In this document: positions 1 to 64,000 of the stretch, piece after piece
How positions within the stretch are numbered: position 1 is the stretch's first letter
Layout of the letters: each line of letters begins with the position of its first letter
From: Gemmobacter lutimaris
GTDB taxonomy: Bacteria; Pseudomonadota; Alphaproteobacteria; Rhodobacterales; Rhodobacteraceae
Direction: 5' to 3'
Assembly: GCF_003570715.1 (NCBI RefSeq)
Contig: NZ_QXXQ01000002.1
Location: forward strand, 372,001 to 436,000
Length of the DNA stretch: 64,000 bases
The notes under the pieces: generated by a model
Database searches by the model: none
The model's input: only the letters and a program-made list of their open reading frames with translations
What the model was told of the DNA's origin: nothing
Program-made: the position numbers and the translations under genes

Positions 1-107
1 ATGTAATCCAGAAACGCCTGAGCAGCGGCCAGCGCCTGATCATCGGGTTTCTGAACGCGGTCGGGCAGGGGCAACGGCTGGTAAGCCACTTCGCCGGATT
101 TATACAT
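1..107 (-). CDS. N-terminal fragment of a protein, possibly nitroreductase family (runs off the left edge)
   Basis: Only the first 35 codons are in the window, read on the minus strand from ATG at 107. A GGGAGG ribosome site lies a few bases upstream. The visible peptide begins MYKSGEVAYQPLPLPDR and continues as an amphipathic segment ending AQAFLDY. Nitroreductase-family proteins often have such a leader (aromatic-Pro-Leu-Pro, then a helix ending before the RRTVR-FS flavin motif), which is why I suggest that family. The diagnostic flavin-binding residues lie outside the window, so the identity is tentative although the start itself is convincing. Confidence 0.45.
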   Translation of the reverse strand, partial: MYKSGEVAYQPLPLPDRVQKPDDQALAAAQAFLDY

Positions 108-190
108 GACGCCTCCCATTGCGGTCGCTACCGCTGGGGGGAGGGGAGCATTCCGGGCGGCGAATGGCAAGGGCGAACCCCGCCGGGCAG

Positions 191-1228
191 TCAGGCCGCG
201 CGCCAGCTCATGCCGTTGCGGTTGAGTGCGGCGAGAAGCGGCATCGCCTCGAACCCGCGCAGCTGGCGCAGCGGCGGCGGGGTCGCTGGCGCTCCGGCAT
301 GGCTGGCCGACAGGAAGGCCATGCCGTCACCCTGCACAAGATCGGGAGCGCCAATATCCAGCGAAATGGTGCGCAACACCATATGCCCAGTATCGAACAG
401 TGCGGCGAGACCATCGGTCAGATGCTGCGCCGCCACCAGAACCTCCTCCTCGTCGAACAGATCCTCGATGTCGCCGCCCGTCATCAGAATGGGCAGATCG
501 GCGCTGACCAGATGGTCGCGGCCGGGCACGATATAGGGCGCGCGCAGGCGCACCGGCGTGTGGCTGCCGCGACCGGGCAGATCGCAGCGCCGAACCGATT
601 GAAGGCGCCGCGCGGTGCCGTCATGCAGCAAAACGGTCTCGCCGGGGTTCAGGCTGCCCGCTTGCCGCAGGCCCGAGGGCGTGGCGATTGCGGTCTGGTG
701 ATGCACCCAGCTTGCTGCCCGCGGGGCGGCGTCATGCGTGGTGGCGCCGAACCACAGCAGCGCATCGTGCCGACGGACTTCGGGTGTCAGCGCGCAAATG
801 CGGTCCAGATCCTCCAGAGGAAGAGCAAGCGGGGCAGTGCCCGATGCTGTCACGGAACTGCCGCTGCCCGGCCGCATATAGCTCAGGCTCCAGCTTTCGC
901 GGTGGATGTCGAAGGCCAGCGTAATCTGCGCGATGCCGGGCTCGGCGGGCAGGCGGCCCTCCAGTCGGCAAATGGCCACGGCGGGGCCCTGCCTGTGCCG
1001 GATCGTCAGGCCGCGCTCGGTGTCATGCAGGATCGAGAAGGTGCGTTCCCAGCCATTCGTCGCGGCATGGTAATCCAGCAGAACCTGAGCGCCGCGCAAC
1101 GGCACCGCCAGTTCCAGCACCAGCGCGCCGCGTGTCATCAACCCGGCGCGGGTGGCACCGCCCCCCGGCGGGGGGGGATCGTGCTGCGACAAGGCCAGCC
1201 AGCCGCCCATGCACGCCCCATCCGTCAC
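191..1228 (-). CDS. Hint-domain protein with a degenerate Hint module
   Basis: 345 aa, translated right behind the larger Hint protein (ATGA overlap at 1225-1228), so the two are probably coupled. The C-terminal half (about 170-345) follows the layout of Rhodobacteraceae Hint_2 proteins: TAIATPSG, PGETVLLHDGTARRLQSVRR, then DEEEVLVAAQHLTDG and the closing LRGFEAMPLL. The Cys that should start the Hint block is absent (the block opens with HHQTAIATP), and the usual SPQHRVLL histidine motif is replaced by SADLPILM. Autoprocessing therefore looks lost. The N-terminal half has no recognised catalytic motif. Function is unknown; a structural or regulatory partner of the upstream gene is possible. 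Confidence 0.75.
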   Translation of the reverse strand: MTDGACMGGWLALSQHDPPPPGGGATRAGLMTRGALVLELAVPLRGAQVLLDYHAATNGWERTFSILHDTERGLTIRHRQGPAVAICRLEGRLPAEPGIAQITLAFDIHRESWSLSYMRPGSGSSVTASGTAPLALPLEDLDRICALTPEVRRHDALLWFGATTHDAAPRAASWVHHQTAIATPSGLRQAGSLNPGETVLLHDGTARRLQSVRRCDLPGRGSHTPVRLRAPYIVPGRDHLVSADLPILMTGGDIEDLFDEEEVLVAAQHLTDGLAALFDTGHMVLRTISLDIGAPDLVQGDGMAFLSASHAGAPATPPPLRQLRGFEAMPLLAALNRNGMSWRAA

Positions 1229-2808
1229 GCTGCGCGCCGCGCGTCGGTCAGAAGAACCTGCGCTTCGAATCCGCGCAGGGTGGGCCGGGCGGCAGGGCCG
1301 TAACCCAGCCCCGTCTCGGGGTCGAGTGCGGGGAACAGCGCGCGGATTTCCTCCAGCACGGGCCGGTCGAGAATTTCCATCGTCTGCGGGCCGGGCAGGA
1401 AGCTTTCCGTTACCAGCCCCTCGGACCAGACCAGTTGATGCCGGTCGAACATCAGATGCACATAATCGACCTCGCCGCCCTGCTGAACGGTGATGCTGCG
1501 GCCGTTCACCAGTTCTTTGGCAGCAACCAGAACCTCCGCCTCACCGAACAGCAGTTCGGCCAGCCGGTCGCGCAGCAGAACCCGGTGCTGGGGCGAAACG
1601 AACAGTGTGCCATGCGCGCCGAACGTGCCTGCCTTGATGCGGATCGGGGCAAACGCCCCCGACGCCGCGACCCGGCGGCTGCCAATCCAGCGCAGCGGCT
1701 GCGGACCGTCATCCATGGTCATCACCAGATCGCCCGGCTCCAGATCTTCCACCGGCACATCGCCGTCGGGTGTGCGGATCCGGGTGCCGGCCACGAAGCA
1801 GGGCACCGAATTGATGGTGACGATACCCACATCGGTAACGCCGTTGCCATTGCCGTTGCCGACCGTATAGGTGAAGGACGAACTGCCGGTCTGCCCGTTG
1901 CCGACGATGGTGAATGTGCCGTCGGCGTTCAACGTGATCTGCTGCCCGCTGGCCAGCGTCACGGTCTGCCCCGCAACGACATTGGTGCCGTTGATCTGGG
2001 TAATAACAAGCTGGCTGTTGCCCGGTCCGTGGTCATTGGCCAGCGCGTTCAGCGTCTTGGTGCCATCCGGCGCCATGGTGATGCTGTCATCCACCGCCAC
2101 CAGCGCGGTCTGCACCGAATTGCCGGCGATGAGCAGGTTGCTGTCGTAATTCGCGTCCGAGGTATCCGCGATCCCGATGCGGATGGAATTCACCTGACCC
2201 GCGATCACGCTCATGTCCAGCGACAGCGTGATGGTGAAGCCGTCCATCTCGGTGTTGTAGGCGTCATTCGTGTTGGAGACGGTCAGGTTCGGCTGGGTGT
2301 TCAGGTTGATGTTGTTCACCGCTGTCTTGCCGTTGCCGACCGAGATCGGCACATGTGTGCCGTTCACCCAGACCCCCACCACATCGTTGAACTGCGAATT
2401 GACGTATTCGGGGTATTCCTCCGAGGCGAAAACGAATTTCATCGTCATCATGTTGCCGGTCGGAATGAAATCGACATCCAGCCAGACCGCGTCATAGGTG
2501 CGGGCCCCGGCAATGGCGTTGAACAGGTTGTTGTTGTCCACGCCCGAGGTATTGGTCGAGGTACTGCCGCTGCGGTTCGGGTCGCCCGAACTCTGCGTGA
2601 AATTTGTCGCGTTGCCGGTGGACAGGATGACCCCGTTGTCGCCCGGCATCACCCCGGCCGCGCGCTGCCCGTTGGAATAGATCGCGGAAGAGCTGCTGGG
2701 TCCGGTATAACTGGCCCCGGTGACGGTCACCCCGTCCCCGAAAATCGTATTGGCCATCTGCAACGCCGAGGCGTTGGTCTGATATGTCAGCTCGGAGCCG
2801 GTCGCCAT
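1225..2808 (-). CDS. Choice-of-anchor L / cadherin-like / Hint-domain protein
   Basis: 527 aa from ATG at 2808 (MATGSELTYQTNAS). An in-frame extension to 2964 exists, but its codons are basic and Pro-rich and look non-coding. Residues about 10-235 match a choice-of-anchor L domain (FASEEYPEYVNSQFNDVVG). A beta-rich cadherin/Ig-like repeat of the type VDDSITMAPDGTKTLNALAND follows at about 238-330. The C-terminus is a Hint module beginning NSVPCFVAGTRIRTPDGD, with putative nucleophile Cys337 and conserved SPQHRVLL (His408). Rhodobacteraceae proteins of this type are secreted or surface-associated. There is no Sec signal, so type I secretion is plausible. The paralogous downstream Hint gene overlaps its stop. 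Confidence 0.8.
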   Translation of the reverse strand: MATGSELTYQTNASALQMANTIFGDGVTVTGASYTGPSSSSAIYSNGQRAAGVMPGDNGVILSTGNATNFTQSSGDPNRSGSTSTNTSGVDNNNLFNAIAGARTYDAVWLDVDFIPTGNMMTMKFVFASEEYPEYVNSQFNDVVGVWVNGTHVPISVGNGKTAVNNINLNTQPNLTVSNTNDAYNTEMDGFTITLSLDMSVIAGQVNSIRIGIADTSDANYDSNLLIAGNSVQTALVAVDDSITMAPDGTKTLNALANDHGPGNSQLVITQINGTNVVAGQTVTLASGQQITLNADGTFTIVGNGQTGSSSFTYTVGNGNGNGVTDVGIVTINSVPCFVAGTRIRTPDGDVPVEDLEPGDLVMTMDDGPQPLRWIGSRRVAASGAFAPIRIKAGTFGAHGTLFVSPQHRVLLRDRLAELLFGEAEVLVAAKELVNGRSITVQQGGEVDYVHLMFDRHQLVWSEGLVTESFLPGPQTMEILDRPVLEEIRALFPALDPETGLGYGPAARPTLRGFEAQVLLTDARRAA

Positions 2809-3166
2809 GTGCCTGTCTCGCCCTTTTCTCAGGCCCCCACCGGCTGCGGAGTTTTCTCCGTCATCTGCCGGCCTGCTCGGGGGTGGACGGTTGCTCCGCC
2901 CTTTTGAAATGCGCGGATTGCCCGCCGCGCCTTCAACCAGAACGATATGTCGCCATTGCGACATATGTCATCCTTATTCTCGCCACATTTCGCGCTGCGC
3001 GAACGGGCGGTTGCTTGCTTGCCACAGTTTCAGGGCGCGGCGCTTGCGCTCTATATGATCGCACCTCAATTGGCGCTGCGTGGGCGGGGTGCACTGTTGC
3101 GCATGCCCCGGTCTTGCGAGCCATGCTTTGCCGCCGTATCCCTGTGCCCAGCAGAAGGAGCACCCC
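2809..3166. other. Divergent intergenic region between the Hint gene and dapE
   Basis: This 358-bp stretch separates the minus-strand anchor-L/Hint gene from plus-strand dapE, so it should hold both promoters. No convincing gene is visible in any frame. The notable feature is a perfect inverted repeat at 2945-2966. The bases before dapE carry its ribosome site (AGAAGGAG at 3153-3160). Confidence 0.5.
2945..2966. promoter_or_regulatory. Perfect inverted repeat, candidate operator
   Basis: ATATGTCGC, four-base spacer CATT, GCGACATAT: both 9-base arms match exactly. The right arm also forms a second perfect 10-bp palindrome, GACATATGTC, at 2960-2969. It lies about 140 bp upstream of the Hint-gene ATG and 200 bp upstream of dapE. 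The AT-containing dyad suits a dimeric transcription factor; which one cannot be told. Confidence 0.4.
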
Positions 3167-4315
3167 ATGACCATGCCCGTCGATCCCGTCCGGCTGACCG
3201 CCGATCTGATCCGTTGCAATTCGGTGACGCCGGCCGAAGGCGGCGCGCTGGTATTGCTGGAGCGGCTGCTGACCGAGGGTGGCTTCACCTGCACCCGCGT
3301 GGACCGGGGCGGCATCGCCAATCTGTTCGCGCGCTGGGGGGCAAGGGGCGCCAACCGCAGCTTCGGCTTCAACGGTCATACCGATGTGGTGCCGGTCGGC
3401 GACGCGGCCGCCTGGACGCATGACCCGTTCGGGGGCGAGATCGTGGATGGCGTGCTTTGGGGGCGGGGGGCCACGGACATGAAATCGGGCGTCGCCGCTT
3501 TCGCCGCCGCCGCGCTGGATTTCGTGCGCGAAACACCACCTGACGGCGCGGTGATCCTGGCCATTACCGGCGACGAGGAAGGCGATGCCGAGGATGGCAC
3601 CACTGCGCTTCTGGACTGGATGGCCGCCAATGGCGAGCGGATGACGCATTGCCTTGTCGGCGAACCGACCTGCCCGAACGAGATGGGCGAGATGATGAAG
3701 ATCGGCCGTCGCGGCTCGATGACCTGCTGGTTCACGGCCGAGGGCGTGCAGGGCCACAGCGCCTATCCGCACCGGGCGAGGAACCCGATGTCGGCGCTGG
3801 TGAAATTGCTCGCCCGGCTGGAGGAAAAGCCGCTGGACGAAGGCACCGCGCATTTCGATGCCTCGACGCTGGCGATCACCACAATCGACTGCGGCAACCC
3901 GGCCACCAACGTGATCCCGGCGCGCGGCACCGCCACGGTGAACATCCGCTTCAACGATGCCCATTCGGGGGCGAGCCTGACCGACTGGCTTGCAGGACAC
4001 GCCCGCGCGGTCGAGGCGGAAACCGGCGTGCGCATCACCATGCGGGTGCAGATCTCGGGCGAAAGCTTCCTGACGCCGCCCGGCCCCTTGTCCGACCTGA
4101 TCGCCCGCGCGGTGGAGGCCGAAACCGGCCGCCGCCCCGAACTTTCCACCTCGGGCGGCACCTCGGACGCGCGCTTCGTCAAGGATCATTGCCCGGTGGT
4201 GGAGTTTGGTCTGGTGGGCAAGACCATGCATCAGGTCGATGAACGGGTCGAGGTCGCGCAGATCGAACAACTCAAGACGATCTACAGCCGCATCCTGCGG
4301 GAGTATTTCGCGTGA
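3167..4315 (+). CDS. dapE: Succinyl-diaminopimelate desuccinylase
   Basis: 382 aa, the normal DapE length. It hydrolyses N-succinyl-LL-2,6-diaminopimelate to LL-diaminopimelate and succinate in the succinylase branch of lysine/peptidoglycan synthesis. M20-peptidase metal motifs are present: [13 protein letters not shown] (His71, Asp73), [10 protein letters not shown] (Asp104) and TGDEEGD (Glu137/Glu138), plus the C-terminal [11 protein letters not shown] block typical of DapE. The start at 3167 ([22 protein letters not shown]) has AGAAGGAG about 6 bases upstream. The stop overlaps the GNAT start, indicating co-transcription. The tetrahydrodipicolinate succinylase of the same pathway (dapD) is encoded separately at 41.5 kb. 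Confidence 0.95.
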
Positions 4316-4740
4316 CCCCGGTCATTGCGGAAACCGCCGATATTGCCACCTGTGTTGCCCTGCGTCGCAAGGTGTTCATCGAGGAACAGGGCATCGCCGA
4401 GGCGGATGAACTGGATGACCTCGACGGTCAGGCCATTCACCTGCTGGCCACAATCGACACCCGCCCCGTCGGCACCGCCCGCCTGCTGCGCAAAGGGGCG
4501 ACCGGCAAGATCGGCCGGGTGTGCGTGCTGGCTGAAGCGCGCGGCACCGGACTTGGCGCCGCCCTGATCCGCGCCGGCATCGCGCATTTCGCGGCCGACC
4601 CGTCCTGCGATACGGTCTATCTCAGCGCACAGGTGCCCGCGCTGGGCTTCTACGAAAAGCTCGGCTTTACCGCCGAAGGCCCCGCCTATGATGATGCGGG
4701 CATCCCGCACCGCGACATGACGCTGCCGCTGTCGCGCTGA
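4312..4740 (+). CDS. GNAT family N-acetyltransferase
   Basis: 142 aa starting at GTG 4312, overlapping the dapE stop (GTGA), so probably translated by coupling. It is a single GNAT domain: VFIEEQGI near the N-terminus (as in ElaA/YjcF-type members), the acetyl-CoA-binding strand-turn-helix [18 protein letters not shown] (R-x-x-G-x-G/A), and the C-terminal [15 protein letters not shown] typical of the family. The acceptor is unknown. Being behind dapE does not show that it acts in lysine synthesis. Confidence 0.85.
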
Positions 4741-4760
4741 GGATTCATTTACCTTGGCTC

Positions 4761-4800
4761 AAATATCCTGCGGGGGTCCGGGGGTGCAAAACCCCCGGCC
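4761..4800. terminator. Hairpin between convergent genes, with the AAATATCCT repeat element
   Basis: AAATATCCTGCGGGGG (4761-4776) is followed by a perfect 8-bp stem CCGGGGGT / ACCCCCGG with a 5-base loop (4778-4798). It lies between the GNAT stop (4740) and the end of the convergent ornithine-cyclodeaminase-like gene (4801), so it can serve both. There is no long T-run. The same core recurs at 28845 and 63898. Confidence 0.5.
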
Positions 4801-5715
4801 TCACCGCCCGCGCCAGGCGGCGAGGATATAGGCCGCCGTCATCAGATCCAGATGCGCGCCGCCGCCGTTCTTGGCAATGGTGATCTCATCGGCGGAACGG
4901 CGGCGATAAAGCCCCTGAGGGATGTCGTAGAAATCGGCCTGAATATCGGATTCCGAAATCACCCCGCGCGCGATCGGGTCTTTCAGTTCGCCGATGTGAT
5001 GGATCGTGGTCGCCCGCGAATCCACGAAAAGCTGCGCGCGGCGCAGTGCCTCGTCATCGACCTCGCGCATGTCGGGGCGATAAGCGCCGATCAGGTCCAG
5101 ATGCTGACCGGGGCGCAGCCATTCGCCCATGACGACCGGCTCGGTGCTCATGGTGCAGGTGCAGACGATGTCGGCCGCCGATACCGCCGCCGCCAGATCG
5201 GTTGCCACTTCTGCCCCCGTTTCGCGTGCCAGTGCATTGGCGCCAGCGGGGCTGCGGTTCCAGATGCTGAATCGCGCCTCCGGGAACCCGGCCCGGTAGG
5301 CCTCGATCATCGACTTGGCCACTGTTCCCGCCCCGACGATCAGGATCGCACGCGAATCCGGCCGGGCCAGACGCCGGGCCGAGACCAGACTGTCGCCCGC
5401 CGTCTTGAACTTGGTGACAAGGTGGAAATCCACCACCGCCTCCAGCTCGCCCGTGGTGTCGGCGTAAAGCGTGACCGAGCCGTTGATGCTGGGTTTGCCA
5501 AGGGCGCCGTTCCCCGGAAACACGGTCGCGCATTTCACCAGCTGCCCCAGCCCGTCGATCCATGCGGCACGATTGAGCAGCGTATCCTTGCCGCGATAGA
5601 GGAAGGCATCGGCGATTTCGGCGCGCGGCAGGCCGTGGCCCGCCTCGATCGCGTCACAGAGCGTCAGCCAGTCCAGTTCGGCTTCCGCCTCGCGCCCGAT
5701 GATCTCCACTGTCAC
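4801..5715 (-). CDS. Ornithine cyclodeaminase / mu-crystallin family protein
   Basis: 304 aa from GTG at 5715, preceded by GGAGG 7-8 bases upstream and overlapping the HAD stop. An upstream in-frame extension runs through the HAD gene and is rejected. The Rossmann motif ILIVGAGTVAKSMIEAY binds NAD(P). Family blocks are visible: KPSINGSVTLYADTTGELEAVVD, SIWNRSP, DIVCTCTMSTEPVV and LDLIGAYRPDMREVD. Members include ornithine cyclodeaminase, alanine/lysine dehydrogenases and ketimine reductases, so the substrate is not assigned. It is the last gene of an EamA-HAD-OCD run on the minus strand. Confidence 0.85.
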   Translation of the reverse strand: MTVEIIGREAEAELDWLTLCDAIEAGHGLPRAEIADAFLYRGKDTLLNRAAWIDGLGQLVKCATVFPGNGALGKPSINGSVTLYADTTGELEAVVDFHLVTKFKTAGDSLVSARRLARPDSRAILIVGAGTVAKSMIEAYRAGFPEARFSIWNRSPAGANALARETGAEVATDLAAAVSAADIVCTCTMSTEPVVMGEWLRPGQHLDLIGAYRPDMREVDDEALRRAQLFVDSRATTIHHIGELKDPIARGVISESDIQADFYDIPQGLYRRRSADEITIAKNGGGAHLDLMTAAYILAAWRGR

Positions 5716-6338
5716 AGTCCAGCCTCCTTCTCGTTCAGCAATCCTTCCGCCACCAGCCGACGTGCCCAGCCCTGCCAGCCCTCGAACAGGTGGCAGCGCC
5801 AGCCGCGCGCGCGGGCGACGGCGATATTCGCCTCCCGGTCGTCGGTGAACAGCAGCGAACCGGGCGGCAGGCCACAATCGGCCTCCACCCGTTCATAGAT
5901 GCGCGGGTCGGGTTTCGTCACCCCCAAATGGCCGGAAACATAGGCCCTGTCGAATTCCGACAGGAAATCATAGCGGGTTTTCGCGTAATCGAAGCTGCCG
6001 ATGCCGAAATTCGTCAGGGCGAAGACCGCGACGCCGCGCGACCGCAAGGCCCGCAGCAGCGTGACGGATCCGTCAATGCGCGGGGAGGCCATGTCGAGCC
6101 AGTTGTCATGCCACATGCGGATTTCTTCGGCCCAGTCGGGGGTGCGGTCGGCCAGATCGTAGATCGTATCGCGGAAGGGGGCACCTGCGTCGATGGCCTC
6201 GTTCATCGCGTGCAGGTCCACTTCGGCGAACAGCGCCTCACGTTGGGCGCGGCCGATCTGCCAGTCGTAGAACCGTTCAGGGTTCCATTCCAGCAGCACA
6301 TTGCCGATGTCGAAGATCACGGCCTGCGGTGTTGTCAT
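5712..6338 (-). CDS. HAD-family (subfamily IA) phosphatase, YihX-like
   Basis: 208 aa. Motif I is FDIGNVLLEW (nucleophile Asp10, with Gly-Asn-Val in place of Asp-Gly-Thr as in YihX-type members). Motif II is FALTNFG, motif III contains the KPDPRIYE lysine, and motif IV is LLFTDDREANI. It should be a small-molecule phosphatase; YihX itself acts on glucose-1-phosphate, but the substrate here is open. The start at 6338 has AGGAGACGG upstream and overlaps the EamA stop by 4 nt. The 3' end overlaps the OCD start, so the three genes look like one operon. Confidence 0.85.
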   Translation of the reverse strand: MTTPQAVIFDIGNVLLEWNPERFYDWQIGRAQREALFAEVDLHAMNEAIDAGAPFRDTIYDLADRTPDWAEEIRMWHDNWLDMASPRIDGSVTLLRALRSRGVAVFALTNFGIGSFDYAKTRYDFLSEFDRAYVSGHLGVTKPDPRIYERVEADCGLPPGSLLFTDDREANIAVARARGWRCHLFEGWQGWARRLVAEGLLNEKEAGL

Positions 6339-7273
6339 CTCCGTCTCCTGTTCACGGTTTCACGCCAGAGCGTATAAAGCCCGGCGCCGCAGATCAGCGC
6401 GATGCCGGCCCAGGCGGTCGCATCGGGCCACTGGCCGAAGACCGTGACACCCCAGAGAATCGCCAGCGGCATGGCCACATATTCAAAGGGCGCGATCAGC
6501 GCCGCCTCGCACAGACGGTAGGCCTGGCTGACCATCAACCCGCCGATGCCCACGGCAAGACCTGTCGCCAGAAAGACCGGCCAGTCCTGCGCGGGCGGCC
6601 AAACCCAAGGGCGGAACAGAAACTCCAGCGAGGGGTTGCCGCTGCCCGCAAGATGGCCGTCGCCGACGATCAGGCCCATGCAGGTGCTGACCAGAATGAA
6701 ACCGCACTGGACGTAGAAATTCAGCGTTGCTGCGCTTTCGGTATCGCGCAGGCGCCGCGTCATCATATGGGTCGAGGCATAGGTGAAGGCCGAGATGAAA
6801 ACCAGAACTGCCGCCGGATGCAGCGCCCCCGCACCGGGGCGCATCATGATCAGCACCCCCGCCAGACCTGCCGCCACCGCAGCCCAGCGGCGCGGGCCGA
6901 CATGTTCGTGCAGCACCACGACTGACAGCAGCGTCACCACCAGCGGGCTGACAAAGGCGATGGCCACCGCATCGGCCAGCGGCAGCGCGGCGAGGCCAAG
7001 GAAATAGGTGATGTTCGACAGCATCACAAAGCTGACACGCAGAAGATGCCCGCGCGGGCGGCGGGTGCGCAATTGCCGGAAACTGCCGGTCAGGCCGATG
7101 AAGGTCAGGATGAAGGCCATGCTGATGGCCGACCGGGTCAGGATCACCTGATGCAGCGGATAGCCGCCCGACAGCGCCTTGATCGCCACATCGTTGATCG
7201 ACAGGACCGAGGCGCCGCCGATGGCGCAAAGGATACCCAACAGGGTGGTGCGGGGGGATGCCTGCGAAATCAT
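6335..7273 (-). CDS. EamA/DMT-family transporter
   Basis: 312 aa with about ten hydrophobic segments arranged as two EamA repeats (the first ends near residue 140, the second around 160-300). Characteristic blocks are SAISMAFIL, LPLADAVAIAFVSPLVVTLLSVVVLHEHVG and the second-repeat YVAMPLAILWGVTVFG. Members export amino acids or metabolites across the inner membrane; the substrate cannot be assigned. It is first gene of the EamA-HAD-OCD run, overlapping the HAD start by 4 nt. Confidence 0.85.
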   Translation of the reverse strand: MISQASPRTTLLGILCAIGGASVLSINDVAIKALSGGYPLHQVILTRSAISMAFILTFIGLTGSFRQLRTRRPRGHLLRVSFVMLSNITYFLGLAALPLADAVAIAFVSPLVVTLLSVVVLHEHVGPRRWAAVAAGLAGVLIMMRPGAGALHPAAVLVFISAFTYASTHMMTRRLRDTESAATLNFYVQCGFILVSTCMGLIVGDGHLAGSGNPSLEFLFRPWVWPPAQDWPVFLATGLAVGIGGLMVSQAYRLCEAALIAPFEYVAMPLAILWGVTVFGQWPDATAWAGIALICGAGLYTLWRETVNRRRR

Positions 7274-7340
7274 GGCCGCAGCTTAGTCCCCCTCCACGCG
7301 CCGTCTGTTCCGCCCGCGACGGCGGGACGGAACATTCGCG

Positions 7341-7787
7341 TCACCGCCGCAGCGCGCGTTCCAGCGCGTCAAGAAAGCGCGAGCGGTCGGCCTTGGCGAA
7401 GGGCCGGCCGCCGCCCTGACGGAACGGATCGGCGCTGCGCAGATCGGCCATCAGGTCGCGCGTGGCCAGTGCCATGCCGATATTGGCGGTGGTCAGCGCC
7501 TCGCCATTGGGTTTCAGCACCGCCGCCCCTGCCGCCACGCATTTCGCCGCCAGCGGGATGTCGCCCGTCACCACCACATCGCCGGGTCCGGCGGTGGCGG
7601 CGATCCATTTGTCAGCCTCGTCCGGGCCTTCTGCGACGAAGACGCTTTCCACCAGCGGATTGGCCGACGGCCGGATGCCGCCATTCGACACCAGGACCAT
7701 GCGGATGCGGTGGCGCGTCGCCACCGTTTCCGCCTCGGCCTTCACCGGGCAGGCATCCGCGTCGATGAGGATGCGGCGCTCAGTCAT
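7341..7787 (-). CDS. YaiI/YqxD (UPF0178) family protein, PIN-like
   Basis: 148 aa, full family length. The opening [13 protein letters not shown], the central [28 protein letters not shown] and the closing [22 protein letters not shown] are hallmarks of UPF0178. The conserved aspartates (D-A-D, D-x-A-D, T-G-D) resemble a PIN-like nuclease active site, but no activity is established for the family to my knowledge. Its start overlaps the end of fghA by 8 nt, so it is probably co-transcribed with fghA and the AEC transporter. Confidence 0.85.
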
Positions 7788-8610
7788 ACAGCGCCGCGGC
7801 GTGGAAGCCGATGTGATCCTCGATGAAGCTGGAGACGAAGAAATAGCTGTGGTCGTAGCCCTTCTGCATGCGGAAGATCCCCCCCTGCCGCCGCGCCGCC
7901 ATCGCCTCGGCCAGTGCCTCGGGTTTCAGGAGGTCAAGGAACTGGTCGGCCGAGCCTTGGTCGATCAGGATCGGGCCGTCAAAGCCGCGCTTGCGCATCA
8001 GCAGTGTCGCGTCATGCGGCGCCCATTTTGCCTCGTCCGCGCCCAGATAGGCGGTGAACTGCTTGCGGCCCCAGTCGCTTGCCGAAGGGTTGGCAATGGG
8101 CGCAAAGGCCGAGACAGAGCGGAACCGGCCCGGAAAGCTCATGCCGATGGTCAGCGCGCCATGGCCGCCCATGGAATGCCCGGTGATCGCCTGCCGTTCC
8201 TCGGCCACAGGGAAGGCCTTGAAGATCAGCTCGGGCAGTTCTTCCGTCACATAATCCCACATGCGGAAATGGGTGGACCACGGCTTTTCCGTGGCATTGA
8301 CGTAGAAGCCCGCACCCTGACCCAGATCATAGGCCTCGTCATTCGGCACATCGGCGCCGCGCGGCGAGGTGTCGGGGAAGACCAGCGCAACGCCCGCCTC
8401 GGCCGCCCATTTCTGCGCGCCCGCCTTCACCATCGCATTCTCATGCGTGCAGGTCAGGCCGGACAGATACCAGATCACCGGCACAGGGCCACGCTCGGCC
8501 TCTTCCGGCAGGAACAGGCCGAAGGTCATGTCGCAGCCGCAGGCGGTGGAGCCATGGCTGTAGACGCCCTGCACGCCACCATAGGCGCGGTTTTCGGAAA
8601 CGGTTTTCAT
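7780..8610 (-). CDS. fghA: S-formylglutathione hydrolase
   Basis: 276 aa, esterase-D family. It hydrolyses S-formylglutathione to formate and glutathione in glutathione-dependent formaldehyde detoxification. The catalytic serine sits in [10 protein letters not shown] (Ser146). Other family signatures are [13 protein letters not shown] (conserved Cys54), [19 protein letters not shown] and GSADQFL, and a C-terminal [16 protein letters not shown] that carries the catalytic His. A glutathione-dependent formaldehyde dehydrogenase is not in this window. It overlaps the yaiI-like gene, and the AEC transporter lies 12 nt upstream. Confidence 0.92.
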
Positions 8611-8622
8611 CGTCGGTCCTCC

Positions 8623-9549
8623 TTAGCCCGTGATCCAGGCGATGATCATTGTGACGGTCAGGATACTGGCCGCCGTGGATACAAGAATGGCAGTGGACAC
8701 CCGTTGCGGGGCCACGCCGTAATGTTGCGCAAGGATATAGACATTGCCCGCGACCGGAAGGCTTGCCGCCGCCACCATGACGCCCGCCGCCGACGGATCG
8801 ACCGGGAAGATCACGAAGGCCGCCAGCGCCACCAGCGCCGGATGCAGCGCCAGCTTGGCGAAGGACAGCCAGATCGCGACGCCCAGCCGATCCGCCCCGC
8901 GCCCGGCCAGCGAGGCGCCGATGGCGAACAGCGCGCCGGGGGTGGCGGCACCGCCGAGGATGCCCAGAAACTCGTTCACCGGGCCGGGCACCGGCAGCGC
9001 CGCGCCGGACCAGATCAGCCCCAGCACGATCGACACCACCATCGGGTTCTTCAGCCAGCCCATTGCCAGCATGCGCAGCGTCTGCAACCCCGGTCGCCCG
9101 CCCCGCGCGGCGGTGATGATCAGCGTGATGAGGGACGAAAACACCACCATGTCCACCGTCAGCACCATCAGCACCGGCCCGGCCGCCTGTGGCCCCAGCA
9201 GCACGACCAGCATGGGCACGCCCAGAAAGCCGGTATTGCCCGATTGCGCACATTGCGCCTCCATCGCCGCTTCCTCGACCCCGCGGCCACGCGCCATGGC
9301 GATGGCCATGACCGCCGCATAAAGCAGCAGCGAGGCCGAAAGATAGGCCAGCACGAAGGGCAGGTCGAAGATTTCCGCAAGGCTCAGGTTCGCGGCAAAG
9401 CGGAACAGCATGGCCGACAGCGCGAAGTAGAACACGAATTTGGTCAGCCAGGCCACACCTTCGGGCGGGAAGAACCGTTTCCGGCCCGCCAGATACCCCA
9501 CCGCGATCAGGGCGAAGAAGGGCAGGGTTTTCACAAGTATCGGCAGCAT
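8623..9549 (-). CDS. AEC (auxin efflux carrier) family transporter
   Basis: 308 aa with about ten transmembrane segments. The N-terminal repeat MLPILVKTLPFFALIAVGYLAGRK, the NTGFLGVPMLVVLLG block and the second-repeat GALFAIGASLAGR / LPVAGNVYILAQHYGV are characteristic of bacterial AEC permeases (malate/malonate-type and uncharacterised). The substrate is unknown. It starts the minus-strand AEC-fghA-yaiI run; the 12-nt gap to fghA suggests one transcript. Confidence 0.88.
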   Translation of the reverse strand: MLPILVKTLPFFALIAVGYLAGRKRFFPPEGVAWLTKFVFYFALSAMLFRFAANLSLAEIFDLPFVLAYLSASLLLYAAVMAIAMARGRGVEEAAMEAQCAQSGNTGFLGVPMLVVLLGPQAAGPVLMVLTVDMVVFSSLITLIITAARGGRPGLQTLRMLAMGWLKNPMVVSIVLGLIWSGAALPVPGPVNEFLGILGGAATPGALFAIGASLAGRGADRLGVAIWLSFAKLALHPALVALAAFVIFPVDPSAAGVMVAAASLPVAGNVYILAQHYGVAPQRVSTAILVSTAASILTVTMIIAWITG

Positions 9550-9609
9550 GTTCCGGGGTCCGAGCGTTGGCCCAAGCTTTCACGCCGCGCGGGCGGATGC
9601 AAGGCAGGT

Positions 9610-10050
9610 TCAGCTCTGCGTCTGCGCGTCGGGGTTGTGCTGTCCGGGCAGGCTGCGGCCATTGGCGCGCAGGGTTGCCACCAGCCGGCCGTCGCCGCCG
9701 GTGACCATGATGTCATAAATCGCGCTGCGCCCGCTGCGTGACAATTCGGTCGCCGTGGCGGTCAGCGTCTCGCCCCCGCGCGCCGGGCTGACGAAGGTGA
9801 TCTGGTTCACCTGCGCCACCATCGGCACGTTATGGCTGTTGGCGGCATAGGCAAAGGCGCTGTCGGCCAGCGCGAAGATGAACCCGCCGTGGCAGATGCC
9901 GTGACTGTTCAGATGCTGCGGCCCCAGATCGAGGCACATCACAGCCCGGCCCGGCGCCACCTCGACCAGCCGCGTGGCAAGGGTCCGGTTGGCCTCGTCC
10001 CCCGCCCACATGGTTGCGGCGCAGGCTTCGGCAAGCGCCTGCGGCCCCAT
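9610..10050 (-). CDS. PaaI-type hotdog-fold acyl-CoA thioesterase
   Basis: 146 aa from ATG at 10050, whose first base is the last base of the folC stop (TGATG). The hotdog active-site segment HLNSHGICHGGFIFALADSAFAYAAN (split here as HLNSHGICHGG and IFALADSAFAYAAN) with its His-Gly-Gly/Asp pair matches PaaI, which hydrolyses ring-hydroxylated phenylacetyl-CoA esters. No other paa genes are in the window, so it may be a general housekeeping thioesterase. It lies last in accD-folC-thioesterase order. Confidence 0.82.
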   Translation of the reverse strand: MGPQALAEACAATMWAGDEANRTLATRLVEVAPGRAVMCLDLGPQHLNSHGICHGGFIFALADSAFAYAANSHNVPMVAQVNQITFVSPARGGETLTATATELSRSGRSAIYDIMVTGGDGRLVATLRANGRSLPGQHNPDAQTQS

Positions 10051-11327
10051 CAGCCGTTCTCTTTCAGAACGGTGCCCGCAAGGTAAAGCGAGCCACAGAT
10101 CAGCACCCGTGCCTGCGGGTTGCGGTCGGCGACTCCGGCCAGCGCGGCAGCGACGCTTTCGGCCTCTGCGGCCACGATGCCCGCCTTGCGCGCGGCCTCG
10201 GCGGTCACTTCGGCGGGCAGCGTATTCTTCTCGCCCGGAATCGAGACGGCATGCAGTTCTGCCAGATGCGGTGCCAGCGGGCGCAGGTAACCGCCGATAT
10301 CCTTGGTGTTCAGCATACCGCAAATGGCGAAAGTCGGACGCGCAGGCATGGCGGCCAGTGTCGCGGCAATAGCCTCGCCCCCCGCCGGGTTGTGGCCGCC
10401 GTCGAGCCACAGCTCCACCCCCGGCGCCAGATCGACCAGCGGACCCTGACGCAGACGCTGCATCCGGGCGGGCCAGAAGGCGCGGGCTACTGCCGCCTCG
10501 CAGGCGGTCTCCGACGCGCCCAGATGGCGCAGCGCGGCCAGTGCAGCCCCGGCATTCTGGATCTGGTGCGGCCCCGGCAGGTTGGGCAGCGGCAGGTCCA
10601 GAAGGCCGGTTTCATCCTGAAACACCAGCCGCCCGCGTTCAGTTGTCACATGCCAGTGCTGGCCATGCACCAGAAGCGGCGCCCCGAGCCGCGCCGCGCG
10701 CGCCTCGATCACGTCCAGCGCCGCATCTTCCTGCGGGCCGACCACGCAGGGCACGCCGCGCTTGAGGATCCCGGCCTTTTCGCCCGCAATCTCGGGCAGG
10801 GTTTCGCCCAGATATTGCTGATGGTCGATGGAAATGGGCGTCAGCACCGTCAGTGCCGGGCGATCCACCACATTTGTGGCGTCCAGTCGCCCGCCAAGCC
10901 CCACTTCCAGCAGCGTGTAGTCCGCCGGGGTGCGGGAAAAAGCCAGCAGCGCGGCGCAGGTGGTGATCTCGAAAAACGTGATCTCTTCGCCACCATTCGC
11001 CGCGACGCATTCATCAAGCAGCGCGGCCAGCGCGTCCTCGGAAATCAGCTCGCCCGCCAGCCGGATACGTTCATGGAACCACGCCAGATGCGGCGAGGTA
11101 TAGGCGTGGACAAGTTTTCCATCGGCCTCCAGCCCGGCGCGGATCATGGCCTGGGTCGAGCCCTTGCCATTGGTCCCGGCCAGGTGGATCACCGGCGGCA
11201 GCACCCGTTCCGGGTGGTCAAGCGCCGCCAGAAGACGGTGCACCCGGTCCAGCGTGAGGTCGATGATCTTGGGATGGAATTCCATCATACGCGCCAGAAT
11301 CGCGTCGGAACGGCTGGTATCGGTCAT
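10050..11327 (-). CDS. folC: Bifunctional folylpolyglutamate synthase / dihydrofolate synthase
   Basis: 425 aa, Mur-ligase family. It adds glutamate to dihydropteroate and then to folates, using ATP. The P-loop HLAGTNGKGST lies near residue 50. TSPHLAWFHERI, EVGLGGRLDATNV, SIDHQQYLG-x-T and WLDGGHNPAG are FolC signatures. It lies 59 nt downstream of accD, an arrangement common in Rhodobacterales and other Proteobacteria, and overlaps the downstream thioesterase start. Confidence 0.95.
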   Translation of the reverse strand: MTDTSRSDAILARMMEFHPKIIDLTLDRVHRLLAALDHPERVLPPVIHLAGTNGKGSTQAMIRAGLEADGKLVHAYTSPHLAWFHERIRLAGELISEDALAALLDECVAANGGEEITFFEITTCAALLAFSRTPADYTLLEVGLGGRLDATNVVDRPALTVLTPISIDHQQYLGETLPEIAGEKAGILKRGVPCVVGPQEDAALDVIEARAARLGAPLLVHGQHWHVTTERGRLVFQDETGLLDLPLPNLPGPHQIQNAGAALAALRHLGASETACEAAVARAFWPARMQRLRQGPLVDLAPGVELWLDGGHNPAGGEAIAATLAAMPARPTFAICGMLNTKDIGGYLRPLAPHLAELHAVSIPGEKNTLPAEVTAEAARKAGIVAAEAESVAAALAGVADRNPQARVLICGSLYLAGTVLKENG

Positions 11328-11386
11328 CGCGGCCTCGGAGGCGGAATGTGTGGGGAAGGGGCGGGCCAGCCTTGGCCCGCGAAAGC

Positions 11387-12301
11387 TCAGCCCTGCGCGG
11401 GCGCGGGCTGTTCCACCGGCTGCGCCGGGGGCAGATCGCCATGCACGGCGGGCGTCTGTCTTGTCAGCATACGCAGGATGGTGACCAGCTCCTCCCGCAG
11501 CTTCTTGCGGTGGGTCACCCGGTCCAGCATGCCGTGATCCAGCAGATATTCGGCGCGCTGGAACCCCTCGGGCAGCTTTTCGCGGATGGTCTGTTCAATG
11601 ACGCGCGGCCCGGCGAAGCAGATCAGCGCGTTCGGCTCGGCGATCTGCACATCGCCCAGCATGGCGTAAGAGGCCGTCACACCGCCGGTCGTCGGATGGG
11701 TCAGCACCACGATATAGGGCAGCCCCGCTTCCTTCAGCATCTGCACCGCCACGGTCGAACGCGGCATCTGCATCAGCGACAGAATGCCTTCCTGCATCCG
11801 GGCGCCACCAGCGGCGGAAAACAGGATCAGCGGCCGCTTCAGCGCCACGGCCCGTTCAGCCGCTGCCACGATGGCATTGCCGACATACATGCCCATCGAG
11901 CCGCCCATGAACGAAAAGTCCTGCGCCACGGCGACAACCGGGGTGCGCAGCATCTCGCCCTCGGCGACCAGCATGGCATCCTTCTCGCCGGTGGCTTTCT
12001 GCGCGGCCTTCATCCGTTCGGGGTATTTCTTCTGGTCGCGGAAATGCAGTGGATCGGCAACCGGCTCGGGCACCTTCACCTCGACAAAGACGCCGCCGTC
12101 AAACAGCGCCGCAAACCGTTCGCGCGGGGTGATCGCCATATGGTGATCGCAATGCGTGCAGACATTCTGGTTCTCCGCCAGCTCGCGGTGAAACAGCATC
12201 GTCCCGCATTCGGGGCATTTCGTCCAAAGGTTCTCGGGCACCTCGCGGCGCGAGAACAGCGAGTTGATCTTCGGGCGGACGTAATTGCTGATCCAGTTCA
12301 T
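11387..12301 (-). CDS. accD: Acetyl-CoA carboxylase carboxyltransferase subunit beta
   Basis: 304 aa from ATG at 12301 ([20 protein letters not shown]). The long in-frame extension towards 13150 runs antisense through the lipoprotein gene and is rejected. The N-terminal zinc ribbon is complete: Cys29, Cys32, Cys48, Cys51 (KCPECG ... VCTHCDHH). The crotonase-like carboxyltransferase core carries [12 protein letters not shown] and [16 protein letters not shown]. With AccA it transfers carboxyl from biotin to acetyl-CoA, making malonyl-CoA for fatty acids. folC follows 59 nt downstream. Confidence 0.95.
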
Positions 12302-12454
12302 CCCGGCGGGCCCCTCTTGCGCAGTCGCGTTCCGAAATAAGCCGCGAAGCCCGGAATTGCAATCGCGCGCGGCGTTCTGCCGATCATGCCGCGCGCCAGC
12401 TTGCCCGGATACATCCCGCGCAGTATGACGGCGCGGTTCCCCGGAGACCTGCCC

Positions 12455-13099
12455 TTGACCGCTTTTTCGCGCCTTTGCCGCCAAGCCCGATTCCCCGCCG
12501 TGCTTGCCCTTGCCGCCCTGCTGCTGTCGGGTTGCGTCCTGCCTGCGGGTGGACCCGCGGCGGATTATCACCGACGCCCGGTCACGCCCGGCAAGGTGGT
12601 TGTGGCCGCGCCTTCGGGCTATTGCATCGAGCCCGCTTCGGTGGTCGAACGCGCGGATACCGCGCTGGTCCTGCTGGGGCGTTGTGCCGGGGCCGAGACG
12701 CGTGGTCCTGCCGTGCTGACCGCCAGCGTGGGCGCGGCGGGTTCGGCTTCCGGTCTGGATATTGTTTCGGGAGGGCAGGAACTTGCCGCCTTCTTCCGAT
12801 CGGAGCGCGGACGCGCCGCGCTCAGCCGGCGCGGGCGGGCCGGGGATGTTACGCTGCATCAGGCGGTGGGCATTCCGGGGGCTTTCCTTCTGCGCTTTGA
12901 CGACAAGGGGGCAAAGGCTGCCGCCATGCAGCCGGAAAGCTGGCGTGCGATCCTGACCTTGCGGGGCCGGCTGGTCAGCCTCTCGGTCAGTGGAATCGCG
13001 GGGCAGCCCGGTCTGGGCCGCACGGAGAGCCGTGCCCTGCTGGAAGCCTTCGTAACCGCGGTGCGACGGGCCAATCCGGGTGCGGCTGTGACGCAATGA
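12455..13099 (+). CDS. Predicted lipoprotein
   Basis: 214 aa if started at TTG 12455, which has GGAGA 7 bases upstream and gives a compact lipoprotein signal: basic [13 protein letters not shown], then [13 protein letters not shown] with the lipobox Cys at about residue 27. Longer in-frame starts exist at 12425 and 12386 but lack a ribosome site and overextend the leader. The mature part (about 185 aa) is soluble, with no recognised family; phrases such as [16 protein letters not shown] recur in Rhodobacteraceae lipoproteins in my memory. It is divergent from accD. Function unknown. Confidence 0.7.
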
Positions 13100-13232
13100 A
13101 GCGCGAAAAGACGCGAAATTCCGGCAGCTTGGGGTGGCGTTCTTAATCATTTGAGGTGATAAACGAATCGTTTCCGCATGTGAAACGGTTTACCCGGCGG
13201 CAAGCGTCGTCCGGCGGATCATCAATGGTGAC

Positions 13233-14006
13233 ATGGGCAACAAACTTGACAACCTTCTGGACCGGCTGACCCAGCGCAGGTTCGAACGTCGCTGGGCGGG
13301 ATGGGCCGACCGTGCCACCCAGATGGGGCTTGAGGAACTGCGCGACCTGCGCGGCCGCGCCCGCGCCGCGCGCCGCCAGCTTGACCGCGTGATCCATGTC
13401 GCCGAACATCGCCTTGCCCTGCCGGTCATCGGCTCCAACGCCCTGCGCAAACCCATGGGCTCGGACTGGGTCTGGCGCCCCGATCTGTGGAAGGGCGAGA
13501 TCCCGGTGCCGGGCTTTTCATCGGTCCCCTCGAAACAGCCAATCTGCGAGGGTGCGACTCTGTTCCACGATTGCCGCCGGTCAGAACTGACCGTCCGGCA
13601 GGTGCGCAACACCCGCGAATCCGATCTGGCGCCCTTTGGCCTGCGCATGGATGTGTTCCGCTTCGACGGTTCGTTCCTGTCACTGGTGCTGGACCTGCCG
13701 CCTGAGGCGGTGCAGGGCCTGCGCCTGCGCCACCTGATCCGGCTTGACGTGATCGTCGAGATGGAAAAGCCGCTGGAAATATTCGCCCGTCTCAATGTGC
13801 GTCACGGCCCCAATGTCGAACAGATCGTGCGCGAACTGCCGCTGGCGGAAGAGGAGGTGATGGTCGAATTCGACCTCGCCTATACGAAGATGAGCGAGAA
13901 GCGCGTCGAAAAGATGTGGGTCGATCTGATCTTCGAAGGCCCGGAAATGAACCAGATCATCCTGCGCGACGTCACCCTGTCGCGTCGGCCCCGTGCGGAT
14001 ATTTGA
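13233..14006 (+). CDS. Conserved Rhodobacteraceae protein, DUF6478-like
   Basis: 257 aa, no signal or membrane segment. An Arg-rich amphipathic helix (about 5-55) is followed by a beta-rich region containing SDWVWRPDLWKGEIPVPG and a C-terminal LRDVTLSRRPRADI. I associate this layout with the DUF6478 family of Rhodobacterales, which has no known function. ATG 13233 is preceded by only a weak GGTGA site. It lies 10 nt before the next gene, so the pair is probably co-transcribed. Confidence 0.75.
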   Translation: MGNKLDNLLDRLTQRRFERRWAGWADRATQMGLEELRDLRGRARAARRQLDRVIHVAEHRLALPVIGSNALRKPMGSDWVWRPDLWKGEIPVPGFSSVPSKQPICEGATLFHDCRRSELTVRQVRNTRESDLAPFGLRMDVFRFDGSFLSLVLDLPPEAVQGLRLRHLIRLDVIVEMEKPLEIFARLNVRHGPNVEQIVRELPLAEEEVMVEFDLAYTKMSEKRVEKMWVDLIFEGPEMNQIILRDVTLSRRPRADI

Positions 14007-14016
14007 GGCAGGCGTC

Positions 14017-14391
14017 ATGGCGGAAGCGAAGCTGACAAAGACCAAGGTTCGGGCGGGGATCTGGGAAGGGCTGCTGACGGCGGAAGGCGGCATCCCCGCG
14101 CTGGAAGTGCTGCATCTGGAACAGAAGCTGCCCGGCCTGACTGTGACCGAAGTGCCGGGCCAGCCGGGCCACTACGCCGTGCGCTTGCCCATCCCTGTTA
14201 CCGTGCTGACCGAAGGGGTGCAGACCTTCCTGTTCCGCGATGCGATCACGGGCGACAAGCTGGGGCATTTCACCATCATCACCGGGGTGGCGATGGAGGA
14301 TGACCTGCGGGCCGAAGTTGACCTGCTGCGCGCCGAACTCGACATGCTGAAACGCGCTTTCCGGCGGCACTGCCTGGAAACCACGGGCTGA
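14017..14391 (+). CDS. Conserved hypothetical protein
   Basis: 124 aa from ATG 14017 ([18 protein letters not shown]), chosen because GAGGCAGG lies upstream; a GTG 24 nt earlier would overlap the previous gene. The protein is compact and beta-rich, ending in a predicted helix with heptad-like leucines ([21 protein letters not shown]) and therefore a possible short coiled coil for oligomerisation. I recognise no family. It follows the DUF6478-like gene by 10 nt and is followed by the double-hairpin repeat at 14421. Confidence 0.65.
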
Positions 14392-14420
14392 GCGTTGCGC
14401 GCCGCTTCTGCCGGGCGCGA

Positions 14421-14468
14421 GCAAAAGTTTTCCTGAAAACTTTTGCAAATTTCTTCAAAGAAATTTGC
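14421..14468. repeat. Double-hairpin intergenic repeat, copy A
   Basis: Two perfect back-to-back inverted repeats share their middle GC. Stem 1 is 14421-14432 with 14435-14446 (12 bp, GCAAAAGTTTTC arm, 2-base loop). Stem 2 is 14445-14455 with 14458-14468 (11 bp, GCAAATTTCTT arm, 2-base loop). The reverse complement closely matches copy C at 44584, including an identical 26-base stem-loop. It lies between the hypothetical gene and msrB and probably acts as a transcript end or mRNA 3' structure. Confidence 0.8.
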
Positions 14469-14527
14469 GGGCTCTGGACTTTCCGGCCGGGGTGACCAGA
14501 TTCACCCCGACAGGATCAGGAGGCCGC

Positions 14528-14965
14528 ATGTCCCGCTTTGCCAAGACCGCCGAGGCCGTCGCCCGGCTGACCCCCGAACAATACCGCGTCACGCAGGAAA
14601 ACGGGACCGAGCGTCCGTTCACCGGTGAATACGATCATCATTTCGAGCCGGGTATCTATGTGGACATCGTGTCAGGCGAGCCACTGTTTTCCTCGGCCGA
14701 CAAATATAACAGCGGCTGTGGCTGGCCCGCCTTTGCGCGTCCCATCGACGAGGCGCATATGGTGGAGCTGCGCGACATCACCCATGGCATGATCCGGACC
14801 GAGGTGCGGTCAACCCATGGCGACAGCCATCTGGGCCATGTGTTCCCGGACGGCCCCCGCGAAATGGGCGGGCTGCGCTACTGCATCAATTCCGCCAGCC
14901 TTCGCTTCATCCCGAAGGACCGGATGGAAGAGGAAGGCTATGGCGACTGGCTCGACCGGGTGTAA
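14528..14965 (+). CDS. msrB: Peptide-methionine (R)-S-oxide reductase
   Basis: 145 aa from ATG 14528, with AGGAGG at 14518-14523. It reduces methionine-R-sulfoxide in proteins. SelR-domain signatures are [23 protein letters not shown] and [11 protein letters not shown], which contains the catalytic Cys. Both CxxC zinc pairs of E. coli MsrB are missing (the corresponding positions read YVDIVSGEP and STHGDSH), so this is the zinc-free form. The Cys in SGCGW is a candidate resolving residue. It converges on map, with a short hairpin across its stop. Confidence 0.93.
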
Positions 14966-14974
14966 CCCCGGTCG
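14953..14974. terminator. Hairpin between convergent msrB and map
   Basis: CGACCGGG and CCCGGTCG form a perfect 8-bp stem around the msrB stop codon, immediately before the 3' end of map. No T-run follows on either strand, so termination is possible but unproven. Confidence 0.35.
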
Positions 14975-14976
14975 CT

Positions 14977-15786
14977 TCATGCCCAGGTTCGGAAGAACTT
15001 GCCGGCAGGGGACAGGGTGAAGATCTCGCAGCCCTCTGCCGTCACACCCACCGAATGCTCGTATTGCGCCGAAAGTGACTTGTCGCGGGTGACGGCGGTC
15101 CAGTCGTCGGCCAGCACCTTGGTTTCGGGGCGGCCAAGGTTCACCATCGGTTCAATGGTGAAGAACATACCTTCCTCCAGCACCGCACCGCTGCCCGCGC
15201 GGCCGTAGTGCAGCACGTTCGGCGGGGCGTGGAACACCCGGCCAAGGCCGTGGCCGCAGAAGTCGCGCACCACCGACATGCGGCTGGCCTCGACATAGGT
15301 CTGGATCGCGTTGCCGATATCACCGAAAGTATTGCCCGGCTTCACCGCCGCAATCCCGCGCATCAAGCCCTCGTGCGTGACCTCGATCAGCCGTTCCGCC
15401 TTGCGGCCCAGATTGCCCGCCACGAACATGCGGCTGGTGTCGCCATACCAGCCGTCCACAATCACGGTGACGTCGATATTCAGGATGTCGCCATCCGCCA
15501 GCACCTTGTTGCCGGGGATGCCGTGGCAGACCACATGGTTGACGCTGATGCACGACGCATGGCGATACCCCTTGTAGCCGATCGTGGCCGAGATCACGCC
15601 ACGGCGTTCAACCTCGGCGGTGATGAATTCGTCCAGCTCGCCCGTGGTCGCGCCCGGTTTCACCAGCGGGATCACCGCATCAAGGATCTCGGCCGCCACC
15701 TGCCCGGCGGCGCGCATCCCGGCGAAATCAGCCGGGTCATAGATGCGGATGCCATCCTTGGTCACGCGGCCGCGAGTCTCTTTCAC
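14977..15786 (-). CDS. map: Methionine aminopeptidase, type I
   Basis: 269 aa. It removes the initiator methionine from nascent proteins using a two-metal centre. The five metal ligands are visible in order: Asp in GDILNIDVTVIVDG, Asp in GWYGDTSRMF, His in FCGHGLGRVFH, Glu in FTIEPMVN and Glu in QYEHSVGVT. The upstream histidine is in CHGIPGNK. No type II insert is present. Monocistronic, divergent from the molybdopterin-binding-domain gene. Confidence 0.95.
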   Translation of the reverse strand: MKETRGRVTKDGIRIYDPADFAGMRAAGQVAAEILDAVIPLVKPGATTGELDEFITAEVERRGVISATIGYKGYRHASCISVNHVVCHGIPGNKVLADGDILNIDVTVIVDGWYGDTSRMFVAGNLGRKAERLIEVTHEGLMRGIAAVKPGNTFGDIGNAIQTYVEASRMSVVRDFCGHGLGRVFHAPPNVLHYGRAGSGAVLEEGMFFTIEPMVNLGRPETKVLADDWTAVTRDKSLSAQYEHSVGVTAEGCEIFTLSPAGKFFRTWA

Positions 15787-15905
15787 GGGGTATCCTTTCC
15801 TTAAGGCTTGCGTCTAGATAAAGCCTCGGGCAGCAAAAGACCAGAGCCGGGCCGAAGTCAGGAGCGTGACAGGCGCGGCTTTCGCGGATCGGCAAGGAGA
15901 GCGCC

Positions 15906-16625
15906 ATGACCAACCCCACCGCCGCCATGCTGGTGATCGGCGATGAAATCCTGTCGGGGCGCACGCGCGACAGCAATACCCATTATCTTGCGGGCGAACT
16001 GACACAGCGCGGCATCCGGCTGATGGAGGCGCGGGTGGTGGCCGATGATCATGCGGCCATCGTCGAGGCGGTGAATGCACTGCGCGGGCGCTGGGATCAT
16101 CTGTTTACCAGCGGCGGTATCGGGCCGACGCATGACGACATCACCGCCGATGCCGTAGCGGCGGCCTTCGGTCTTGGTATCAGCCACCGCGCCGATGCCA
16201 TGGCGCTGTTGCAGGCGCATTACGACCGCGCGGGGCTGGAATTCAACACGGCCCGGCAGCGCATGGCGCGTATCCCGGACACGGCAACCCTGATCGACAA
16301 TCCGGTCAGCACAGCGCCCGGCTTCACGCTGGGCAATGTGCATGTGATGGCGGGCGTGCCCAACATCTTTCAGGCCATGGTGGCCAGCGTGTTGCCCACG
16401 CTCACGGGGGGCGAGCCATTGTTGAGCCAGTCGCTCCGCGTCAATCGCGGCGAGGGCGAGATTGCCGGGCCTTTCGCGGCCTTGGCAGCCGATTTCCCCG
16501 ATCTGTCGATGGGCTCTTACCCGTTCATCCAGAACGGTGCCCATGGCACTAATCTTGTCATCAGGGGCACCGATCCCGCGCAGCTGGATGCCGCGATGAC
16601 CCGGCTTTGCGCGTTGTTCTCGTGA
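15906..16625 (+). CDS. Molybdopterin-binding domain protein, CinA N-terminal type
   Basis: 239 aa. The MoCF/CinA N-terminal fold is evident: MLVIGDEILSGRTRDSNTHYLA, the FTSGGIGPTHDDITADAVAAAFG phosphate-binding block and PVSTAPGFTLGNVHVMAGVP. The amidase domain of full CinA (nicotinamide-nucleotide amidase) is absent, as in many stand-alone homologues. A role in nucleotide-pyrophosphate or cofactor handling is plausible but not shown. Its stop overlaps the next start by one base (TGATG). Confidence 0.88.
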   Translation: MTNPTAAMLVIGDEILSGRTRDSNTHYLAGELTQRGIRLMEARVVADDHAAIVEAVNALRGRWDHLFTSGGIGPTHDDITADAVAAAFGLGISHRADAMALLQAHYDRAGLEFNTARQRMARIPDTATLIDNPVSTAPGFTLGNVHVMAGVPNIFQAMVASVLPTLTGGEPLLSQSLRVNRGEGEIAGPFAALAADFPDLSMGSYPFIQNGAHGTNLVIRGTDPAQLDAAMTRLCALFS

Positions 16626-17347
16626 TGGGGGGGCAACTCAGTCCTGCACGGCTGGCCGAGGTGATGGAGGCGACATGGCCCCCTGCCCGCAGCTTTATCG
16701 AAGGCCCGTGGCGTCTGCGCGACGGGCAGGGCGGTGGGCAGCGGGTGTCGGCGACCACGGCGGAAGGGGATTGGACCGACGCCGATCTGCCGCTGGCCGA
16801 GGCTGCGATGACGGCGCTGGGGCAGAAGCATCTCTTCCTGATCCGCGCAGGCGATGCAGCGCTGGATGCGGCACTGGAGGCACGGGGCTACCGGGTGAAC
16901 GATCCGGTGGTGGCCTATGCCGCCCCTGCCGAGGATCTGGCGCAGCCGGTCAGCGGCATGGCGGCCTTCCTGCACTGGCCGCCCCTTGCGATTGCCGCCG
17001 ACATCTGGGCGGCCGGGGGCATCGGTCCGGCGCGGCTGGCGGTGATGGACCGGGTGGCGGGGCCAAAAGTGGCGATCCTCGGGCGCACCGATGACACGCC
17101 TTCCGGCGCGGCCTTTGTGGCAGTTTCCGGTGATGTGGCCATGCTGCATGCGCTGGAGGTGCCCACCACGATGCGGCGGCGGGGCGCGGCGGCGGTGATG
17201 ATGCGCGCGGCGGCGGGCTGGGCGGTGGCGCAGGGGGCCACCACCTTCGCCGTGGTGGTGACCGAGGCAAATGACCCCGCCCGCGCGCTTTACGCGCGGC
17301 TGGGTATGGTCGAGGCCGGACGCTACCATTACCGGCTGAAGGATTGA
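16625..17347 (+). CDS. GNAT family N-acetyltransferase
   Basis: 240 aa from ATG 16625, coupled to the preceding stop (TGATG). The N-terminal 100 residues are divergent. The C-terminal GNAT core includes ATTFAVVVTEANDPARALYARLGM and, before it, LEVPTTMRRRGAAAVMMRAA, which is the acetyl-CoA loop (R-R-x-G-A-A). The shape resembles FR47-like acetyltransferases. The acceptor is unknown. The OmpA-type gene begins 3 nt after the stop, so the three genes likely form an operon. Confidence 0.82.
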   Translation: MGGQLSPARLAEVMEATWPPARSFIEGPWRLRDGQGGGQRVSATTAEGDWTDADLPLAEAAMTALGQKHLFLIRAGDAALDAALEARGYRVNDPVVAYAAPAEDLAQPVSGMAAFLHWPPLAIAADIWAAGGIGPARLAVMDRVAGPKVAILGRTDDTPSGAAFVAVSGDVAMLHALEVPTTMRRRGAAAVMMRAAAGWAVAQGATTFAVVVTEANDPARALYARLGMVEAGRYHYRLKD

Positions 17348-17350
17348 GGG

Positions 17351-18289
17351 ATGTGGCGCGGACCCGGCCTTGCTCTGGCATTGGTGATCCCTTCCGCCAC
17401 GCTGGCGGCGCCGCTGGCGCTGAACCTGCCCGGTCCGGCGACCGAGACCGCACGCATCACCGAACCCGGTGCCAGCTACCGCATGCCGGTCGGCCCCTGG
17501 CGCGAGGGGGAGATGGAGACGCGTCTCGCCGAAGGCACGGTCGAGCAGGTGGCCTGGCGCATCGCGGAAGCCATGACCACGCTGGATTTGCTGGGCCCCT
17601 TGCGGGCGCAATTGCAGGCGGCAGGCTGGCAGGTGCTTTACGAATGCGAAACCGAAGCCTGCGGGGGTTTCGACTTCCGCTATGACCTGTTGTTGATGAC
17701 CGAGCCGGACATGCACGTCGATCTGGGCGATTTTCGCTATCTCGCTGCCGTGCAAGGGGACGAGGTGCTTAGCCTGATGGTCAGCCGGTCGCAGGCCTCG
17801 GGCTTCGTGCAGATGACGCGGGTGCAGCCGGGCGAGGCGCCCGAGGAAACCGGGGGGCAGGCAGTGCTGCTGCCCGATGCGGAAACACCGCCTTCCGTCG
17901 TCTCGGGTGCGGCCGCAAGCATCGGCGCCACGCTGGAGGCGCAGGGCCATGCCGTGCTGGAGGGGCTGGATTTCGCTTCGGGTGCGGCGCGGCTGGAGGC
18001 CGGGGACAACCCGGCCCTGATGGCACTGGCCGACTGGCTGGCGACCAATCCGGCTCGGCGCATCGCACTGGTCGGCCATACCGATGCCTCGGGCAGCCTT
18101 GCCGCCAATCTGGCGTTGTCGAAGCAGCGTGCGGCGGCCGTGCGGCAGGCGTTGATTGCCGCGGGCGCCGATGGCAAGCGGATCGAGGCGCAGGGCGTGG
18201 GCTATCTTTCCCCGCGCGCCAGCAACCTGACCGAAGCCGGCCGCATGGCGAACCGGCGTGTCGAGGTCATCCTCACCTCTACCGAATAG
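17351..18289 (+). CDS. OmpA-family protein with N-terminal signal peptide
   Basis: 312 aa. A signal peptide (MWRGPGLALALVIPSATLA before APLALN) sends it to the periplasm. The first 190 residues match no family I know. Residues about 205-310 are an OmpA C-terminal peptidoglycan-binding domain: LDFASGAARLEAGDNPAL, IALVGHTDASGS, NLALSKQRAAAVRQALIAAGADGKRIEAQGVG and ANRRVEVIL (listed as pieces). It probably anchors to peptidoglycan at the outer envelope. The start follows the GNAT stop by 3 nt with GAGGG in between. Confidence 0.88.
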   Translation: MWRGPGLALALVIPSATLAAPLALNLPGPATETARITEPGASYRMPVGPWREGEMETRLAEGTVEQVAWRIAEAMTTLDLLGPLRAQLQAAGWQVLYECETEACGGFDFRYDLLLMTEPDMHVDLGDFRYLAAVQGDEVLSLMVSRSQASGFVQMTRVQPGEAPEETGGQAVLLPDAETPPSVVSGAAASIGATLEAQGHAVLEGLDFASGAARLEAGDNPALMALADWLATNPARRIALVGHTDASGSLAANLALSKQRAAAVRQALIAAGADGKRIEAQGVGYLSPRASNLTEAGRMANRRVEVILTSTE

Positions 18290-18346
18290 CGGCGCCTTCC
18301 CACGCCGCGCACTTTGGCGTAAAGGCAGCGCAAAGGAGTGCGCCCC

Positions 18347-19447
18347 ATGAGCCTGAACACCTTCGGTCACCTGTTCCGCGTCACCACATGGGGCGAAAGC
18401 CATGGCCCCGCGCTGGGCGCCACGGTCGATGGTTGCCCGCCGGGGGTCGAGATCGAGGCGGCGGCGCTGCAACACTGGCTCGACCGGCGCAAACCAGGGC
18501 AGAACAAGTTCACCACCCAGCGGCAAGAGGCCGATGCGGTGAAGATCCTCTCGGGCGTGTTCGAGGGGCGCTCCACCGGCACGCCGATACAGCTGATGAT
18601 CGAGAATACCGACCAGCGGTCCAAGGATTACGGCGACATCGCCCGCGCCTTCCGCCCCGGTCATGCCGATCTGGCCTATCACCTGAAATATGGCCTGCGC
18701 GATTATCGCGGCGGTGGCCGGTCCTCGGCGCGCGAAACTGCCGCGCGGGTGGCGGCAGGGGGCGTCGCGCGCGCGGCACTGGCCGCGCTGGTGCCGGGGC
18801 TGACGATCACCGGCTATATGGTGCAGGTCGGCCCGCATGGCATCGACCGCAGCCGCTTTGACGCGGCCGAGATCGAGCGCAACCCCTTCTGGTGCCCCGA
18901 TGCCGTGGCAGCGGAAGGCTGGGCCAGCTATCTGGATGACCTGCGGCTGAACCACAATTCGGTGGGCGCGGTGATCGAGGTCGTGGCCTCCGGTGTGCCT
19001 GCCGGGCTGGGCGCACCGCTTTACGGCAAGCTCGACAGCGATCTGGCGGCGGCCATGATGTCGATCAACGCGGTGAAGGCGGTCGAGATCGGCGAAGGTA
19101 TGGCGGCGGCGGCGCTGACCGGGGTGGAGAACGCCGACGAGATGCGCATGGGGCCGAACGGGCCGGAATTCCTGTCGAACCACGCGGGCGGCATTCTGGG
19201 CGGCATTTCCACCGGACAGGATGTGGTGGTGCGTTTCGCGGTGAAGCCGACCTCCTCGATCCTGACGCCGCGCAAGACCGTGAATCAGGCGGGTGAGGAG
19301 ATCGAGTTGATCACCAAAGGCCGCCACGACCCCTGCGTCGGCATCCGCGCCGTGCCGGTGGGCGAGGCGATGATGGCCTGCGTCCTGCTCGATCACCTGC
19401 TGCTAGATCGCGGCCAGACCGGCGGTGTGCGCGGCACCGTCGGGTGA
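18347..19447 (+). CDS. aroC: Chorismate synthase
   Basis: 366 aa from ATG 18347 (AAAGGAG upstream). It converts 5-enolpyruvylshikimate-3-phosphate to chorismate with reduced FMN. Signatures are present along the protein: [11 protein letters not shown], the Arg-rich [54 protein letters not shown] and [15 protein letters not shown]. Monocistronic here, facing the WYL regulator with the double-hairpin repeat B between them. Confidence 0.96.
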
Positions 19448-19450
19448 GGC

Positions 19451-19499
19451 GCAAATCTTTTGCGAAAAGATTTGCAAATTCGTTGATCAACGAATTTGC
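19451..19499. repeat. Double-hairpin intergenic repeat, copy B
   Basis: Two perfect inverted repeats share their middle GC. Stem 1: 19451-19461 with 19465-19475 (GCAAATCTTTT arm, 3-base loop). Stem 2: 19474-19484 with 19489-19499 (GCAAATTCGTT arm), whose GATC centre makes a continuous 26-bp palindrome. The design is as in copies A and C, with different stem interiors but conserved GCAAA/TTTGC ends. It sits between convergent aroC and the WYL regulator; the regulator's stop lies in the second loop. Confidence 0.8.
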
Positions 19500-20188
19500 G
19501 CCTTGCCCTGACCGCGCAGGCGGGTGTGAAACGCGCGCAGCAGCGGCACGCGGCGGGGGCGGAAGCTTTCGTCGCTTTGCGTGACCTCTGACATCTGGTG
19601 CAGCTTGAAACGGCGGAAGTCGTTGCGCAAACAGCACCAGGCCAGCAGCATCAGCGATTTGTCCAGCCAGACCACCGACAGCGGCCAGATCCGGCGCTGG
19701 CTGCTTTGGCCCGCATTATCCTCGTAGCGCAGGTCCAGCGCGCATTCGGCCCAGATCGCCTCGCGGATCAGGCCCAGATTTGGCGGAGCGGGCTGGCGCG
19801 GCTCGAAGCGGTAGATTTCCTGCGCGGCATGCAACGCCTGCCGCTGCACCCTTTCGGGCAGGGTGGCGATGATGCGGGCGGCGGCGGTTTCAGCCGCGCG
19901 GGCCAGCACCGGGTCGCCCGAAAGGCGGATCTCGGCCAGCCCGAGCATCAGCGCCTCGACCTCCATCCGGGTGAACATCTGCGGCGGCAGGGCCGGGTCT
20001 TCGGTCAGCGTGTAGCCCACCCCGGCCTCGCCGTCGATCCGCGCACCTGCGGCACGCAGGCTGCCGATGTCGCGGTAAAGTGTGCGGGGCGAGACTTCAA
20101 GCTCCGCTGCCAGCCGCGCGGCCGTGGCGGGCGGGGGCAGGCGACGCAGGGCATCCAGCAGGCGGAACAGGCGGTCGGGTCGGGCCAT
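19487..20188 (-). CDS. YafY-type HTH/WYL-domain transcriptional regulator
   Basis: 233 aa. The N-terminal winged helix is MARPDRLFRLLDALRR ... LAAELEVSPRTLYRDIGSLRAAGA. The WYL domain from about 135 contains LRYEDNAGQ and PLSVVWLDKSLMLLAWC, where VWL stands at the WYL triad. It ends RRVPLLRAFHTRLRGQGKAQ. Such regulators usually control a divergent neighbour, here the glutathione transferase; an inverted repeat in the shared 68-bp gap (20193-20209) is a likely site. A ligand is not predictable. Confidence 0.88.
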   Translation of the reverse strand: MARPDRLFRLLDALRRLPPPATAARLAAELEVSPRTLYRDIGSLRAAGARIDGEAGVGYTLTEDPALPPQMFTRMEVEALMLGLAEIRLSGDPVLARAAETAAARIIATLPERVQRQALHAAQEIYRFEPRQPAPPNLGLIREAIWAECALDLRYEDNAGQSSQRRIWPLSVVWLDKSLMLLAWCCLRNDFRRFKLHQMSEVTQSDESFRPRRVPLLRAFHTRLRGQGKAQIR

Positions 20189-20192
20189 GATG

Positions 20193-20209
20193 CTGACAGC
20201 TTTCGTCAG
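20193..20209. promoter_or_regulatory. Inverted repeat in the WYL regulator/GST divergent promoter
   Basis: CTGAC - 7 bases - GTCAG, perfect 5-bp arms, 4 nt upstream of the WYL-regulator start and about 47 nt before the GST start. Position and symmetry suit an operator for the divergent regulator. Confidence 0.4.
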
Positions 20210-20256
20210 GAGGGGTGCAGCATAACAATGGCATGCAGAAAGAAAAGGAGCCTGCC

Positions 20257-20865
20257 ATGCTAACCCTCTATCACGCGCCCAATTCGCGGTCCTCGCGCGT
20301 CCTGACCCTGATCGAGGAGATGGGGATCAGGGATGAGGTGGCGCTGCGTCCCGTCACGATCCGCCGGTTCGATGGTTCCGGCGGGCCGGATGCGGCGAAC
20401 CCGCACCCCGAGGGCAAGGTGCCGCTGCTGGACCATGACGGGACACTGATTTCGGAAACAGCGGCTATCATGCTTTATCTGACGGCGCTGTTCCCGCAGG
20501 GCGGCATGGCGCCGCCGCCCGGCGATCCGCAGCGGGGCGCGTATCTGACCTGGCTGTTCTGGTATGGTGCCGTCATGGAACCCGCGCTGATTGTCGCGCG
20601 CAGCGGGCTGTCGCATCCGGCCTTCACCGCCACATGGCGCGGGACAGATGAGGTGACGGCGCGGATTTCGGCGGCGCTGGCGCGCGGACCGTGGCTGCTG
20701 GGCGAACGCTATTCGGCGGCCGATCTGCTGGTGCATTCGCCTTATGCCTGGTTCCGCGAGGCGACGCCGGACGATCCGGCGATCCGCGACTGGGTGGCGC
20801 GCTGTCAGACGCGCCCGGCGGTGGCGGCGATGCAGGCACGGGATGCGGCGCTGATGGCGGGTTAG
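20257..20865 (+). CDS. Glutathione S-transferase family protein
   Basis: 202 aa from ATG 20257 (MLTLYHAPNSRSSRV), with AAAAGGAG upstream. The thioredoxin-like N-terminal domain contains PNSRSSRV, HPEGKVPLLDHDG and ISETAAIMLYL, the glutathione-binding cis-Pro and Glu/Ser motifs. The all-helical C-terminal domain contains GPWLLGERYSAADLLVHSPY. Physiological substrate unknown. It is divergent from the WYL regulator, which probably controls it, and its stop overlaps the end of the convergent EamA gene by 4 nt. Confidence 0.9.
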   Translation: MLTLYHAPNSRSSRVLTLIEEMGIRDEVALRPVTIRRFDGSGGPDAANPHPEGKVPLLDHDGTLISETAAIMLYLTALFPQGGMAPPPGDPQRGAYLTWLFWYGAVMEPALIVARSGLSHPAFTATWRGTDEVTARISAALARGPWLLGERYSAADLLVHSPYAWFREATPDDPAIRDWVARCQTRPAVAAMQARDAALMAG

Positions 20866-21737
20866 GGCCGCGCGCGGGTCTCGCGGGCGCGCTGCACGGC
20901 AAGGATACCGGCCATGACCACCACGACCCCGGCAATGTCGGTGGCCCGGATCTGTTCGCCCAGCAGCGCGGCTGCGATGGCCACGCCAAAGAACGGGTTG
21001 AGAAAGTGGAAGCTCGACGCCTTCACCGCGCCGATCTGGCGCACCAGCGCGAACCACAGCACCGTTGCCGCGATGCCGGGCATGAAAATCTGATAGGTCA
21101 TCGCGGCGATCCACTGCGGGTTCGTCGGCAGGTGCCAGCTTTCCAGCAGCCCGCCCGCGATCCACAGAACCGCCGCCCCGACCCACATCTGAAGCCCGAC
21201 GATGATCCAGAGATTGCCACCCGAGGCCGCGCCACGCAGGGTCAGCGTTGCGGTGGCCAGCGCCAGCGCGGCGGCAAGGCAGAAGACCACGCCCAGCGGG
21301 TCGGCTCCGCCGGTCAGCCGCGCCGCCATGATCAGCGCCACGCCACTGAAACCGAGCGCGAGGCCCAGCACGCCCAGCGGTGACAGCCGTTCCCCGCGGA
21401 AGGCCCAACCCAGCGCCGCAACGATCAGCGGCATGGAAGAGGCGATGATCGCGGCCAGAGATGCCTCGATCCACTGCATCGCGATGAAGTTGAGGCCCAG
21501 ATACAGCGCGTTCTGGCACAGGCCGAAGATCAGCGTTGCCCGCCATTGCGCCCGCGTCAGGCGCAGGCTTTGCCCCAGCAGCAGGCCGATGCCCACCGCA
21601 ACCACGCCCGAGATACTGAACCGCAGCGCCAGCGACAACAGCGGCGGCGCCTCGGCCACGATGATGCGGGCCACGGCATAGGCCGAGGACCAGATCAGGG
21701 CAAAGCACAGGCCGGTGACAAGGGCGCGCAGGTTCAC
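20862..21737 (-). CDS. EamA/DMT-family transporter
   Basis: 291 aa from GTG 21737; only a weak ribosome site is seen. About ten transmembrane segments form two EamA repeats, with ALIWSSAYAVARIIV, LGLNFIAMQWIEASLAAIIASSMPLIVAAL and, in repeat two, SSFHFLNPFFGVAIAAALLGEQI. Broad metabolite or amino-acid exporter family, substrate unassigned. It ends 4 nt inside the convergent GST gene. Confidence 0.85.
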   Translation of the reverse strand: MNLRALVTGLCFALIWSSAYAVARIIVAEAPPLLSLALRFSISGVVAVGIGLLLGQSLRLTRAQWRATLIFGLCQNALYLGLNFIAMQWIEASLAAIIASSMPLIVAALGWAFRGERLSPLGVLGLALGFSGVALIMAARLTGGADPLGVVFCLAAALALATATLTLRGAASGGNLWIIVGLQMWVGAAVLWIAGGLLESWHLPTNPQWIAAMTYQIFMPGIAATVLWFALVRQIGAVKASSFHFLNPFFGVAIAAALLGEQIRATDIAGVVVVMAGILAVQRARETRARP

Positions 21738-21765
21738 GGGGCAATCCGGGCAAAGGAAGGGCGCA

Positions 21766-21793
21766 AGAAAAAGGCCGCCTCGCGGGCGGCCTT
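21766..21793 (-). terminator. Rho-independent terminator of the HU gene
   Basis: A 9-bp perfect stem AAGGCCGCC / GGCGGCCTT with a 5-base loop at 21771-21793. Read on the minus strand it is followed by TTTTTC, the classic terminator layout, 21 nt past the HU stop. Confidence 0.75.
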
Positions 21794-21813
21794 GGCGAAC
21801 GGCGCGGGGCCGA

Positions 21814-22101
21814 TCAGGCGTTCACGCTGTCTTTCAGCGCTTTTGCGATGGTGAATTTCACCTGCTTGTCCGCCGGCTTGGTCACGGTTTCGCCGGTGGC
21901 CGGGTTGCGCACCTGACGTTCCGGGCGGGCACGGCAGACGACCTTGCCAAGGCCCGGCAGCGTGACGGCGCCACCGGCGGCCACTTCCCGCGCCACGATG
22001 GCGGCGATCGCATCCAGCGCGGCGCCGGCGGTCTTCTTGTCTGCGCCCATCGCGTCGGACAGGGCGGCCACGAGTTGCGTCTTGGTCATCGGTTTCGACA
22101 T
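21814..22101 (-). CDS. HU-family DNA-binding protein
   Basis: 95 aa from ATG 22101 (MSKPMTKTQLVAALSDAMG), GGAAAG upstream. Histone-like nucleoid protein that bends DNA as a dimer. The N-terminal helices are followed by GGAVTLPGLGKVVCRARPER and the arm NPATGETVTKPADKQVKF, ending KALKDSVN. The R-N-P-x-T-G-E core matches HU/IHF. A promoter candidate lies at 22170-22198 and a terminator at 21766. The gene looks monocistronic. Confidence 0.93.
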   Translation of the reverse strand: MSKPMTKTQLVAALSDAMGADKKTAGAALDAIAAIVAREVAAGGAVTLPGLGKVVCRARPERQVRNPATGETVTKPADKQVKFTIAKALKDSVNA

Positions 22102-22169
22102 TTTCTTTCCTTTGGTCTTGTCCCCGCTGTTTGGCGGAGAATAAGCCCCTCGGGGCATGGATGGACAGT

Positions 22170-22198
22170 GCTACACAGGTTTTCGCGGCAAAGTGCAA
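22170..22198 (-). promoter_or_regulatory. Candidate promoter of the HU gene
   Basis: On the minus strand TTGCAC (22198-22193) is followed after 17 bases by TGTAGC (22175-22170). The -35 is good and the -10 is weak. The position, about 70 bp before the HU start in a gene-free gap, fits. Confidence 0.35.
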
Positions 22199-22246
22199 GC
22201 CCAGAATGCCGGGATGCGCGCCCTGCCGCGCTGCTGCATCGCAGCG

Positions 22247-23737
22247 TTACAGGAAGGCGGTTTCCTCGAAGCTGCGCAACTTCCGGCTGTGGATACGTTC
22301 AACCGGCATGTCGCGCAACTGTTCCATGGCGTGAATGCCGATCAGCAGATGGCGCGCAACCTGACTGCGGTAGAAATCGGTTGCCATGCCGGGCAGCTTC
22401 AGCTCGCCATGCAGCGGCTTGTCCGAGACGCAGAGCAGCGTGCCATAGGGCACCCGGAAGCGGAAACCGTTGGCGGCGATGGTGGCGCTTTCCATGTCCA
22501 GCGCGACGGCGCGCGACTGGCTGAGCCGCTGCACCGGGCCGGACTGGTCGCGCAGTTCCCAGTTGCGGTTGTCGATGGTGGCAACCGTGCCGGTGCGCAT
22601 GATCCGTTTCAGTTCGTAACCCTGCAACTGGGTCACATGCTCCACCGCGCGCTCCAGTGCGATCTGGATTTCCGCCAGCGCCGGGATCGGCACCCAGATC
22701 GGCAGGTCGTCGTCCAGAACGTGATCTTCGCGCAGATAGGCATGGGCCAGCACGAAATCACCAAGGCTCTGCGAATTGCGCAGGCCCGCGCAATGGCCCA
22801 CCATCAGCCAGGCATGTGGGCGCAGCACGGCGATATGGTCGGTCGCGGTCTTGGCGTTCGAGGGGCCGACGCCGATATTGACCAGCGTGATGCCCTGCCC
22901 GTCGGGGCGCTTCAGGTGATAGGTCGGCATCTGCGGCATCTTGGGCAGCACCACAAGATCGCCGTCAGGCGTGGTAATCTCGGCATTGCCGGGCGCCACG
23001 AACGAGGAATAGCCCGAGGCCGGATCGCCCAGAACCTTGCGGGCATAGGCCTCAAATTCATCCACATAGAACTGATAGTTGGTGAACAGGACGTGGTTCT
23101 GGAAATGCCCGGCATCGGTCGCGGTATAATGCGACAGTCGCGCCAGCGAGTAATCCACCCTTTGCGCGGTGAACGGCGCCAGCGGGCGCGAGCCGTCGGG
23201 ATATTCGGTCAGCACGCCATTCACGATGTCGTCGTTGGTGGTGGCCAGATCCGGCACGTCGAACACGTCACGCAGCGGGAAATCCAGCACGCCCTCCTGC
23301 GGCACCAGAACGCCGGGGCGGTTGGCCAGCGCGAAATGCACCGGGATCGGGGTTTGCGACGGGCCGATGGCGATGGGCACGCCGTGATTTTCGATCAGCA
23401 GGCCCAACTGCTGGATCAGGTAATTGCGGAACAGGTCGGGCCGGGTGATCGTGGCGACATAGGTGCCGGGCTGGGCCACATGGCCGAAGGACAGCCGCGA
23501 ATCCGCCTTGGCGAAGCTGGTGGTGACCAGCCGGATCTCGGGATAGCAGGCCCGCAGCCGCGTTTCGGGGCGATTGCCCTGCATCACCGCGTTGAAACCA
23601 GCAGTCAGATGCGCGACGGCGGCATCGTAAAGGTCTTGCAGCCGGTCAACGGCGGCGGTCGGATCGGTGAAATATTCCTGCGCCGGATCGGCCGGCGCGT
23701 TTTGCGTTTCGGTAAACTGCGTCACATCTTTTTCCAT
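22247..23737 (-). CDS. amn: AMP nucleosidase
   Basis: 496 aa from ATG 23737 (MEKDVTQFTETQNAP); a start 13 codons earlier is also possible. It cleaves AMP to adenine and ribose-5-phosphate. The N-terminal AMP-nucleosidase domain contains EYFTDPTAAVDRLQDLYDAAVAHL (in pieces EYFTDPTAAVDRLQ and YDAAVAHL). The nucleoside-phosphorylase-like catalytic domain carries LVNIGVGPSNAKTATDHIAV, VGHCAGLRNSQ and ALDMESATIAANGF, the purine/ribose-binding Met-Glu motif. Length and order match Amn. It stands alone between HU and a divergent SDR gene. Confidence 0.93.
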   Translation of the reverse strand: MEKDVTQFTETQNAPADPAQEYFTDPTAAVDRLQDLYDAAVAHLTAGFNAVMQGNRPETRLRACYPEIRLVTTSFAKADSRLSFGHVAQPGTYVATITRPDLFRNYLIQQLGLLIENHGVPIAIGPSQTPIPVHFALANRPGVLVPQEGVLDFPLRDVFDVPDLATTNDDIVNGVLTEYPDGSRPLAPFTAQRVDYSLARLSHYTATDAGHFQNHVLFTNYQFYVDEFEAYARKVLGDPASGYSSFVAPGNAEITTPDGDLVVLPKMPQMPTYHLKRPDGQGITLVNIGVGPSNAKTATDHIAVLRPHAWLMVGHCAGLRNSQSLGDFVLAHAYLREDHVLDDDLPIWVPIPALAEIQIALERAVEHVTQLQGYELKRIMRTGTVATIDNRNWELRDQSGPVQRLSQSRAVALDMESATIAANGFRFRVPYGTLLCVSDKPLHGELKLPGMATDFYRSQVARHLLIGIHAMEQLRDMPVERIHSRKLRSFEETAFL

Positions 23738-23901
23738 TTTTTTGATCGCCCTTTTTGCACCTTTGCCGGGGGGCAAATCAAGTCTGTTATGGGGGCGCTA
23801 ACGCAGGCTGGTGAAAGCCGCGTGACATGCGGTCGCGTCGCCACGGCTTGCCAAGGGCGGCGACAGGGCCGAAAACGGGGGAAAGGGAAGGGCGGGGCAG
23901 G

Positions 23902-24777
23902 ATGGAACGGCATTTACTGGCAATCGGTTACGGCTATTCGGCGCGGGCACTGACGCGGCGCCTTCTGGCGCAGGGCTGGCGGGTCACCGGCACCACACGC
24001 AGCGCCGACCGTGCGGCTGCCATGGTGTCCGATGGGGTGACGCCCCTTGTCTGGCCCGGTGCCGATCTGGGCACAGCGGTCATGGGGGCGAGCCATATCC
24101 TGCTTTCCGCCGCGCCGGATGCGGCGGGCGATCCGGTTCTGACGGCGGCGCCAGAGGTGTTCGACCGGCCGTTGCCGGGGCTGCGTTGGCTGGGCTATCT
24201 GTCCACCACGGGGGTTTATGGCGACCACGCGGGCGGCTGGGTGGATGAGACGACGCCGCTGACCCCCGGCACCACACGCGGCCATCAGCGCGTCGCGGCC
24301 GAGGCCGGGTGGCAGGCGCTCGCCGCCGCGCAGGGCCTGCCCCTGCATATCTTCCGCCTTGCCGGGATCTACGGCCCCGGCCGTGGCCCGTTCCGCAAGG
24401 TGCAGGACGGCACCGCGCAGCGGATTGTGAAGCCGGGTCAATATTTCTCGCGCATCCATGTCGAGGACATCGCGCAGGTGCTGGGCGCTTCGATCAACCG
24501 GCCCGAGCCGGGGGCGATCTACAATGTCTGTGACGACGATCCATCGCCGCCGCAGGATGTGCTGACCCATGCGGCCGAGTTGCTGGGGGTGGACCTGCCG
24601 CCCGTGGTGCCGATTGACGAGGCCCAGATGACGCCGATGGCCCGCAGTTTCTATGCCGAAAGCAAGCGGGTGCGGAATGACCGGATGAAGCATGAGCTTG
24701 GCGTGCAGCTTGCCTATCCGACCTATCGGGAGGGGCTGGCGGCGCTACTGGCCGAACATCTCAGGTCAGGCGATTGA
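23902..24777 (+). CDS. NAD(P)-dependent epimerase/dehydratase (YeeZ-like SDR)
   Basis: 291 aa from ATG 23902. The N-terminal nucleotide fold begins LLAIGYGYSARALTRRLLAQG, with GYGYSA in place of GxxGxxG. SDR landmarks are YLSTTGVYGDHAGGWVDETTP (in pieces YLSTTGVYGDHAGG, WVDE), FRLAGIYGPGRGPF and FSRIHVEDIAQVL. The substrate Tyr-Lys pair of classical epimerases is not obvious. Function of YeeZ-type proteins is unclear. The 3' end overlaps the convergent MarR gene by 17 nt. Confidence 0.85.
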   Translation: MERHLLAIGYGYSARALTRRLLAQGWRVTGTTRSADRAAAMVSDGVTPLVWPGADLGTAVMGASHILLSAAPDAAGDPVLTAAPEVFDRPLPGLRWLGYLSTTGVYGDHAGGWVDETTPLTPGTTRGHQRVAAEAGWQALAAAQGLPLHIFRLAGIYGPGRGPFRKVQDGTAQRIVKPGQYFSRIHVEDIAQVLGASINRPEPGAIYNVCDDDPSPPQDVLTHAAELLGVDLPPVVPIDEAQMTPMARSFYAESKRVRNDRMKHELGVQLAYPTYREGLAALLAEHLRSGD

Positions 24778-25183
24778 GGAGCGCCATAAGTTGCGCCCGC
24801 TCTGCCCGGTTCAGCGGCTCCAGCGTGGCGGCGCTGATGCGCAGCCCGTCGGCATAGCGCGCGGCGATCAGCGCGGCGCCTGCCTCGGTCAGGGTGACGG
24901 TCAGGCGGCGCTTGTCGCCCGGATCGGCGGCGCGGGTCACAAGGCCCAGCTTTTCCAGCCGTCCCACCACGCCCTTCACCGTTGCCGCATCCATCGAGGC
25001 CGCGCGGCCCAGATGGTTCTGGCTCAGCGGCCCCTGCTGGTGCAGCCGCACAAGACAGGCGAATTGCATGGCGGTGATTTCGGGGATGTGCTGCGAGAAG
25101 ATCGCAAGGTGCCGCTGCGTCACCCGCCGCAGCAGGTAACCGACCTGATCGTCCAGCACATAGGGTTCGGTTTCCTCGCTCAC
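24761..25183 (-). CDS. MarR-family transcriptional regulator, probable regulator of the adjacent catabolic operon
   Basis: 140 aa from GTG 25183, with GGAGAGGG directly upstream; the longer frame through the promoter region is rejected. The winged helix-turn-helix occupies about 45-105: LGRAASMDAATVKGVVGRLE is the recognition-helix region and DPGDKRRLTVTLTEAG the wing. MarR proteins are dimeric and often released from DNA by aromatic or heterocyclic ligands. It is divergent from the 25.3-41.4 kb operon, whose promoter carries a perfect 16-bp palindrome, making it the likely local repressor. Confidence 0.88.
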   Translation of the reverse strand: MSEETEPYVLDDQVGYLLRRVTQRHLAIFSQHIPEITAMQFACLVRLHQQGPLSQNHLGRAASMDAATVKGVVGRLEKLGLVTRAADPGDKRRLTVTLTEAGAALIAARYADGLRISAATLEPLNRAERAQLMALLNRLT

Positions 25184-25253
25184 CCCTCTCCGATAACGGC
25201 GGGGGGCGGCGGGGGCAAGCGCTTTGCCACCAAAGCTGTCGTCATCAAAACCG

Positions 25254-25283
25254 TTGACAGCGGGCGGCAGATCGCCGCAGGAT
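25254..25283 (+). promoter_or_regulatory. Candidate promoter of the catabolic operon
   Basis: TTGACA at 25254-25259 is a perfect -35 consensus. CAGGAT at 25278-25283 (18-bp spacer) is a weak -10. The palindromic operator candidate begins at the last -10 base, so a bound repressor would block initiation. The first gene starts 62 nt further on. Confidence 0.5.
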
Positions 25284-25298
25284 GTTTGTATACAAACA
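25283..25298. promoter_or_regulatory. Perfect 16-bp palindrome, operator candidate
   Basis: TGTTTGTATACAAACA equals its own reverse complement over all 16 bases. It is AT-rich in a GC-rich region and lies between the divergent MarR gene and the catabolic operon. MarR dimers use sites of this size; GntR-type regulators also use TTGTATACAA-like sites, so an unlinked GntR protein is an alternative. Confidence 0.65.
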
Positions 25299-25344
25299 AT
25301 CTGCCTGCCTTTCCCGCCCCGTCCCGCAACCCGCGAGGCCGTTT

Positions 25345-26175
25345 GTGACCGATTACGCGCGCCCTGAAACGCTTGATCATGCGCTTGGCCTGCTGGCGGC
25401 GGGGGGCTGGCGTGTGCTGGCGGGCGGAACGGATCTTTACCCCGCCACGCCGCGCCGCGCGCTGGACTTCGCCGCACTGGACCTGACCGCGCTGCCGGGG
25501 ATGACCGCGATCACCGAAACCCCCGAGGGGCTGCGTATCGGCGCGGGGGCCACATGGTCCGCACTGGCTGCGGCCGATCTGCCGCCGGCCTGTGCGGCCC
25601 TGCAACACGCGTCGCGGCAGGTGGGGGGCTGGCAGATCCAGAATGCGGGCACCATCGGCGGCAATCTCTGCAATGCCTCGCCCGCCGCCGATGGTGCGCC
25701 GCCGCTGCTTGTGCTGGAGGCAGAGCTGGAGCTTGCCTCGCCCCGTGGTCCGCGCCGCCTGCCGCTGGCCGAATTTCTGACCGGGGTGCGGCAAACGGCG
25801 CTTGCGGTGGATGAACTGCTGCTGGCCGTGCATCTGCCACGCAAGGCGCTGACGGGGCGGTCGGCCTTCCAGAAGCTGGGCGCGCGGGCGCATCTGGTGA
25901 TCTCCATCGCCATGGTGGCGGCGCGGCTGCGGCTGGAGGGCGGAGTGATTGCCGAGCTTGCACTCTCCGCCGGGGCCTGTGCGCCGACCGCGCGCCGTCT
26001 GGCAGCGGCGGAAACGGCCTGCCGGGGTCTACCTCTGGCCGAGGCACTGGCGCGCATCACGCCCGATCTGCTGGCCGCTGACCTTGCCCCAATCGACGAC
26101 GTGCGCGGCAGCGCCGCCTATCGGCTGGAGGCGGCGGCAGAACTGACCCGCCGCACGATGGAGGCCTCGGCATGA
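25345..26175 (+). CDS. FAD-binding subunit of a xanthine-dehydrogenase-family hydroxylase
   Basis: 276 aa from GTG 25345 (GAGG upstream). PCMH-type FAD domain: the flavin-binding VLAGGTDLYPATPRRAL near the N-terminus and QNAGTIGGNLCNASPAADGA (the T-I-G-G-N motif) near residue 100, then the CO-dehydrogenase flavoprotein C-terminal domain with GACAPTARRL. It passes electrons from the Fe-S clusters of the partner to an acceptor. The downstream Fe-S/molybdopterin gene overlaps by 4 nt. The gene order parallels E. coli ygfM-xdhD. Confidence 0.9.
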   Translation: MTDYARPETLDHALGLLAAGGWRVLAGGTDLYPATPRRALDFAALDLTALPGMTAITETPEGLRIGAGATWSALAAADLPPACAALQHASRQVGGWQIQNAGTIGGNLCNASPAADGAPPLLVLEAELELASPRGPRRLPLAEFLTGVRQTALAVDELLLAVHLPRKALTGRSAFQKLGARAHLVISIAMVAARLRLEGGVIAELALSAGACAPTARRLAAAETACRGLPLAEALARITPDLLAADLAPIDDVRGSAAYRLEAAAELTRRTMEASA

Positions 26176-28826
26176 TCTGCGTTAACGGCAAGCCTGTCTC
26201 CCTAAGCGGCACCACCCGACGCCTGTCGGATGCGCTGCGGGAGGAGGCGGGGCTGACCGGCACCAAGGTCGGCTGCGATGCCGGTGATTGCGGCGCCTGC
26301 ACCGTGCTCATGGATGGTGCGCCGGTCTGCGCCTGCCTCACGCCCACCGCCCGCGCCAAAGGCCGCGATGTTACCACCATCGAGGCCGACGATCCGCTGC
26401 TGACCGCGCTTCGCGCCAGCTTCCTGCGTCATGGTGCGGCACAGTGCGGCATATGCACCCCCGGCATGCTGATGACGGCGCTGGCGCTGCTGCGCCGCAA
26501 CTCCACGCCCTCGCGCGCCGATGCCGAGGCCGCCTTGGGCGGTGTTCTGTGTCGCTGCACCGGCTATCAGGCCATTATCACAGCAGTCTGCGATACCGCG
26601 CCGCCGCCTGCCGCGCCCGAGGGGCGGGTGGGGCAGGCCATTCCCCGGCTGGATGGTGCCGCCAAGGTGGCGGGCGATCTGTTCGGCGCCGATGTCTGGC
26701 AGAAGGGCGGGCTGGTGGCGCGGGCGATCCGGTCGCCTCATCCGCATGCGCGCTTCACCTTCGGTGATCTGGCAGCCTGGGCCGCGGCGCAGCAGGCACA
26801 GGTGTTCACGGCTGCCGACATCCCCGGTCGCAATGCCTTTGGCGTCATCCCGGCCTTCGCAGACCAACCCGCGCTGGCCGAGGGCACGGCCCGCTTCCGG
26901 GGCGAGGCGGTCGCGTTGGTGGCCTTCGAGGATGGGGCGGAACCAGACCTTTCCAGCTTCCCGGTCAACTGGCAGCCTTTGCCGCCGGTGACGATGGCAA
27001 AGGCCGTGGCGCCGGATGCGCCGCTTGTCCATCCTTCCCGTCCCGGCAATCTGCTGATCGCAGGTCGGGTCCGGCGCGGCGATGCCGCTGCCGCGCTGGC
27101 GGATTCGGCCTTCGTGGTCGAGGGCGAGATGCAGACCGCTTTCGTCGAACATGCCTATATCGAGCCCGAGGCGGGTGCCGCCTGGATGGAAGGTGACACG
27201 CTTTGCATCCGGGCCTGCACCCAGGCGCCTGTGATGGACCGCGACGATACCGCCGCCGTGCTGGGCCTATCGCCGGAGCGGCTGCGTATCCTGCCCTCGG
27301 CGGTGGGGGGCGGGTTCGGCTCGAAACTGGATGTCAGCCTGCAACCGCTGATCGGGCTTGTCGCGCTGCGCACCGGGCGGCCGGTGCGGATGACCTACAG
27401 CCGCAGCGAAAGCATGACTTCCACCACCAAGCGCCATCCGGGGCGGATGCGCGCGGCGCTGGGCTGCGATGCCGAAGGGCGGCTGACGGGCATGACCTTT
27501 GACGGCAGTTTCGACACCGGCGCCTATGCAAGCTGGGGCCCGACGGTGGCCAACCGCGTGCCGGTTCATGCCTCCGGCCCCTACCGGATGCCCGCCTATG
27601 CGGCCGAAGCGCGGGCGGTGCATACGCATGGCCCGGTTTCCGGCGCGTTCCGGGGCTTCGGTGTGCCGCAGGCGATGCTGCTGTCGGAAACGCTGATGGA
27701 CCGGCTGGCCGAAACGGCAGGCATCGACGCGCTGGAGTTCCGGCTGCGCAACGCCCTGCGCGCGGGCGACGAAACCGCCACCGGCCAGCACCTCGCCGCA
27801 CCGGGCATACATGAATGCCTGATCGCGCTGCGCCCGCATTGGCAGCGCGCCTTGGTCGAGGCGCAGGCGCCGGGGCGCGGGGTGGGGCTGGCGACCTGCT
27901 GGTATGGCTGCGGCAATACCTCGCTGCCCAATCCGTCGACCATGCGGCTGGGCCTGACCAGTGCGGGCGTCCCGGTGCTGCATCAGGGCGCGACAGACAT
28001 CGGGCAGGGGTCCAACACCGTCATCCCGCAGATCGCGGCCGAGGCGCTGGGCCTGCCGCTTGCCGCCTTTCGCCTGATCGGCCCCGATACCGCACTGACG
28101 CCGGACGCGGGCAAGACCTCGGCCAGCCGGCAGACCTTCGTCTCGGGGCGTGCCGCGCAGGCGTCCGGGGCGGCGCTGCGGGCCGAGATCCTGCGGCGGC
28201 TGAACCTCGGTCAGGGCGCGCGGCTGACGCTGGAAGGCGCCACGCTGACAGGCACCGAAAACGGCCGGACCGCGCGGCTCGACCTGTCCGCGCTGCCCGA
28301 GGGCCCCTTTGGCTATGTGCTGATGGCCGAGGAAAGCTATGACCCGCCCACTGCGGCCCTGGACGAAAACGGGCAGGGCATCCCCTATGCCGTCTATGGC
28401 TTCGGCGCGCAGATGGTGGAGCTTGAGGTCGATGCTGCGCTGGGCACCGTGCGGCTGCTGAAAATCACCGCCGCGCATGACCTTGGCCGCGCCATCAACC
28501 CGCTGCTGGCAAGGGGCCAGATCGAGGGCGGTATCGCGCAGGGTATCGGCCTTGCGCTGATGGAGGAATACCTGCCCGGCCGGACCGAGAACCTGCATGA
28601 TTACCTGATCCCCACCACCTCGGACGTGCCGCCCATTGAAAGCCTACTGATCGAGGTGCCGGACCCGGAAGGCCCCTTCGGCGCCAAGGGCCTTGGCGAA
28701 CACACGCTGATCCCGACAGCGCCCGCAATCCTCAATGCGATCCGGCACGCGACCGGCATCGCGCTGACCCGCGTGCCGGTTCTGCCGCATCGGCTTCGCG
28801 CGGCGATTTCGGGGGGTAGGGCATGA
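26172..28826 (+). CDS. Fused [2Fe-2S] / molybdopterin subunit, xanthine-dehydrogenase family
   Basis: 884 aa. Residues 1-140 are the two-cluster Fe-S domain: a plant-ferredoxin-type set Cys35, Cys40, Cys43, Cys55 (GCDAGDCGACTV) and a helical set Cys92, Cys95, Cys127, Cys129 (QCGICTPGML, LCRCTGYQ). From about 150 follows the molybdopterin domain with VGGGFGSKLDVSLQP, SGAFRGFGVPQAML and the C-terminal GPFGAKGLGEHTLIPTAPAI, whose Glu is the expected catalytic base. Such enzymes hydroxylate N-heterocycles or aldehydes with water-derived oxygen. Fe-S/Mo fusion with a separate FAD subunit resembles E. coli XdhD/YgfM. Substrate not assignable. No XdhC maturation factor is nearby. Confidence 0.92.
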   Translation: MICVNGKPVSLSGTTRRLSDALREEAGLTGTKVGCDAGDCGACTVLMDGAPVCACLTPTARAKGRDVTTIEADDPLLTALRASFLRHGAAQCGICTPGMLMTALALLRRNSTPSRADAEAALGGVLCRCTGYQAIITAVCDTAPPPAAPEGRVGQAIPRLDGAAKVAGDLFGADVWQKGGLVARAIRSPHPHARFTFGDLAAWAAAQQAQVFTAADIPGRNAFGVIPAFADQPALAEGTARFRGEAVALVAFEDGAEPDLSSFPVNWQPLPPVTMAKAVAPDAPLVHPSRPGNLLIAGRVRRGDAAAALADSAFVVEGEMQTAFVEHAYIEPEAGAAWMEGDTLCIRACTQAPVMDRDDTAAVLGLSPERLRILPSAVGGGFGSKLDVSLQPLIGLVALRTGRPVRMTYSRSESMTSTTKRHPGRMRAALGCDAEGRLTGMTFDGSFDTGAYASWGPTVANRVPVHASGPYRMPAYAAEARAVHTHGPVSGAFRGFGVPQAMLLSETLMDRLAETAGIDALEFRLRNALRAGDETATGQHLAAPGIHECLIALRPHWQRALVEAQAPGRGVGLATCWYGCGNTSLPNPSTMRLGLTSAGVPVLHQGATDIGQGSNTVIPQIAAEALGLPLAAFRLIGPDTALTPDAGKTSASRQTFVSGRAAQASGAALRAEILRRLNLGQGARLTLEGATLTGTENGRTARLDLSALPEGPFGYVLMAEESYDPPTAALDENGQGIPYAVYGFGAQMVELEVDAALGTVRLLKITAAHDLGRAINPLLARGQIEGGIAQGIGLALMEEYLPGRTENLHDYLIPTTSDVPPIESLLIEVPDPEGPFGAKGLGEHTLIPTAPAILNAIRHATGIALTRVPVLPHRLRAAISGGRA

Positions 28827-28839
28827 GGCTGCTTTTATC

Positions 28840-28884
28840 TTGGCTTAAGTATCCTCGGGGGTGTGGGGGCCGACAGCCCCCACC
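28840..28884. repeat. Intra-operon AAGTATCCTCGGGG element with GC hairpin
   Basis: TTGGCTTAAGTATCCTCGGGG resembles the sequence before the hairpin at 4754. It is followed by a perfect 8-bp stem GTGGGGGC / GCCCCCAC with loop CGACA (28863-28883). It fills the 82-nt gap between the molybdopterin gene and the reductase-like gene, the largest break but one in the operon. It could attenuate or process the transcript. Confidence 0.6.
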
Positions 28885-28908
28885 AACCTCGCCATCCGGG
28901 GCCACGCC

Positions 28909-30348
28909 ATGACCAGTGCGCCTTCCGAAAAGATCCGCTGCGATGCCTGTCCGGTGATGTGCTACATCGCCCACGGTCAGACCGGCGCCTGCGACCGCTA
29001 TGCCAATGATGCGGGTCGCATCGTCCGCACCGATCCCCTGGTGATGCTGTCGCAGGCTCTGGCATCGGGCACCCCGGTCATTCCCTTCGCAGGTGCCGGC
29101 TGGGAGGGCACGTTGGCCCCGACCGACGCCACCGTCACCGCCATAGGCGCAGGCACCACCTACCCGGATTTCAAACCCGCGCCCTTCATCGTCGCCTCCC
29201 GTCCCGAGGGCGCCGACATGGTGACCGTGGTGACAGAGGCGATCTTTTCCTACTGCGGCGTCAAGGTGAAAATCGACACCGACCGCTTCCTTGGCCCCGA
29301 GGGCGCCACGGTCCGCGCGGGGGGCGAGGCGGTGGGGCATGTCACCACGGCCGAATATGGCTCGCAGATGCTGTCACTGGGGGGGGTGCATCACCTCACC
29401 GGCGGGTCAAAACCCGAAGGGCGGCTGACCTGTTCCACCCTGCTCGCGCTCTGCAACCGGGAGGCGGTGGAGTTGGCAATCGACGGCGGCTCGACCGTTA
29501 TCGTGCAGGCGGGGCGCGCGCCGATTGTGGATGGCAAGCCCGAGCACCGGATGCGCGTCGGCTGTGGCTCTGCCACCATCGGGATGTTCGCGGCGCAATG
29601 GCAGGGTCTGGTGGACGAGGTGGTGGTGGTGGACGACCATATCACCGGCGTGGTGTCGGAACATCAGGCGGGCAAGGTGATCGGCTGGCCGCCCAGCGGC
29701 ATCCGCATAAAGGGGCATCGGTCCACCCCCGGCCGCTATTTCCGCGTCTCCGACCCCGGCCTTGGCTGGGGCGGCACCCGGCTGACCGACCCGCTGGAAA
29801 TCCTCGGGTCCTGGGAGCCGAAGAAGGGTGCGCGGCCGGGGCTGAGCCTGTTGATGGTTTCGACCACGGGTGAGGATTGGGGCTTCTACATCCTCGACGA
29901 CAGCCTGACCCCGCAACCCGCCCCGCTGCCCGAAGCCCTGCGCGCCACTGTCGATCTGATCGCGGAAAACTGTGAACCCTCGCTTTGCACGGTGCTGTTC
30001 ATGGGCGGGGCAGGGGGCAGCCTGCGGGCAGGGGTCACGCGCAATCCGGTGCGGCTGACGCGTTCGGTCCAGACCGGGGAAACCGTGCTGACCTCGGGTG
30101 GCGCCGACTGCTACATCTGGCCCGGCGGCGGCATCACCTTCATGGTGGATGTGACGCGCCTGCCGCCCGGCGCTTTCGGCTATGTGCCGACCCCGGCGCT
30201 GGTGGCTCCGCTGGAGTTCACCCTGCCGCGCGACGCCTATCTTGCGCTGGGGGGCCACGCCGAGGCGATCCGCGATCTGCCCGACATCCTGCGCGTGGGC
30301 GGCGAATACCCGACCGCCGCGCGCATCCTGCCACGGGGGGAAGCATGA
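28909..30348 (+). CDS. 6-hydroxynicotinate-reductase-like iron-sulfur protein
   Basis: 479 aa from ATG 28909 (MTSAPSEKIRCDACPVMCYI). The N-terminus has a CX2CX3CX9C set (Cys11, Cys14, Cys18, Cys28), suggesting a [4Fe-4S] cluster. More cysteines lie at 116, 175, 182, 219, 355, 360 and 401. Gly-rich blocks such as VGCGSATIGMFAAQW and FMGGAGGSLRAG follow. I recognise the family annotated as 6-hydroxynicotinate reductase; the Eubacterium barkeri enzyme reduces 6-hydroxynicotinate to its tetrahydro-oxo form and carries Fe-S clusters and a covalent flavin. This protein lacks an obvious extra ferredoxin domain, so substrate and exact cofactors remain open. It follows the hydroxylase genes and overlaps the UPF0280 gene. 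Confidence 0.75.
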   Translation: MTSAPSEKIRCDACPVMCYIAHGQTGACDRYANDAGRIVRTDPLVMLSQALASGTPVIPFAGAGWEGTLAPTDATVTAIGAGTTYPDFKPAPFIVASRPEGADMVTVVTEAIFSYCGVKVKIDTDRFLGPEGATVRAGGEAVGHVTTAEYGSQMLSLGGVHHLTGGSKPEGRLTCSTLLALCNREAVELAIDGGSTVIVQAGRAPIVDGKPEHRMRVGCGSATIGMFAAQWQGLVDEVVVVDDHITGVVSEHQAGKVIGWPPSGIRIKGHRSTPGRYFRVSDPGLGWGGTRLTDPLEILGSWEPKKGARPGLSLLMVSTTGEDWGFYILDDSLTPQPAPLPEALRATVDLIAENCEPSLCTVLFMGGAGGSLRAGVTRNPVRLTRSVQTGETVLTSGGADCYIWPGGGITFMVDVTRLPPGAFGYVPTPALVAPLEFTLPRDAYLALGGHAEAIRDLPDILRVGGEYPTAARILPRGEA

Positions 30349-31184
30349 TGGCCGCCGAAGCCCGCCGCCTGCCCGATGGCCGCCTGCATCTGCACCACGG
30401 CCCGATGGACCTGATCCTTGGCGCCGATGGCACGTCAGAGGCGGTAGAGGCCGCTTTCACCGCTGCCACCGCCCGCTTCGCGCCGCTGCTGGAGGAACTC
30501 GTCGCCGAGCTTCCCGCGCTGCGCAGCGCTGCGTCGCTGCCCCTGCACGGGGCCACAGCGCGGCGGATGGCACAGGCGGTGGCGCCGCATCGGCCGGGTT
30601 TCATCACCCCGATGGCCGCCGTTGCGGGTGCGGTGGCCGAGACGGTGCTGGACGTCATGCCGCGTCCCGGCCTGACCCGCGCCCATGTGAACAACGGCGG
30701 CGACATCGCGCTGTATCTGACGCCCGGCACCCGCTACAGCGCCGCCATCGCGGGCAGCGAGGCCCGCGTGACGATCCAGCATGCCGATCCGGTGCGCGGC
30801 ATCGCCACCTCGGGCTGGCGCGGGCGCAGCCAGTCGCTTGGCATTGCCGATGCCGTCACCGTGCTGGCCGCCAGCGCCGCCGCCGCCGATGCCGCCGCGA
30901 CGATGATCGCCAACGCGGTGGACCTGCCGGGCCATCCCGGCATTACCCGTCTGCCCGCGCGGCAGGTGAAGCATGACAGCGACCTTGGCGATCTGCCAGT
31001 GACCATCGGCGTGGCGCCATTGACCAGGGATGAGGCAGAGACCGCCCTGGCCCGCGGCGCGGTCGTCGCCCGACGGCTGATCAATTCGGAAGTGATTGCC
31101 GGGGCGGCGCTTTTCCTCCACCCTTGCCTGCAAACCCTCGGCCAGCCGCTGCTGGCCCCCATGCCGGAGCCCTGCCTTGGCTGA
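30345..31184 (+). CDS. UPF0280 family protein (ApbE-like fold)
   Basis: 279 aa from ATG 30345 (overlapping the previous stop; ATG 30348 is equally possible), GGGGGAAGC upstream. UPF0280 landmarks are AGAVAETVLDVM, AHVNNGGDIALYLTPG and IATSGWRGRSQSLGIADAVTVLA. The N-N-G-G-D and S-x-G-I-A-D-A motifs echo the flavin-transferase ApbE fold (N-x-G-G-D, S-x-x-A-D-A-x-x-T). Biochemical function is not established to my knowledge. Since the characterised 6-hydroxynicotinate reductase has covalent flavin, a role in flavinylating the upstream protein is an attractive inference. Overlaps the next gene by 8 nt. Confidence 0.8.
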   Translation: MMAAEARRLPDGRLHLHHGPMDLILGADGTSEAVEAAFTAATARFAPLLEELVAELPALRSAASLPLHGATARRMAQAVAPHRPGFITPMAAVAGAVAETVLDVMPRPGLTRAHVNNGGDIALYLTPGTRYSAAIAGSEARVTIQHADPVRGIATSGWRGRSQSLGIADAVTVLAASAAAADAAATMIANAVDLPGHPGITRLPARQVKHDSDLGDLPVTIGVAPLTRDEAETALARGAVVARRLINSEVIAGAALFLHPCLQTLGQPLLAPMPEPCLG

Positions 31185-31758
31185 TTTTCCCATCCGCAAG
31201 ATCGTGACGCTGACCGAAGAGATCCGCCATGACGGCGGCCCCGCGCCCGACGGGCCGCGCCTGCGCGGCGCCGTGGTCGCGGTGGTGAAGAACCCCTTTG
31301 CCGGGCGCTTCGTGCCCGACCTGCAAGCCGCGATGGATGACCTGAAGCCGCTGGGCCTTGCCATGACCGACCGGCTGATTTCGGCGTTGGGGGGGCGGGA
31401 CGGTATCGACGCCTATGGCAAGGGCGCCATCGTCGGCGCGGCGGGCGAGCTGGAGCATGGCGCGCTCTGGCACGTTCCGGGCGGCTATGCGATGCGCGAG
31501 CGGCTCGGCGAAAGCCGCGCCATCGTGCCCTCGGCCAAGAAGCTGGGGCCGATGGGTGCCAGCATCGACATTCCCATCGGTCATATCAACGCGGCCTATG
31601 TCCGCAGTCATTTCGACGCGATGGAGGTCACGGTTCCCGATGCGCCAAAGCCGGACGAGATCGCCTTTATCCTCGTCATGGCCAAGGGGCCGCGTATCCA
31701 TGCCCGGATGGGCGGGCTGGAAGTGCATCAAGTGAAGGGGGAGGACGGGCTGCGATGA
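31177..31758 (+). CDS. PF06684 'amino acid synthesis' family protein
   Basis: 193 aa. The best start is TTG 31177 (MADFPIRKIVTLTEEI) with GGAG 8 bases upstream; it overlaps the UPF0280 stop by 8 nt. Family landmarks are RGAVVAVVKNPFAGRFVPDL, YGKGAIVGAAGELEHGALWH, PSAKKLGPMGASIDIPIGHI and a C-terminal MAKGPRIHARMGGL. Crystal structures of this family (formerly DUF1185) show a chorismate-mutase-like fold and only suggest a metabolic role. Located mid-operon, it probably acts on an intermediate of the same pathway or binds a ligand. No catalytic residues can be named. Confidence 0.8.
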   Translation: MADFPIRKIVTLTEEIRHDGGPAPDGPRLRGAVVAVVKNPFAGRFVPDLQAAMDDLKPLGLAMTDRLISALGGRDGIDAYGKGAIVGAAGELEHGALWHVPGGYAMRERLGESRAIVPSAKKLGPMGASIDIPIGHINAAYVRSHFDAMEVTVPDAPKPDEIAFILVMAKGPRIHARMGGLEVHQVKGEDGLR

Positions 31759-33131
31759 TCCGGCGCGGCGGTCTTGCACTTGGCCTTGCGCTCGCCCCGG
31801 CGGGGGCCCTGGCCTGTGCGCTGCCGCCGTCGATCATCCTGACGCTGCCGACCGGGCATTACATGGCCGGGGCGGCCGGGGTAGTGGCGCTGACCGCGCT
31901 GTGGGGCGGCGCGGCGCGGCGGCTGCCCGCCTTCCGCGCCCGGCTGCTGCTGGAGCGCGCGGTGTTTCTGCCCGAAACGCTGACATCTTACCTCAGCTTT
32001 CTGGCGCTCTTGGGGCTGCTGTTTCTTGGCTTCACCGGCACACGCGATCCGATGCACAACCTGCTGACGCTGGTATTCTGGACCGGGATCTGGGTGGCGC
32101 TGCCGCTGGCCTCGCTGATCTTCGGTAACCTGTGGCGGGCGCTGAACCCGTGGACCGGGCCGGTGCGGCTGACCCGCCGGCTGATCGGGCGCGAGCGCGG
32201 CATCGGCCTTGCGCGGTTCGGCCACTGGCCCGCCGTAGCGGGGCTGCTGGGGTTCCTCTGGTTCCAGCTTGTTTCACTTTCGCCCGACGATCCGCTGGTG
32301 CTGGCGCAGGTGATCGGGGTCTACTGGCTGGCGGTGTTCGTCCTTGCCGTGCTGGAGGGCGAAAATTGGGTGCAAGAGGGTGAGTTCATGACGCTCTACC
32401 TAGGTTTCCTCGCCCGCATCGCCCCCTTCTGGCTGGAGATCGACGGTCCCCGCGCCCGGCTTTACGCGGGCCTGCCGGGCACGCAAATCCTGCGCCTGCC
32501 GCCGCTGGCACCCTCGACCGTGATCTTCGTCACGCTGGCGCTGGCAGGGCTGACCTTCGACGGGCTGATGGAGACCTTCTTCTGGATGGCGCTGATTGGC
32601 GAGAACCCGCTGGAATTCACCGGCCGGTCCGCTGTGCAGGGGGTCAACACGCTGGGCCTGCTGGCGGTCTGGGCGCTGACGGCGGGCAGTATTCTGGGCG
32701 TGCTGGCGCTGGGGCGGCGGCTGGGGCGACACACCGGGCCGTTCTGGGCCGGTGCGGGGCCTGCCATGCTGGCCTTCCTTGCCATCGCGGCGGGTTATCA
32801 CGCGGCGCATTATCTGGTGACGCTGCTGACGTCTGGCCAATATGTGCTGGCGGCAATGAACGACCCGTTCTTCCGGGGTGATGCCCTGCTGGGGCTGGAG
32901 CCGTTCTTCGTGGGCTTCGGCTTCCTGACCGATCAGGCGGCGATGACGGCGATCTGGAACAGCCAGTTCGCCCTGATCCTTGGTGCACATCTTCTGGCGC
33001 TGCTGCTGGCACTGCATCTGTCGGCGCGGGTGGGCGATACCCGCGCCATCGCCCATCTGCCGATGACCGCGCTGATGGTGGGATACACGGTTCTTGGGCT
33101 CTGGCTCTTGTCCTCGCCCAGGGGGGTGTGA
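31755..33131 (+). CDS. Unrecognised polytopic membrane protein of the catabolic operon
   Basis: 458 aa, ATGA overlap with the preceding gene. About 11-12 hydrophobic segments can be drawn (roughly 5-22, 35-52, 78-96, 104-124, 158-176, 182-201, 252-272, 296-320, 333-358, 376-395, 399-423, 436-455). Conserved-looking loops are FGNLWRALNPWTGPVRL, EGENWVQEGEFMTLYLGF and AAMNDPFFRGDALLGLEPFF. Histidines at 349, 352, 412, 421 and 434 lie in or near the last membrane helices. It does not look like a standard transporter family. A substrate channel, a membrane electron-transfer partner, or a membrane hydrolase (I am faintly reminded of proteins annotated fenitrothion hydrolase) are all possible. I do not assign it. 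Confidence 0.75.
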   Translation: MIRRGGLALGLALAPAGALACALPPSIILTLPTGHYMAGAAGVVALTALWGGAARRLPAFRARLLLERAVFLPETLTSYLSFLALLGLLFLGFTGTRDPMHNLLTLVFWTGIWVALPLASLIFGNLWRALNPWTGPVRLTRRLIGRERGIGLARFGHWPAVAGLLGFLWFQLVSLSPDDPLVLAQVIGVYWLAVFVLAVLEGENWVQEGEFMTLYLGFLARIAPFWLEIDGPRARLYAGLPGTQILRLPPLAPSTVIFVTLALAGLTFDGLMETFFWMALIGENPLEFTGRSAVQGVNTLGLLAVWALTAGSILGVLALGRRLGRHTGPFWAGAGPAMLAFLAIAAGYHAAHYLVTLLTSGQYVLAAMNDPFFRGDALLGLEPFFVGFGFLTDQAAMTAIWNSQFALILGAHLLALLLALHLSARVGDTRAIAHLPMTALMVGYTVLGLWLLSSPRGV

Positions 33132-33140
33132 AACAAGTCA

Positions 33141-33168
33141 TTGCAAATAATGCTGTTTTTATTTGCAA
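33141..33168. promoter_or_regulatory. Perfect 10-bp inverted repeat before the substrate-binding-protein gene
   Basis: TTGCAAATAA, 8-base spacer, TTATTTGCAA, 9 nt after the membrane-protein stop and 46 nt before the binding-protein ATG. The segment is AT-rich. A further ATACAAA at 33171-33177 repeats a half-site of the operon palindrome at 25283. It could be an operator for an internal promoter or an mRNA stem-loop. Confidence 0.5.
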
Positions 33169-33214
33169 ACATACAAAACCATACGGGCGGAACGCCCGGC
33201 CAACAGGGGAGACG

Positions 33215-34507
33215 ATGATGACGACCGACCTCGCAGGCCTCAAGACCAACCGCCGCCGCGTTCTGGGCGGCCTTGCCGCCGGGGGCGCGCTGATGCTGGG
33301 CGCGGCGCCGCGCTTCGTGCAGGCGCAATCCTCGGCCCCGATCAAACTGGGGTTCCAGTTGCACCGCACCGGCATCGGCGCCGCCTACGGCCGCTGGTAT
33401 GAACGCACGACGCAAGCGGCGCTGAAGCTCCTGAACGATCAGGGCGGCATCAATGGTCGCCCGGTCGAAATCGTGTTCGAGGATGACGGCACCGACCCCA
33501 AGCGCGGCGCCGAGGTGGTGGAAAAGCTGACCACGCAGGCCGGGTGCGACCTGATTTTCGGGCCGCTGTTCAGCCATGTCGTCATCGGCTCTGCCCCCCG
33601 CGCGGGCGAGTTGAAGGTGCCCTATCTGGTTTGCTCTGAAGGCTATCACGTTGCCAGCGGCATGCTGAACCGCTGGACGCTGCAACCGGGCATCACCGAT
33701 GTGCGCGCGCAGGTCAGTTCCATGGCGCCCTGGGTCATGCAAAACCTCGGCAAGAAGGTGACCATGGTCTTCCCTGACTATGCTTTCGGCCATGATCACC
33801 GCGATTTCTTTACCGAGGCGGTGAAGGCGCAGGGCGGCGAGGTGATCGCCCAGATCGCCATTCCGCCGACCGAGACCAGCTTCACCCGCTATCTGCCGCA
33901 GATTCCGGCGGAAACCGAAGTGCTGTATCATGTCATGGTTGGCCCCGCCGTCCTGACCTTCGTGAAGGAGTTGGGCGAGTTCTACGGCAGCGGCGCGCGC
34001 CCGCAGATTTTTGGCTTCATCGACAGTCTGGAGGCGGTGGATACCGCAGCACCCGGGCTGGAATTCCTTGAGGGCACGCATTTCTGGGAAGGCCATTGCC
34101 GGGTGAAACAGGCGGATGCGCCGGAATGGGAAAGCACCTATCGCGCCGCTGTGGGCGTGGATGACAACGGCGCCTCGGTCAGCGGTGCGCGGGACGTGGC
34201 GACCTATGCGCATATGTTTTCCTGCTGGGAGACGCTGTTCGTCATCAAGAAGGGGATGGAGGCCTCGGGCTATCAATCCACCGCGGACCGGCAGAAATTC
34301 GTCGAGGCCATCGAAGCGATGACGGCTTTCGACGCCGGGCTGGAGCATGTGCAGGGCGCCAAGACCTTCAACGGCAAGACCCATCAGGTGTTCGGCCAGC
34401 AGTTCATCTCGAAGGTCGAGGGCGGCAAGCTGATGCGGGTGCATGCGACCTCGATCGACGACGGCATGTATCCCGATGCGGTGGATTACACCGCGCAAAG
34501 CTTCTGA
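33215..34507 (+). CDS. ABC transporter substrate-binding protein (branched-chain amino acid type)
   Basis: 430 aa from ATG 33215 (a second ATG follows at 33218; GGGGAG upstream). A twin-arginine-like leader TNRRRVLGGLAAGGALMLG ends near FVQAQ, so the protein is probably exported folded. The mature part is a type I periplasmic binding protein (Peripla_BP_6/LivJ-like): LLNDQGGINGRPVEIVFEDD, KLTTQAGCDLIFGPLFSHV, VTMVFPDYAFGHDHRDFF and LPQIPAETEVLYHVMVGP. This class binds amino acids, amides, urea or small acids. Its place between heterocycle-modifying enzymes and hydantoinase genes suggests it captures the pathway substrate. Confidence 0.9.
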   Translation: MMTTDLAGLKTNRRRVLGGLAAGGALMLGAAPRFVQAQSSAPIKLGFQLHRTGIGAAYGRWYERTTQAALKLLNDQGGINGRPVEIVFEDDGTDPKRGAEVVEKLTTQAGCDLIFGPLFSHVVIGSAPRAGELKVPYLVCSEGYHVASGMLNRWTLQPGITDVRAQVSSMAPWVMQNLGKKVTMVFPDYAFGHDHRDFFTEAVKAQGGEVIAQIAIPPTETSFTRYLPQIPAETEVLYHVMVGPAVLTFVKELGEFYGSGARPQIFGFIDSLEAVDTAAPGLEFLEGTHFWEGHCRVKQADAPEWESTYRAAVGVDDNGASVSGARDVATYAHMFSCWETLFVIKKGMEASGYQSTADRQKFVEAIEAMTAFDAGLEHVQGAKTFNGKTHQVFGQQFISKVEGGKLMRVHATSIDDGMYPDAVDYTAQSF

Positions 34508-34516
34508 AAGGGGACA

Positions 34517-34540
34517 GGCGGGGGCCTTCGCGTCCCCGCC
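34517..34540 (+). other. Stem-loop between binding protein and permease genes
   Basis: GGCGGGG / CCCCGCC with a 10-base loop, in the 41-nt gap after the binding-protein stop. An overlapping alternative pairing GGGGAC / GTCCCC exists. Such hairpins in ABC operons often stabilise the upstream binding-protein message or reduce read-through. Confidence 0.45.
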
Positions 34541-34548
34541 GCTGACAT

Positions 34549-35424
34549 ATGGGAACAGGACCGTTTCTTCTGCTCGCCTCGCTTGAAGGCATGGTGATGG
34601 CCGCCGTGCTGGCGCTGACCGCCGTAGGGCTGAGCCTCACTTTCGGCGTCATGCGGGTGGTCAATGTGGCGCATGGCGAGTTCTTCATGCTGGGCGCCGT
34701 GCTGGCCTGGGTGGTGGCGCAGGCGGTGCCCTCGGCGCCGCTGGGCTTTGTCGCGGCGCTGATCCTGTGCCCGCTGGTGGTGGGGGCGGTGGCGGCGCTG
34801 GCCGATACCGCAATCCTCAAGCGCCTGAATTACGACCCGGAGGCGACCATCGTGGCGACCATCGGGATTTCCTACATCCTGCAACAGGGCGCGCTGAGCT
34901 TCTTTGGCCCCGATGCCCGCGCGGTGGAGGCACCGTTCAGCCTGCGGCTGCAATTCCCGTGGTTCGGCTATTCCGGCTACAAGCTGTTCGTGGTGGTCGC
35001 GGCGGGGCTGGTCCTGCTGGCGGTCTGGCTGTTCATGACACGCAGCCGCGCGGGGCTGGTGATGCGCGCGACGCAGGTGGACCGCAATACCGCCCGCGCC
35101 TTCGGGATCAACGTCGATCGCGTCTATGCGGGCACCTTCGCGCTGGGCGCGGCGCTGGCCGCCGTGGCGGCGGTGCTGATCGTGCCGATCCAGCAGGCCC
35201 ATTACCTGATGGGGCATGACCCGCTGCTCCTGAGCTTCATCGTTGTGATCATCGGCGGGCTGGGGTCCATCCGGGGCACGCTGATCGCGGCGCTGCTGAT
35301 CGGGCTGTCGGACGGCATCATCTCGATGTTCTTCACGCCAACGCTGGCCAAGATCGTGGCGACGCTGGCGGTGGCGCTGGTGTTGGTGTTCCGCCCGCAG
35401 GGCCTGTTCGGGGCGCGGGCATGA
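34549..35424 (+). CDS. Branched-chain amino acid-type ABC permease (LivH family)
   Basis: 291 aa, about eight membrane segments. LivH-type features: ALTAVGLSLTFGVMRVVNVAHGEFFMLGA at the N-terminus (as pieces LTFGVMRVVNVAHGEF) and, near the C-terminus, FIVVIIGGLGSIRGTLIAAL, which contains the ATPase-coupling GGLGS loop. It forms the membrane channel with the following LivM homologue. The 3' end overlaps that gene by 4 nt. Confidence 0.92.
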   Translation: MGTGPFLLLASLEGMVMAAVLALTAVGLSLTFGVMRVVNVAHGEFFMLGAVLAWVVAQAVPSAPLGFVAALILCPLVVGAVAALADTAILKRLNYDPEATIVATIGISYILQQGALSFFGPDARAVEAPFSLRLQFPWFGYSGYKLFVVVAAGLVLLAVWLFMTRSRAGLVMRATQVDRNTARAFGINVDRVYAGTFALGAALAAVAAVLIVPIQQAHYLMGHDPLLLSFIVVIIGGLGSIRGTLIAALLIGLSDGIISMFFTPTLAKIVATLAVALVLVFRPQGLFGARA

Positions 35425-36356
35425 GGGCGCTGTCGCTGCATCTGGCGGTTCTGGCCCTGCTGCTGGGGCTGCATTTCGTGCTGCCGGCCTATCACCACGC
35501 CAATCTGGCGCGGATCATGGTGCTGGCGGTCTTTGCCATGGGGTATAACATTGCCTTCGGCTACACGGGGCTGCTGAGCCTTGGCCATGCGTTGCTCCTG
35601 TCGGCGGGCATGTTCGGCGCGGGGCTGTTGATCCAGCATTTCGGGCTGACCGCCGCGCCTGCTTTGCTGATCGGCACCTTGGCTGGCGCCGCCATGGCCG
35701 CCGTGACCGGCTTGCTGGCGCTGCGCACCACCGGGGTCAGCCTGATGATCGTCACGCTGATGTTCGCGCAGGCAGGCTATCTGACGCTGCTTTACTTCGG
35801 TGCGGTCACCGGCGGGGACGAGGGCTTCCCCGTGCCCGCCGCCGGGCGGGTCGCCTTCGGGCTGAACCTTGCGGCAGAGGGGCCGCGCTATCTGGTGGCG
35901 CTGGGCCTGTTCGCGGTCGCGCTGATGGGCAATCTGGCGCTGGTGCGGTCGCGCTTCGGCCGCGTCATGGTCGCCATGCGCGAGAACGAGGAACGCAGCC
36001 GCATGCTGGGCTACAACCCCTTCGCGGTGAAGCTGGGGTTGATGGCGCTGTCCGGCCTTTATGCCGGGGCGGCGGGGGCGTTCTACGGGGTGATGTTCGG
36101 CTATGTCGGTGCCACCTTCGCCACCATCCCCTATTCCATCCTGCCCCTGCTTTACGTCCTCTTGGGCGGGGCAGGGGTGACCTTGGGGCCGCTTCTGGGC
36201 GCCGTTCTGATGTTCTATCTGATCGACTTGGCCTCCAGCCATACCACGGTGCAACTGGCGGTCACCGGCGGCGCGCTGCTGGTGCTGGTGCTGTTCGCGC
36301 CGAAGGGCATTCTGGGCAGCTTGCGGGAAAGGGGGCTGGCGTCATGGCTTCCATGA
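35421..36356 (+). CDS. Branched-chain amino acid-type ABC permease (LivM family)
   Basis: 311 aa, about nine membrane segments. LivM hallmarks: MGYNIAFGYTGLLSLGHALL, SRFGRVMVAMRENEERSRMLGYN (as RFGRVMVAMRENEERSRMLG) and PLLYVLLGGAGVTLGPLLGA. Partner of the LivH-type permease. Overlaps both neighbours (4 nt and 13 nt), indicating strict co-expression. Confidence 0.92.
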   Translation: MRALSLHLAVLALLLGLHFVLPAYHHANLARIMVLAVFAMGYNIAFGYTGLLSLGHALLLSAGMFGAGLLIQHFGLTAAPALLIGTLAGAAMAAVTGLLALRTTGVSLMIVTLMFAQAGYLTLLYFGAVTGGDEGFPVPAAGRVAFGLNLAAEGPRYLVALGLFAVALMGNLALVRSRFGRVMVAMRENEERSRMLGYNPFAVKLGLMALSGLYAGAAGAFYGVMFGYVGATFATIPYSILPLLYVLLGGAGVTLGPLLGAVLMFYLIDLASSHTTVQLAVTGGALLVLVLFAPKGILGSLRERGLASWLP

Positions 36357-37066
36357 TCTTGCAGGCCGAGGGTCTGAAGCGGCATTTTGGCGGGTTGAAG
36401 GCGGTGGATGGCGTCGATCTGGCGCTGAACGCGGGCGAGATTCATGCGCTGATCGGGCCGAATGGCGCGGGTAAGACCACGCTGGTCAGCCTGCTGTCGG
36501 GGCGGCAGGTGCCCGATGCCGGGACCATCCGCTTTGACGGCGCCGACATCACCCGCCTGCCCGCGCATGAACGGGTGCGGCGCGGTATCGGCTATACCTT
36601 CCAGATCACCGCGATCTATGCCGGGCTTTCGGTTTTCGACAACCTCGCGCTGGCGGTGCAGCGTGGCCATCCGCGCGATCTGTCCGGCGCGGTGACCGAG
36701 GCGGCGGCGCGGGTGGGGCTGGAGGCTCTGTTGCCGCAGATTGCCGGAACGCTCAGCTACGGGCATCAGCGGTTGTTGGAGATCGGCATGGGCCTTGCGC
36801 TGCATCCCCGGCTTCTGATCCTTGACGAGCCGACGCAGGGCTTTGCGGCGGGCGAGATCGAGGGGTTCATGGCGCTGGTGCGCGGGCTGGTGCCCGCAAC
36901 GACTGTGCTGCTGATCGAACACAACATGGATGTGGTCATGGCGCTGGCCGAACGGATCACGGTGCTGGATCAGGGGCGCGTGCTGGCCTCGGGCCTGCCG
37001 GCCGAAATCCGCGCGAACCGGGCTGTGCAGGACGCCTATCTGGGGGGCAGCCATGCTGGTGATTGA
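36344..37066 (+). CDS. ABC transporter ATP-binding protein (LivG family)
   Basis: 240 aa from ATG 36344 (AAAGGGGG upstream; ATG 36353, overlapping the livM-type stop, is an alternative). Walker A is GPNGAGKTTL, the Q-loop FQITAIYAGLSVFDNL, the signature region LSYGHQRLLEIGMGLA (a variant of LSGGQ) and Walker B LLILDEPTQGF. It powers the importer with the LivF-type subunit. The LSYGHQ signature is common in LivG proteins. Confidence 0.92.
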   Translation: MASMILQAEGLKRHFGGLKAVDGVDLALNAGEIHALIGPNGAGKTTLVSLLSGRQVPDAGTIRFDGADITRLPAHERVRRGIGYTFQITAIYAGLSVFDNLALAVQRGHPRDLSGAVTEAAARVGLEALLPQIAGTLSYGHQRLLEIGMGLALHPRLLILDEPTQGFAAGEIEGFMALVRGLVPATTVLLIEHNMDVVMALAERITVLDQGRVLASGLPAEIRANRAVQDAYLGGSHAGD

Positions 37067-37748
37067 GGGGCTGACCGCAGGCTATGGCGGCGCGCCGGTG
37101 CTGCATGGTGTGGGCCTGCATGCAGCGCCCGGCAAGGTGACCTGCGTCATGGGCCGCAATGGCGCGGGCAAGACTACGCTGATGCGGGCGATCATGGGCC
37201 AGTTGCGGGCGTCCTCGGGCACGATTCATCTGGATGGCGAGGCGCTGCATGGCCTGCCCGCGCATGAGGTGCCCCGTCATGGGGTGGCGCTGGTGCCGCA
37301 GGGGCGGCGGCTGTTCGGGCCGCTGACCGTGGCCGAGAATATCGAGATCGGGCTGATGACCCGCCGCAAGGGCCGCGCGGTGCGCGAGCATGTGCTGGAC
37401 CTGTTTCCCCGGCTGCGTGAACGGCTGGACCAGCAGGCTCGCACGCTGTCGGGGGGCGAACAGCAGATGCTCGCGCTGGCCCGTGCGCTGTGTCTGGAAC
37501 CCAAGGTCTTGCTGCTGGATGAACCGACCGAGGGGTTGCAGCCCTCGATGATCCGGCTGATTCGCGACACGGTGCTGAAGCTGAAGGCGACCGGCGTCGC
37601 CGTGGTGCTGGTGGAACAGCGGGTGGAGGCGGTGCTGGAGGTCGCGGATAGCGTGGCCTTCATGGCGCAGGGCCGGGTGGCCGAGGTGCTGCCGGCCCAT
37701 GGGCTGACGCCGCAATCACCGCAATTCGCAACCTGGGTGGGGGTGTAG
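37053..37748 (+). CDS. ABC transporter ATP-binding protein (LivF family)
   Basis: 231 aa from ATG 37053, overlapping the LivG-type gene by 14 nt with GGGGGG just upstream. Walker A GRNGAGKTTLMRAIMG, Q-loop VPQGRRLFGPLTVAENI, signature LSGGEQQMLALARAL, Walker B VLLLDEPTEGLQPSMI. The P-Q-G-R-R-x-F and E-G-L-x-P motifs place it in LivF. It completes a five-component importer. The hyuA-like gene starts directly after its stop. Confidence 0.92.
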   Translation: MLVIEGLTAGYGGAPVLHGVGLHAAPGKVTCVMGRNGAGKTTLMRAIMGQLRASSGTIHLDGEALHGLPAHEVPRHGVALVPQGRRLFGPLTVAENIEIGLMTRRKGRAVREHVLDLFPRLRERLDQQARTLSGGEQQMLALARALCLEPKVLLLDEPTEGLQPSMIRLIRDTVLKLKATGVAVVLVEQRVEAVLEVADSVAFMAQGRVAEVLPAHGLTPQSPQFATWVGV

Positions 37749-39776
37749 ATGGCCGGGCTGGTCGCAGGGGTCGATGTCGGGGGGACGTTCACGGATCTGG
37801 TGATCTTCGATCCCGGCTCGGGCGCGGTGCGGCTGGCCAAGGTGCCGACGACGCTGGACAATCAGGCGCATGGGGTGATGGCGGCCTTTGAGGCCGCCGG
37901 GGCCGATCTGGCGCAGGTGGCGCTTGTGGTGCATGGCACCACGACCACCACCAACGCGGTGCTGGAACGCAACCTTTGCCGCACCGGGCTTGTGACGACG
38001 GAAGGCTTCCGCGATGTGCTGGAACTGGGCCGCCGCACCCGGCCGCAGCCCTATGGCATGACCGGCCGTTTCGTGCCGGTGATCCCGCGCGACCTGCGGC
38101 TGGAAGTGCCTGAGCGTATGGATGCCGAGGGCCGCGTGGTCACCCCGCTGGACGAGGCTGCGTTGCGCGACGCCATTACCGCGCTGGTGGCGGCGGGTTG
38201 CGAAAGTCTGGTCATCCACTTCCTGCACAGTTACGCCAACCCCGCGCATGAACTGCGCGCGCTGGAGATCGCGCGCGACCTCTGGCCCACGCCCTATATC
38301 ACCGCCGGGCATCAACTGCTGTCGGAAAGCCGGGAGTTTGAACGCGGCGTGACGGCGGCGGTGAATGCGGCGGTGCAACCGTTGCTGGAGCGTTACGTCT
38401 CGCGCCTCGCGGCGGAACTGAAGGGCAGGGGCTACCGTGCTGACCTTCTGGTGATGAACGGCAATGGTGGCATGGTCAGTGCCGCCCATGTCGCGCGCGA
38501 GGCGGTGAAGACGGTGATGTCCGGCCCCGCTTCGGGAGTGATGGCGGCCTGCTACACCGGGCAGCGCGCCGGGATGGCGAACCTGATTACCTATGACATG
38601 GGAGGCACCTCGACCGATGTGGCGCTGATCCGCGACGCGCGCCCGCCGGTCTCGAACGAGATCGAGGTGGAATATGCCATGCCGATCCATGTGCCGATGG
38701 TGGATGTGCGCACCGTCGGCGCCGGTGGCGGGTCGATCGCGCGGGTCAATGCGGCGGGGATGCTGCGGGTCGGGCCGGAAAGCGCGGGCGCGATGCCCGG
38801 CCCGGTCTGCTATGGCCGGGGCGGCACGCAGGTCACGATTTCGGATGCGAACCTGATCCTTGGCCGCTTGCCCACCGAACGCTTCGGTCAGGCGGCAGAA
38901 GCCGCCCGCGCCGCGATGGAAGATCAGATCGCCCGCCCGCTGGGCCTGTCGGTCGAGGCCGCGGCCGAGGCGGTGCTGCGCATCGCCAATACCCATATGG
39001 CGGGGGCGATCCGCATGGTGTCGATCTCCATGGGGGCGGACCCCCGCGATTTTGCGCTGTTCGCCTTTGGCGGGGCAGGGCCGCTGCATGCGGCGGAGCT
39101 GGCGCGCGAACTCGCCATTCCGCGTGTGCTGATCCCGGCGCGGCCGGGGATCACCAATGCGCTGGGCTGCACGGTCGCCGATCTGCGCCACGATTTCGTG
39201 CGCACGGTGAACCGCCCGCTGGATACGGTGGATATGGATGCCGTCCATGCCCTCTGGGCCGGGCAAGAGGCACAGGGCCGCGCGCTGATCGCGGCCGAGG
39301 AAGTGGCGCTGATCGGGGTGGAGGCCGAATTTTCCGCCGATATGCAATTCGTCGGCCAGACCCACCTTCTGCGCGTGCCGCTGCCCGATGGCGCCCCCAC
39401 GCGCGCCGATCTTCAGGCGCGGTTCGAGGCGGCCTATCACGCCCGGTTCCGCGTCGATCTGCCGGAGATTCGCGCCAATCTGGTGAACCTGAATTGCAGC
39501 GTCATCGGCCGCCGCCCCGATCTGGATCTGTCGCGCCTGATCGACCCGGCGGGGCGGCGCGATCTGGCGGGCGCCCTGACGGGGCGGCGGCAGGTCTGGT
39601 TCGGCGGTTGGCAGGATGTGCCGGTCTACCGCCGCGAATGGTTGCCCGCCGACGCGGTGCTGGAGGGCCCTGCGATCATCGAACAGATGGATACGACGAC
39701 GCTTCTGCCCCCCGGCGACCGGATGGAGACGGATGCGATGGGCAATCTGATCCTGACAGTCGGAGGCGGCGCATGA
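37749..39776 (+). CDS. Hydantoinase/oxoprolinase subunit A (HyuA-like)
   Basis: 675 aa, starting immediately after the LivF-type stop. The ASKHA-type ATP site is seen in GVDVGGTFTDLVIFDPGSG and VHGTTTTTNAVLERN near the N-terminus, and YDMGGTSTDVALIRD and FGGAGPLHAAELARELAI (ATP- and phosphate-binding) in the core and second half. Members are ATP-dependent cyclic-amide hydrolases (N-methylhydantoinase, 5-oxoprolinase) or carboxylases of the acetone-carboxylase group. With HyuB it most likely opens a lactam or imide ring. It overlaps hyuB by 4 nt. Confidence 0.9.
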   Translation: MAGLVAGVDVGGTFTDLVIFDPGSGAVRLAKVPTTLDNQAHGVMAAFEAAGADLAQVALVVHGTTTTTNAVLERNLCRTGLVTTEGFRDVLELGRRTRPQPYGMTGRFVPVIPRDLRLEVPERMDAEGRVVTPLDEAALRDAITALVAAGCESLVIHFLHSYANPAHELRALEIARDLWPTPYITAGHQLLSESREFERGVTAAVNAAVQPLLERYVSRLAAELKGRGYRADLLVMNGNGGMVSAAHVAREAVKTVMSGPASGVMAACYTGQRAGMANLITYDMGGTSTDVALIRDARPPVSNEIEVEYAMPIHVPMVDVRTVGAGGGSIARVNAAGMLRVGPESAGAMPGPVCYGRGGTQVTISDANLILGRLPTERFGQAAEAARAAMEDQIARPLGLSVEAAAEAVLRIANTHMAGAIRMVSISMGADPRDFALFAFGGAGPLHAAELARELAIPRVLIPARPGITNALGCTVADLRHDFVRTVNRPLDTVDMDAVHALWAGQEAQGRALIAAEEVALIGVEAEFSADMQFVGQTHLLRVPLPDGAPTRADLQARFEAAYHARFRVDLPEIRANLVNLNCSVIGRRPDLDLSRLIDPAGRRDLAGALTGRRQVWFGGWQDVPVYRREWLPADAVLEGPAIIEQMDTTTLLPPGDRMETDAMGNLILTVGGGA

Positions 39777-41449
39777 TTGACCCGGTGACACTCGCCGTCA
39801 TTCAGGCGGGGTTGCAACAGGTCTGCGACGAGATGGACCTGACCTTCTCGCGCGCGGCCTTCTCGCCCGTCATTGCCGAGGCGGATGACCGTTCCGATGG
39901 TATCTATTCGGCGGAAGATGGCAGCCTGATCGCGCAAGGCGCGCGGGGGTTGCCGGTTTTCGTGGGCACGATGCAGTTTTCCACCCGCCACCTGATCGGG
40001 CGTATCGCCAGCGGCGAGACCTCGGCCCCAGAACCGGGCGACATTTATATCGTCAACGACCCCTACCTTGGCGGCACGCATCTGATGGATGTGCGCTTTG
40101 CGCTGCCCTTCTATCGGGCGGGGCGGCTGTGGTGCTGGCTGTCGAACACCGGCCACTGGCCAGATACGGGCGGCGCGGTGCCGGGGGGCTTTTCCGCCTC
40201 GGCCACGGCGGCGGAGCAAGAAGGGCTGCGCCTGCCGCCGGTGAAGCTGTTCAAGCGGGGGCAGATGGACCGCGAGATCTGGCAGATCATCTGTTCCAAC
40301 ATCCGCGTGTCCGGCCAGCGCATCGGGGATGTGAAGGCACAGGCGGCAGCGCTGCTGGTCGGGGCCGAACGGCTTGGCGCGCTGATGGACCGTTACGGCG
40401 ATGATATCGTGGCCGGGGCGATTGCCGAGATGCGGGCGCTGGCGGCGCGGCAGATGCGCGCGAATATCGCGCTGGTGCCGGACGGGGTTTATACCGCGAA
40501 AGCCTGGGTGGACAGCGACGGGGTGGTGAACGAGCCGCTGGAAATCGCGCTCTCGGTGGCAAAAACCGCAGACGGGCTGGTCTTCGATTTCACCGGCTCG
40601 TCGGCGCCCTGCGCGGGGCCGATGAACTCGGTCCGTGCCACCACGCTGTCGTCGGTCTATCTGGCGATGCGGCATATCTTTCCCGATGTGCCGATCAGTG
40701 CGGGGGCCTTTGAGCCGCTCACAGTGCGCGGCATTGAAGGCACTTTCCTTGACGCCCATTACCCCCGCCCTGTGTCGGGCTGCGCGGCAGAGGTCAGCCA
40801 GCGCATCGCCGAGGCGGTGTTTGCCGCCATGGTGCAGGCGTTGCCGGACCGGGTGACCGCCGCACCGGCCGGGACCAGCGGCAATTTTGGTCTTGGCGGG
40901 CATGACCCGGAAAAGGGTCGCGACTATGTGATGTATCAGATTTCCGGTGGCGGTTATGGCGGCAATGCAGACCATGACGGACTGTCCAATGGCTGTTCCA
41001 CCATCGGCATTTCCAAGGCGCCGCCGGTCGAGATCATGGAACAGAACTTCCCGGTGCTTTACCGCCGCTATGCGTTGCATGAAGGTTCGGGCGGGGCGGG
41101 GCGGTATCGGGGGGGCTTCGGGCTGGATTACGAGATCGAACTCCGGCGTGGCACCGCGCGGGCGAGCTTCGTGATGGACCACGGGCGAAGTGGCCCGCAA
41201 GGCGTGCTGGGCGGGCAGGATGGCGGGGTGAACCGGGTCGAGGTGATCCGGGGCGCCGAGGTCTGGGTGCCGCCGCATCTGTCCAAGGCACAGGACGTGC
41301 CGCTGCAACCCGGCGACCGGGTGCGTGTCCGCACGCCCGGCGGCGGCGGCTACGGCGATCCTGCAACGCGCGCGCCCGAAGCGGTGGCCGAGGATCTGCG
41401 GCTGGGCCGTTACACCGCCGAAGAAGTGGCGCGGCTGTTTAGGCGCTGA
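39773..41449 (+). CDS. Hydantoinase/oxoprolinase subunit B (HyuB-like)
   Basis: 558 aa from ATG 39773 (GGAGG upstream, ATGA overlap with hyuA). HyuB hallmarks: MQFSTRHLIG, GDIYIVNDPYLGGTHLMDVR, WLSNTGHWPDTGG, VFDFTGSSAPCAGPMNSVRA (as DFTGSS and GPMN), SGGGYGGNADHDGLS, and the C-terminal VRVRTPGGGGYGDPATRAP. It is the catalytic partner of HyuA. Last gene of the operon; a strong hairpin terminator follows at 41458. Confidence 0.92.
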   Translation: MIDPVTLAVIQAGLQQVCDEMDLTFSRAAFSPVIAEADDRSDGIYSAEDGSLIAQGARGLPVFVGTMQFSTRHLIGRIASGETSAPEPGDIYIVNDPYLGGTHLMDVRFALPFYRAGRLWCWLSNTGHWPDTGGAVPGGFSASATAAEQEGLRLPPVKLFKRGQMDREIWQIICSNIRVSGQRIGDVKAQAAALLVGAERLGALMDRYGDDIVAGAIAEMRALAARQMRANIALVPDGVYTAKAWVDSDGVVNEPLEIALSVAKTADGLVFDFTGSSAPCAGPMNSVRATTLSSVYLAMRHIFPDVPISAGAFEPLTVRGIEGTFLDAHYPRPVSGCAAEVSQRIAEAVFAAMVQALPDRVTAAPAGTSGNFGLGGHDPEKGRDYVMYQISGGGYGGNADHDGLSNGCSTIGISKAPPVEIMEQNFPVLYRRYALHEGSGGAGRYRGGFGLDYEIELRRGTARASFVMDHGRSGPQGVLGGQDGGVNRVEVIRGAEVWVPPHLSKAQDVPLQPGDRVRVRTPGGGGYGDPATRAPEAVAEDLRLGRYTAEEVARLFRR

Positions 41450-41453
41450 AACG

Positions 41454-41485
41454 AAAAACGCGCGCCGTTTGGCGCGCGTCCTGTT
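41454..41485. terminator. Bidirectional terminator between the catabolic operon and dapD
   Basis: Perfect 9-bp stem ACGCGCGCC / GGCGCGCGT with a GTTT loop (41458-41479). On the minus strand it is followed by TTTTTCG, ideal for dapD. On the plus strand only CCTGTTT follows, weaker but usable for hyuB. Confidence 0.8.
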
Positions 41486-41501
41486 TCGCGGCGCTGGCGG
41501 A

Positions 41502-42329
41502 TCAATCCCGCAGCAGCTCGTTGATCGAGGTCTTGGAGCGGGTCTGCGCATCCACCTTCTTCACGATCACCGCGCAGTAAAGGTTGATGCCGTTCTTCGA
41601 CGGCATCGACCCGGCCACGACGACCGACCCTGCCGGAACCTCGCCATACATCACCTCGCCGGTTTCCCGATCGACGATCTTGGTCGATTTGCCAATGAAC
41701 ACCCCCATGCCGAGGACCGAGCCTTCGCGCACGATGCAGCCCTCAACGACTTCGGAGCGGGCACCGATGAAGCAATTGTCCTCGATGATGGTGGGGCCAG
41801 CTTGCATCGGTTCCAGCACGCCGCCGATGCCGACGCCACCCGACAGGTGGACGTTCTTGCCGATCTGCGCACAGGAGCCCACGGTGGCCCAGGTATCGAC
41901 CATGGTGCCCTCGTCCACGAAGGCGCCAAGGTTTACGAAGCTGGGCATCAGCACAACGCCCTTGGCAATATGCGCGGATTTGCGGACGATGCAGTTCGGC
42001 ACGGCGCGGAACCCGGCGGCCTTGAATTCAGCCTCGCCCCAGCCGTAAAACTTGCTGTCTACCTTGTCCCACCAGTTGCCCGCCTGCGGGCCACCGGATT
42101 GCAGTTCCATATCCTTCAGGCGGAAGCCCAGAAGAACGGCCTTTTTGGCCCATTGGTTGACATGCCAGTCGGAATTGCCGCGCTTTTCCGCCACGCGCAG
42201 GGTGCCCGCGCCCAAAGCTTCCAGCGTCGCCTCGACAGCATCGCGGGCTTCGCCCCTGGTTGCCGGGGTGATGGCGTCGCGCGCCTCCCATGCGGTTTCG
42301 ATAGCGGCTTCCAGTGCGGCGTTGCTCAT
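41502..42329 (-). CDS. dapD: 2,3,4,5-tetrahydropyridine-2,6-dicarboxylate N-succinyltransferase
   Basis: 275 aa from ATG 42329 (GGGAG upstream). It succinylates tetrahydrodipicolinate in lysine/diaminopimelate synthesis. A left-handed beta-helix of hexapeptide repeats is visible: [20 protein letters not shown] (in part), [37 protein letters not shown] and [20 protein letters not shown]. The C-terminal [20 protein letters not shown] is DapD-specific. DapE of the same pathway is at 3.2 kb. Terminated at 41458. Confidence 0.95.
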
Positions 42330-42447
42330 GGCGCTCCCTTCCCTATCCGGCGATTGCGCCATAGCCTATAGACGCAGGCCCCGGCCCGCGCAATCGCCGT
42401 TCCCGACCCGTGCCGCCTGTGCCGCGACCAAAACCAAGGAAGACCGC

Positions 42448-43272
42448 ATGACCGACGACGCCCGCCAGCACCCGTTTCGTGACAGCCATCAGGACGTGGC
42501 GGCGACCCACCGTATTCCCGATACGCCGCAGACCCGTGCCCCGGCGTATCGGCTGGCCTTCACCGACACCGATTTTCTGATGCGCGAGGAGCTGCGGCCG
42601 GTACGGCTGCAACTGGAGTTGCTCAAGCCGCAGATGGTGCTGGACGAACGCGGGATCGAATCCACCATCGTGCTGTTTGGCGGCGCCCGTATCCCGGCGC
42701 CTGACCACAAGGAAGCGGCGAAAACCCCGGTTCTGGCGGAACTGTCGAAATATTACGACGAGGCGCGGCGCTTTGCCCGGATGATGACCGAGCGCAGCCT
42801 GCAAAGCTATGGTCGTGAGAATGTAATCGTGACCGGAGGCGGGCCGGGGGTGATGGAGGCCGGCAACCGCGGCGCCGATGATGCGGGCGGCCAGTCCATC
42901 GGGCTGAATATCGTGCTGCCGCATGAACAGGCACCGAATGCCTATGTGACGCCCGACCTGTCGTTCAACTTCCACTACTTCGCCATCCGCAAGATGCATT
43001 TCCTGATGCGGGCCAAGGCGATCTGCATCTTCCCCGGCGGCTTTGGCACGCTGGACGAGATGTTCGAAAGCCTGACCCTGATCCAGACCCGGCGAATGCG
43101 GCCCGTGCCCTTCCTGCTGTTCGGGCGCGGGTTCTGGGAGAAGATTATCAACTGGCAGGCCCTAGCCGAGGCCGGCACCATCAGTCCCGAGGATCTGGAC
43201 CTGTTCCGTTATGTCGATACCGCGGAAGAGGCGGTGGCCATCATCGACGGCTGGCAGGAACCCTGCCCCTGA
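42448..43272 (+). CDS. LOG-family (TIGR00730-type) nucleotide 5'-monophosphate nucleosidase
   Basis: 274 aa from ATG 42448 (AAGGAAG upstream). The LOG signatures are GGGPGVMEAGNRGADDAGG and PGGFGTLDEMFESLTLIQT, with the catalytic Glu in PGGxGTxxE. Family members release bases from nucleoside monophosphates (PpnN-like) or activate cytokinins. A long N-terminal arm (about 80 residues) precedes the Rossmann domain, as in larger bacterial homologues. Divergent from dapD. Confidence 0.85.
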   Translation: MTDDARQHPFRDSHQDVAATHRIPDTPQTRAPAYRLAFTDTDFLMREELRPVRLQLELLKPQMVLDERGIESTIVLFGGARIPAPDHKEAAKTPVLAELSKYYDEARRFARMMTERSLQSYGRENVIVTGGGPGVMEAGNRGADDAGGQSIGLNIVLPHEQAPNAYVTPDLSFNFHYFAIRKMHFLMRAKAICIFPGGFGTLDEMFESLTLIQTRRMRPVPFLLFGRGFWEKIINWQALAEAGTISPEDLDLFRYVDTAEEAVAIIDGWQEPCP

Positions 43273-43289
43273 TCACTGTCCCCTGATGC

Positions 43290-44543
43290 CTAGCGCAGGG
43301 CGCGGCCCTTGATAATGGCGTCGCGGCCAAAGCGGGCGCGGATTTGATCGGTCGCGGCCTCTGCCTTCGCCCGGGTGGCGGCCTGCGGGTCCAGGAGATC
43401 GGCAGTGGTGTCAGCCTCCTGCCCCGGCACCAGATCGGCGATGCCGCAGCCGATCAGCCGGTAGGCGGCCCCCTTCGGCACCTGATCGAACAGCGCCCGC
43501 GCCTCGCGGTAGATGCGGTCAGCCATCTGCGTCGGCGCGGGCAGGGCGTGGCGTCGGCTGACCTGCACGAAATCCGCACGTTTCAGCTTCAGCGTCACGG
43601 TCCGGCCCGCCAACCCCTTCGCCTTCGCCCGGTCGGCCACCTGCACCGCCAGCCGCCACAGATGCCCGTCCAGCAGATCGGCATCGGCGGTATCCTCGTT
43701 GAAGGTGGTCTCTTTCGAGATGGTCTTGAGCTTTTCGTCCCGGCTGACGCGGCGGCTGTCCTGCCCGCGCGCCAGATGCCAGAGCCGCCCGCCCATATGG
43801 CCGAAACGCGCCACCAGATCCGCCTGATCCCAGCGCAGCAGGTCAGCGATGGTGCGGATGCCCGCCGTTTCCAGCGCGGTCTGGGTGGCGGTGCCGACGC
43901 CCCAGATGATGCGGACGGGTTTCGGGGTCAGAAAGGCTTCGGTCTCGGCCTGACCGATCACCGAAAACCCGCGCGGCTTGTCGAGGTCAGAAGCGATCTT
44001 GGCCAGAAACTTGTTATGCGACAGGCCGATGGAGCCGGAGATGCCCAACTCTGTCTCCATCCGCCGCACAAGGCGAGCCAGCATCACCGCAGGCGGCGCG
44101 CCATGCAGACGCGCGGTGCCGGTGAGGTCGAGGAAAGCCTCATCAAGGCTCAGAGGTTCGATGGCAGGGGTCATATCCTCCATCATGGCGCGGATTTTGC
44201 GCGACACCTCGGCATAGACCTGTATGCGCGGCTTGATGACCACGGCAGAGGGGCAGAGCTTCAGCGCCTGAAACATCGGCATGGCCGAACGCACACCGGA
44301 AATCCGCGCGATATAGCAGCATGTGGAAACCACACCCCGCGTGCCGCCGCCCACGATGACCGGCTTGTCGGCCAGATCAGGATTGTCGCGTTTCTCGACC
44401 GAGGCATAGAAAGCGTCGCAATCCATATGGGCGATGGACAGATCCCAAAGCTCGGGGTGTGACAGCACGCGCGGGCTGCGACAGGCCGGGCAGCGGCTGC
44501 CGGTGTCGAAGGCGGTCAGGCAGGAACGGCAAAGCGCGGGCAT
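43290..44543 (-). CDS. dinB: DNA polymerase IV with N-terminal zinc ribbon
   Basis: 417 aa from ATG 44543 (AAAAGGT upstream; ATG 44558 also possible). Y-family translesion polymerase. The palm contains HMDCDAFYASVEKRDNP and LSLDEAFLDLTGTARL with the catalytic acidic residues; FLAKIASDLDKPRGFSVI and IWGVGTATQTAL follow. Before the catalytic domain is CRSCLTAFDTGSRCPACRSP, two CxxC pairs forming a zinc ribbon, absent from E. coli DinB. No LexA box was recognised. It lies downstream of dadA with repeat C between. Confidence 0.92.
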   Translation of the reverse strand: MPALCRSCLTAFDTGSRCPACRSPRVLSHPELWDLSIAHMDCDAFYASVEKRDNPDLADKPVIVGGGTRGVVSTCCYIARISGVRSAMPMFQALKLCPSAVVIKPRIQVYAEVSRKIRAMMEDMTPAIEPLSLDEAFLDLTGTARLHGAPPAVMLARLVRRMETELGISGSIGLSHNKFLAKIASDLDKPRGFSVIGQAETEAFLTPKPVRIIWGVGTATQTALETAGIRTIADLLRWDQADLVARFGHMGGRLWHLARGQDSRRVSRDEKLKTISKETTFNEDTADADLLDGHLWRLAVQVADRAKAKGLAGRTVTLKLKRADFVQVSRRHALPAPTQMADRIYREARALFDQVPKGAAYRLIGCGIADLVPGQEADTTADLLDPQAATRAKAEAATDQIRARFGRDAIIKGRALR

Positions 44544-44583
44544 GGCACCTTTTACCATACCCGCGCGACTCTGACAGTGGGGT

Positions 44584-44633
44584 GCAAATTCCTTCCTCAA
44601 GGAATTTGCAAAAGTTTTCAGGAAAACTTTTGC
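44584..44633. repeat. Double-hairpin intergenic repeat, copy C
   Basis: Stem 1: 44584-44594 with 44599-44609 (GCAAATTCCTT arm, 4-base loop). Stem 2: 44608-44619 with 44622-44633 (GCAAAAGTTTTC arm, 2-base loop). Both are perfect and share the middle GC. Stem 2 is identical over 26 bases to copy A read on the other strand. It lies between dadA and dinB, 1 nt past the dadA stop, so dadA transcripts end in it. Confidence 0.82.
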
Positions 44634-44634
44634 G

Positions 44635-45930
44635 TCACGCGGGGACCGGGCGGAAGGCCGGGCGCGCGCTGCGCTTGCGCTCATACCGGGCATAGCCCAG
44701 ATCGGTGTGTTCAATCTCTGGCGCGCGGCCCGAGATGATGTCGGCCAGCAGACGGCCCGAGCCGCAGGACATCGTCCAGCCCAGCGTGCCGTGGCCGGTG
44801 TTGAGGAAAAGGTTCGAGATCGGCGAGCGGCCGACGATCGGTGTGCCATCGGGCGTCATCGGACGCAGCCCGGTCCAGAACTGGGCCTGCGACTGATCGC
44901 CCGCGCCACCGAACAGGTCTTCAACCGAATGGGTCAGTGTGGCTTGCCGTTTGGGGTTCAGGCTCAGGTCGAAGCCCGCGATTTCGGCCATGCCGCCCAC
45001 GCGGATGCGGTCGCCCAGCCGGGTAATGGCGATCTTGTAGGTTTCATCCATCACGGTCGAAACCGGCGCACGGCTTTCATCGACCACCGGCACGGTGATC
45101 GAATAGCCCTTCAGCGGATAGACCGGCAGCGCGATGCCCAGAGGCGCCGCCAGCAGGGGCGAATAAGACCCCATGGCCAGCACGAAGCTATCGGCATGCA
45201 CCCGGCCTTCCGAGGTTTCCACATAGGCGACGCGGCCCATCTCGGTATGGATGCGCTGGATCGACACCCCCCAGCGGAATTCGACACCGGCGGCGGCCGC
45301 CATATCGGCCAGACGGTTGGTGAACTTGAAGCAATCGCCGGTTTCATCGCCCGGCAGGCGCAGCCCGCCCGCGATCTTGTCAGCGCTGGCGGCCAGACCC
45401 GGCTCGGCGGCGACGCAGCCCGCGCGGTCCAGCACCTCGAAGGCCACGCCATCCTCGCGCAGAACCTCGATGTCTTTCGCGGCGCCTTCCACCTGCTTTT
45501 GCGTGCGGAACAGTTGCAGCGTGCCCTGCGTGCGCTCGTCATAGGCGATGCCGGTTTCGGCGCGCAACTCGCCCAGACAATCGCGCGAATATTCCGCCAA
45601 CCGCACCATGCGCGACTTGTTCACATGGTAGGCGTCTGCGGTGCAGTTCATCAGCATTTTCGCCATCCAGCTCAGCTTGGCGAAATCGGGGCGCGGCTGG
45701 ATGACCAGCGGCGCATGCTTCTGGAACATCCATTTCATCGCCTTCAGCGGGATGCCCGGCGCGGCCCAGGGGGCGGAATAGCCGGGGCTGACCTCGCCCG
45801 CATTGGCGAAAGAGGTTTCCAGCGCGGGGGCGGGCTGACGGTCGATCACCGTCACCTGATGGCCCTGACGGCTGAGATACCAGGCCGAGGTTACACCGAT
45901 GACACCTGCGCCGAGGATGACGATTTTCAT
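44635..45930 (-). CDS. dadA: D-amino acid dehydrogenase
   Basis: 431 aa. FAD-dependent oxidation of D-amino acids (chiefly D-alanine) to oxo acids, feeding electrons to the respiratory chain. Start [20 protein letters not shown] is the FAD-binding G-x-G-x-x-G. DadA hallmarks follow: [49 protein letters not shown] and [17 protein letters not shown]. No racemase gene is adjacent. A TATCAT -10-like box lies about 35 nt upstream (45968-45963, minus strand). Confidence 0.93.
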
Positions 45931-46191
45931 GGGCCGCTCCGCCAGTTGAAAGCCATGTGCAAATGATACCTTTTTGTCATGGAATTTTCTGGCGTTCTGC
46001 GGGTGCGAAATGCCCGGCTTCGGGAAAGTATTGCGTCAATGCCCGCTCTGGCGGAATATATCATCGACATGGCGTAAATATGCGCTGATCTGTCCCGACA
46101 ATCTGGCCCTGTGCGGTGGAATCACTTGCCTATTGATCAGGCGGTTTGTGAAGTCCATCTTGGCGGGGATTGAATACCGGAGTTATCTGTC
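45931..46191. other. Divergent intergenic region dadA / SPFH gene
   Basis: 261 bp, more AT-rich than its surroundings, holding both divergent promoters. A TATCAT box (minus strand, 45968-45963) is a -10 candidate for dadA, without a clear -35. CGGAG at about 46179 serves as ribosome site of the SPFH gene. A 125-codon open frame beginning at 45974 reads into the SPFH gene and does not look like protein. Confidence 0.4.
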
Positions 46192-47073
46192 ATGGATTTC
46201 GAAACCCTCATCGGTGGCAACGCCATCTTTCTTGCGCTTGCCGCCTTTGTCATCCTCTGCATCTTCCTTGGCGTGCGGATCGTGCCGCAAAGCCAGAAGC
46301 ATGTGGTGGAACGCTTTGGCAGGCTGCGCGCGGTGCTGGGGCCGGGGTTGAACTTCGTCGTGCCCTTCCTTGACAGGATCGCGCACAAGGTCTCGATCCT
46401 TGAACGGCAGTTGCCCAATGCCAGCCAGGACGCGATCACCGCCGACAACGTGCTGGTGAAAGTGGAAACCAGCGTGTTCTACCGCATCACCGAGCCGGAA
46501 AAGACCGTCTACCGTATCCGCGATGTGGATGGCGCCATTGCCACCACGGTCGCCGGGATCGTGCGGTCGGAAATCGGCAAGCTGGAGCTGGATCAGGTGC
46601 AATCGAACCGGGCCGACCTTATCGCCAAGGTGCGCGAGCAGGTCGCTGTGATGGTCGATGACTGGGGGATCGAGGTGACGCGGGCCGAAATTCTTGACGT
46701 CAATCTGGACGAGGCGACCCGTGCCGCGATGCTTCAGCAGTTGAATGCCGAACGCGCCCGCCGCGCGCAGGTGACCGAGGCGGAGGGCAAGAAGCGCGCG
46801 GTAGAGCTGAACGCCGAGGCGGAGCTTTATGCGGCCGAGCAGCAGGCCAAGGCCCGCCGCATCCTTGCCGATGCCGAGGCCTATTCGACCGGGGTCATCG
46901 CGCAGGCGATCCGGGAAAACGGGTTGGAGGCGGCGCAATATCAGGTGGCGCTGAAACAGGTGGAGGCTCTGTCGGAGGTTGCCAGGGGCGACGGCAAGCA
47001 GACCATCCTCATGCCCGCACAGGCGCTGGAGGCGTTCGGCAATGCCTTCCAGATGCTGAAAGGGCGGGGCTGA
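46192..47073 (+). CDS. SPFH/Band 7 (stomatin-type, QmcA-like) membrane protein
   Basis: 293 aa. One N-terminal membrane anchor (about 8-27, AIFLALAAFVILCIFLGVRI), then the SPFH domain: VVERFGRLRAVLGPGLNFVV, TADNVLVKVETSVFYRITEP and the VRSEIGKLELDQV segment, followed by a long Ala/Glu-rich coiled coil (about 180-250). Such proteins form ring-like membrane microdomain scaffolds and modulate proteases. It is followed 2 nt later by the NfeD gene, its usual partner. Confidence 0.92.
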   Translation: MDFETLIGGNAIFLALAAFVILCIFLGVRIVPQSQKHVVERFGRLRAVLGPGLNFVVPFLDRIAHKVSILERQLPNASQDAITADNVLVKVETSVFYRITEPEKTVYRIRDVDGAIATTVAGIVRSEIGKLELDQVQSNRADLIAKVREQVAVMVDDWGIEVTRAEILDVNLDEATRAAMLQQLNAERARRAQVTEAEGKKRAVELNAEAELYAAEQQAKARRILADAEAYSTGVIAQAIRENGLEAAQYQVALKQVEALSEVARGDGKQTILMPAQALEAFGNAFQMLKGRG

Positions 47074-47075
47074 TC

Positions 47076-47336
47076 ATGGCCTGGTGGCTCTGGGTCGCCG
47101 GGGGCTTCGTTCTGGGCATCGTCGAGGTGCTGGCGCCGGGATATGTGTTCCTTGGTTTCGCGCTGGGGGCGCTGGCGGTCGGCCTTGGTCTCTGGACCGG
47201 GCTGCTGACGTTGGCGCTGCCTGCCCAGATCGCGGTTTTCGCGCTGGTTTCGGTGGCTGCCTGGGCGGTGCTGCGCCGGATTTTTCCGCATCAGCGCGGC
47301 GAGGTGAAGCGCTGGACGCGCGACATCAATGACTGA
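47076..47336 (+). CDS. NfeD-like short membrane protein
   Basis: 86 aa with two to three membrane segments (WWLWVAGGFVLGIVEVLAPG, FLGFALGALAVGLGLW, IAVFALVSVAAWAVLRRIF) and a short basic tail. This is the short-form NfeD lacking the protease domain and most of the OB fold. Pairing with SPFH proteins is a well-known genomic association. It starts 2 nt after the SPFH stop. Confidence 0.85.
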   Translation: MAWWLWVAGGFVLGIVEVLAPGYVFLGFALGALAVGLGLWTGLLTLALPAQIAVFALVSVAAWAVLRRIFPHQRGEVKRWTRDIND

Positions 47337-47397
47337 ATAGGGGAACCCGCCCCGCGCCTGCCACGTTGGTCCGCCAGAAACCCGGACAAGGGGAAAG

Positions 47398-47670
47398 ATG
47401 ATGACCGACAACAACATGCGCGAGGCGTCGCCTCGGACAACCCATATCCATACTTCGGAAAACCGTGGCTTTGCCACCGGCTTCATGCTGTTCGTTCTGG
47501 GCGGCGTGGTGGCAGTTCTGGCAATCCTCTGGTTTGCCATGGCCAATCCCACGGGCGGGCCTTCGTCTGCCCCGCAAGGCGGTGATGTCAATCTGACGAT
47601 TGAAAGCCCGGCCGTGCCAAGCCCTTCTGAAAGTGCGGCTCCGGCAGAACCGGCACCTGCGGGTAACTGA
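47398..47670 (+). CDS. Small single-pass membrane protein, unknown function
   Basis: 90 aa. Polar N-terminus of about 27 residues, one hydrophobic helix (GFMLFVLGGVVAVLAILWFAMA, split as FMLFVLGGVVAVLAILWF), then a low-complexity Pro/Ser/Ala/Glu tail (SPAVPSPSESAAPAEPAPAG) likely in the periplasm. GGGGAAAG lies upstream of ATG 47398. I know no family. Convergent with the HxlR gene, whose end lies 7 nt further on. Confidence 0.65.
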   Translation: MMTDNNMREASPRTTHIHTSENRGFATGFMLFVLGGVVAVLAILWFAMANPTGGPSSAPQGGDVNLTIESPAVPSPSESAAPAEPAPAGN

Positions 47671-47677
47671 CTGGCCG

Positions 47678-48064
47678 TCAGGTCGCGCCCTCGACCACGG
47701 GCGCGGCCTGACGCGCATCATAACGGGCCCGCGCTTGCCAGACCTCGGGCTGATGCGAGGTGGCCCAGTCGCGCAGAGGTTCGAGCCGCGTGATCAGACT
47801 GGTTCCAAGCGAGGTCACTGCATATTCCACCTGCGGCGGTGACAGCGGCAAGACCGTGCGCGTGATCAGCCCATCCCGTTCCAACTGGCGGAGCGTGACT
47901 GCCAGCATACGCTGCGAAATTCCGTCGATCACCCGGCGCAAGGCATTGAACCGGCAAGGCCCGTTCGACAGTTCCAGCAGAACCAGCAAGGACCAGGCAT
48001 CGCCGATCCGGTCCAGCACATCGCGGATCGGGCAGGGCTGGTTGGTCAGGTCGCGTGGCGGCAA
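47678..48064 (-). CDS. HxlR-family transcriptional regulator
   Basis: 128 aa. HxlR winged helix: [57 protein letters not shown] (recognisable pieces [39 protein letters not shown]), then the wing [15 protein letters not shown]. The N-terminal Cys11 is often the redox sensor in this family. Divergent from an NmrA-like reductase gene, which it probably represses through the inverted repeat at 48134. Confidence 0.9.
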
Positions 48065-48133
48065 GGCGGTTCCCCCGGTGTTACCATGTGACGAAAGAAT
48101 GCGTATTCCGGTGCCCTCGGTCGGGGCGTATCA

Positions 48134-48150
48134 GGTTACTTATCGTAATC
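48134..48150. promoter_or_regulatory. HxlR operator candidate
   Basis: GGTTAC - 5 bases - GTAATC, an inverted repeat with one mismatch, in the 106-bp gap between the HxlR gene and the NmrA-like gene, 21 nt before the latter's start. GTA/TAC half-sites are typical of HxlR operators. Confidence 0.5.
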
Positions 48151-48170
48151 TGATAGCAAGGAAACAGGCA

Positions 48171-48797
48171 ATGAAGATCTTTCTGATTGGTGCAAGCGGC
48201 ATGATCGGTTCGCGTATTCTGGCCGAGGCGGTATCGCGCGGACATGAGGTGATCGCGGGCGCCCGGCGGCCAGAACGCATTGCGGCTTCGGCGCAGGTGC
48301 ACCCCGTGGCGGTGGATACCGCCGATCCCGAAGGGCTGGCCGCGCAGGCCGCGCAGGCGGATGTGATCGTCGCCGCCGCCTCTCCGCGCAGCACGGGCGA
48401 TGCGGTGGCCGAGATGGGCCAGATCGGCGCGGCGGTGATGCAGGCGGCAAAGGCAAGCGGCAGGCGGCTGGTGCTGGTGGGCGGCGCCGGATCGCTGAAC
48501 CTGCCTGATGGCAGCCCGTTGCTGCCGCATCTGCCGCAGGAATATAAGGCTGAGGCGACCGGCATGAAGGCCGTGCGTGACCGGCTGCGCGACTCGGATC
48601 TTGACTGGACGTTCTTCGCTCCGGCGGGGCTGATCCAGCCGGGCGAGCGGACAGGCAGCTTCCGTCTGGGCACCGATACGCTGATTTCCGACGCCGAGGG
48701 CAACAGCCGCATCAGTGCCGAGGATTATGCCGTGGCTTTGGTGGACGAACTGGAAACCCCCGCCCACCGCCGCGGCATGATGACGATCGGCTACTGA
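48171..48797 (+). CDS. NAD(P)H-binding NmrA-like oxidoreductase
   Basis: 208 aa from ATG 48171 (AAGGAAA upstream). Atypical SDR: N-terminal KIFLIGASGMIGSRILAEAV binds the nucleotide, with GHEVIAGARRP giving NADP preference. LVLVGGAGSLNLPDG and DWTFFAPAGLIQPGERTG are typical of this NmrA/YwnB group. Members include flavin or quinone reductase-like proteins, often controlled by a divergent HxlR, as here. Substrate unknown. Confidence 0.87.
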   Translation: MKIFLIGASGMIGSRILAEAVSRGHEVIAGARRPERIAASAQVHPVAVDTADPEGLAAQAAQADVIVAAASPRSTGDAVAEMGQIGAAVMQAAKASGRRLVLVGGAGSLNLPDGSPLLPHLPQEYKAEATGMKAVRDRLRDSDLDWTFFAPAGLIQPGERTGSFRLGTDTLISDAEGNSRISAEDYAVALVDELETPAHRRGMMTIGY

Positions 48798-48800
48798 GCC

Positions 48801-49496
48801 TCAGCGCGGCGGCAGTTCCGCGATGACGGCGCGGGCGGCGGCGGCCGGATCGGCCGCCTGCCAGACCGGGCGGCCGACCACGATGTGATCGGCGCCGTCG
48901 CCAATGGCTTGCGCCGGGGTCGCCACGCGCTTCTGGTCGCCCAGAGCGGCACCAGCGGGGCGCACCCCCGGCGTGACGATCAGCCGCCCCGCCGCCTGCG
49001 GCAGCGCGCGGATCATCGCGGCCTCCTGCGGGCTGGCGATCACGCCATCCGCCCCGGCCTCCAGCGCGCGGGCGGCGCGTTCCAGCGTGATTTCGTGGAT
49101 GTCGCCCGGCACGATCAGGTTCGCATCCAGATCGGCCCGGTCGAGCGAGGTCAGCACCGTTACCGCAAGGATCTTGGTGTTGCTGCCGCGCCGCCCCTCG
49201 GCCGCAGCCCGCACCACCTGCGGGTCGCCATGCACGGTCAGGAAATCGAGGTCATATTGCGCGATGCCGCGCACCGCCGCTTCGACAGTGGCGCCGATGT
49301 CGAACAGCTTCATGTCCAGAAACACCCGCTTGCCGCGTTCCTGCTTCAACTCGTTCGCCAGTGCGAAACCGCCGCCGGTCAGCATCCCCAGCCCGATCTT
49401 GTAAAAGGATACTGCATCGCCAAGGCGATCAGCCAGCGCGAGGCCCTGCACGACATTCGGCACGTCTAGCGCCACGATCAGACGGTCGTCGCTCAT
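48801..49496 (-). CDS. pyrF: Orotidine 5'-phosphate decarboxylase
   Basis: 231 aa from ATG 49496 (AAGGAG upstream). It makes UMP in the last step of pyrimidine synthesis. Motifs: LIVALDVPN, FYKIGLGML, and the catalytic FLDMKLFDIGATVEAAV (Asp-x-Lys-x-x-Asp), then TVHGDPQVVRAA and VTPGVRPAGAALGDQKRVATP and VGRPVWQAADP. Divergent from the ROK kinase; convergent with the NmrA-like gene, only 3 nt apart. Confidence 0.95.
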   Translation of the reverse strand: MSDDRLIVALDVPNVVQGLALADRLGDAVSFYKIGLGMLTGGGFALANELKQERGKRVFLDMKLFDIGATVEAAVRGIAQYDLDFLTVHGDPQVVRAAAEGRRGSNTKILAVTVLTSLDRADLDANLIVPGDIHEITLERAARALEAGADGVIASPQEAAMIRALPQAAGRLIVTPGVRPAGAALGDQKRVATPAQAIGDGADHIVVGRPVWQAADPAAAARAVIAELPPR

Positions 49497-49615
49497 CGGA
49501 TACTCCTTTTTTACGGGTGGTCCGGCGCGGTTTGCCGCCAAGGCGCCGGGGTGTCAACTGGTGGCTGGGCGGCACCGGCAACAGAATGCTAAGGAAGGCG
49601 GGGCAGGAGGCGCGG

Positions 49616-50524
49616 ATGCTGGCAGTTTTCGATATCGGTGGCACGAAGATCCGGGCGGCAGGTTCCGCCGCGCCGGGGCAGTTTGGCCCCGCCACGGACA
49701 TGCGCACCCCGCGCGAGGATCTGGCAGGGTTCATCGCTGCACTGGCCGGGTCCATCGCCACGATGGGGCCGGGGGTGCGGGGCATCGCCATTTCCATCGC
49801 GGGTTGCGTCGATCCGGTGTCGGGGCGGATGAAGGTGGCCAACATCCCCTGCCTTGATGGCCGCATCCCGGCCGAGGATCTGGGCACTGCACTGGGCCTG
49901 CCGGTCTGGATCGGCAATGATGCCGATTGCTTTGCCCTGGCCGAGGCCGCCGAGGGCGCGGGGCGCGGGCATCGAACAGTCTTCGGCGTTATCCTTGGCA
50001 CCGGGGTCGGCGGTGGGCTGGTGATCGACGGGCGGCTTGTGACCGGGGCCGGAGGTTTTGCCGGGGAATGGGGCCACGGGCCTGTGCAGGATCGCGCACC
50101 GCTGGGCCACGCCCTGCCACGATTCGCTTGTGGTTGTGGACAGGAGGGCTGTCTGGACGCCATCGGTGGCGCGCGCGGGATTGAGCGCCTGCACCGTGAT
50201 CTGCATGGGCAGGCCCTGCCCGCCGAGGCGATCACGACGGGCTGGCAGGCCGGCGATGCCGCGAGTTCGGAGACTGTGGCAGTGTGGCTGGAGGTTATGG
50301 CCGGGCCGCTGGCCATGGTGCTGAACGTGGTCGGCGCGACCTCGGTGCCGGTGGGTGGTGGGCTGGCCCGCGTGCCGGGGCTGGTGGCGGCGCTGGATGC
50401 GGCAGTATCGGCGCGGCGGCTCTGGCAGGCGCCGGGGTCGGTGGTGGTGCCTGCGGCGCTGCCCGGTGATCCGGGGCTGGTGGGTGCGGCCCATGCCGGC
50501 TGGCAGGCACTGGTGCCATGCTGA
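49616..50524 (+). CDS. ROK-family sugar kinase
   Basis: 302 aa from ATG 49616, with AGGAGG upstream. ATP site AVFDIGGTKIRAA at the start, PVWIGNDADCFALAEA (catalytic Asp), GVILGTGVGGGLVIDG, and the zinc-binding FACGCGQEGCLDAIGGARG (CxCGxxGC) with its preceding Gly-His. It phosphorylates a hexose or N-acetylhexosamine; no sugar transporter is beside it, so the sugar is not assigned. Overlaps cutC by 7 nt. Confidence 0.88.
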   Translation: MLAVFDIGGTKIRAAGSAAPGQFGPATDMRTPREDLAGFIAALAGSIATMGPGVRGIAISIAGCVDPVSGRMKVANIPCLDGRIPAEDLGTALGLPVWIGNDADCFALAEAAEGAGRGHRTVFGVILGTGVGGGLVIDGRLVTGAGGFAGEWGHGPVQDRAPLGHALPRFACGCGQEGCLDAIGGARGIERLHRDLHGQALPAEAITTGWQAGDAASSETVAVWLEVMAGPLAMVLNVVGATSVPVGGGLARVPGLVAALDAAVSARRLWQAPGSVVVPAALPGDPGLVGAAHAGWQALVPC

Positions 50525-51231
50525 TCGAGGTCTGCGCGGCCACGCCAGAAAGCATCGCCGCCGCCGTCGCGGGCGGGGCCGGGCGGATCGAGCTGTGCTC
50601 CGCGCTGGAACTGGGGGGCCTTACGCCCTCGGCCGGGCTGATGCGGCAGGCGGCGGGCTGCGGCCTGCCGGTCTTCGCCATGATCCGCCCCCGCGCCGGT
50701 GATTTCTGCTGGAGCGCGGCAGAGATGGACCTGATGTGCGACGACATCGCCACCGCCCGCGCCGCCGGGATGGCGGGGGTGGTGCTGGGTGCCTCGCGCG
50801 CCGACGGGCGGCTCCACCGCGCGGCACTGGCGCGGCTGGTGGCAGCGGCTCATGGCATGCGGCTGACCCTGCATCGCTGCTTTGACCTGACGCCGGATCG
50901 GGCCGAGGCGGTGGAGATGGCGGTTGCCCTTGGGTTCCACCGTATCCTGACCTCGGGCCATGCGCTGCGGGCTGAGGAAGGTCTTGCGGCGCTGGCCGAG
51001 GTGCAGCGGCTGGCGGCTGGGCGGCTGTCGGTCATGGCCGGATCGGGTGTGACGGCGGCCAATGCCGCGCGGTTCACCGCGTTGGGGCTGCGTGAACTCC
51101 ATGCCTCCTGCGCCGCCGCGCGCCCTGCGCCCGCTGCGGCTGCCGCCTTCGGCTTTGCCGCGCCTGAAATCCGCGAAACCCGCGCCGATCTGGTAGCGGC
51201 ACTCGTCCGCGCTGCCGCATTGACAAGCTGA
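50518..51231 (+). CDS. cutC: CutC family protein
   Basis: 237 aa, overlapping the ROK gene by 7 nt. TIM-barrel CutC signatures: IEVCAATPESIAAAVAGGAGRIELCSALELGGLTPS (pieces AGGAGRIELCSALELGGLTP), VFAMIRPRAGDFCWS, LTLHRCFDLTPD, RILTSGHAL and SVMAGSGVTAANAARF. Named for copper homeostasis in E. coli, but the molecular role is disputed. The conserved Cys/His residues are present. Confidence 0.9.
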   Translation: MLIEVCAATPESIAAAVAGGAGRIELCSALELGGLTPSAGLMRQAAGCGLPVFAMIRPRAGDFCWSAAEMDLMCDDIATARAAGMAGVVLGASRADGRLHRAALARLVAAAHGMRLTLHRCFDLTPDRAEAVEMAVALGFHRILTSGHALRAEEGLAALAEVQRLAAGRLSVMAGSGVTAANAARFTALGLRELHASCAAARPAPAAAAAFGFAAPEIRETRADLVAALVRAAALTS

Positions 51232-51275
51232 CCCTGCCGGGGTTCGATTCCGCCAAACCCGATACGAGGCACGCC

Positions 51276-52049
51276 ATGCAGATCAACATGACCTTCGACC
51301 GCCCCGAAGAAGGGCCGGGCTCCGGCCCGATCACCGTGGGCTGGTTCCTGACCAGCGACAAGGGTGCCGTGCTTTACGACCCGCCCGAACGTGTCAGCTT
51401 TCGCCAGACCAACCGCGCCCATGCGAAATCGGCCAGCCGTTGCCCCGGCGTGATCCAGTTGGAAAGCCGCTATTTCATGGTGAAATGTCCCTTCGACATT
51501 CATCTGGGTTTTGGCCGTGACGACAAGGGCAAGCCGCATCTGATCAACCGCGCGGGCACCGCCTCGCCCATCCGGGCCAACAAGCTGGGTGAGGCGCTGA
51601 CACTGGTGAACGAGGCGGAATGGCGCTATCCCGACCGGCCGACGATCCAGTTGATCCTGCCCTACTGCTTCATCGCCGATGAACTGGTCTATGTGACGCA
51701 GCTTTCGGCCTTCATGCATTATCGCCGCGACCCGCTGCCCGGCACCATCTTCGGCGGGCGCTTTCCGCTGAACATCTGGCCGCGCCCCTTGATGTGGGCC
51801 TTCGAGTGGCACGAGCCGGAGAAGGACATCATCCTCAAACGCGGCGAGCCGCTGTTCTATGTGCAGTTCGAGGGCACGGGGCCGGATCGCCCGGTGCAGG
51901 TGGTCGAGGCCGAGCGCACCCCGGAATTGCAGAAATACATGGAGCAGATCGGCGGCGTGGTGAATTACGTCAACCAGACCTTCGGACTGTTCAAGGCGGC
52001 CGAGGCGCTGCGCCCGGCCAAGCTGCTGACGCCCAAGACTCGCGAATGA
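51276..52049 (+). CDS. Conserved protein, DUF6065-like
   Basis: 257 aa, soluble. A distinctive Trp/Phe-rich core: RYFMVKCPFDIHLGFGRDDK, LILPYCFIADELVYVTQLSA, PGTIFGGRFPLNIWPRPLMW and LKRGEPLFYVQFEGTGPDRP. I associate this with DUF6065, of unknown function, found near glycan- or nucleotide-sugar-related genes in some genomes, but I cannot verify. Its stop overlaps the TolB-like gene start by 4 nt, so the two are likely coupled. Confidence 0.7.
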   Translation: MQINMTFDRPEEGPGSGPITVGWFLTSDKGAVLYDPPERVSFRQTNRAHAKSASRCPGVIQLESRYFMVKCPFDIHLGFGRDDKGKPHLINRAGTASPIRANKLGEALTLVNEAEWRYPDRPTIQLILPYCFIADELVYVTQLSAFMHYRRDPLPGTIFGGRFPLNIWPRPLMWAFEWHEPEKDIILKRGEPLFYVQFEGTGPDRPVQVVEAERTPELQKYMEQIGGVVNYVNQTFGLFKAAEALRPAKLLTPKTRE

Positions 52050-52861
52050 CCTGGCGGTCGTCGCTGGAGGTCTGTGATCCGCAGACCGGCGATTGCCGGG
52101 TGATCCTGCGCAGCACCATGCTGATCGAGGCGCCGAACTGGCACCCCGGGGGCTGGTTTCTGGTGAATGGCGAGGGCGGCTTGTGGCGGGCGACGGCCGG
52201 AGGGCTGGAACGGATCGCCACGCCCACGGGGCTGCGCTGCAACAATGACCACGGCTTTCTGCCCGATGGCAGCATTGTTTTTACGGCGCATACCGTTGAA
52301 GGGCCGGGCATCTACCGGCTGGTCGAGGGGGTGGTGGAACAGATCGTGGCCCGGCGCCCGGCATGGTGGCATGGTGCCCATGGTCGCCGCGTGGCCTATG
52401 CGGCGGCGCGGGGCGACCGCACCCTGCGCATCGCGGAAACCGATCTGGACAGTGGCGCCGAGCGGGTGCTGACACGGGGGGCAGGTTATCAGGACGGGGT
52501 GGATTATTCTGCCTGTGGGCGGTTAATCTGGTTCAACTCTACCGCTACTGGGCATTCGCAGATCTGGCGGATGACGGCTGATGGCGGCGACGCCGGGCCG
52601 GTGTTCCGCGATGACCGGGTGAACTGGTTCCCACACCCCTCGCCCTGCGGGCGGCATGTGGTCTATCTGTCCTATCCGCCGGGAACCGAAGGGCATCCGC
52701 GCGATCTGGACGTCTCGCTGTGGATCATGCGCCCCGATGGCAGCGACCGGCGGCGACTGGTCGTTCTGTTCGGCGGGCAGGGCAGCCTGAATGTGCCCTG
52801 CTGGGCACCAGATGGCCACGCCTTCGCCTTCATGCGCTACGCGCCCGCGACCGGCACATAG
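52046..52861 (+). CDS. TolB-like beta-propeller protein
   Basis: 271 aa from ATG 52046 (ATGA overlap). WD40-like propeller blades are seen in APNWHPGGWFLVNGEGGLWR, NNDHGFLPDGSIVFTAHT, VDYSACGRLIWFNSTATGHSQIWRM (as YSACGRLIWFNSTATG), NWFPHPSPCGRHVVYLSYPP and [16 protein letters not shown]. No signal peptide, so it is probably cytoplasmic and not the Tol-Pal TolB. Possible sugar or lactone-processing enzyme, as in oligogalacturonate-lyase-like propellers. Its 3' end overlaps the convergent next gene by 25 nt. Confidence 0.82.
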   Translation: MTWRSSLEVCDPQTGDCRVILRSTMLIEAPNWHPGGWFLVNGEGGLWRATAGGLERIATPTGLRCNNDHGFLPDGSIVFTAHTVEGPGIYRLVEGVVEQIVARRPAWWHGAHGRRVAYAAARGDRTLRIAETDLDSGAERVLTRGAGYQDGVDYSACGRLIWFNSTATGHSQIWRMTADGGDAGPVFRDDRVNWFPHPSPCGRHVVYLSYPPGTEGHPRDLDVSLWIMRPDGSDRRRLVVLFGGQGSLNVPCWAPDGHAFAFMRYAPATGT

Positions 52862-53220
52862 GCCGGCGGCGGCAGCGGCTCACCCCAGACCGAAACATGC
52901 ACCTCTGCCCCCTCCGGCCCGGCCAGATGTTCGGGCGTCAAGCCCACGATGCGCAGCCGCAGCCCTTCGGGTGCATCCAGCCACGGCGCCAGCGTGGTCG
53001 CCGCGCGTGGCCCCAGATGGCCAAGCGTCACCTGCCGTCGATGCGGGATCAGGCCCAGAATATGCCGCCGTAGCGAGGCGGTGACCATCAGGCGCCCATC
53101 TTCGGCGGGGCGCAGATGCACGGTGTCGTTCAGGCACAGCCCGCTGCGCCCGACATGTAGGGCAAGGCCATGCACGCGGGTCTTGTGCAGGATCGGGACA
53201 GGGCGGGTATGGCCGGACAT
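52837..53220 (-). CDS. Conserved hypothetical protein
   Basis: 127 aa from ATG 53220 ([20 protein letters not shown]), chosen because upstream codons look non-coding. A small mostly beta protein with basic patches ([20 protein letters not shown]) and a Pro-rich end. No family recognised, no signal or membrane segment. Its last 25 bases overlap the convergent TolB-like gene. Codon pattern is like neighbouring genes, but the ribosome site is weak, so confidence is moderate. Confidence 0.55.
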
Positions 53221-53415
53221 GGGGGGCTTTCTCTGTTTGCGCTGGGCAGCATCGCGGCGAAGCCGGGGGTTTCGCAAGGGGCTGCGGCACTCATTCTGGG
53301 GGTGTGCGCCGGATGCCGCCGACCCGTGTCGCGCGTATCGGCAAGGAAATGACCACCTTGCCAGCCCTGCGGAAAGCCGCCTGCGTAAATCTTTGCGCGG
53401 AGGCACCGCAGCCGT

Positions 53416-53444
53416 CTTGCACTCTGCAGCGCATGTGCCCATGT
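53416..53444 (+). promoter_or_regulatory. Sigma-32 (RpoH)-type promoter of clpB
   Basis: CTTGCAC (53416-53422), 15-base gap, CCCATGT (53438-53444), close to the heat-shock consensus CTTGAAA / CCCCATNT with 13-17 spacing. It lies about 73 nt upstream of the clpB ATG in otherwise gene-free DNA, which fits clpB being a heat-shock gene. Confidence 0.6.
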
Positions 53445-53516
53445 CATGCACGAGGCCGGCGTGGACATGCCTTTCGAGGGTGTTCGCAAGCGGCGCTTTT
53501 GAAAGGAGAATTGCCG

Positions 53517-56132
53517 ATGAACATGGAAAAGTTCACGGAACGGTCGCGCGGTTTCCTGCAAGCGGCCCAGACGATTGCCATGCGCGAAAGCCATCAGCGT
53601 GTGCTGCCCGAGCATCTGCTCAAGGCTCTGATGGATGACGAACAGGGTCTTGCCTCCAACCTGATCCGCCGCGCCGGTGGCGCACCCGAACGGGTGAACG
53701 AGGCGGTCAATGCCACCATCGCCAAGCAGCCCAAGGTTTCGGGCGGCGAGGGGCAGACCTATATCGACCCCTCGTTGGTCCGTGTGCTGGACGAGGCCGA
53801 ACAGGTTGCCAAGAAGGCGGGCGATGCCTTCGTGCCGGTGGAACGGATCCTGACCGCGCTGGCGCTGGTGAATACCCGCGCCAAGGATGCGCTGACGGCG
53901 GGCGCCGTCACGGCGCAGAACCTCAATGCCGCGATCAACGACATCCGCAAGGGCCGCACTGCCGACAGTGCCTCGTCCGAGGATACGATGGAGGCGCTGA
54001 AGAAATACGCGCGCGACCTGACCGAAGCCGCCGCCGAAGGCAAGATTGACCCGATCATCGGCCGTGACGAGGAAATCCGCCGCGCCATGCAGGTCCTGTC
54101 GCGCCGCACCAAGAACAACCCGGTGCTGATCGGGGAACCGGGCGTAGGGAAAACCGCGATTGCCGAGGGGCTTGCCCTGCGCATCGTCGATGGCGACGTG
54201 CCGGAGAGCCTGCGCAACAAGAAGCTGATGGCGCTGGATATGGGCGCGCTGATCGCCGGGGCGAAATACCGCGGTGAGTTCGAGGAACGTCTGAAAGCCA
54301 TCCTCAAGGAGATCGAGGCGGCCGCAGGCGAAGTGATCCTGTTCATCGACGAGATGCACACGCTGGTCGGCGCGGGCAAATCCGATGGCGCGATGGATGC
54401 GGCGAACCTGATCAAACCCGCGCTGGCGCGGGGCGAGCTGCACTGCATCGGCGCAACCACGCTGGATGAATACCGCAAATATGTCGAGAAAGACCCGGCA
54501 CTTGCCCGGCGCTTCCAGCCTGTCATGGTCGAGGAGCCGACGGTGGAAGACACCATCTCGATCCTGCGCGGCATCAAGGAGAAGTATGAACTGCACCACG
54601 GCGTGCGGATCAGCGACTCGGCCCTCGTGGCGGCGGCGACGCTCAGCCATCGCTATATCACCGACCGTTTCCTGCCCGACAAGGCCATCGACCTTGTGGA
54701 CGAGGCGGCAAGCCGTCTGCGCATGGAAGTGGACAGCAAGCCCGAGGAACTGGATCAGCTCGATCGTCAGATCCTGCAACTTCAGATCGAGGCCGAGGCG
54801 CTGAAGAAAGAGGATGACGCAGCGTCGAAGGACCGGCTGGAAAAGCTGGAGATGGAGCTTGCCGACCTGCAAGAGAAATCGGCCGGGCTGACCGCCAAAT
54901 GGCAGGCGGAACGCGACAAGCTGGAAGCCTCGCGCGAGTTGAAGGAACAGCTTGACCGCGCGCGGGCCGAACTGGATCAGGCGAAACGCGAGGGCAATCT
55001 GGGCCGCGCGGGCGAGTTGTCTTACGGCATCATTCCGGGGCTGGAGAAGAAACTGGCCGAGGCCGAGGCCCGCGAGGGCGAGGCGCTGGTCAGCGAGGCC
55101 GTGCGCCCCGAACAGATCGCCGAGGTGGTAGAACGCTGGACCGGCATCCCGACCTCCAAGATGCTGGAGGGCGAGCGCGAAAAGCTGCTGCGCATGGAAG
55201 AAGAGCTTGGCAAGCGCGTGATCGGCCAGAAACAGGCGGTGATCGCGGTGTCCAATGCGGTGCGGCGCGCGCGCGCAGGTCTGAACGACGAAAACCGCCC
55301 GCTCGGCAGTTTCCTGTTCCTCGGTCCGACCGGGGTGGGCAAGACCGAACTGACCAAGGCCGTCGCCGAATATCTGTTCGACGATGAAAACGCGATGGTG
55401 CGGATCGACATGAGCGAATTCATGGAAAAACATTCCGTCGCGCGGCTGATCGGCGCGCCGCCCGGCTATGTCGGCTATGACGAGGGCGGGGTGCTGACCG
55501 AGGCGGTGCGGCGCCGGCCCTATCAGGTGGTGCTGTTCGACGAGGTGGAGAAAGCCCACCCCGACGTGTTCAACGTGCTGTTGCAGGTGCTGGATGACGG
55601 CATCCTGACCGACGGGCAGGGCCGGACGGTGGACTTCAAGCAGACGCTGATCATCCTGACCTCGAACCTTGGGGCGCGGTCTCTCAGCGAACTGCCGGAG
55701 GGCGCCGACCCGACCGAGGCGCGGCGGCAGGTGGAAGAGGCGGTGCGGGCGCATTTCCGGCCCGAATTCCTCAACCGTCTGGACGAGCAGATCATCTTCG
55801 ACCGGCTGAACCGGGCGGATATGGGCGGCATCGTCGAGATTCAGTTGCGCCGTCTGGAAAAACGGCTGGCGCAACGCAAGATCGCGCTGGAGCTGGATGC
55901 GGAGGCGAAAGCCTGGCTGGCGGACGAGGGTTACGACCCGGTGTTCGGGGCGCGGCCGCTGAAGCGGGTGATCCAGCGCAACCTGCAAGACCCGCTGGCC
56001 GAGATGATCCTGGCGGGCGAGGTGCTGGATGGCTCGACCGTGACGGCGACCGCCGGACCTGAGGGGCTGATTCTTGGCGAAAGGGTCATCGCCTCGCGGC
56101 GCGAAAAACCGGCCGAAGTGCGGGTGCATTGA
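53517..56132 (+). CDS. clpB: ATP-dependent chaperone ClpB
   Basis: 871 aa from ATG 53517 (GAAAGGAG upstream; Met3 is an alternative). Disaggregase that works with DnaK. N-terminal Clp_N repeats (about 1-145); AAA1 with Walker A GEPGVGKT near 206 and [17 protein letters not shown]; the coiled-coil middle domain (about 410-520; [28 protein letters not shown]-type heptads); AAA2 with [19 protein letters not shown] near 603 and [20 protein letters not shown]. No ClpP-binding IGF/L loop is needed. Preceded by a sigma-32-like promoter, followed by a strong terminator. Confidence 0.96.
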
Positions 56133-56133
56133 C

Positions 56134-56160
56134 GAAAGGGGGCCTTCGGGCCCCCTTTTC
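56134..56160 (+). terminator. Rho-independent terminator of clpB
   Basis: Perfect 10-bp stem AAAGGGGGCC / GGCCCCCTTT capped by the extra-stable TTCG tetraloop (56135-56158), followed by TTTTC, directly after the clpB stop. Confidence 0.88.
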
Positions 56161-56206
56161 CATAAGGGCGACCCGGCAGATGCCGCTCCCGGCAGGTCGG
56201 GCCGGT

Positions 56207-57121
56207 CTAGGTCGCCCCTTCCTGCTGACCGGGCGGGGGCGCGGGGATGTCAAGCGGGACTACATCCACCGCGTGCCGGCTGTCCTGCCCGCCTGCGGTG
56301 CGGATGGCACCCAGAACCGGCGCGACATCGGCATAATCGCGGCCCACGGCCACCGTGATGTAATCGTCACCGGGATGTTTGGCATTGGTCGGGTCATATT
56401 CGACCCAGCCCATCGCGGCACCGCACCATGCCCGCACCCAGGCGTGCATCGCATCCACCCCTTGCAGGCGCGGCTGGCCCGGCGGCGGATCGGTGCGCAG
56501 AAAGCCCGAGACATAGCCGGCGGGAATACCGATCCCGCGCAGCGCCCCGATCATCACCTGCGCGAAATCCTGACAGACGCCATGCCGGTTGGCGAAGGCG
56601 ACGGCGGGGGGCGTATTGGCATCTGTCGCGCCCGCATCAAAGCGCATCTCGGCATGCAGAGCCTCGCCAAGAGCAATAACGGTCGCCAGCGTGGTGTCGC
56701 GCAGATGCGCACGCGCGAAATCGACCGCTGCGGGATCGGGCGGGATGCGGGGGGAGGGCGCGCGAAAATGATGCGGCGCGGCGGGGCCGATATCGGGCAG
56801 TGCCGCGAGGTCCGCAGCCAGCGCGGCGAGCGGGGGCGAGGTATCGGCCAGCGGGGCGGGAGCGGCCCGTTCAACCTCGGCCTTCAGTTCGAACCGGCAG
56901 GTGGCGACGGGGTTGTGCCATGCGACCGCAGTGGTGGCATTGCCGAAGAAGTCCATGCCGTCCCTGCGTTCATCGGGGGGCGGGGTAAAGGTCAGGGTTG
57001 CGTCCAGCAACTTCTGGCCGGGACCGTCGCCGGGGATCAGGCGCAGCAGGTTGCGCACATGATCGGAGGCACCGGGATAGTCATAGTCGATGACAAGGCG
57101 AATGGCGTATCGCATGGCCAT
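56207..57121 (-). CDS. Transglutaminase-like protein (COG1305 type)
   Basis: 304 aa from ATG 57121, overlapping the upstream stop (TGATG); ATG 57115 is an alternative. An N-terminal bacterial transglutaminase-like domain (MRYAIRLVIDYDYPGAS, RLIPGD) precedes the papain-like core with the full triad: Cys183 (NRHGVCQDFAQVMIGALRG in part), His226 (DAMHAWVRAW) and Asp243 (WVEYDPTNAK). It may be a peptidase or ligase. It is third of the DUF2126 / ATP-grasp-alpha-E / transglutaminase gene set, converging on clpB. Confidence 0.9.
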   Translation of the reverse strand: MAMRYAIRLVIDYDYPGASDHVRNLLRLIPGDGPGQKLLDATLTFTPPPDERRDGMDFFGNATTAVAWHNPVATCRFELKAEVERAAPAPLADTSPPLAALAADLAALPDIGPAAPHHFRAPSPRIPPDPAAVDFARAHLRDTTLATVIALGEALHAEMRFDAGATDANTPPAVAFANRHGVCQDFAQVMIGALRGIGIPAGYVSGFLRTDPPPGQPRLQGVDAMHAWVRAWCGAAMGWVEYDPTNAKHPGDDYITVAVGRDYADVAPVLGAIRTAGGQDSRHAVDVVPLDIPAPPPGQQEGAT

Positions 57122-59493
57122 CACCGCAGATAGCGCGCGGTCAGGAGGTCGGAGACCTCGTAAAGCCGTCCGCGCAGCGCGATCAGGGTTTCGGTATCCA
57201 GCGCCTCGGGCCGGGCCACACGCAGATCGGTGTCAAGCGTCAGCAGCGCCCGGTCGAGGGCTGTGCATCGGTCCTCGGCTGGGTCATGCGGCAGTTGGGC
57301 GATGTGTTGGCGCATCTGCACCACCTGTGACAGCACGGCGCGGGGATTGTTTTCATCCTGCACCAGCAGATCCAGCACGGTGCCGTGCGCCGGACCGAAG
57401 CGATAGCGTCGTTGGTGGGTCATCACGCTGTCGCCGACCTCGATGGCGATTTCCAGTGCGCCGGGAGTGGCCTCGGGATCGGCGAAGGTGGTCAGCAGCA
57501 TCAGCATGGCATCGGCGCGTTCCTGCGCCCGGCCCAGCGACAGGAAGCGCCAGCCCATGAAGTGATACATATTCTCATGCACCAGACCGGAAAAGCCCGA
57601 GATCTTGCGCAGCAGCACCGTCATCGCATGCGCCGCATCGGCGCCGGGGCCGACCTTGCGGGTCAGCCGCCCGGCGGATTTGAACAGGTCGTTCAGCGCC
57701 GACCAGGCATCGGGAGAGAAACGGTCGCGCACCTTGGCGGCACTGTCGCGGGCGGTGCCGATCAGGCCGGGCAGCGCCTCTGGCACCGGCTGGTCAAGAC
57801 CGAGGCCCTGCCCGGACAGATACCGCTCCAGCAGTTGCAGCCGGGGGTCGGCGGGATCGGCGGTTTCGGCCAGCCGCAGGTGATAGGCGCGGATCAGACG
57901 GATCGCCCCTTCGGCGCGTTCGACATAGCGGCCCAGCCAGAACAGGTTTTCTGCTGCGCGGGACGGCAGGGCCCCGGCCTTGGCGCGCGGCACGATTTCC
58001 GGCGGGACCAGCGTGTCATCGGGCACTGGCGCATCTGCCACCACCCAGACATCGGCGACCGATCCGCCGGCCTGCATGGCCAGTGCCTTGGTATCGGCGG
58101 ACTTGCCGATCCTTGCATAGCCGCCGGGCATGAAGGTCCAGCCGTCAGGTGTGCGGGCGGCGAAGATGCGGAGGGTCATGGGGCGGGGCACGATGCGACC
58201 CTCGTGCAGGGCCGGGGTGGTGGACAGCGTGACCGCCTCCTGCCCGACCAGATCGGCGCCCTCGCGTTCCAGCCGTTCGGCAAGGGCGGCGGTGTCATCC
58301 GGCCCCAGCGCGGTTTCGGCGCCTGTGGCGAAGGGCAGCGCCGCGTCCAGCGCGCGGCCGATCATCAGCCGCGCGGCGTTCTTCAGCACGAAATCCCGTT
58401 CGGCAGGCTGACCGCACCACCATGTTGCGATGTTTGGCAGGCTGAGGGGTGCGCCGGTCAGCACCTCGCTGATGCGGGGCAGAAAGGCCATCATGGCCCG
58501 CACCTCCAGCACCCCGGCCCCCAGTGCGTTCACCAGCCCGAGGTCCCGCGCCCGCAGCGCCTCGATCATGCCCGGCGTGCCGATCTGCGAGCTTTCGTTC
58601 AGTTCCAGAGGATCGGCAAATTCGCTGTCGATCCGACGCCAGAGCGCGCCGACCGGCTCCAGCCCGGTGACGGTGCGCACCATGGCCTGACCGTCGCGCA
58701 CGATCAGGTCTTCGCCCTCCAGCAGCATGAGGCCAAGGTAGCGCGCGATGTAGGTGTGTTCGTAATAGGTGTCGTTGCTGGGACCGGGGCTGAGGATCGC
58801 GGCGCGGCGGCCGGGTCCGGCCTGTGCCTCCAGCGCGGCGCGGAAGGCGCGGAAGAATCCGGCCAGCCGCAGCACATGGCTGCGCGGCGCGAAATCGGAA
58901 AACATCCGGGTGGTGGCCATACGGTTTTCCAGCGCGAAACCCGCGCCCGAGGGCGCCTGTGTCCGGTCACCCAGCACGAAGAACGATCCGTCGGGGGAGC
59001 GCCCGATTTCGAAGGCCAGATGGTGCAGGAAATGGCCCGAGCGGGGCCGGATACCCACCATCGGGCGCAGCCAGTGCGGATTGCACGCCACCAGACCGGC
59101 GGGCAGGTGGCCATCACGCACCAGCGTGCCGGGGCCGTAAAGATCGGCCATCACCGCCTCAAGCAGCTCTGCCCGTTGCGTCAGCCCGTCGCAGATCTGC
59201 GCCCAGTCGGTTTCGGACAACAGCACCGGAAGGTGGCTCAGCGGCCATTCGCGTTCCTGGCCCGGATCATTGGCGTAAAGCCGGAAATAAACCCCGGCAT
59301 CGCGCAGATACTGATCCCCGCGCGCGATGCGCACCGCGATTTCCTCGGCCGGGCGTGCGCCGAGCCAATCGAGAAGCGGCGCCCAGACCGGGCGCAGGCT
59401 GCCATCCGCCGCGAACAATTCATCCGCAGCGCCAGCCAGCGGCGCATAGCCGCCGGGAAGGGAGGCAGGGGGCGGCAGGTCGGCCAAGATCAC
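57121..59493 (-). CDS. Fused circularly permuted ATP-grasp (type 2) and alpha-E domain protein
   Basis: 790 aa. The N-terminal half (about 70-440) is a circularly permuted ATP-grasp (COG2308): LVACNPHWLRPMVGIRPRSG, AILSPGPSNDTYYEHTYIAR, LLEGEDLIVRDGQAMVRTV and VNALGAGVLEVRAMMAFLP. The C-terminal half (about 490-780) is the helical alpha-E domain (COG2307): SRAAENLFWLGRYVERAEGA, the RYLSGQGL segment and MYHFMGWRFLSLGRAQERAD. Homologues of this set were predicted to be peptide-forming ligases; no substrate is known. Fusion of both domains is common. 23 nt behind the DUF2126 protein. Confidence 0.92.
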   Translation of the reverse strand: MILADLPPPASLPGGYAPLAGAADELFAADGSLRPVWAPLLDWLGARPAEEIAVRIARGDQYLRDAGVYFRLYANDPGQEREWPLSHLPVLLSETDWAQICDGLTQRAELLEAVMADLYGPGTLVRDGHLPAGLVACNPHWLRPMVGIRPRSGHFLHHLAFEIGRSPDGSFFVLGDRTQAPSGAGFALENRMATTRMFSDFAPRSHVLRLAGFFRAFRAALEAQAGPGRRAAILSPGPSNDTYYEHTYIARYLGLMLLEGEDLIVRDGQAMVRTVTGLEPVGALWRRIDSEFADPLELNESSQIGTPGMIEALRARDLGLVNALGAGVLEVRAMMAFLPRISEVLTGAPLSLPNIATWWCGQPAERDFVLKNAARLMIGRALDAALPFATGAETALGPDDTAALAERLEREGADLVGQEAVTLSTTPALHEGRIVPRPMTLRIFAARTPDGWTFMPGGYARIGKSADTKALAMQAGGSVADVWVVADAPVPDDTLVPPEIVPRAKAGALPSRAAENLFWLGRYVERAEGAIRLIRAYHLRLAETADPADPRLQLLERYLSGQGLGLDQPVPEALPGLIGTARDSAAKVRDRFSPDAWSALNDLFKSAGRLTRKVGPGADAAHAMTVLLRKISGFSGLVHENMYHFMGWRFLSLGRAQERADAMLMLLTTFADPEATPGALEIAIEVGDSVMTHQRRYRFGPAHGTVLDLLVQDENNPRAVLSQVVQMRQHIAQLPHDPAEDRCTALDRALLTLDTDLRVARPEALDTETLIALRGRLYEVSDLLTARYLR

Positions 59494-59516
59494 ATACTCA
59501 CATCATGCGCGCCACA

Positions 59517-62500
59517 TTACACCCAAGGCCCGCGGCGCAGGTCCAGCGTCATCGGAAACTCGGGGTGCGGCTGTTCGGTTCCGGGTGTATAGGCCCCCGG
59601 CGCATGGCCATGCGCCTCGAACCGCGCCAGACGGCGGGCCTCGGCCTCATAGCCATTGACCGGGAAGGTATCGTAGTTTCGCCCGCCCGGATGGGCGACG
59701 TGATAGACGCAACCGCCCACGGCGCGGCCGGTCCAGTCGTCATAGATGTCGAAGGTCAAGGGCGCGTTCACCGGCAGCACCGGATGCAAAGCCGCCGCCG
59801 GTTGCCAGGCCTTGAAGCGCACGCCGCCCACGCTTTCGCCACTGGTGCCGGTGCGGGTCAGCGGCACGGGGCGGCTGTTGCACATCACACGGAAGCGGTC
59901 TTGCGTCAGCGTCGTCATCTTTACCTGCAAGCGTTCGACCGAGCTGTCGGTATAACGCACCGTGCCACCGATGGCGCCGGTTTCGCCCAGAACATGCCAC
60001 GGTTCCAGCGCCTGCCGCAATTCCAGATGCACCGCGCCGAAGTCGCTGGCGACCTCGACCTGCCCGCAGAAGGGGAAGCGGAACTCGGCCTGCGCCTGAT
60101 ACCATACCGGATCAAGCTTGAAGCCATGTTCCGCCAGATCATCCAGCAGGCTGAGAAAGTCCTGCCAGATGAAATGCGGTAGCATGAAGCGGTCATGCAG
60201 CACCGTGCTCCAGCGCACGGGCTTGCCCTTCACCGGCGCCTTCCAGCAGCGCGCGATGATAGCGCGGATCAAGAGTTGCTGGGCAAGGTTCATGCGCGGA
60301 TGCGGCGGCATTTCAAAGCCGCGGAACTCGACCAGACCCAGCCGCCCGGTGGGGCCGTCGGGGGAATAGAGCTTGTCGATACAGATTTCCGCCCGGTGGG
60401 TATTGCCGGTCACGTCGATCAGGATGTTGCGCAGCAGCCGGTCCACCAGCCAGGGCGGCGGCAGCGGCCCGCCCGCCACCGGATCGCCGATCTGGCTCAG
60501 CGCGATTTCCAGCTCGTAAAGGCTGTCGTGCCGGGCCTCGTCGATGCGCGGGGCCTGGCTGGTCGGGCCGATGAACAGGCCGGAGAACAGGTAGCTCAGC
60601 GAGGGGTGGCGCTGCCAGATCAGGATCAGCGATTTCAGCAGGTCGGGACGGCGCAGGAAGGGACTGTCGTCCATCGTCGCGCCGCCGACAACGACATGAT
60701 TGCCGCCGCCGGTGCCGGTGTGGCGGCCGTCGATCATGAATTTGTCAGCGCCAAGGCGGCTTTGCCGGGCTTCCTCGTAGATCGCCTCGGTGGTTGCGAC
60801 GCAATCTTCCCAGCTGTGGGCGGGATGGATGTTCACCTCGATCACGCCGGGATCGGGCGCTACGCGGATTACGTTCAGACGCGGATCATGCGGCGGGGCA
60901 TAGCCTTCGATATGAACCGGCAGGTTCAGGTCGGCCGCCGTCGCCTCGGCGGTGGCCAGCAGATCCAGATAATCCTCCAGCGTTTCGCAGGGAGGCATGA
61001 ACAGACACAGCCGCCCGTCGCGCGGCTCGATGGCGATAGCGGTGCGCACCCAGCCTTGCGTCGGGTCCACCCCATCCTGCGGAGTGATGCGCTGGCGATG
61101 CGATTCGTCCGTTTTCACCTCGCCCGGCTGGGCGTGGCCTGCGGAAACCGGGGGCAGGGTCGCGGCGATTTCGGCCTCCTCCGCCGCCAGCCGGTCGATC
61201 TCGGCCTGCACCTCGGCGCGGCGGGCGGCGAGGGCCGCGTGGAAATCCGGCAGCGGTGTCAGCGGGATCGAGGTATCGGCCGGATAGCTGTAAGGGTATT
61301 GCGCGGGCGGGATATAGGGCAGCCCGGCCAGCGGCAGGCGATAACCCACCGGGCTGTCACCGGGAATCAGGAACAGATGCCCGCGCCGGGGTTTCCACAT
61401 CTCGGACCGCCAGCGCGGGCCATGGGCCTGCGCCTGCCAGCGCTGAAGGGGCAGCACAAAGCCCGAAGGCTCGGTCAGCCCGCGCGAAAAGACCCGCGCG
61501 AAACGCGAGCGTTCCTCGGGGTCTTTGAGCTTGCTGTTTTCCGGGCTGACATTGGGTGGCAGGTTGGCTTCTTTCAGAATCCATTCCGCCGGGTCTTCAT
61601 AGGCGGGCTGCGCATGTTCGGCCGAAATCCCCAGCTTTTCGGCAAATCCTTCCATGAAGCGCCCGGCCTCATCGGCGCCGACGCGATAATCCTGCGCCTC
61701 GCGCGCCACCAGATCGGGGTTCTGCCAGACCGGCTTGCCATCGCGCCGCCAGTAAAGCGAGAAGGTCCAGCGCGGCAGGCTTTCGCCCGGATACCACTTG
61801 CCCTGCCCGTAATGCAGGAAACCGCCCGGCGCGAAACGGCTGCGCAGGCGCCGGATCAGCGTATCGGCACGGTCACGTTTTGTCGGGCCGACGGCGGCGG
61901 TGTTCCACTCGGCCGATTCGAAATCGTCGATACTGACGAAGGTCGGCTCCCCCCCCATGGTCAGCCGCACGTCGCCCTCGGCCAGCGCGGCATCGACCTT
62001 GCGGCCAAGGTCGTTCAGCCGGTCCCAGGCCTCGTCGCTGAAGGGCTTGGTGATGCGCGGGTGTTCCGCCACCCGCCGCACCTGCATGTCGAAGTCAAAC
62101 GTCACCTCGGGCGTGCCCAGAGCCGAGAACCCGCCCGAGATCGGCGCCGCATTGCGGTAATGCGGGGTGGCGGCCAGCGGAATATGGCTTTCGCCGGTCA
62201 ACAGGCCGCTCGTCGGGTCCAGCCCGATCCAGCCCGCGCCGGGGATATAGACCTCGACCCAGGCATGCAGATCGGTGAAATCGACCTCGGTCCCCGATGG
62301 GCCATCGAGCGATTTCACATCCGGTGCCAGCTGGATCAGATAGCCGGATACAAAGCGCGCGGCGAACCCCAGATGGCGCAGCGCCTGCACCAGCAGCCAG
62401 CTTGAATCGCGGCAGGAGCCGGATTTGACATGCAGCGTCTCCTCCGGCGTCTGCACGCCCGGTTCCATGCGGATGGTGTAGTTGACGACGCCGCTCACCT

Positions 62501-62951
62501 GTGCGTTCAGCGCCACCAGAAAATCGGTGGTCCGCGCCTTGTCACGCGGGACGGTTGCCAGAAACGCCTCCAGCAGTGGGCCAGCGGGTTCGGGCGTGCG
62601 GTAGATCACCAGATCGTCGGCCAGATCGCGCGGATATTCGAAGGGCCAGAACTCGGCACTGTCCTCCACGAAGAAATCGAAGGGGTTATAGACCGACATG
62701 TCGGCGACCAGATCGACCTCGATGCGGAACTCGGTTACCGGCTCGGGAAAGACGAAGCGCGCCAGCCAGTTGCCATAGGGATCCTGCTGGTGGTTCACGA
62801 AATGCCCGCCGGGCGAGATCTTGAGGCTATGTGACAGCACCTTGGTGCGCGACTGCGGCGCCGGGCGCAGGCGGATGATTTGCGGGCCCAGCGTGACCGG
62901 GCGGTCGTATTTGTAATGGGTCAGATGGTGAATGCTGGCATGAATCGCCAT
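59517..62951 (-). CDS. Transglutaminase-like / DUF2126 protein
   Basis: 1144 aa. N-terminal transglutaminase-like domains (about 1-290) with triad Cys180 ([20 protein letters not shown]), His229 ([17 protein letters not shown]) and Asp245 ([12 protein letters not shown]). The remainder is DUF2126: [44 protein letters not shown]-like [27 protein letters not shown] and [19 protein letters not shown]. First gene of a three-gene set with the ATP-grasp/alpha-E and second transglutaminase proteins. Predicted amidoligase-type chemistry; cytoplasmic. Confidence 0.93.
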
Positions 62952-63051
62952 GAAAGGCCCCCGTTCGTCGCGTTTGCCCCCAACCTAACGCGGCGCCATC
63001 CGGGGGCGAGGGGCTGGCCCCATCCTGCAAGCTTTCGCGGCAATGTCACGC

Positions 63052-63080
63052 AAAAGCGCCGCCTTGTTGGGCGGCGCTTG
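63052..63080 (-). terminator. Terminator of the ThiE-like gene
   Basis: Perfect 10-bp stem AAGCGCCGCC / GGCGGCGCTT with loop TTGTTG (63054-63079). Read on the minus strand it is followed by TTTTG. It lies between the ThiE-like stop (63106) and the DUF2126 start (62951), separating the two transcripts. Confidence 0.7.
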
Positions 63081-63105
63081 CGCATGTGCCTGAATTTTGG
63101 GCAGG

Positions 63106-63726
63106 TCAGCCCAGCGGGGCCAGCAGCGATTTCAGCGCCGCCGCCGCATCCGGGGCTTTCCAGATTTCCTCGCCCACGCCGAAGAAATCAGTCACCGGGC
63201 CGAACTGTGCCACAAGTTCGGCGGTCAGCGCGCCTTCGGCCACTACCGGCACCTCGATCATCTCGGACCACCACTGGAACAGGTCGAAGTCCGCGCGGCT
63301 GCCATCGCCCAGAGGTGTTTCGCCTACCGGACCGAAGCCAACGTAATCCGCCCCGGCCTCGGCCGCGCTGATGCCCTCGTGCCGGGTCGTGCCGCAGAAG
63401 GCGCCGATGATGGCATCGTCGCCCAGATCCTTGCGCAGTTTCCGCACGTTGCGTGACCCGTCGGTCAGATGGACCCCGTCGAGTCCCAGCCGCTCGACCA
63501 GCAGCACATGGTTCTCGATCACCAGCGCCACGTCGCGCGCATGGGCCACTTCGCGCAGCGCATCCGCTGCCCGCGCCACCCGGTCCTCGTCGCGCGTGGC
63601 CAGCGCAAGGCGCACACAGGCCACTTCCTCGGCATCCAGCACTGCGGCCAGCCGGTCGGGGAAGATGTCGAGGTCAAACTCGGGCGGAGTGACAAGGTAA
63701 AGCTGCGGGCGGTCGGCGTCGGACAT
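63106..63726 (-). CDS. Thiamine-phosphate-synthase-like protein
   Basis: 206 aa from ATG 63726 (MSDADRPQLYLVTPPEFDLD). ThiE/TenI TIM-barrel pattern: QLYLVTPP, VALVIENHVLLVERLGLDGVHLTD, DAIIGAFCGTTRHEGISAAEAGADYVGFGP and APDAAAALKSL (in pieces). ThiE's phosphate/product loop F-x-T-x-T-K after YVGFGP is replaced by VGETPLGDGSRAD, so it may be a TenI-like or divergent paralogue rather than the biosynthetic ThiE. No other thiamine gene or TPP riboswitch was seen. Terminated at 63054. Confidence 0.75.
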   Translation of the reverse strand: MSDADRPQLYLVTPPEFDLDIFPDRLAAVLDAEEVACVRLALATRDEDRVARAADALREVAHARDVALVIENHVLLVERLGLDGVHLTDGSRNVRKLRKDLGDDAIIGAFCGTTRHEGISAAEAGADYVGFGPVGETPLGDGSRADFDLFQWWSEMIEVPVVAEGALTAELVAQFGPVTDFFGVGEEIWKAPDAAAALKSLLAPLG

Positions 63727-64000
63727 GGGATCACTCGGCTGGGGTTTCCCGCGCTTTAACGGTTTTTTGCGCGATTGGAAATGCTGCGCTTTGCGGCACG
63801 CGGCGCGGGGGCTGCCTGCCCCCGTCTCCTGCGGAGACTCCCCCGGGGATATTTGAGGACAGAAAATGACAGGAAGCACCCGCACCATTTTCTGTCGACA
63901 AATATCCTCGGGGGGAGGCCGAAGGCCGTGGGGGGCAGACAGCCCCCCGGCGACGCCACTCCGGGGCGCGAGGCTTGTTTTGCGGGCTGCAACCGCGTAA
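63727..64000. other. Gene-free right end with hairpin cluster
   Basis: 274 bp without a convincing gene. Contains GGGGGC/GCCCCC (about 63806-63822) and GTCTCC/GGAGAC (63824-63838) hairpins, the long inverted repeat at 63841-63913, then GGCC/GGCC and GGGGGGC/GCCCCCC stems near 63917-63947. This looks like transcript ends plus lineage-specific repeat sequence. Confidence 0.5.
63841..63913. repeat. Long imperfect inverted repeat with the AAATATCCTCGGGG core
   Basis: Two 28-base arms, 63841-63868 and 63886-63913, pair with 3 mismatches around a 17-base spacer. The outer ends are CCCCGGGGATATTTG and CAAATATCCTCGGGG; the inner ends are ACAGAAAATG and CATTTTCTGT. The outer sequence recurs singly at 4761 and 28845, each beside a GC hairpin. 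Confidence 0.75.

Follow-up and report, generated by a model that had tools for sequence, protein, structure and literature searches.

How might a gene cluster that encodes a molybdenum hydroxylase and a relative of 6-hydroxynicotinate reductase (HNR), and that carries a hydantoinase-type HyuA/HyuB pair and no enamidase, open the ring of its substrate? The question is raised by a 64,000-nt stretch of Gemmobacter lutimaris DNA (contig NZ_QXXQ01000002.1; hereafter the window). In the reductive nicotinate pathway of Eubacterium barkeri, whose enzymes are nicotinate dehydrogenase, HNR and enamidase, hydroxylation is followed by HNR reduction to 1,4,5,6-tetrahydro-6-oxonicotinate (THON), as described in PMC9304392 and PMC3511419, and the enamidase route runs through THON and 2-formylglutarate (PMC9304392). 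The window, which comes from the Alphaproteobacteria, has the features of an HNR-type pathway, namely an HNR homologue and an adjoining molybdenum hydroxylase (25345-28826), but differs from the E. barkeri system in having HyuAB and no enamidase, together with an importer, a PF06684 protein and a MarR gene. A nicotinate-degradation cluster described for Azorhizobium, Bradyrhizobium and strain SG-6C is also similar: it combines HNR and the genes of the initial three steps with an ABC importer and a pair of conserved, uncharacterized proteins, and the word hydantoin is absent from the main text of that paper (PMC3511419). The two conserved proteins are probably UPF0280 and PF06684. In the openly licensed literature we found no paper joining 6-hydroxynicotinate or its reductase with hydantoinase, and the cluster, judged by its genes, most likely encodes a variant form of this pathway with a proposed ATP-dependent step for which that literature yielded no paper. 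If true, this would complete the reductive pathway for nicotinate (vitamin B3) in many Alphaproteobacteria without enamidase, and would assign a reaction to a HyuAB subfamily whose present annotation is only hydantoinase or oxoprolinase.

Organization of the locus

Thirteen co-directional genes occupy positions 25345-41449, with a divergent MarR-family gene beside them (24761-25183). A sequence-only reading of the window had counted twelve same-strand genes; the co-directional cluster holds, and the count is corrected to thirteen by including the membrane protein at 31755-33131, with the MarR gene on the minus strand. That most genes overlap was borne out at 8 of the 12 junctions (by 4-14 nt), the remaining gaps being 82, 83, 41 and 0 nt. 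The molybdenum hydroxylase, HNR-like reductase, UPF0280 and PF06684 proteins, five-part ABC importer (33215-37748) and HyuA/HyuB pair named in that reading are all present (Table 1).

Table 1. Features of the locus, in coordinates of the window, with the evidence for each assignment.
Feature	Positions	Strand	Basis
MarR-family regulator	24761..25183	-	Pfam MarR 3e-14; GTG start
Candidate MarR operator, perfect 14-bp palindrome	25284..25297	.	Single copy in window
Molybdenum hydroxylase FAD subunit	25345..26175	+	FAD_binding_5 1.6e-39
Hydroxylase fused [2Fe-2S]/molybdopterin subunit (proposed nicotinate 6-hydroxylase)	26172..28826	+	MoCoBD_1, MoCoBD_2, Fer2, Fer2_2
HNR, 6-hydroxynicotinate-reductase-like Fe-S flavoprotein	28909..30348	+	Relatives' annotation; invariant Cys set
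UPF0280/DUF375 protein, proposed HNR flavin-attachment factor	30345..31184	+	NF003322; relatives annotated UPF0280
PF06684 (AA_synth/DUF1185) protein	31177..31758	+	Pfam 8e-70; TTG start
Membrane protein	31755..33131	+	Relatives adjoin binding-protein gene in many loci
ABC importer binding protein	33215..34507	+	Peripla_BP_6 4e-52 (query began 33212)
ABC importer permease 1	34549..35424	+	BPD_transp_2 1e-36
ABC importer permease 2	35421..36356	+	Gene order; relative annotated branched-chain permease
ABC importer ATPase 1	36344..37066	+	ABC_tran 1e-31
ABC importer ATPase 2	37053..37748	+	Gene order; relative annotated ABC ATP-binding protein
HyuA, ATP-binding subunit of proposed ring opener	37749..39776	+	Hydantoinase_A 1e-88
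HyuB, metal-site subunit of proposed ring opener	39773..41449	+	Hydantoinase_B 8e-155

Among proteins of known structure, the relatives of the molybdenum subunit include the nicotinate dehydrogenase subunits of 3hrd, with aldehyde oxidoreductase 1sij scoring higher as the best match. The PF06684 protein matched 3byq (E 7e-54) and 2qtp (E 2e-41); nicotinate and hydantoinase are both absent from the main text of the PF06684 structures paper (PMC2954203). The membrane protein had no match in Pfam or NCBIfam.

The operon is probably under MarR control, and the palindrome, a candidate operator, lies in the spacer between the MarR and FAD-subunit genes. When its 12-bp core was compared with this spacer in 64 relatives, which are kin and thus non-independent, the best match had 0-5 mismatches, with 1-3 in 56 of the 64; shuffled spacers averaged 5.0. 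A scan for consensus promoters and terminators gave 1 and 8 sites, no excess over the shuffle means of 1.7 and 9.1.

Apparent exchange of HyuAB and enamidase

To evaluate how widely this arrangement occurs, genomes were scanned with one genome per species, which yielded 239 HNR protein relatives, 80 of which were kept as loci. The nearest relative, in Gemmobacter caeni, is 96% identical and has an identical layout. In the order, 46 of 149 genomes, counting that of the window, and 32 of the 73 genera sampled carried HNR, as did 69 of 385 genomes of the class sample, where one match was spurious (G328, E 5.6e-4), and 21 of 299 genomes of the phylum sample. Later searches omitted that genome and five other class-level positives (G211, G372, G437, G458 and G483, 68-86% complete). 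Of 26 plasmid matches, seven were examined, one of which (L217) carried no annotation. In loci of Rhodobacterales, Rhizobiales and SAR116 the gene set keeps together, in more than one arrangement, and the neighbourhood is therefore not unique to this genome. An OYE-type oxidoreductase gene and a TetR gene stand beside loci of clade I, the HNR clade to which the window belongs, and probably form a flanking block.

Across 185 HNR neighbourhoods, an enamidase relative was found in 36, HyuAB in 70, both in none, and neither within the analysed stretch in 79. The exchanged amidohydrolase is a close relative of the E. barkeri enamidase (2vun, E 1e-106). Whole genomes were then classified by identity cut-offs placed post hoc at gaps in the distributions. 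With cut-offs between 63 and 48% for HyuA and between 52 and 44% for enamidase, the 46 HNR-positive genomes of the order sample comprised 18 with HyuA and 28 with enamidase, none having both or neither, and the HyuA subfamily of the window occurred in 0 of the 103 HNR-negative genomes. In a second set of 77 HNR-positive genomes, cut-offs placed in the same way (55 vs 49% for HyuA, where two second HyuA copies at 53-54% fell inside the otherwise empty gap, and 61 vs 45% for enamidase) gave 41 with HyuA only, 34 with enamidase only, 2 with both (G633 and G695) and 0 with neither. The 123 HNR-positive genomes together thus contained 59 with HyuA only, 62 with enamidase only, 2 with both and 0 with neither (Fisher p=3e-33, a value that ignores relatedness). 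The pattern also held where HyuA lay on another contig (G078) or ∼60 kb away (G141).

The effect of removing the cut-offs was also evaluated. With a threshold of E 1e-150, a more distant HyuA, at 40-49% identity, turned up in 19 of the 62 genomes scored as enamidase-only, 10 of them from the order sample and 9 from the second set, and 11 HNR-negative genomes of the order carried a more distant HyuA as well. At E 1e-60, two HyuA genomes (G251 and G434), in addition to the two counted as having both, had a distant enamidase relative, at 41 and 38%, and one HNR-negative genome (G013) had a relative at 44%; the window's own genome had no enamidase match at this threshold, in agreement with the reported absence of the enzyme. 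Stop codons occurred inside 5 of 29 enamidase matches in the order sample and 9 of 36 accepted matches in the second set, and in the six stop-bearing matches inspected, the stop fell within the final two codons of the match.

The HNR tree was built from 183 of the 185 loci (two had no uninterrupted 420-aa stretch), and 143 of the 183 could be labelled by ring opener. Parsimony on the labelled tree required 10 switches, 7 of which were forced by branches with at least 95% SH-aLRT. The suggestion that HyuAB could take the place of enamidase is strongly supported by near-perfect complementarity across the 123 genomes, the swap having apparently occurred several times in related bacteria. This either-or pattern would make a clean natural case of two unrelated enzymes repeatedly swapping at one step. 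The swaps were seen in clade II, and we infer that they carry over to clade I.

HyuA matched 7hk5 (E 3e-126) and 6yra_A (2e-114), and HyuB matched the caprolactamase subunit CapB, 6yra_B (7e-73). HyuB residues D39, H103, D106 and H128, which are unchanged in all 48 aligned rows, correspond in the alignment to the CapB metal-site residues D41, H99, D102 and H124. Mutants of the latter had undetectable activity according to PMC8453981, whose abstract writes the third residue as D101 and whose table writes D102. HyuAB thus shares with CapAB and N-methylhydantoinase both its domains and these four residues. Unlike CapAB, however, the pair from the window is tied to HNR, and its scores with the NCBIfam caprolactamase models NF050156 and NF050157, 488 and 297 bits, fall far under the curated cut-offs of 1000 bits each.

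Substrate and proposed pathway

The sequence-only reading had called the substrate undescribed. Four lines of evidence now point elsewhere: the substrate is most likely nicotinate, because nicotinamidase genes neighbour HNR, a HyuAB-type cluster carries genes annotated nicAB, HyuAB is exchanged with an E. barkeri-type enamidase, and the hydroxylase and reductase show almost no fixed differences between types. Of 186 stretches around HNR, 19 contained a nicotinamidase gene, where we estimate a random expectation of ∼1 (20 kb in ∼4 Mb); 17 of the 19 are in clade I and 7 have HyuAB in the same stretch. One of these proteins (L067) scored 220 bits with the nicotinamidase model NF008623, whose cut-off is 174, and another (L074) matched the nicotinamidase structure 2wt9 with E 2e-69. 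The cluster in the window has no such gene, and one lies elsewhere in its genome. On a Neorhizobium plasmid, a HyuAB-type cluster has annotations for nicA, nicB, fpr, hnr, hyuA and hyuB; tblastn also placed there relatives of the UPF0280, PF06684 (two), membrane, importer and MarR proteins of the window. The Neorhizobium NicB has a cytochrome c domain at its end, and HyuAB-type loci L126 and L127 have relatives of this NicB at 55%. Strain SG-6C, which has its HNR cluster in common with Azorhizobium and Bradyrhizobium, degrades nicotinate with transient 6-hydroxynicotinate (PMC3511419).

From gene content and distribution, we consider it highly probable that the cluster is an operon for nicotinate uptake and reductive degradation with HyuAB as the ring opener, and the earlier description of an uptake-and-degradation system for an N-heterocycle fits the importer, hydroxylase, reductase and HyuAB confirmed here. 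The ABC importer would take up nicotinate, the Mo/Fe-S/FAD hydroxylase, by family and context, would convert it to 6-hydroxynicotinate, and HNR, by family, would reduce this to THON. HyuAB would then open the THON lactam with ATP, activation taking place in HyuA and hydrolysis at the HyuB metal site, and the enamine product would be expected to fall apart into 2-formylglutarate and ammonium; in other genomes, enamidase carries out this step.

A variant reading is that, where HyuAB is the ring opener, HNR would take 6-hydroxynicotinate all the way to 6-oxopiperidine-3-carboxylate, a true delta-lactam whose hydrolysis would be uphill, hence the ATP, with 2-(aminomethyl)glutarate as product. ATP use would suit a saturated lactam, as caprolactam hydrolysis is endergonic (PMC8453981). 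To compare the types, fixed differences were counted in shared conserved columns (174-182 for HNR; 236-252 for the molybdenum subunit, from 162 sequences retained after filtering by identity and score), and no more than 2 were found in any of the six comparisons. Within clade II, HyuAB-type and enamidase-type HNR had 0 fixed differences among 182 columns, and the HNR product is therefore probably the same in both. We regard full reduction, a variant of the preferred reading whose probability overlaps with it, as unlikely.

Clade I clusters, including that of the window, might instead act on a related pyridine, such as picolinate or homarine (N-methylpicolinate), in which case enamidase would be of no use and the lactam for HyuAB to open would be a saturated or N-methyl one. 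Consistent with this, enamidase was near HNR in none of the 92 rows of clade I, which had HyuAB nearby in 47 and neither ring opener in 45. When 12 genomes of that clade were checked whole, 11 had HyuA only and 1 (G695) had both. A study of the homarine pathway reportedly describes a conserved operon. The conserved pathway is placed in environmental bacteria by a title cited in PMC13390433. Against these points, 17 clade I loci have a nicotinamidase, and the 10 recurrent neighbour-family representatives whose domains were looked up included no N-methylglutamate dehydrogenase. Clade I also barely differs from clade II, HNR having 1 fixed difference from the enamidase type and 2 from the HyuAB type of clade II, and the molybdenum subunit having 1 and 1 (0 within clade II). 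A related pyridine is, in our judgement, quite improbable as the substrate.

That HyuAB is merely co-transcribed and serves an unrelated substrate, such as the 5-oxoproline once raised for the ABC and hyu genes, or hydantoin, has in its favour the matches to N-methylhydantoinase and caprolactamase structures, but is very hard to sustain because it fails to explain why the HyuA subfamily tracks HNR in the order (18 of 46 positive genomes, all 18 without enamidase, against 0 of 103 negative ones).

UPF0280 and its proposed link to the HNR flavin

The gene next to that of HNR may encode a factor that provides the HNR flavin. HNR itself had no match in Pfam or NCBIfam, and its AlphaFold model (pLDDT 78) gave a best PDB match of E 0.12; its relatives are annotated 6-hydroxynicotinate reductase, which is annotation and not activity. 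Cysteines 11, 14, 18, 28, 116, 219 and 355 are invariant in 184 sequences. The motif GCGSAT was considered as a flavin-attachment site and dropped, since Ala replaces its Thr in 29 of the 184.

The UPF0280 protein scored 350 bits with NF003322 (cut-off 290), and was found in 185 of 185 HNR neighbourhoods and, in the order sample, in exactly the HNR genome set (46 of 46 positive genomes, 0 of 103 negative). The top Foldseek match of its AlphaFold model (pLDDT 94.4) was DVU1097 (E 9e-9), with flavin transferases of the ApbE type next (E 7e-5 to 1e-3, probability 1.00). The apparent resemblance to ApbE is one of predicted fold; for ApbE-type rows at E 1e-3 or better TM-scores were low (0.34-0.50, by query length), identity was 10-18%, and residue 163, which from placement by eye we take to lie near the ApbE catalytic His, varies across UPF0280 relatives. 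The HNR of E. barkeri carries covalent flavin. Because of its co-occurrence with HNR, its ApbE-like predicted fold and that covalent flavin, we hypothesize that UPF0280 acts as an obligate partner to HNR and probably attaches or supplies its flavin. No function for UPF0280 was found in the titles and abstract openings searched in the openly licensed literature; if the hypothesis is true, the family gains a testable role. The full combination, in which HyuAB would act as an ATP-dependent THON hydrolase, repeatedly exchanged with enamidase, and HNR would be matured by a dedicated flavin transferase or loader, UPF0280, is advanced tentatively, as a proposal that may well fail in one of its parts.

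Ring openers and PF06684 copy number

Among the 123 genomes bearing the 6-hydroxynicotinate-reductase-like protein (HNR) that were scored for HyuA and enamidase, only two, G633 and G695, counted as carrying HyuA together with an enamidase relative, which was detected at 61-62% identity. When the surroundings of HNR were surveyed, two copies of PF06684 were found in 28 of the 36 enamidase-type neighbourhoods (for example at loci L112, L131 and L133), and the 70 HyuAB-type neighbourhoods contained a single copy in 56 cases, two in 5 and none in 9.

Membrane protein and flanking genes

The membrane protein encoded at 31755-33131, a companion of this importer type, has no assigned family and is similar to proteins that are annotated as fenitrothion hydrolase. 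At 17 loci of clade I, the HNR clade of the window, an OYE-type FMN oxidoreductase adjoined the cluster (at about 0-6 kb in L033, L036, L039-L041, L043-L045, L047-L051, L055, L058, L060 and L118), and a TetR-type gene accompanied this flank at 14 clade I loci.

Anomalous records

Locus L066 contained the Rhodobacteraceae-type cluster, with 56-83% identity; its record bears the title Exiguobacterium profundum (MAG SSD5) and is probably mislabelled. At L208 (genome G175), the HNR match was broken into two neighbouring parts that lie in different reading frames, which points to a frameshift or an error in sequencing.
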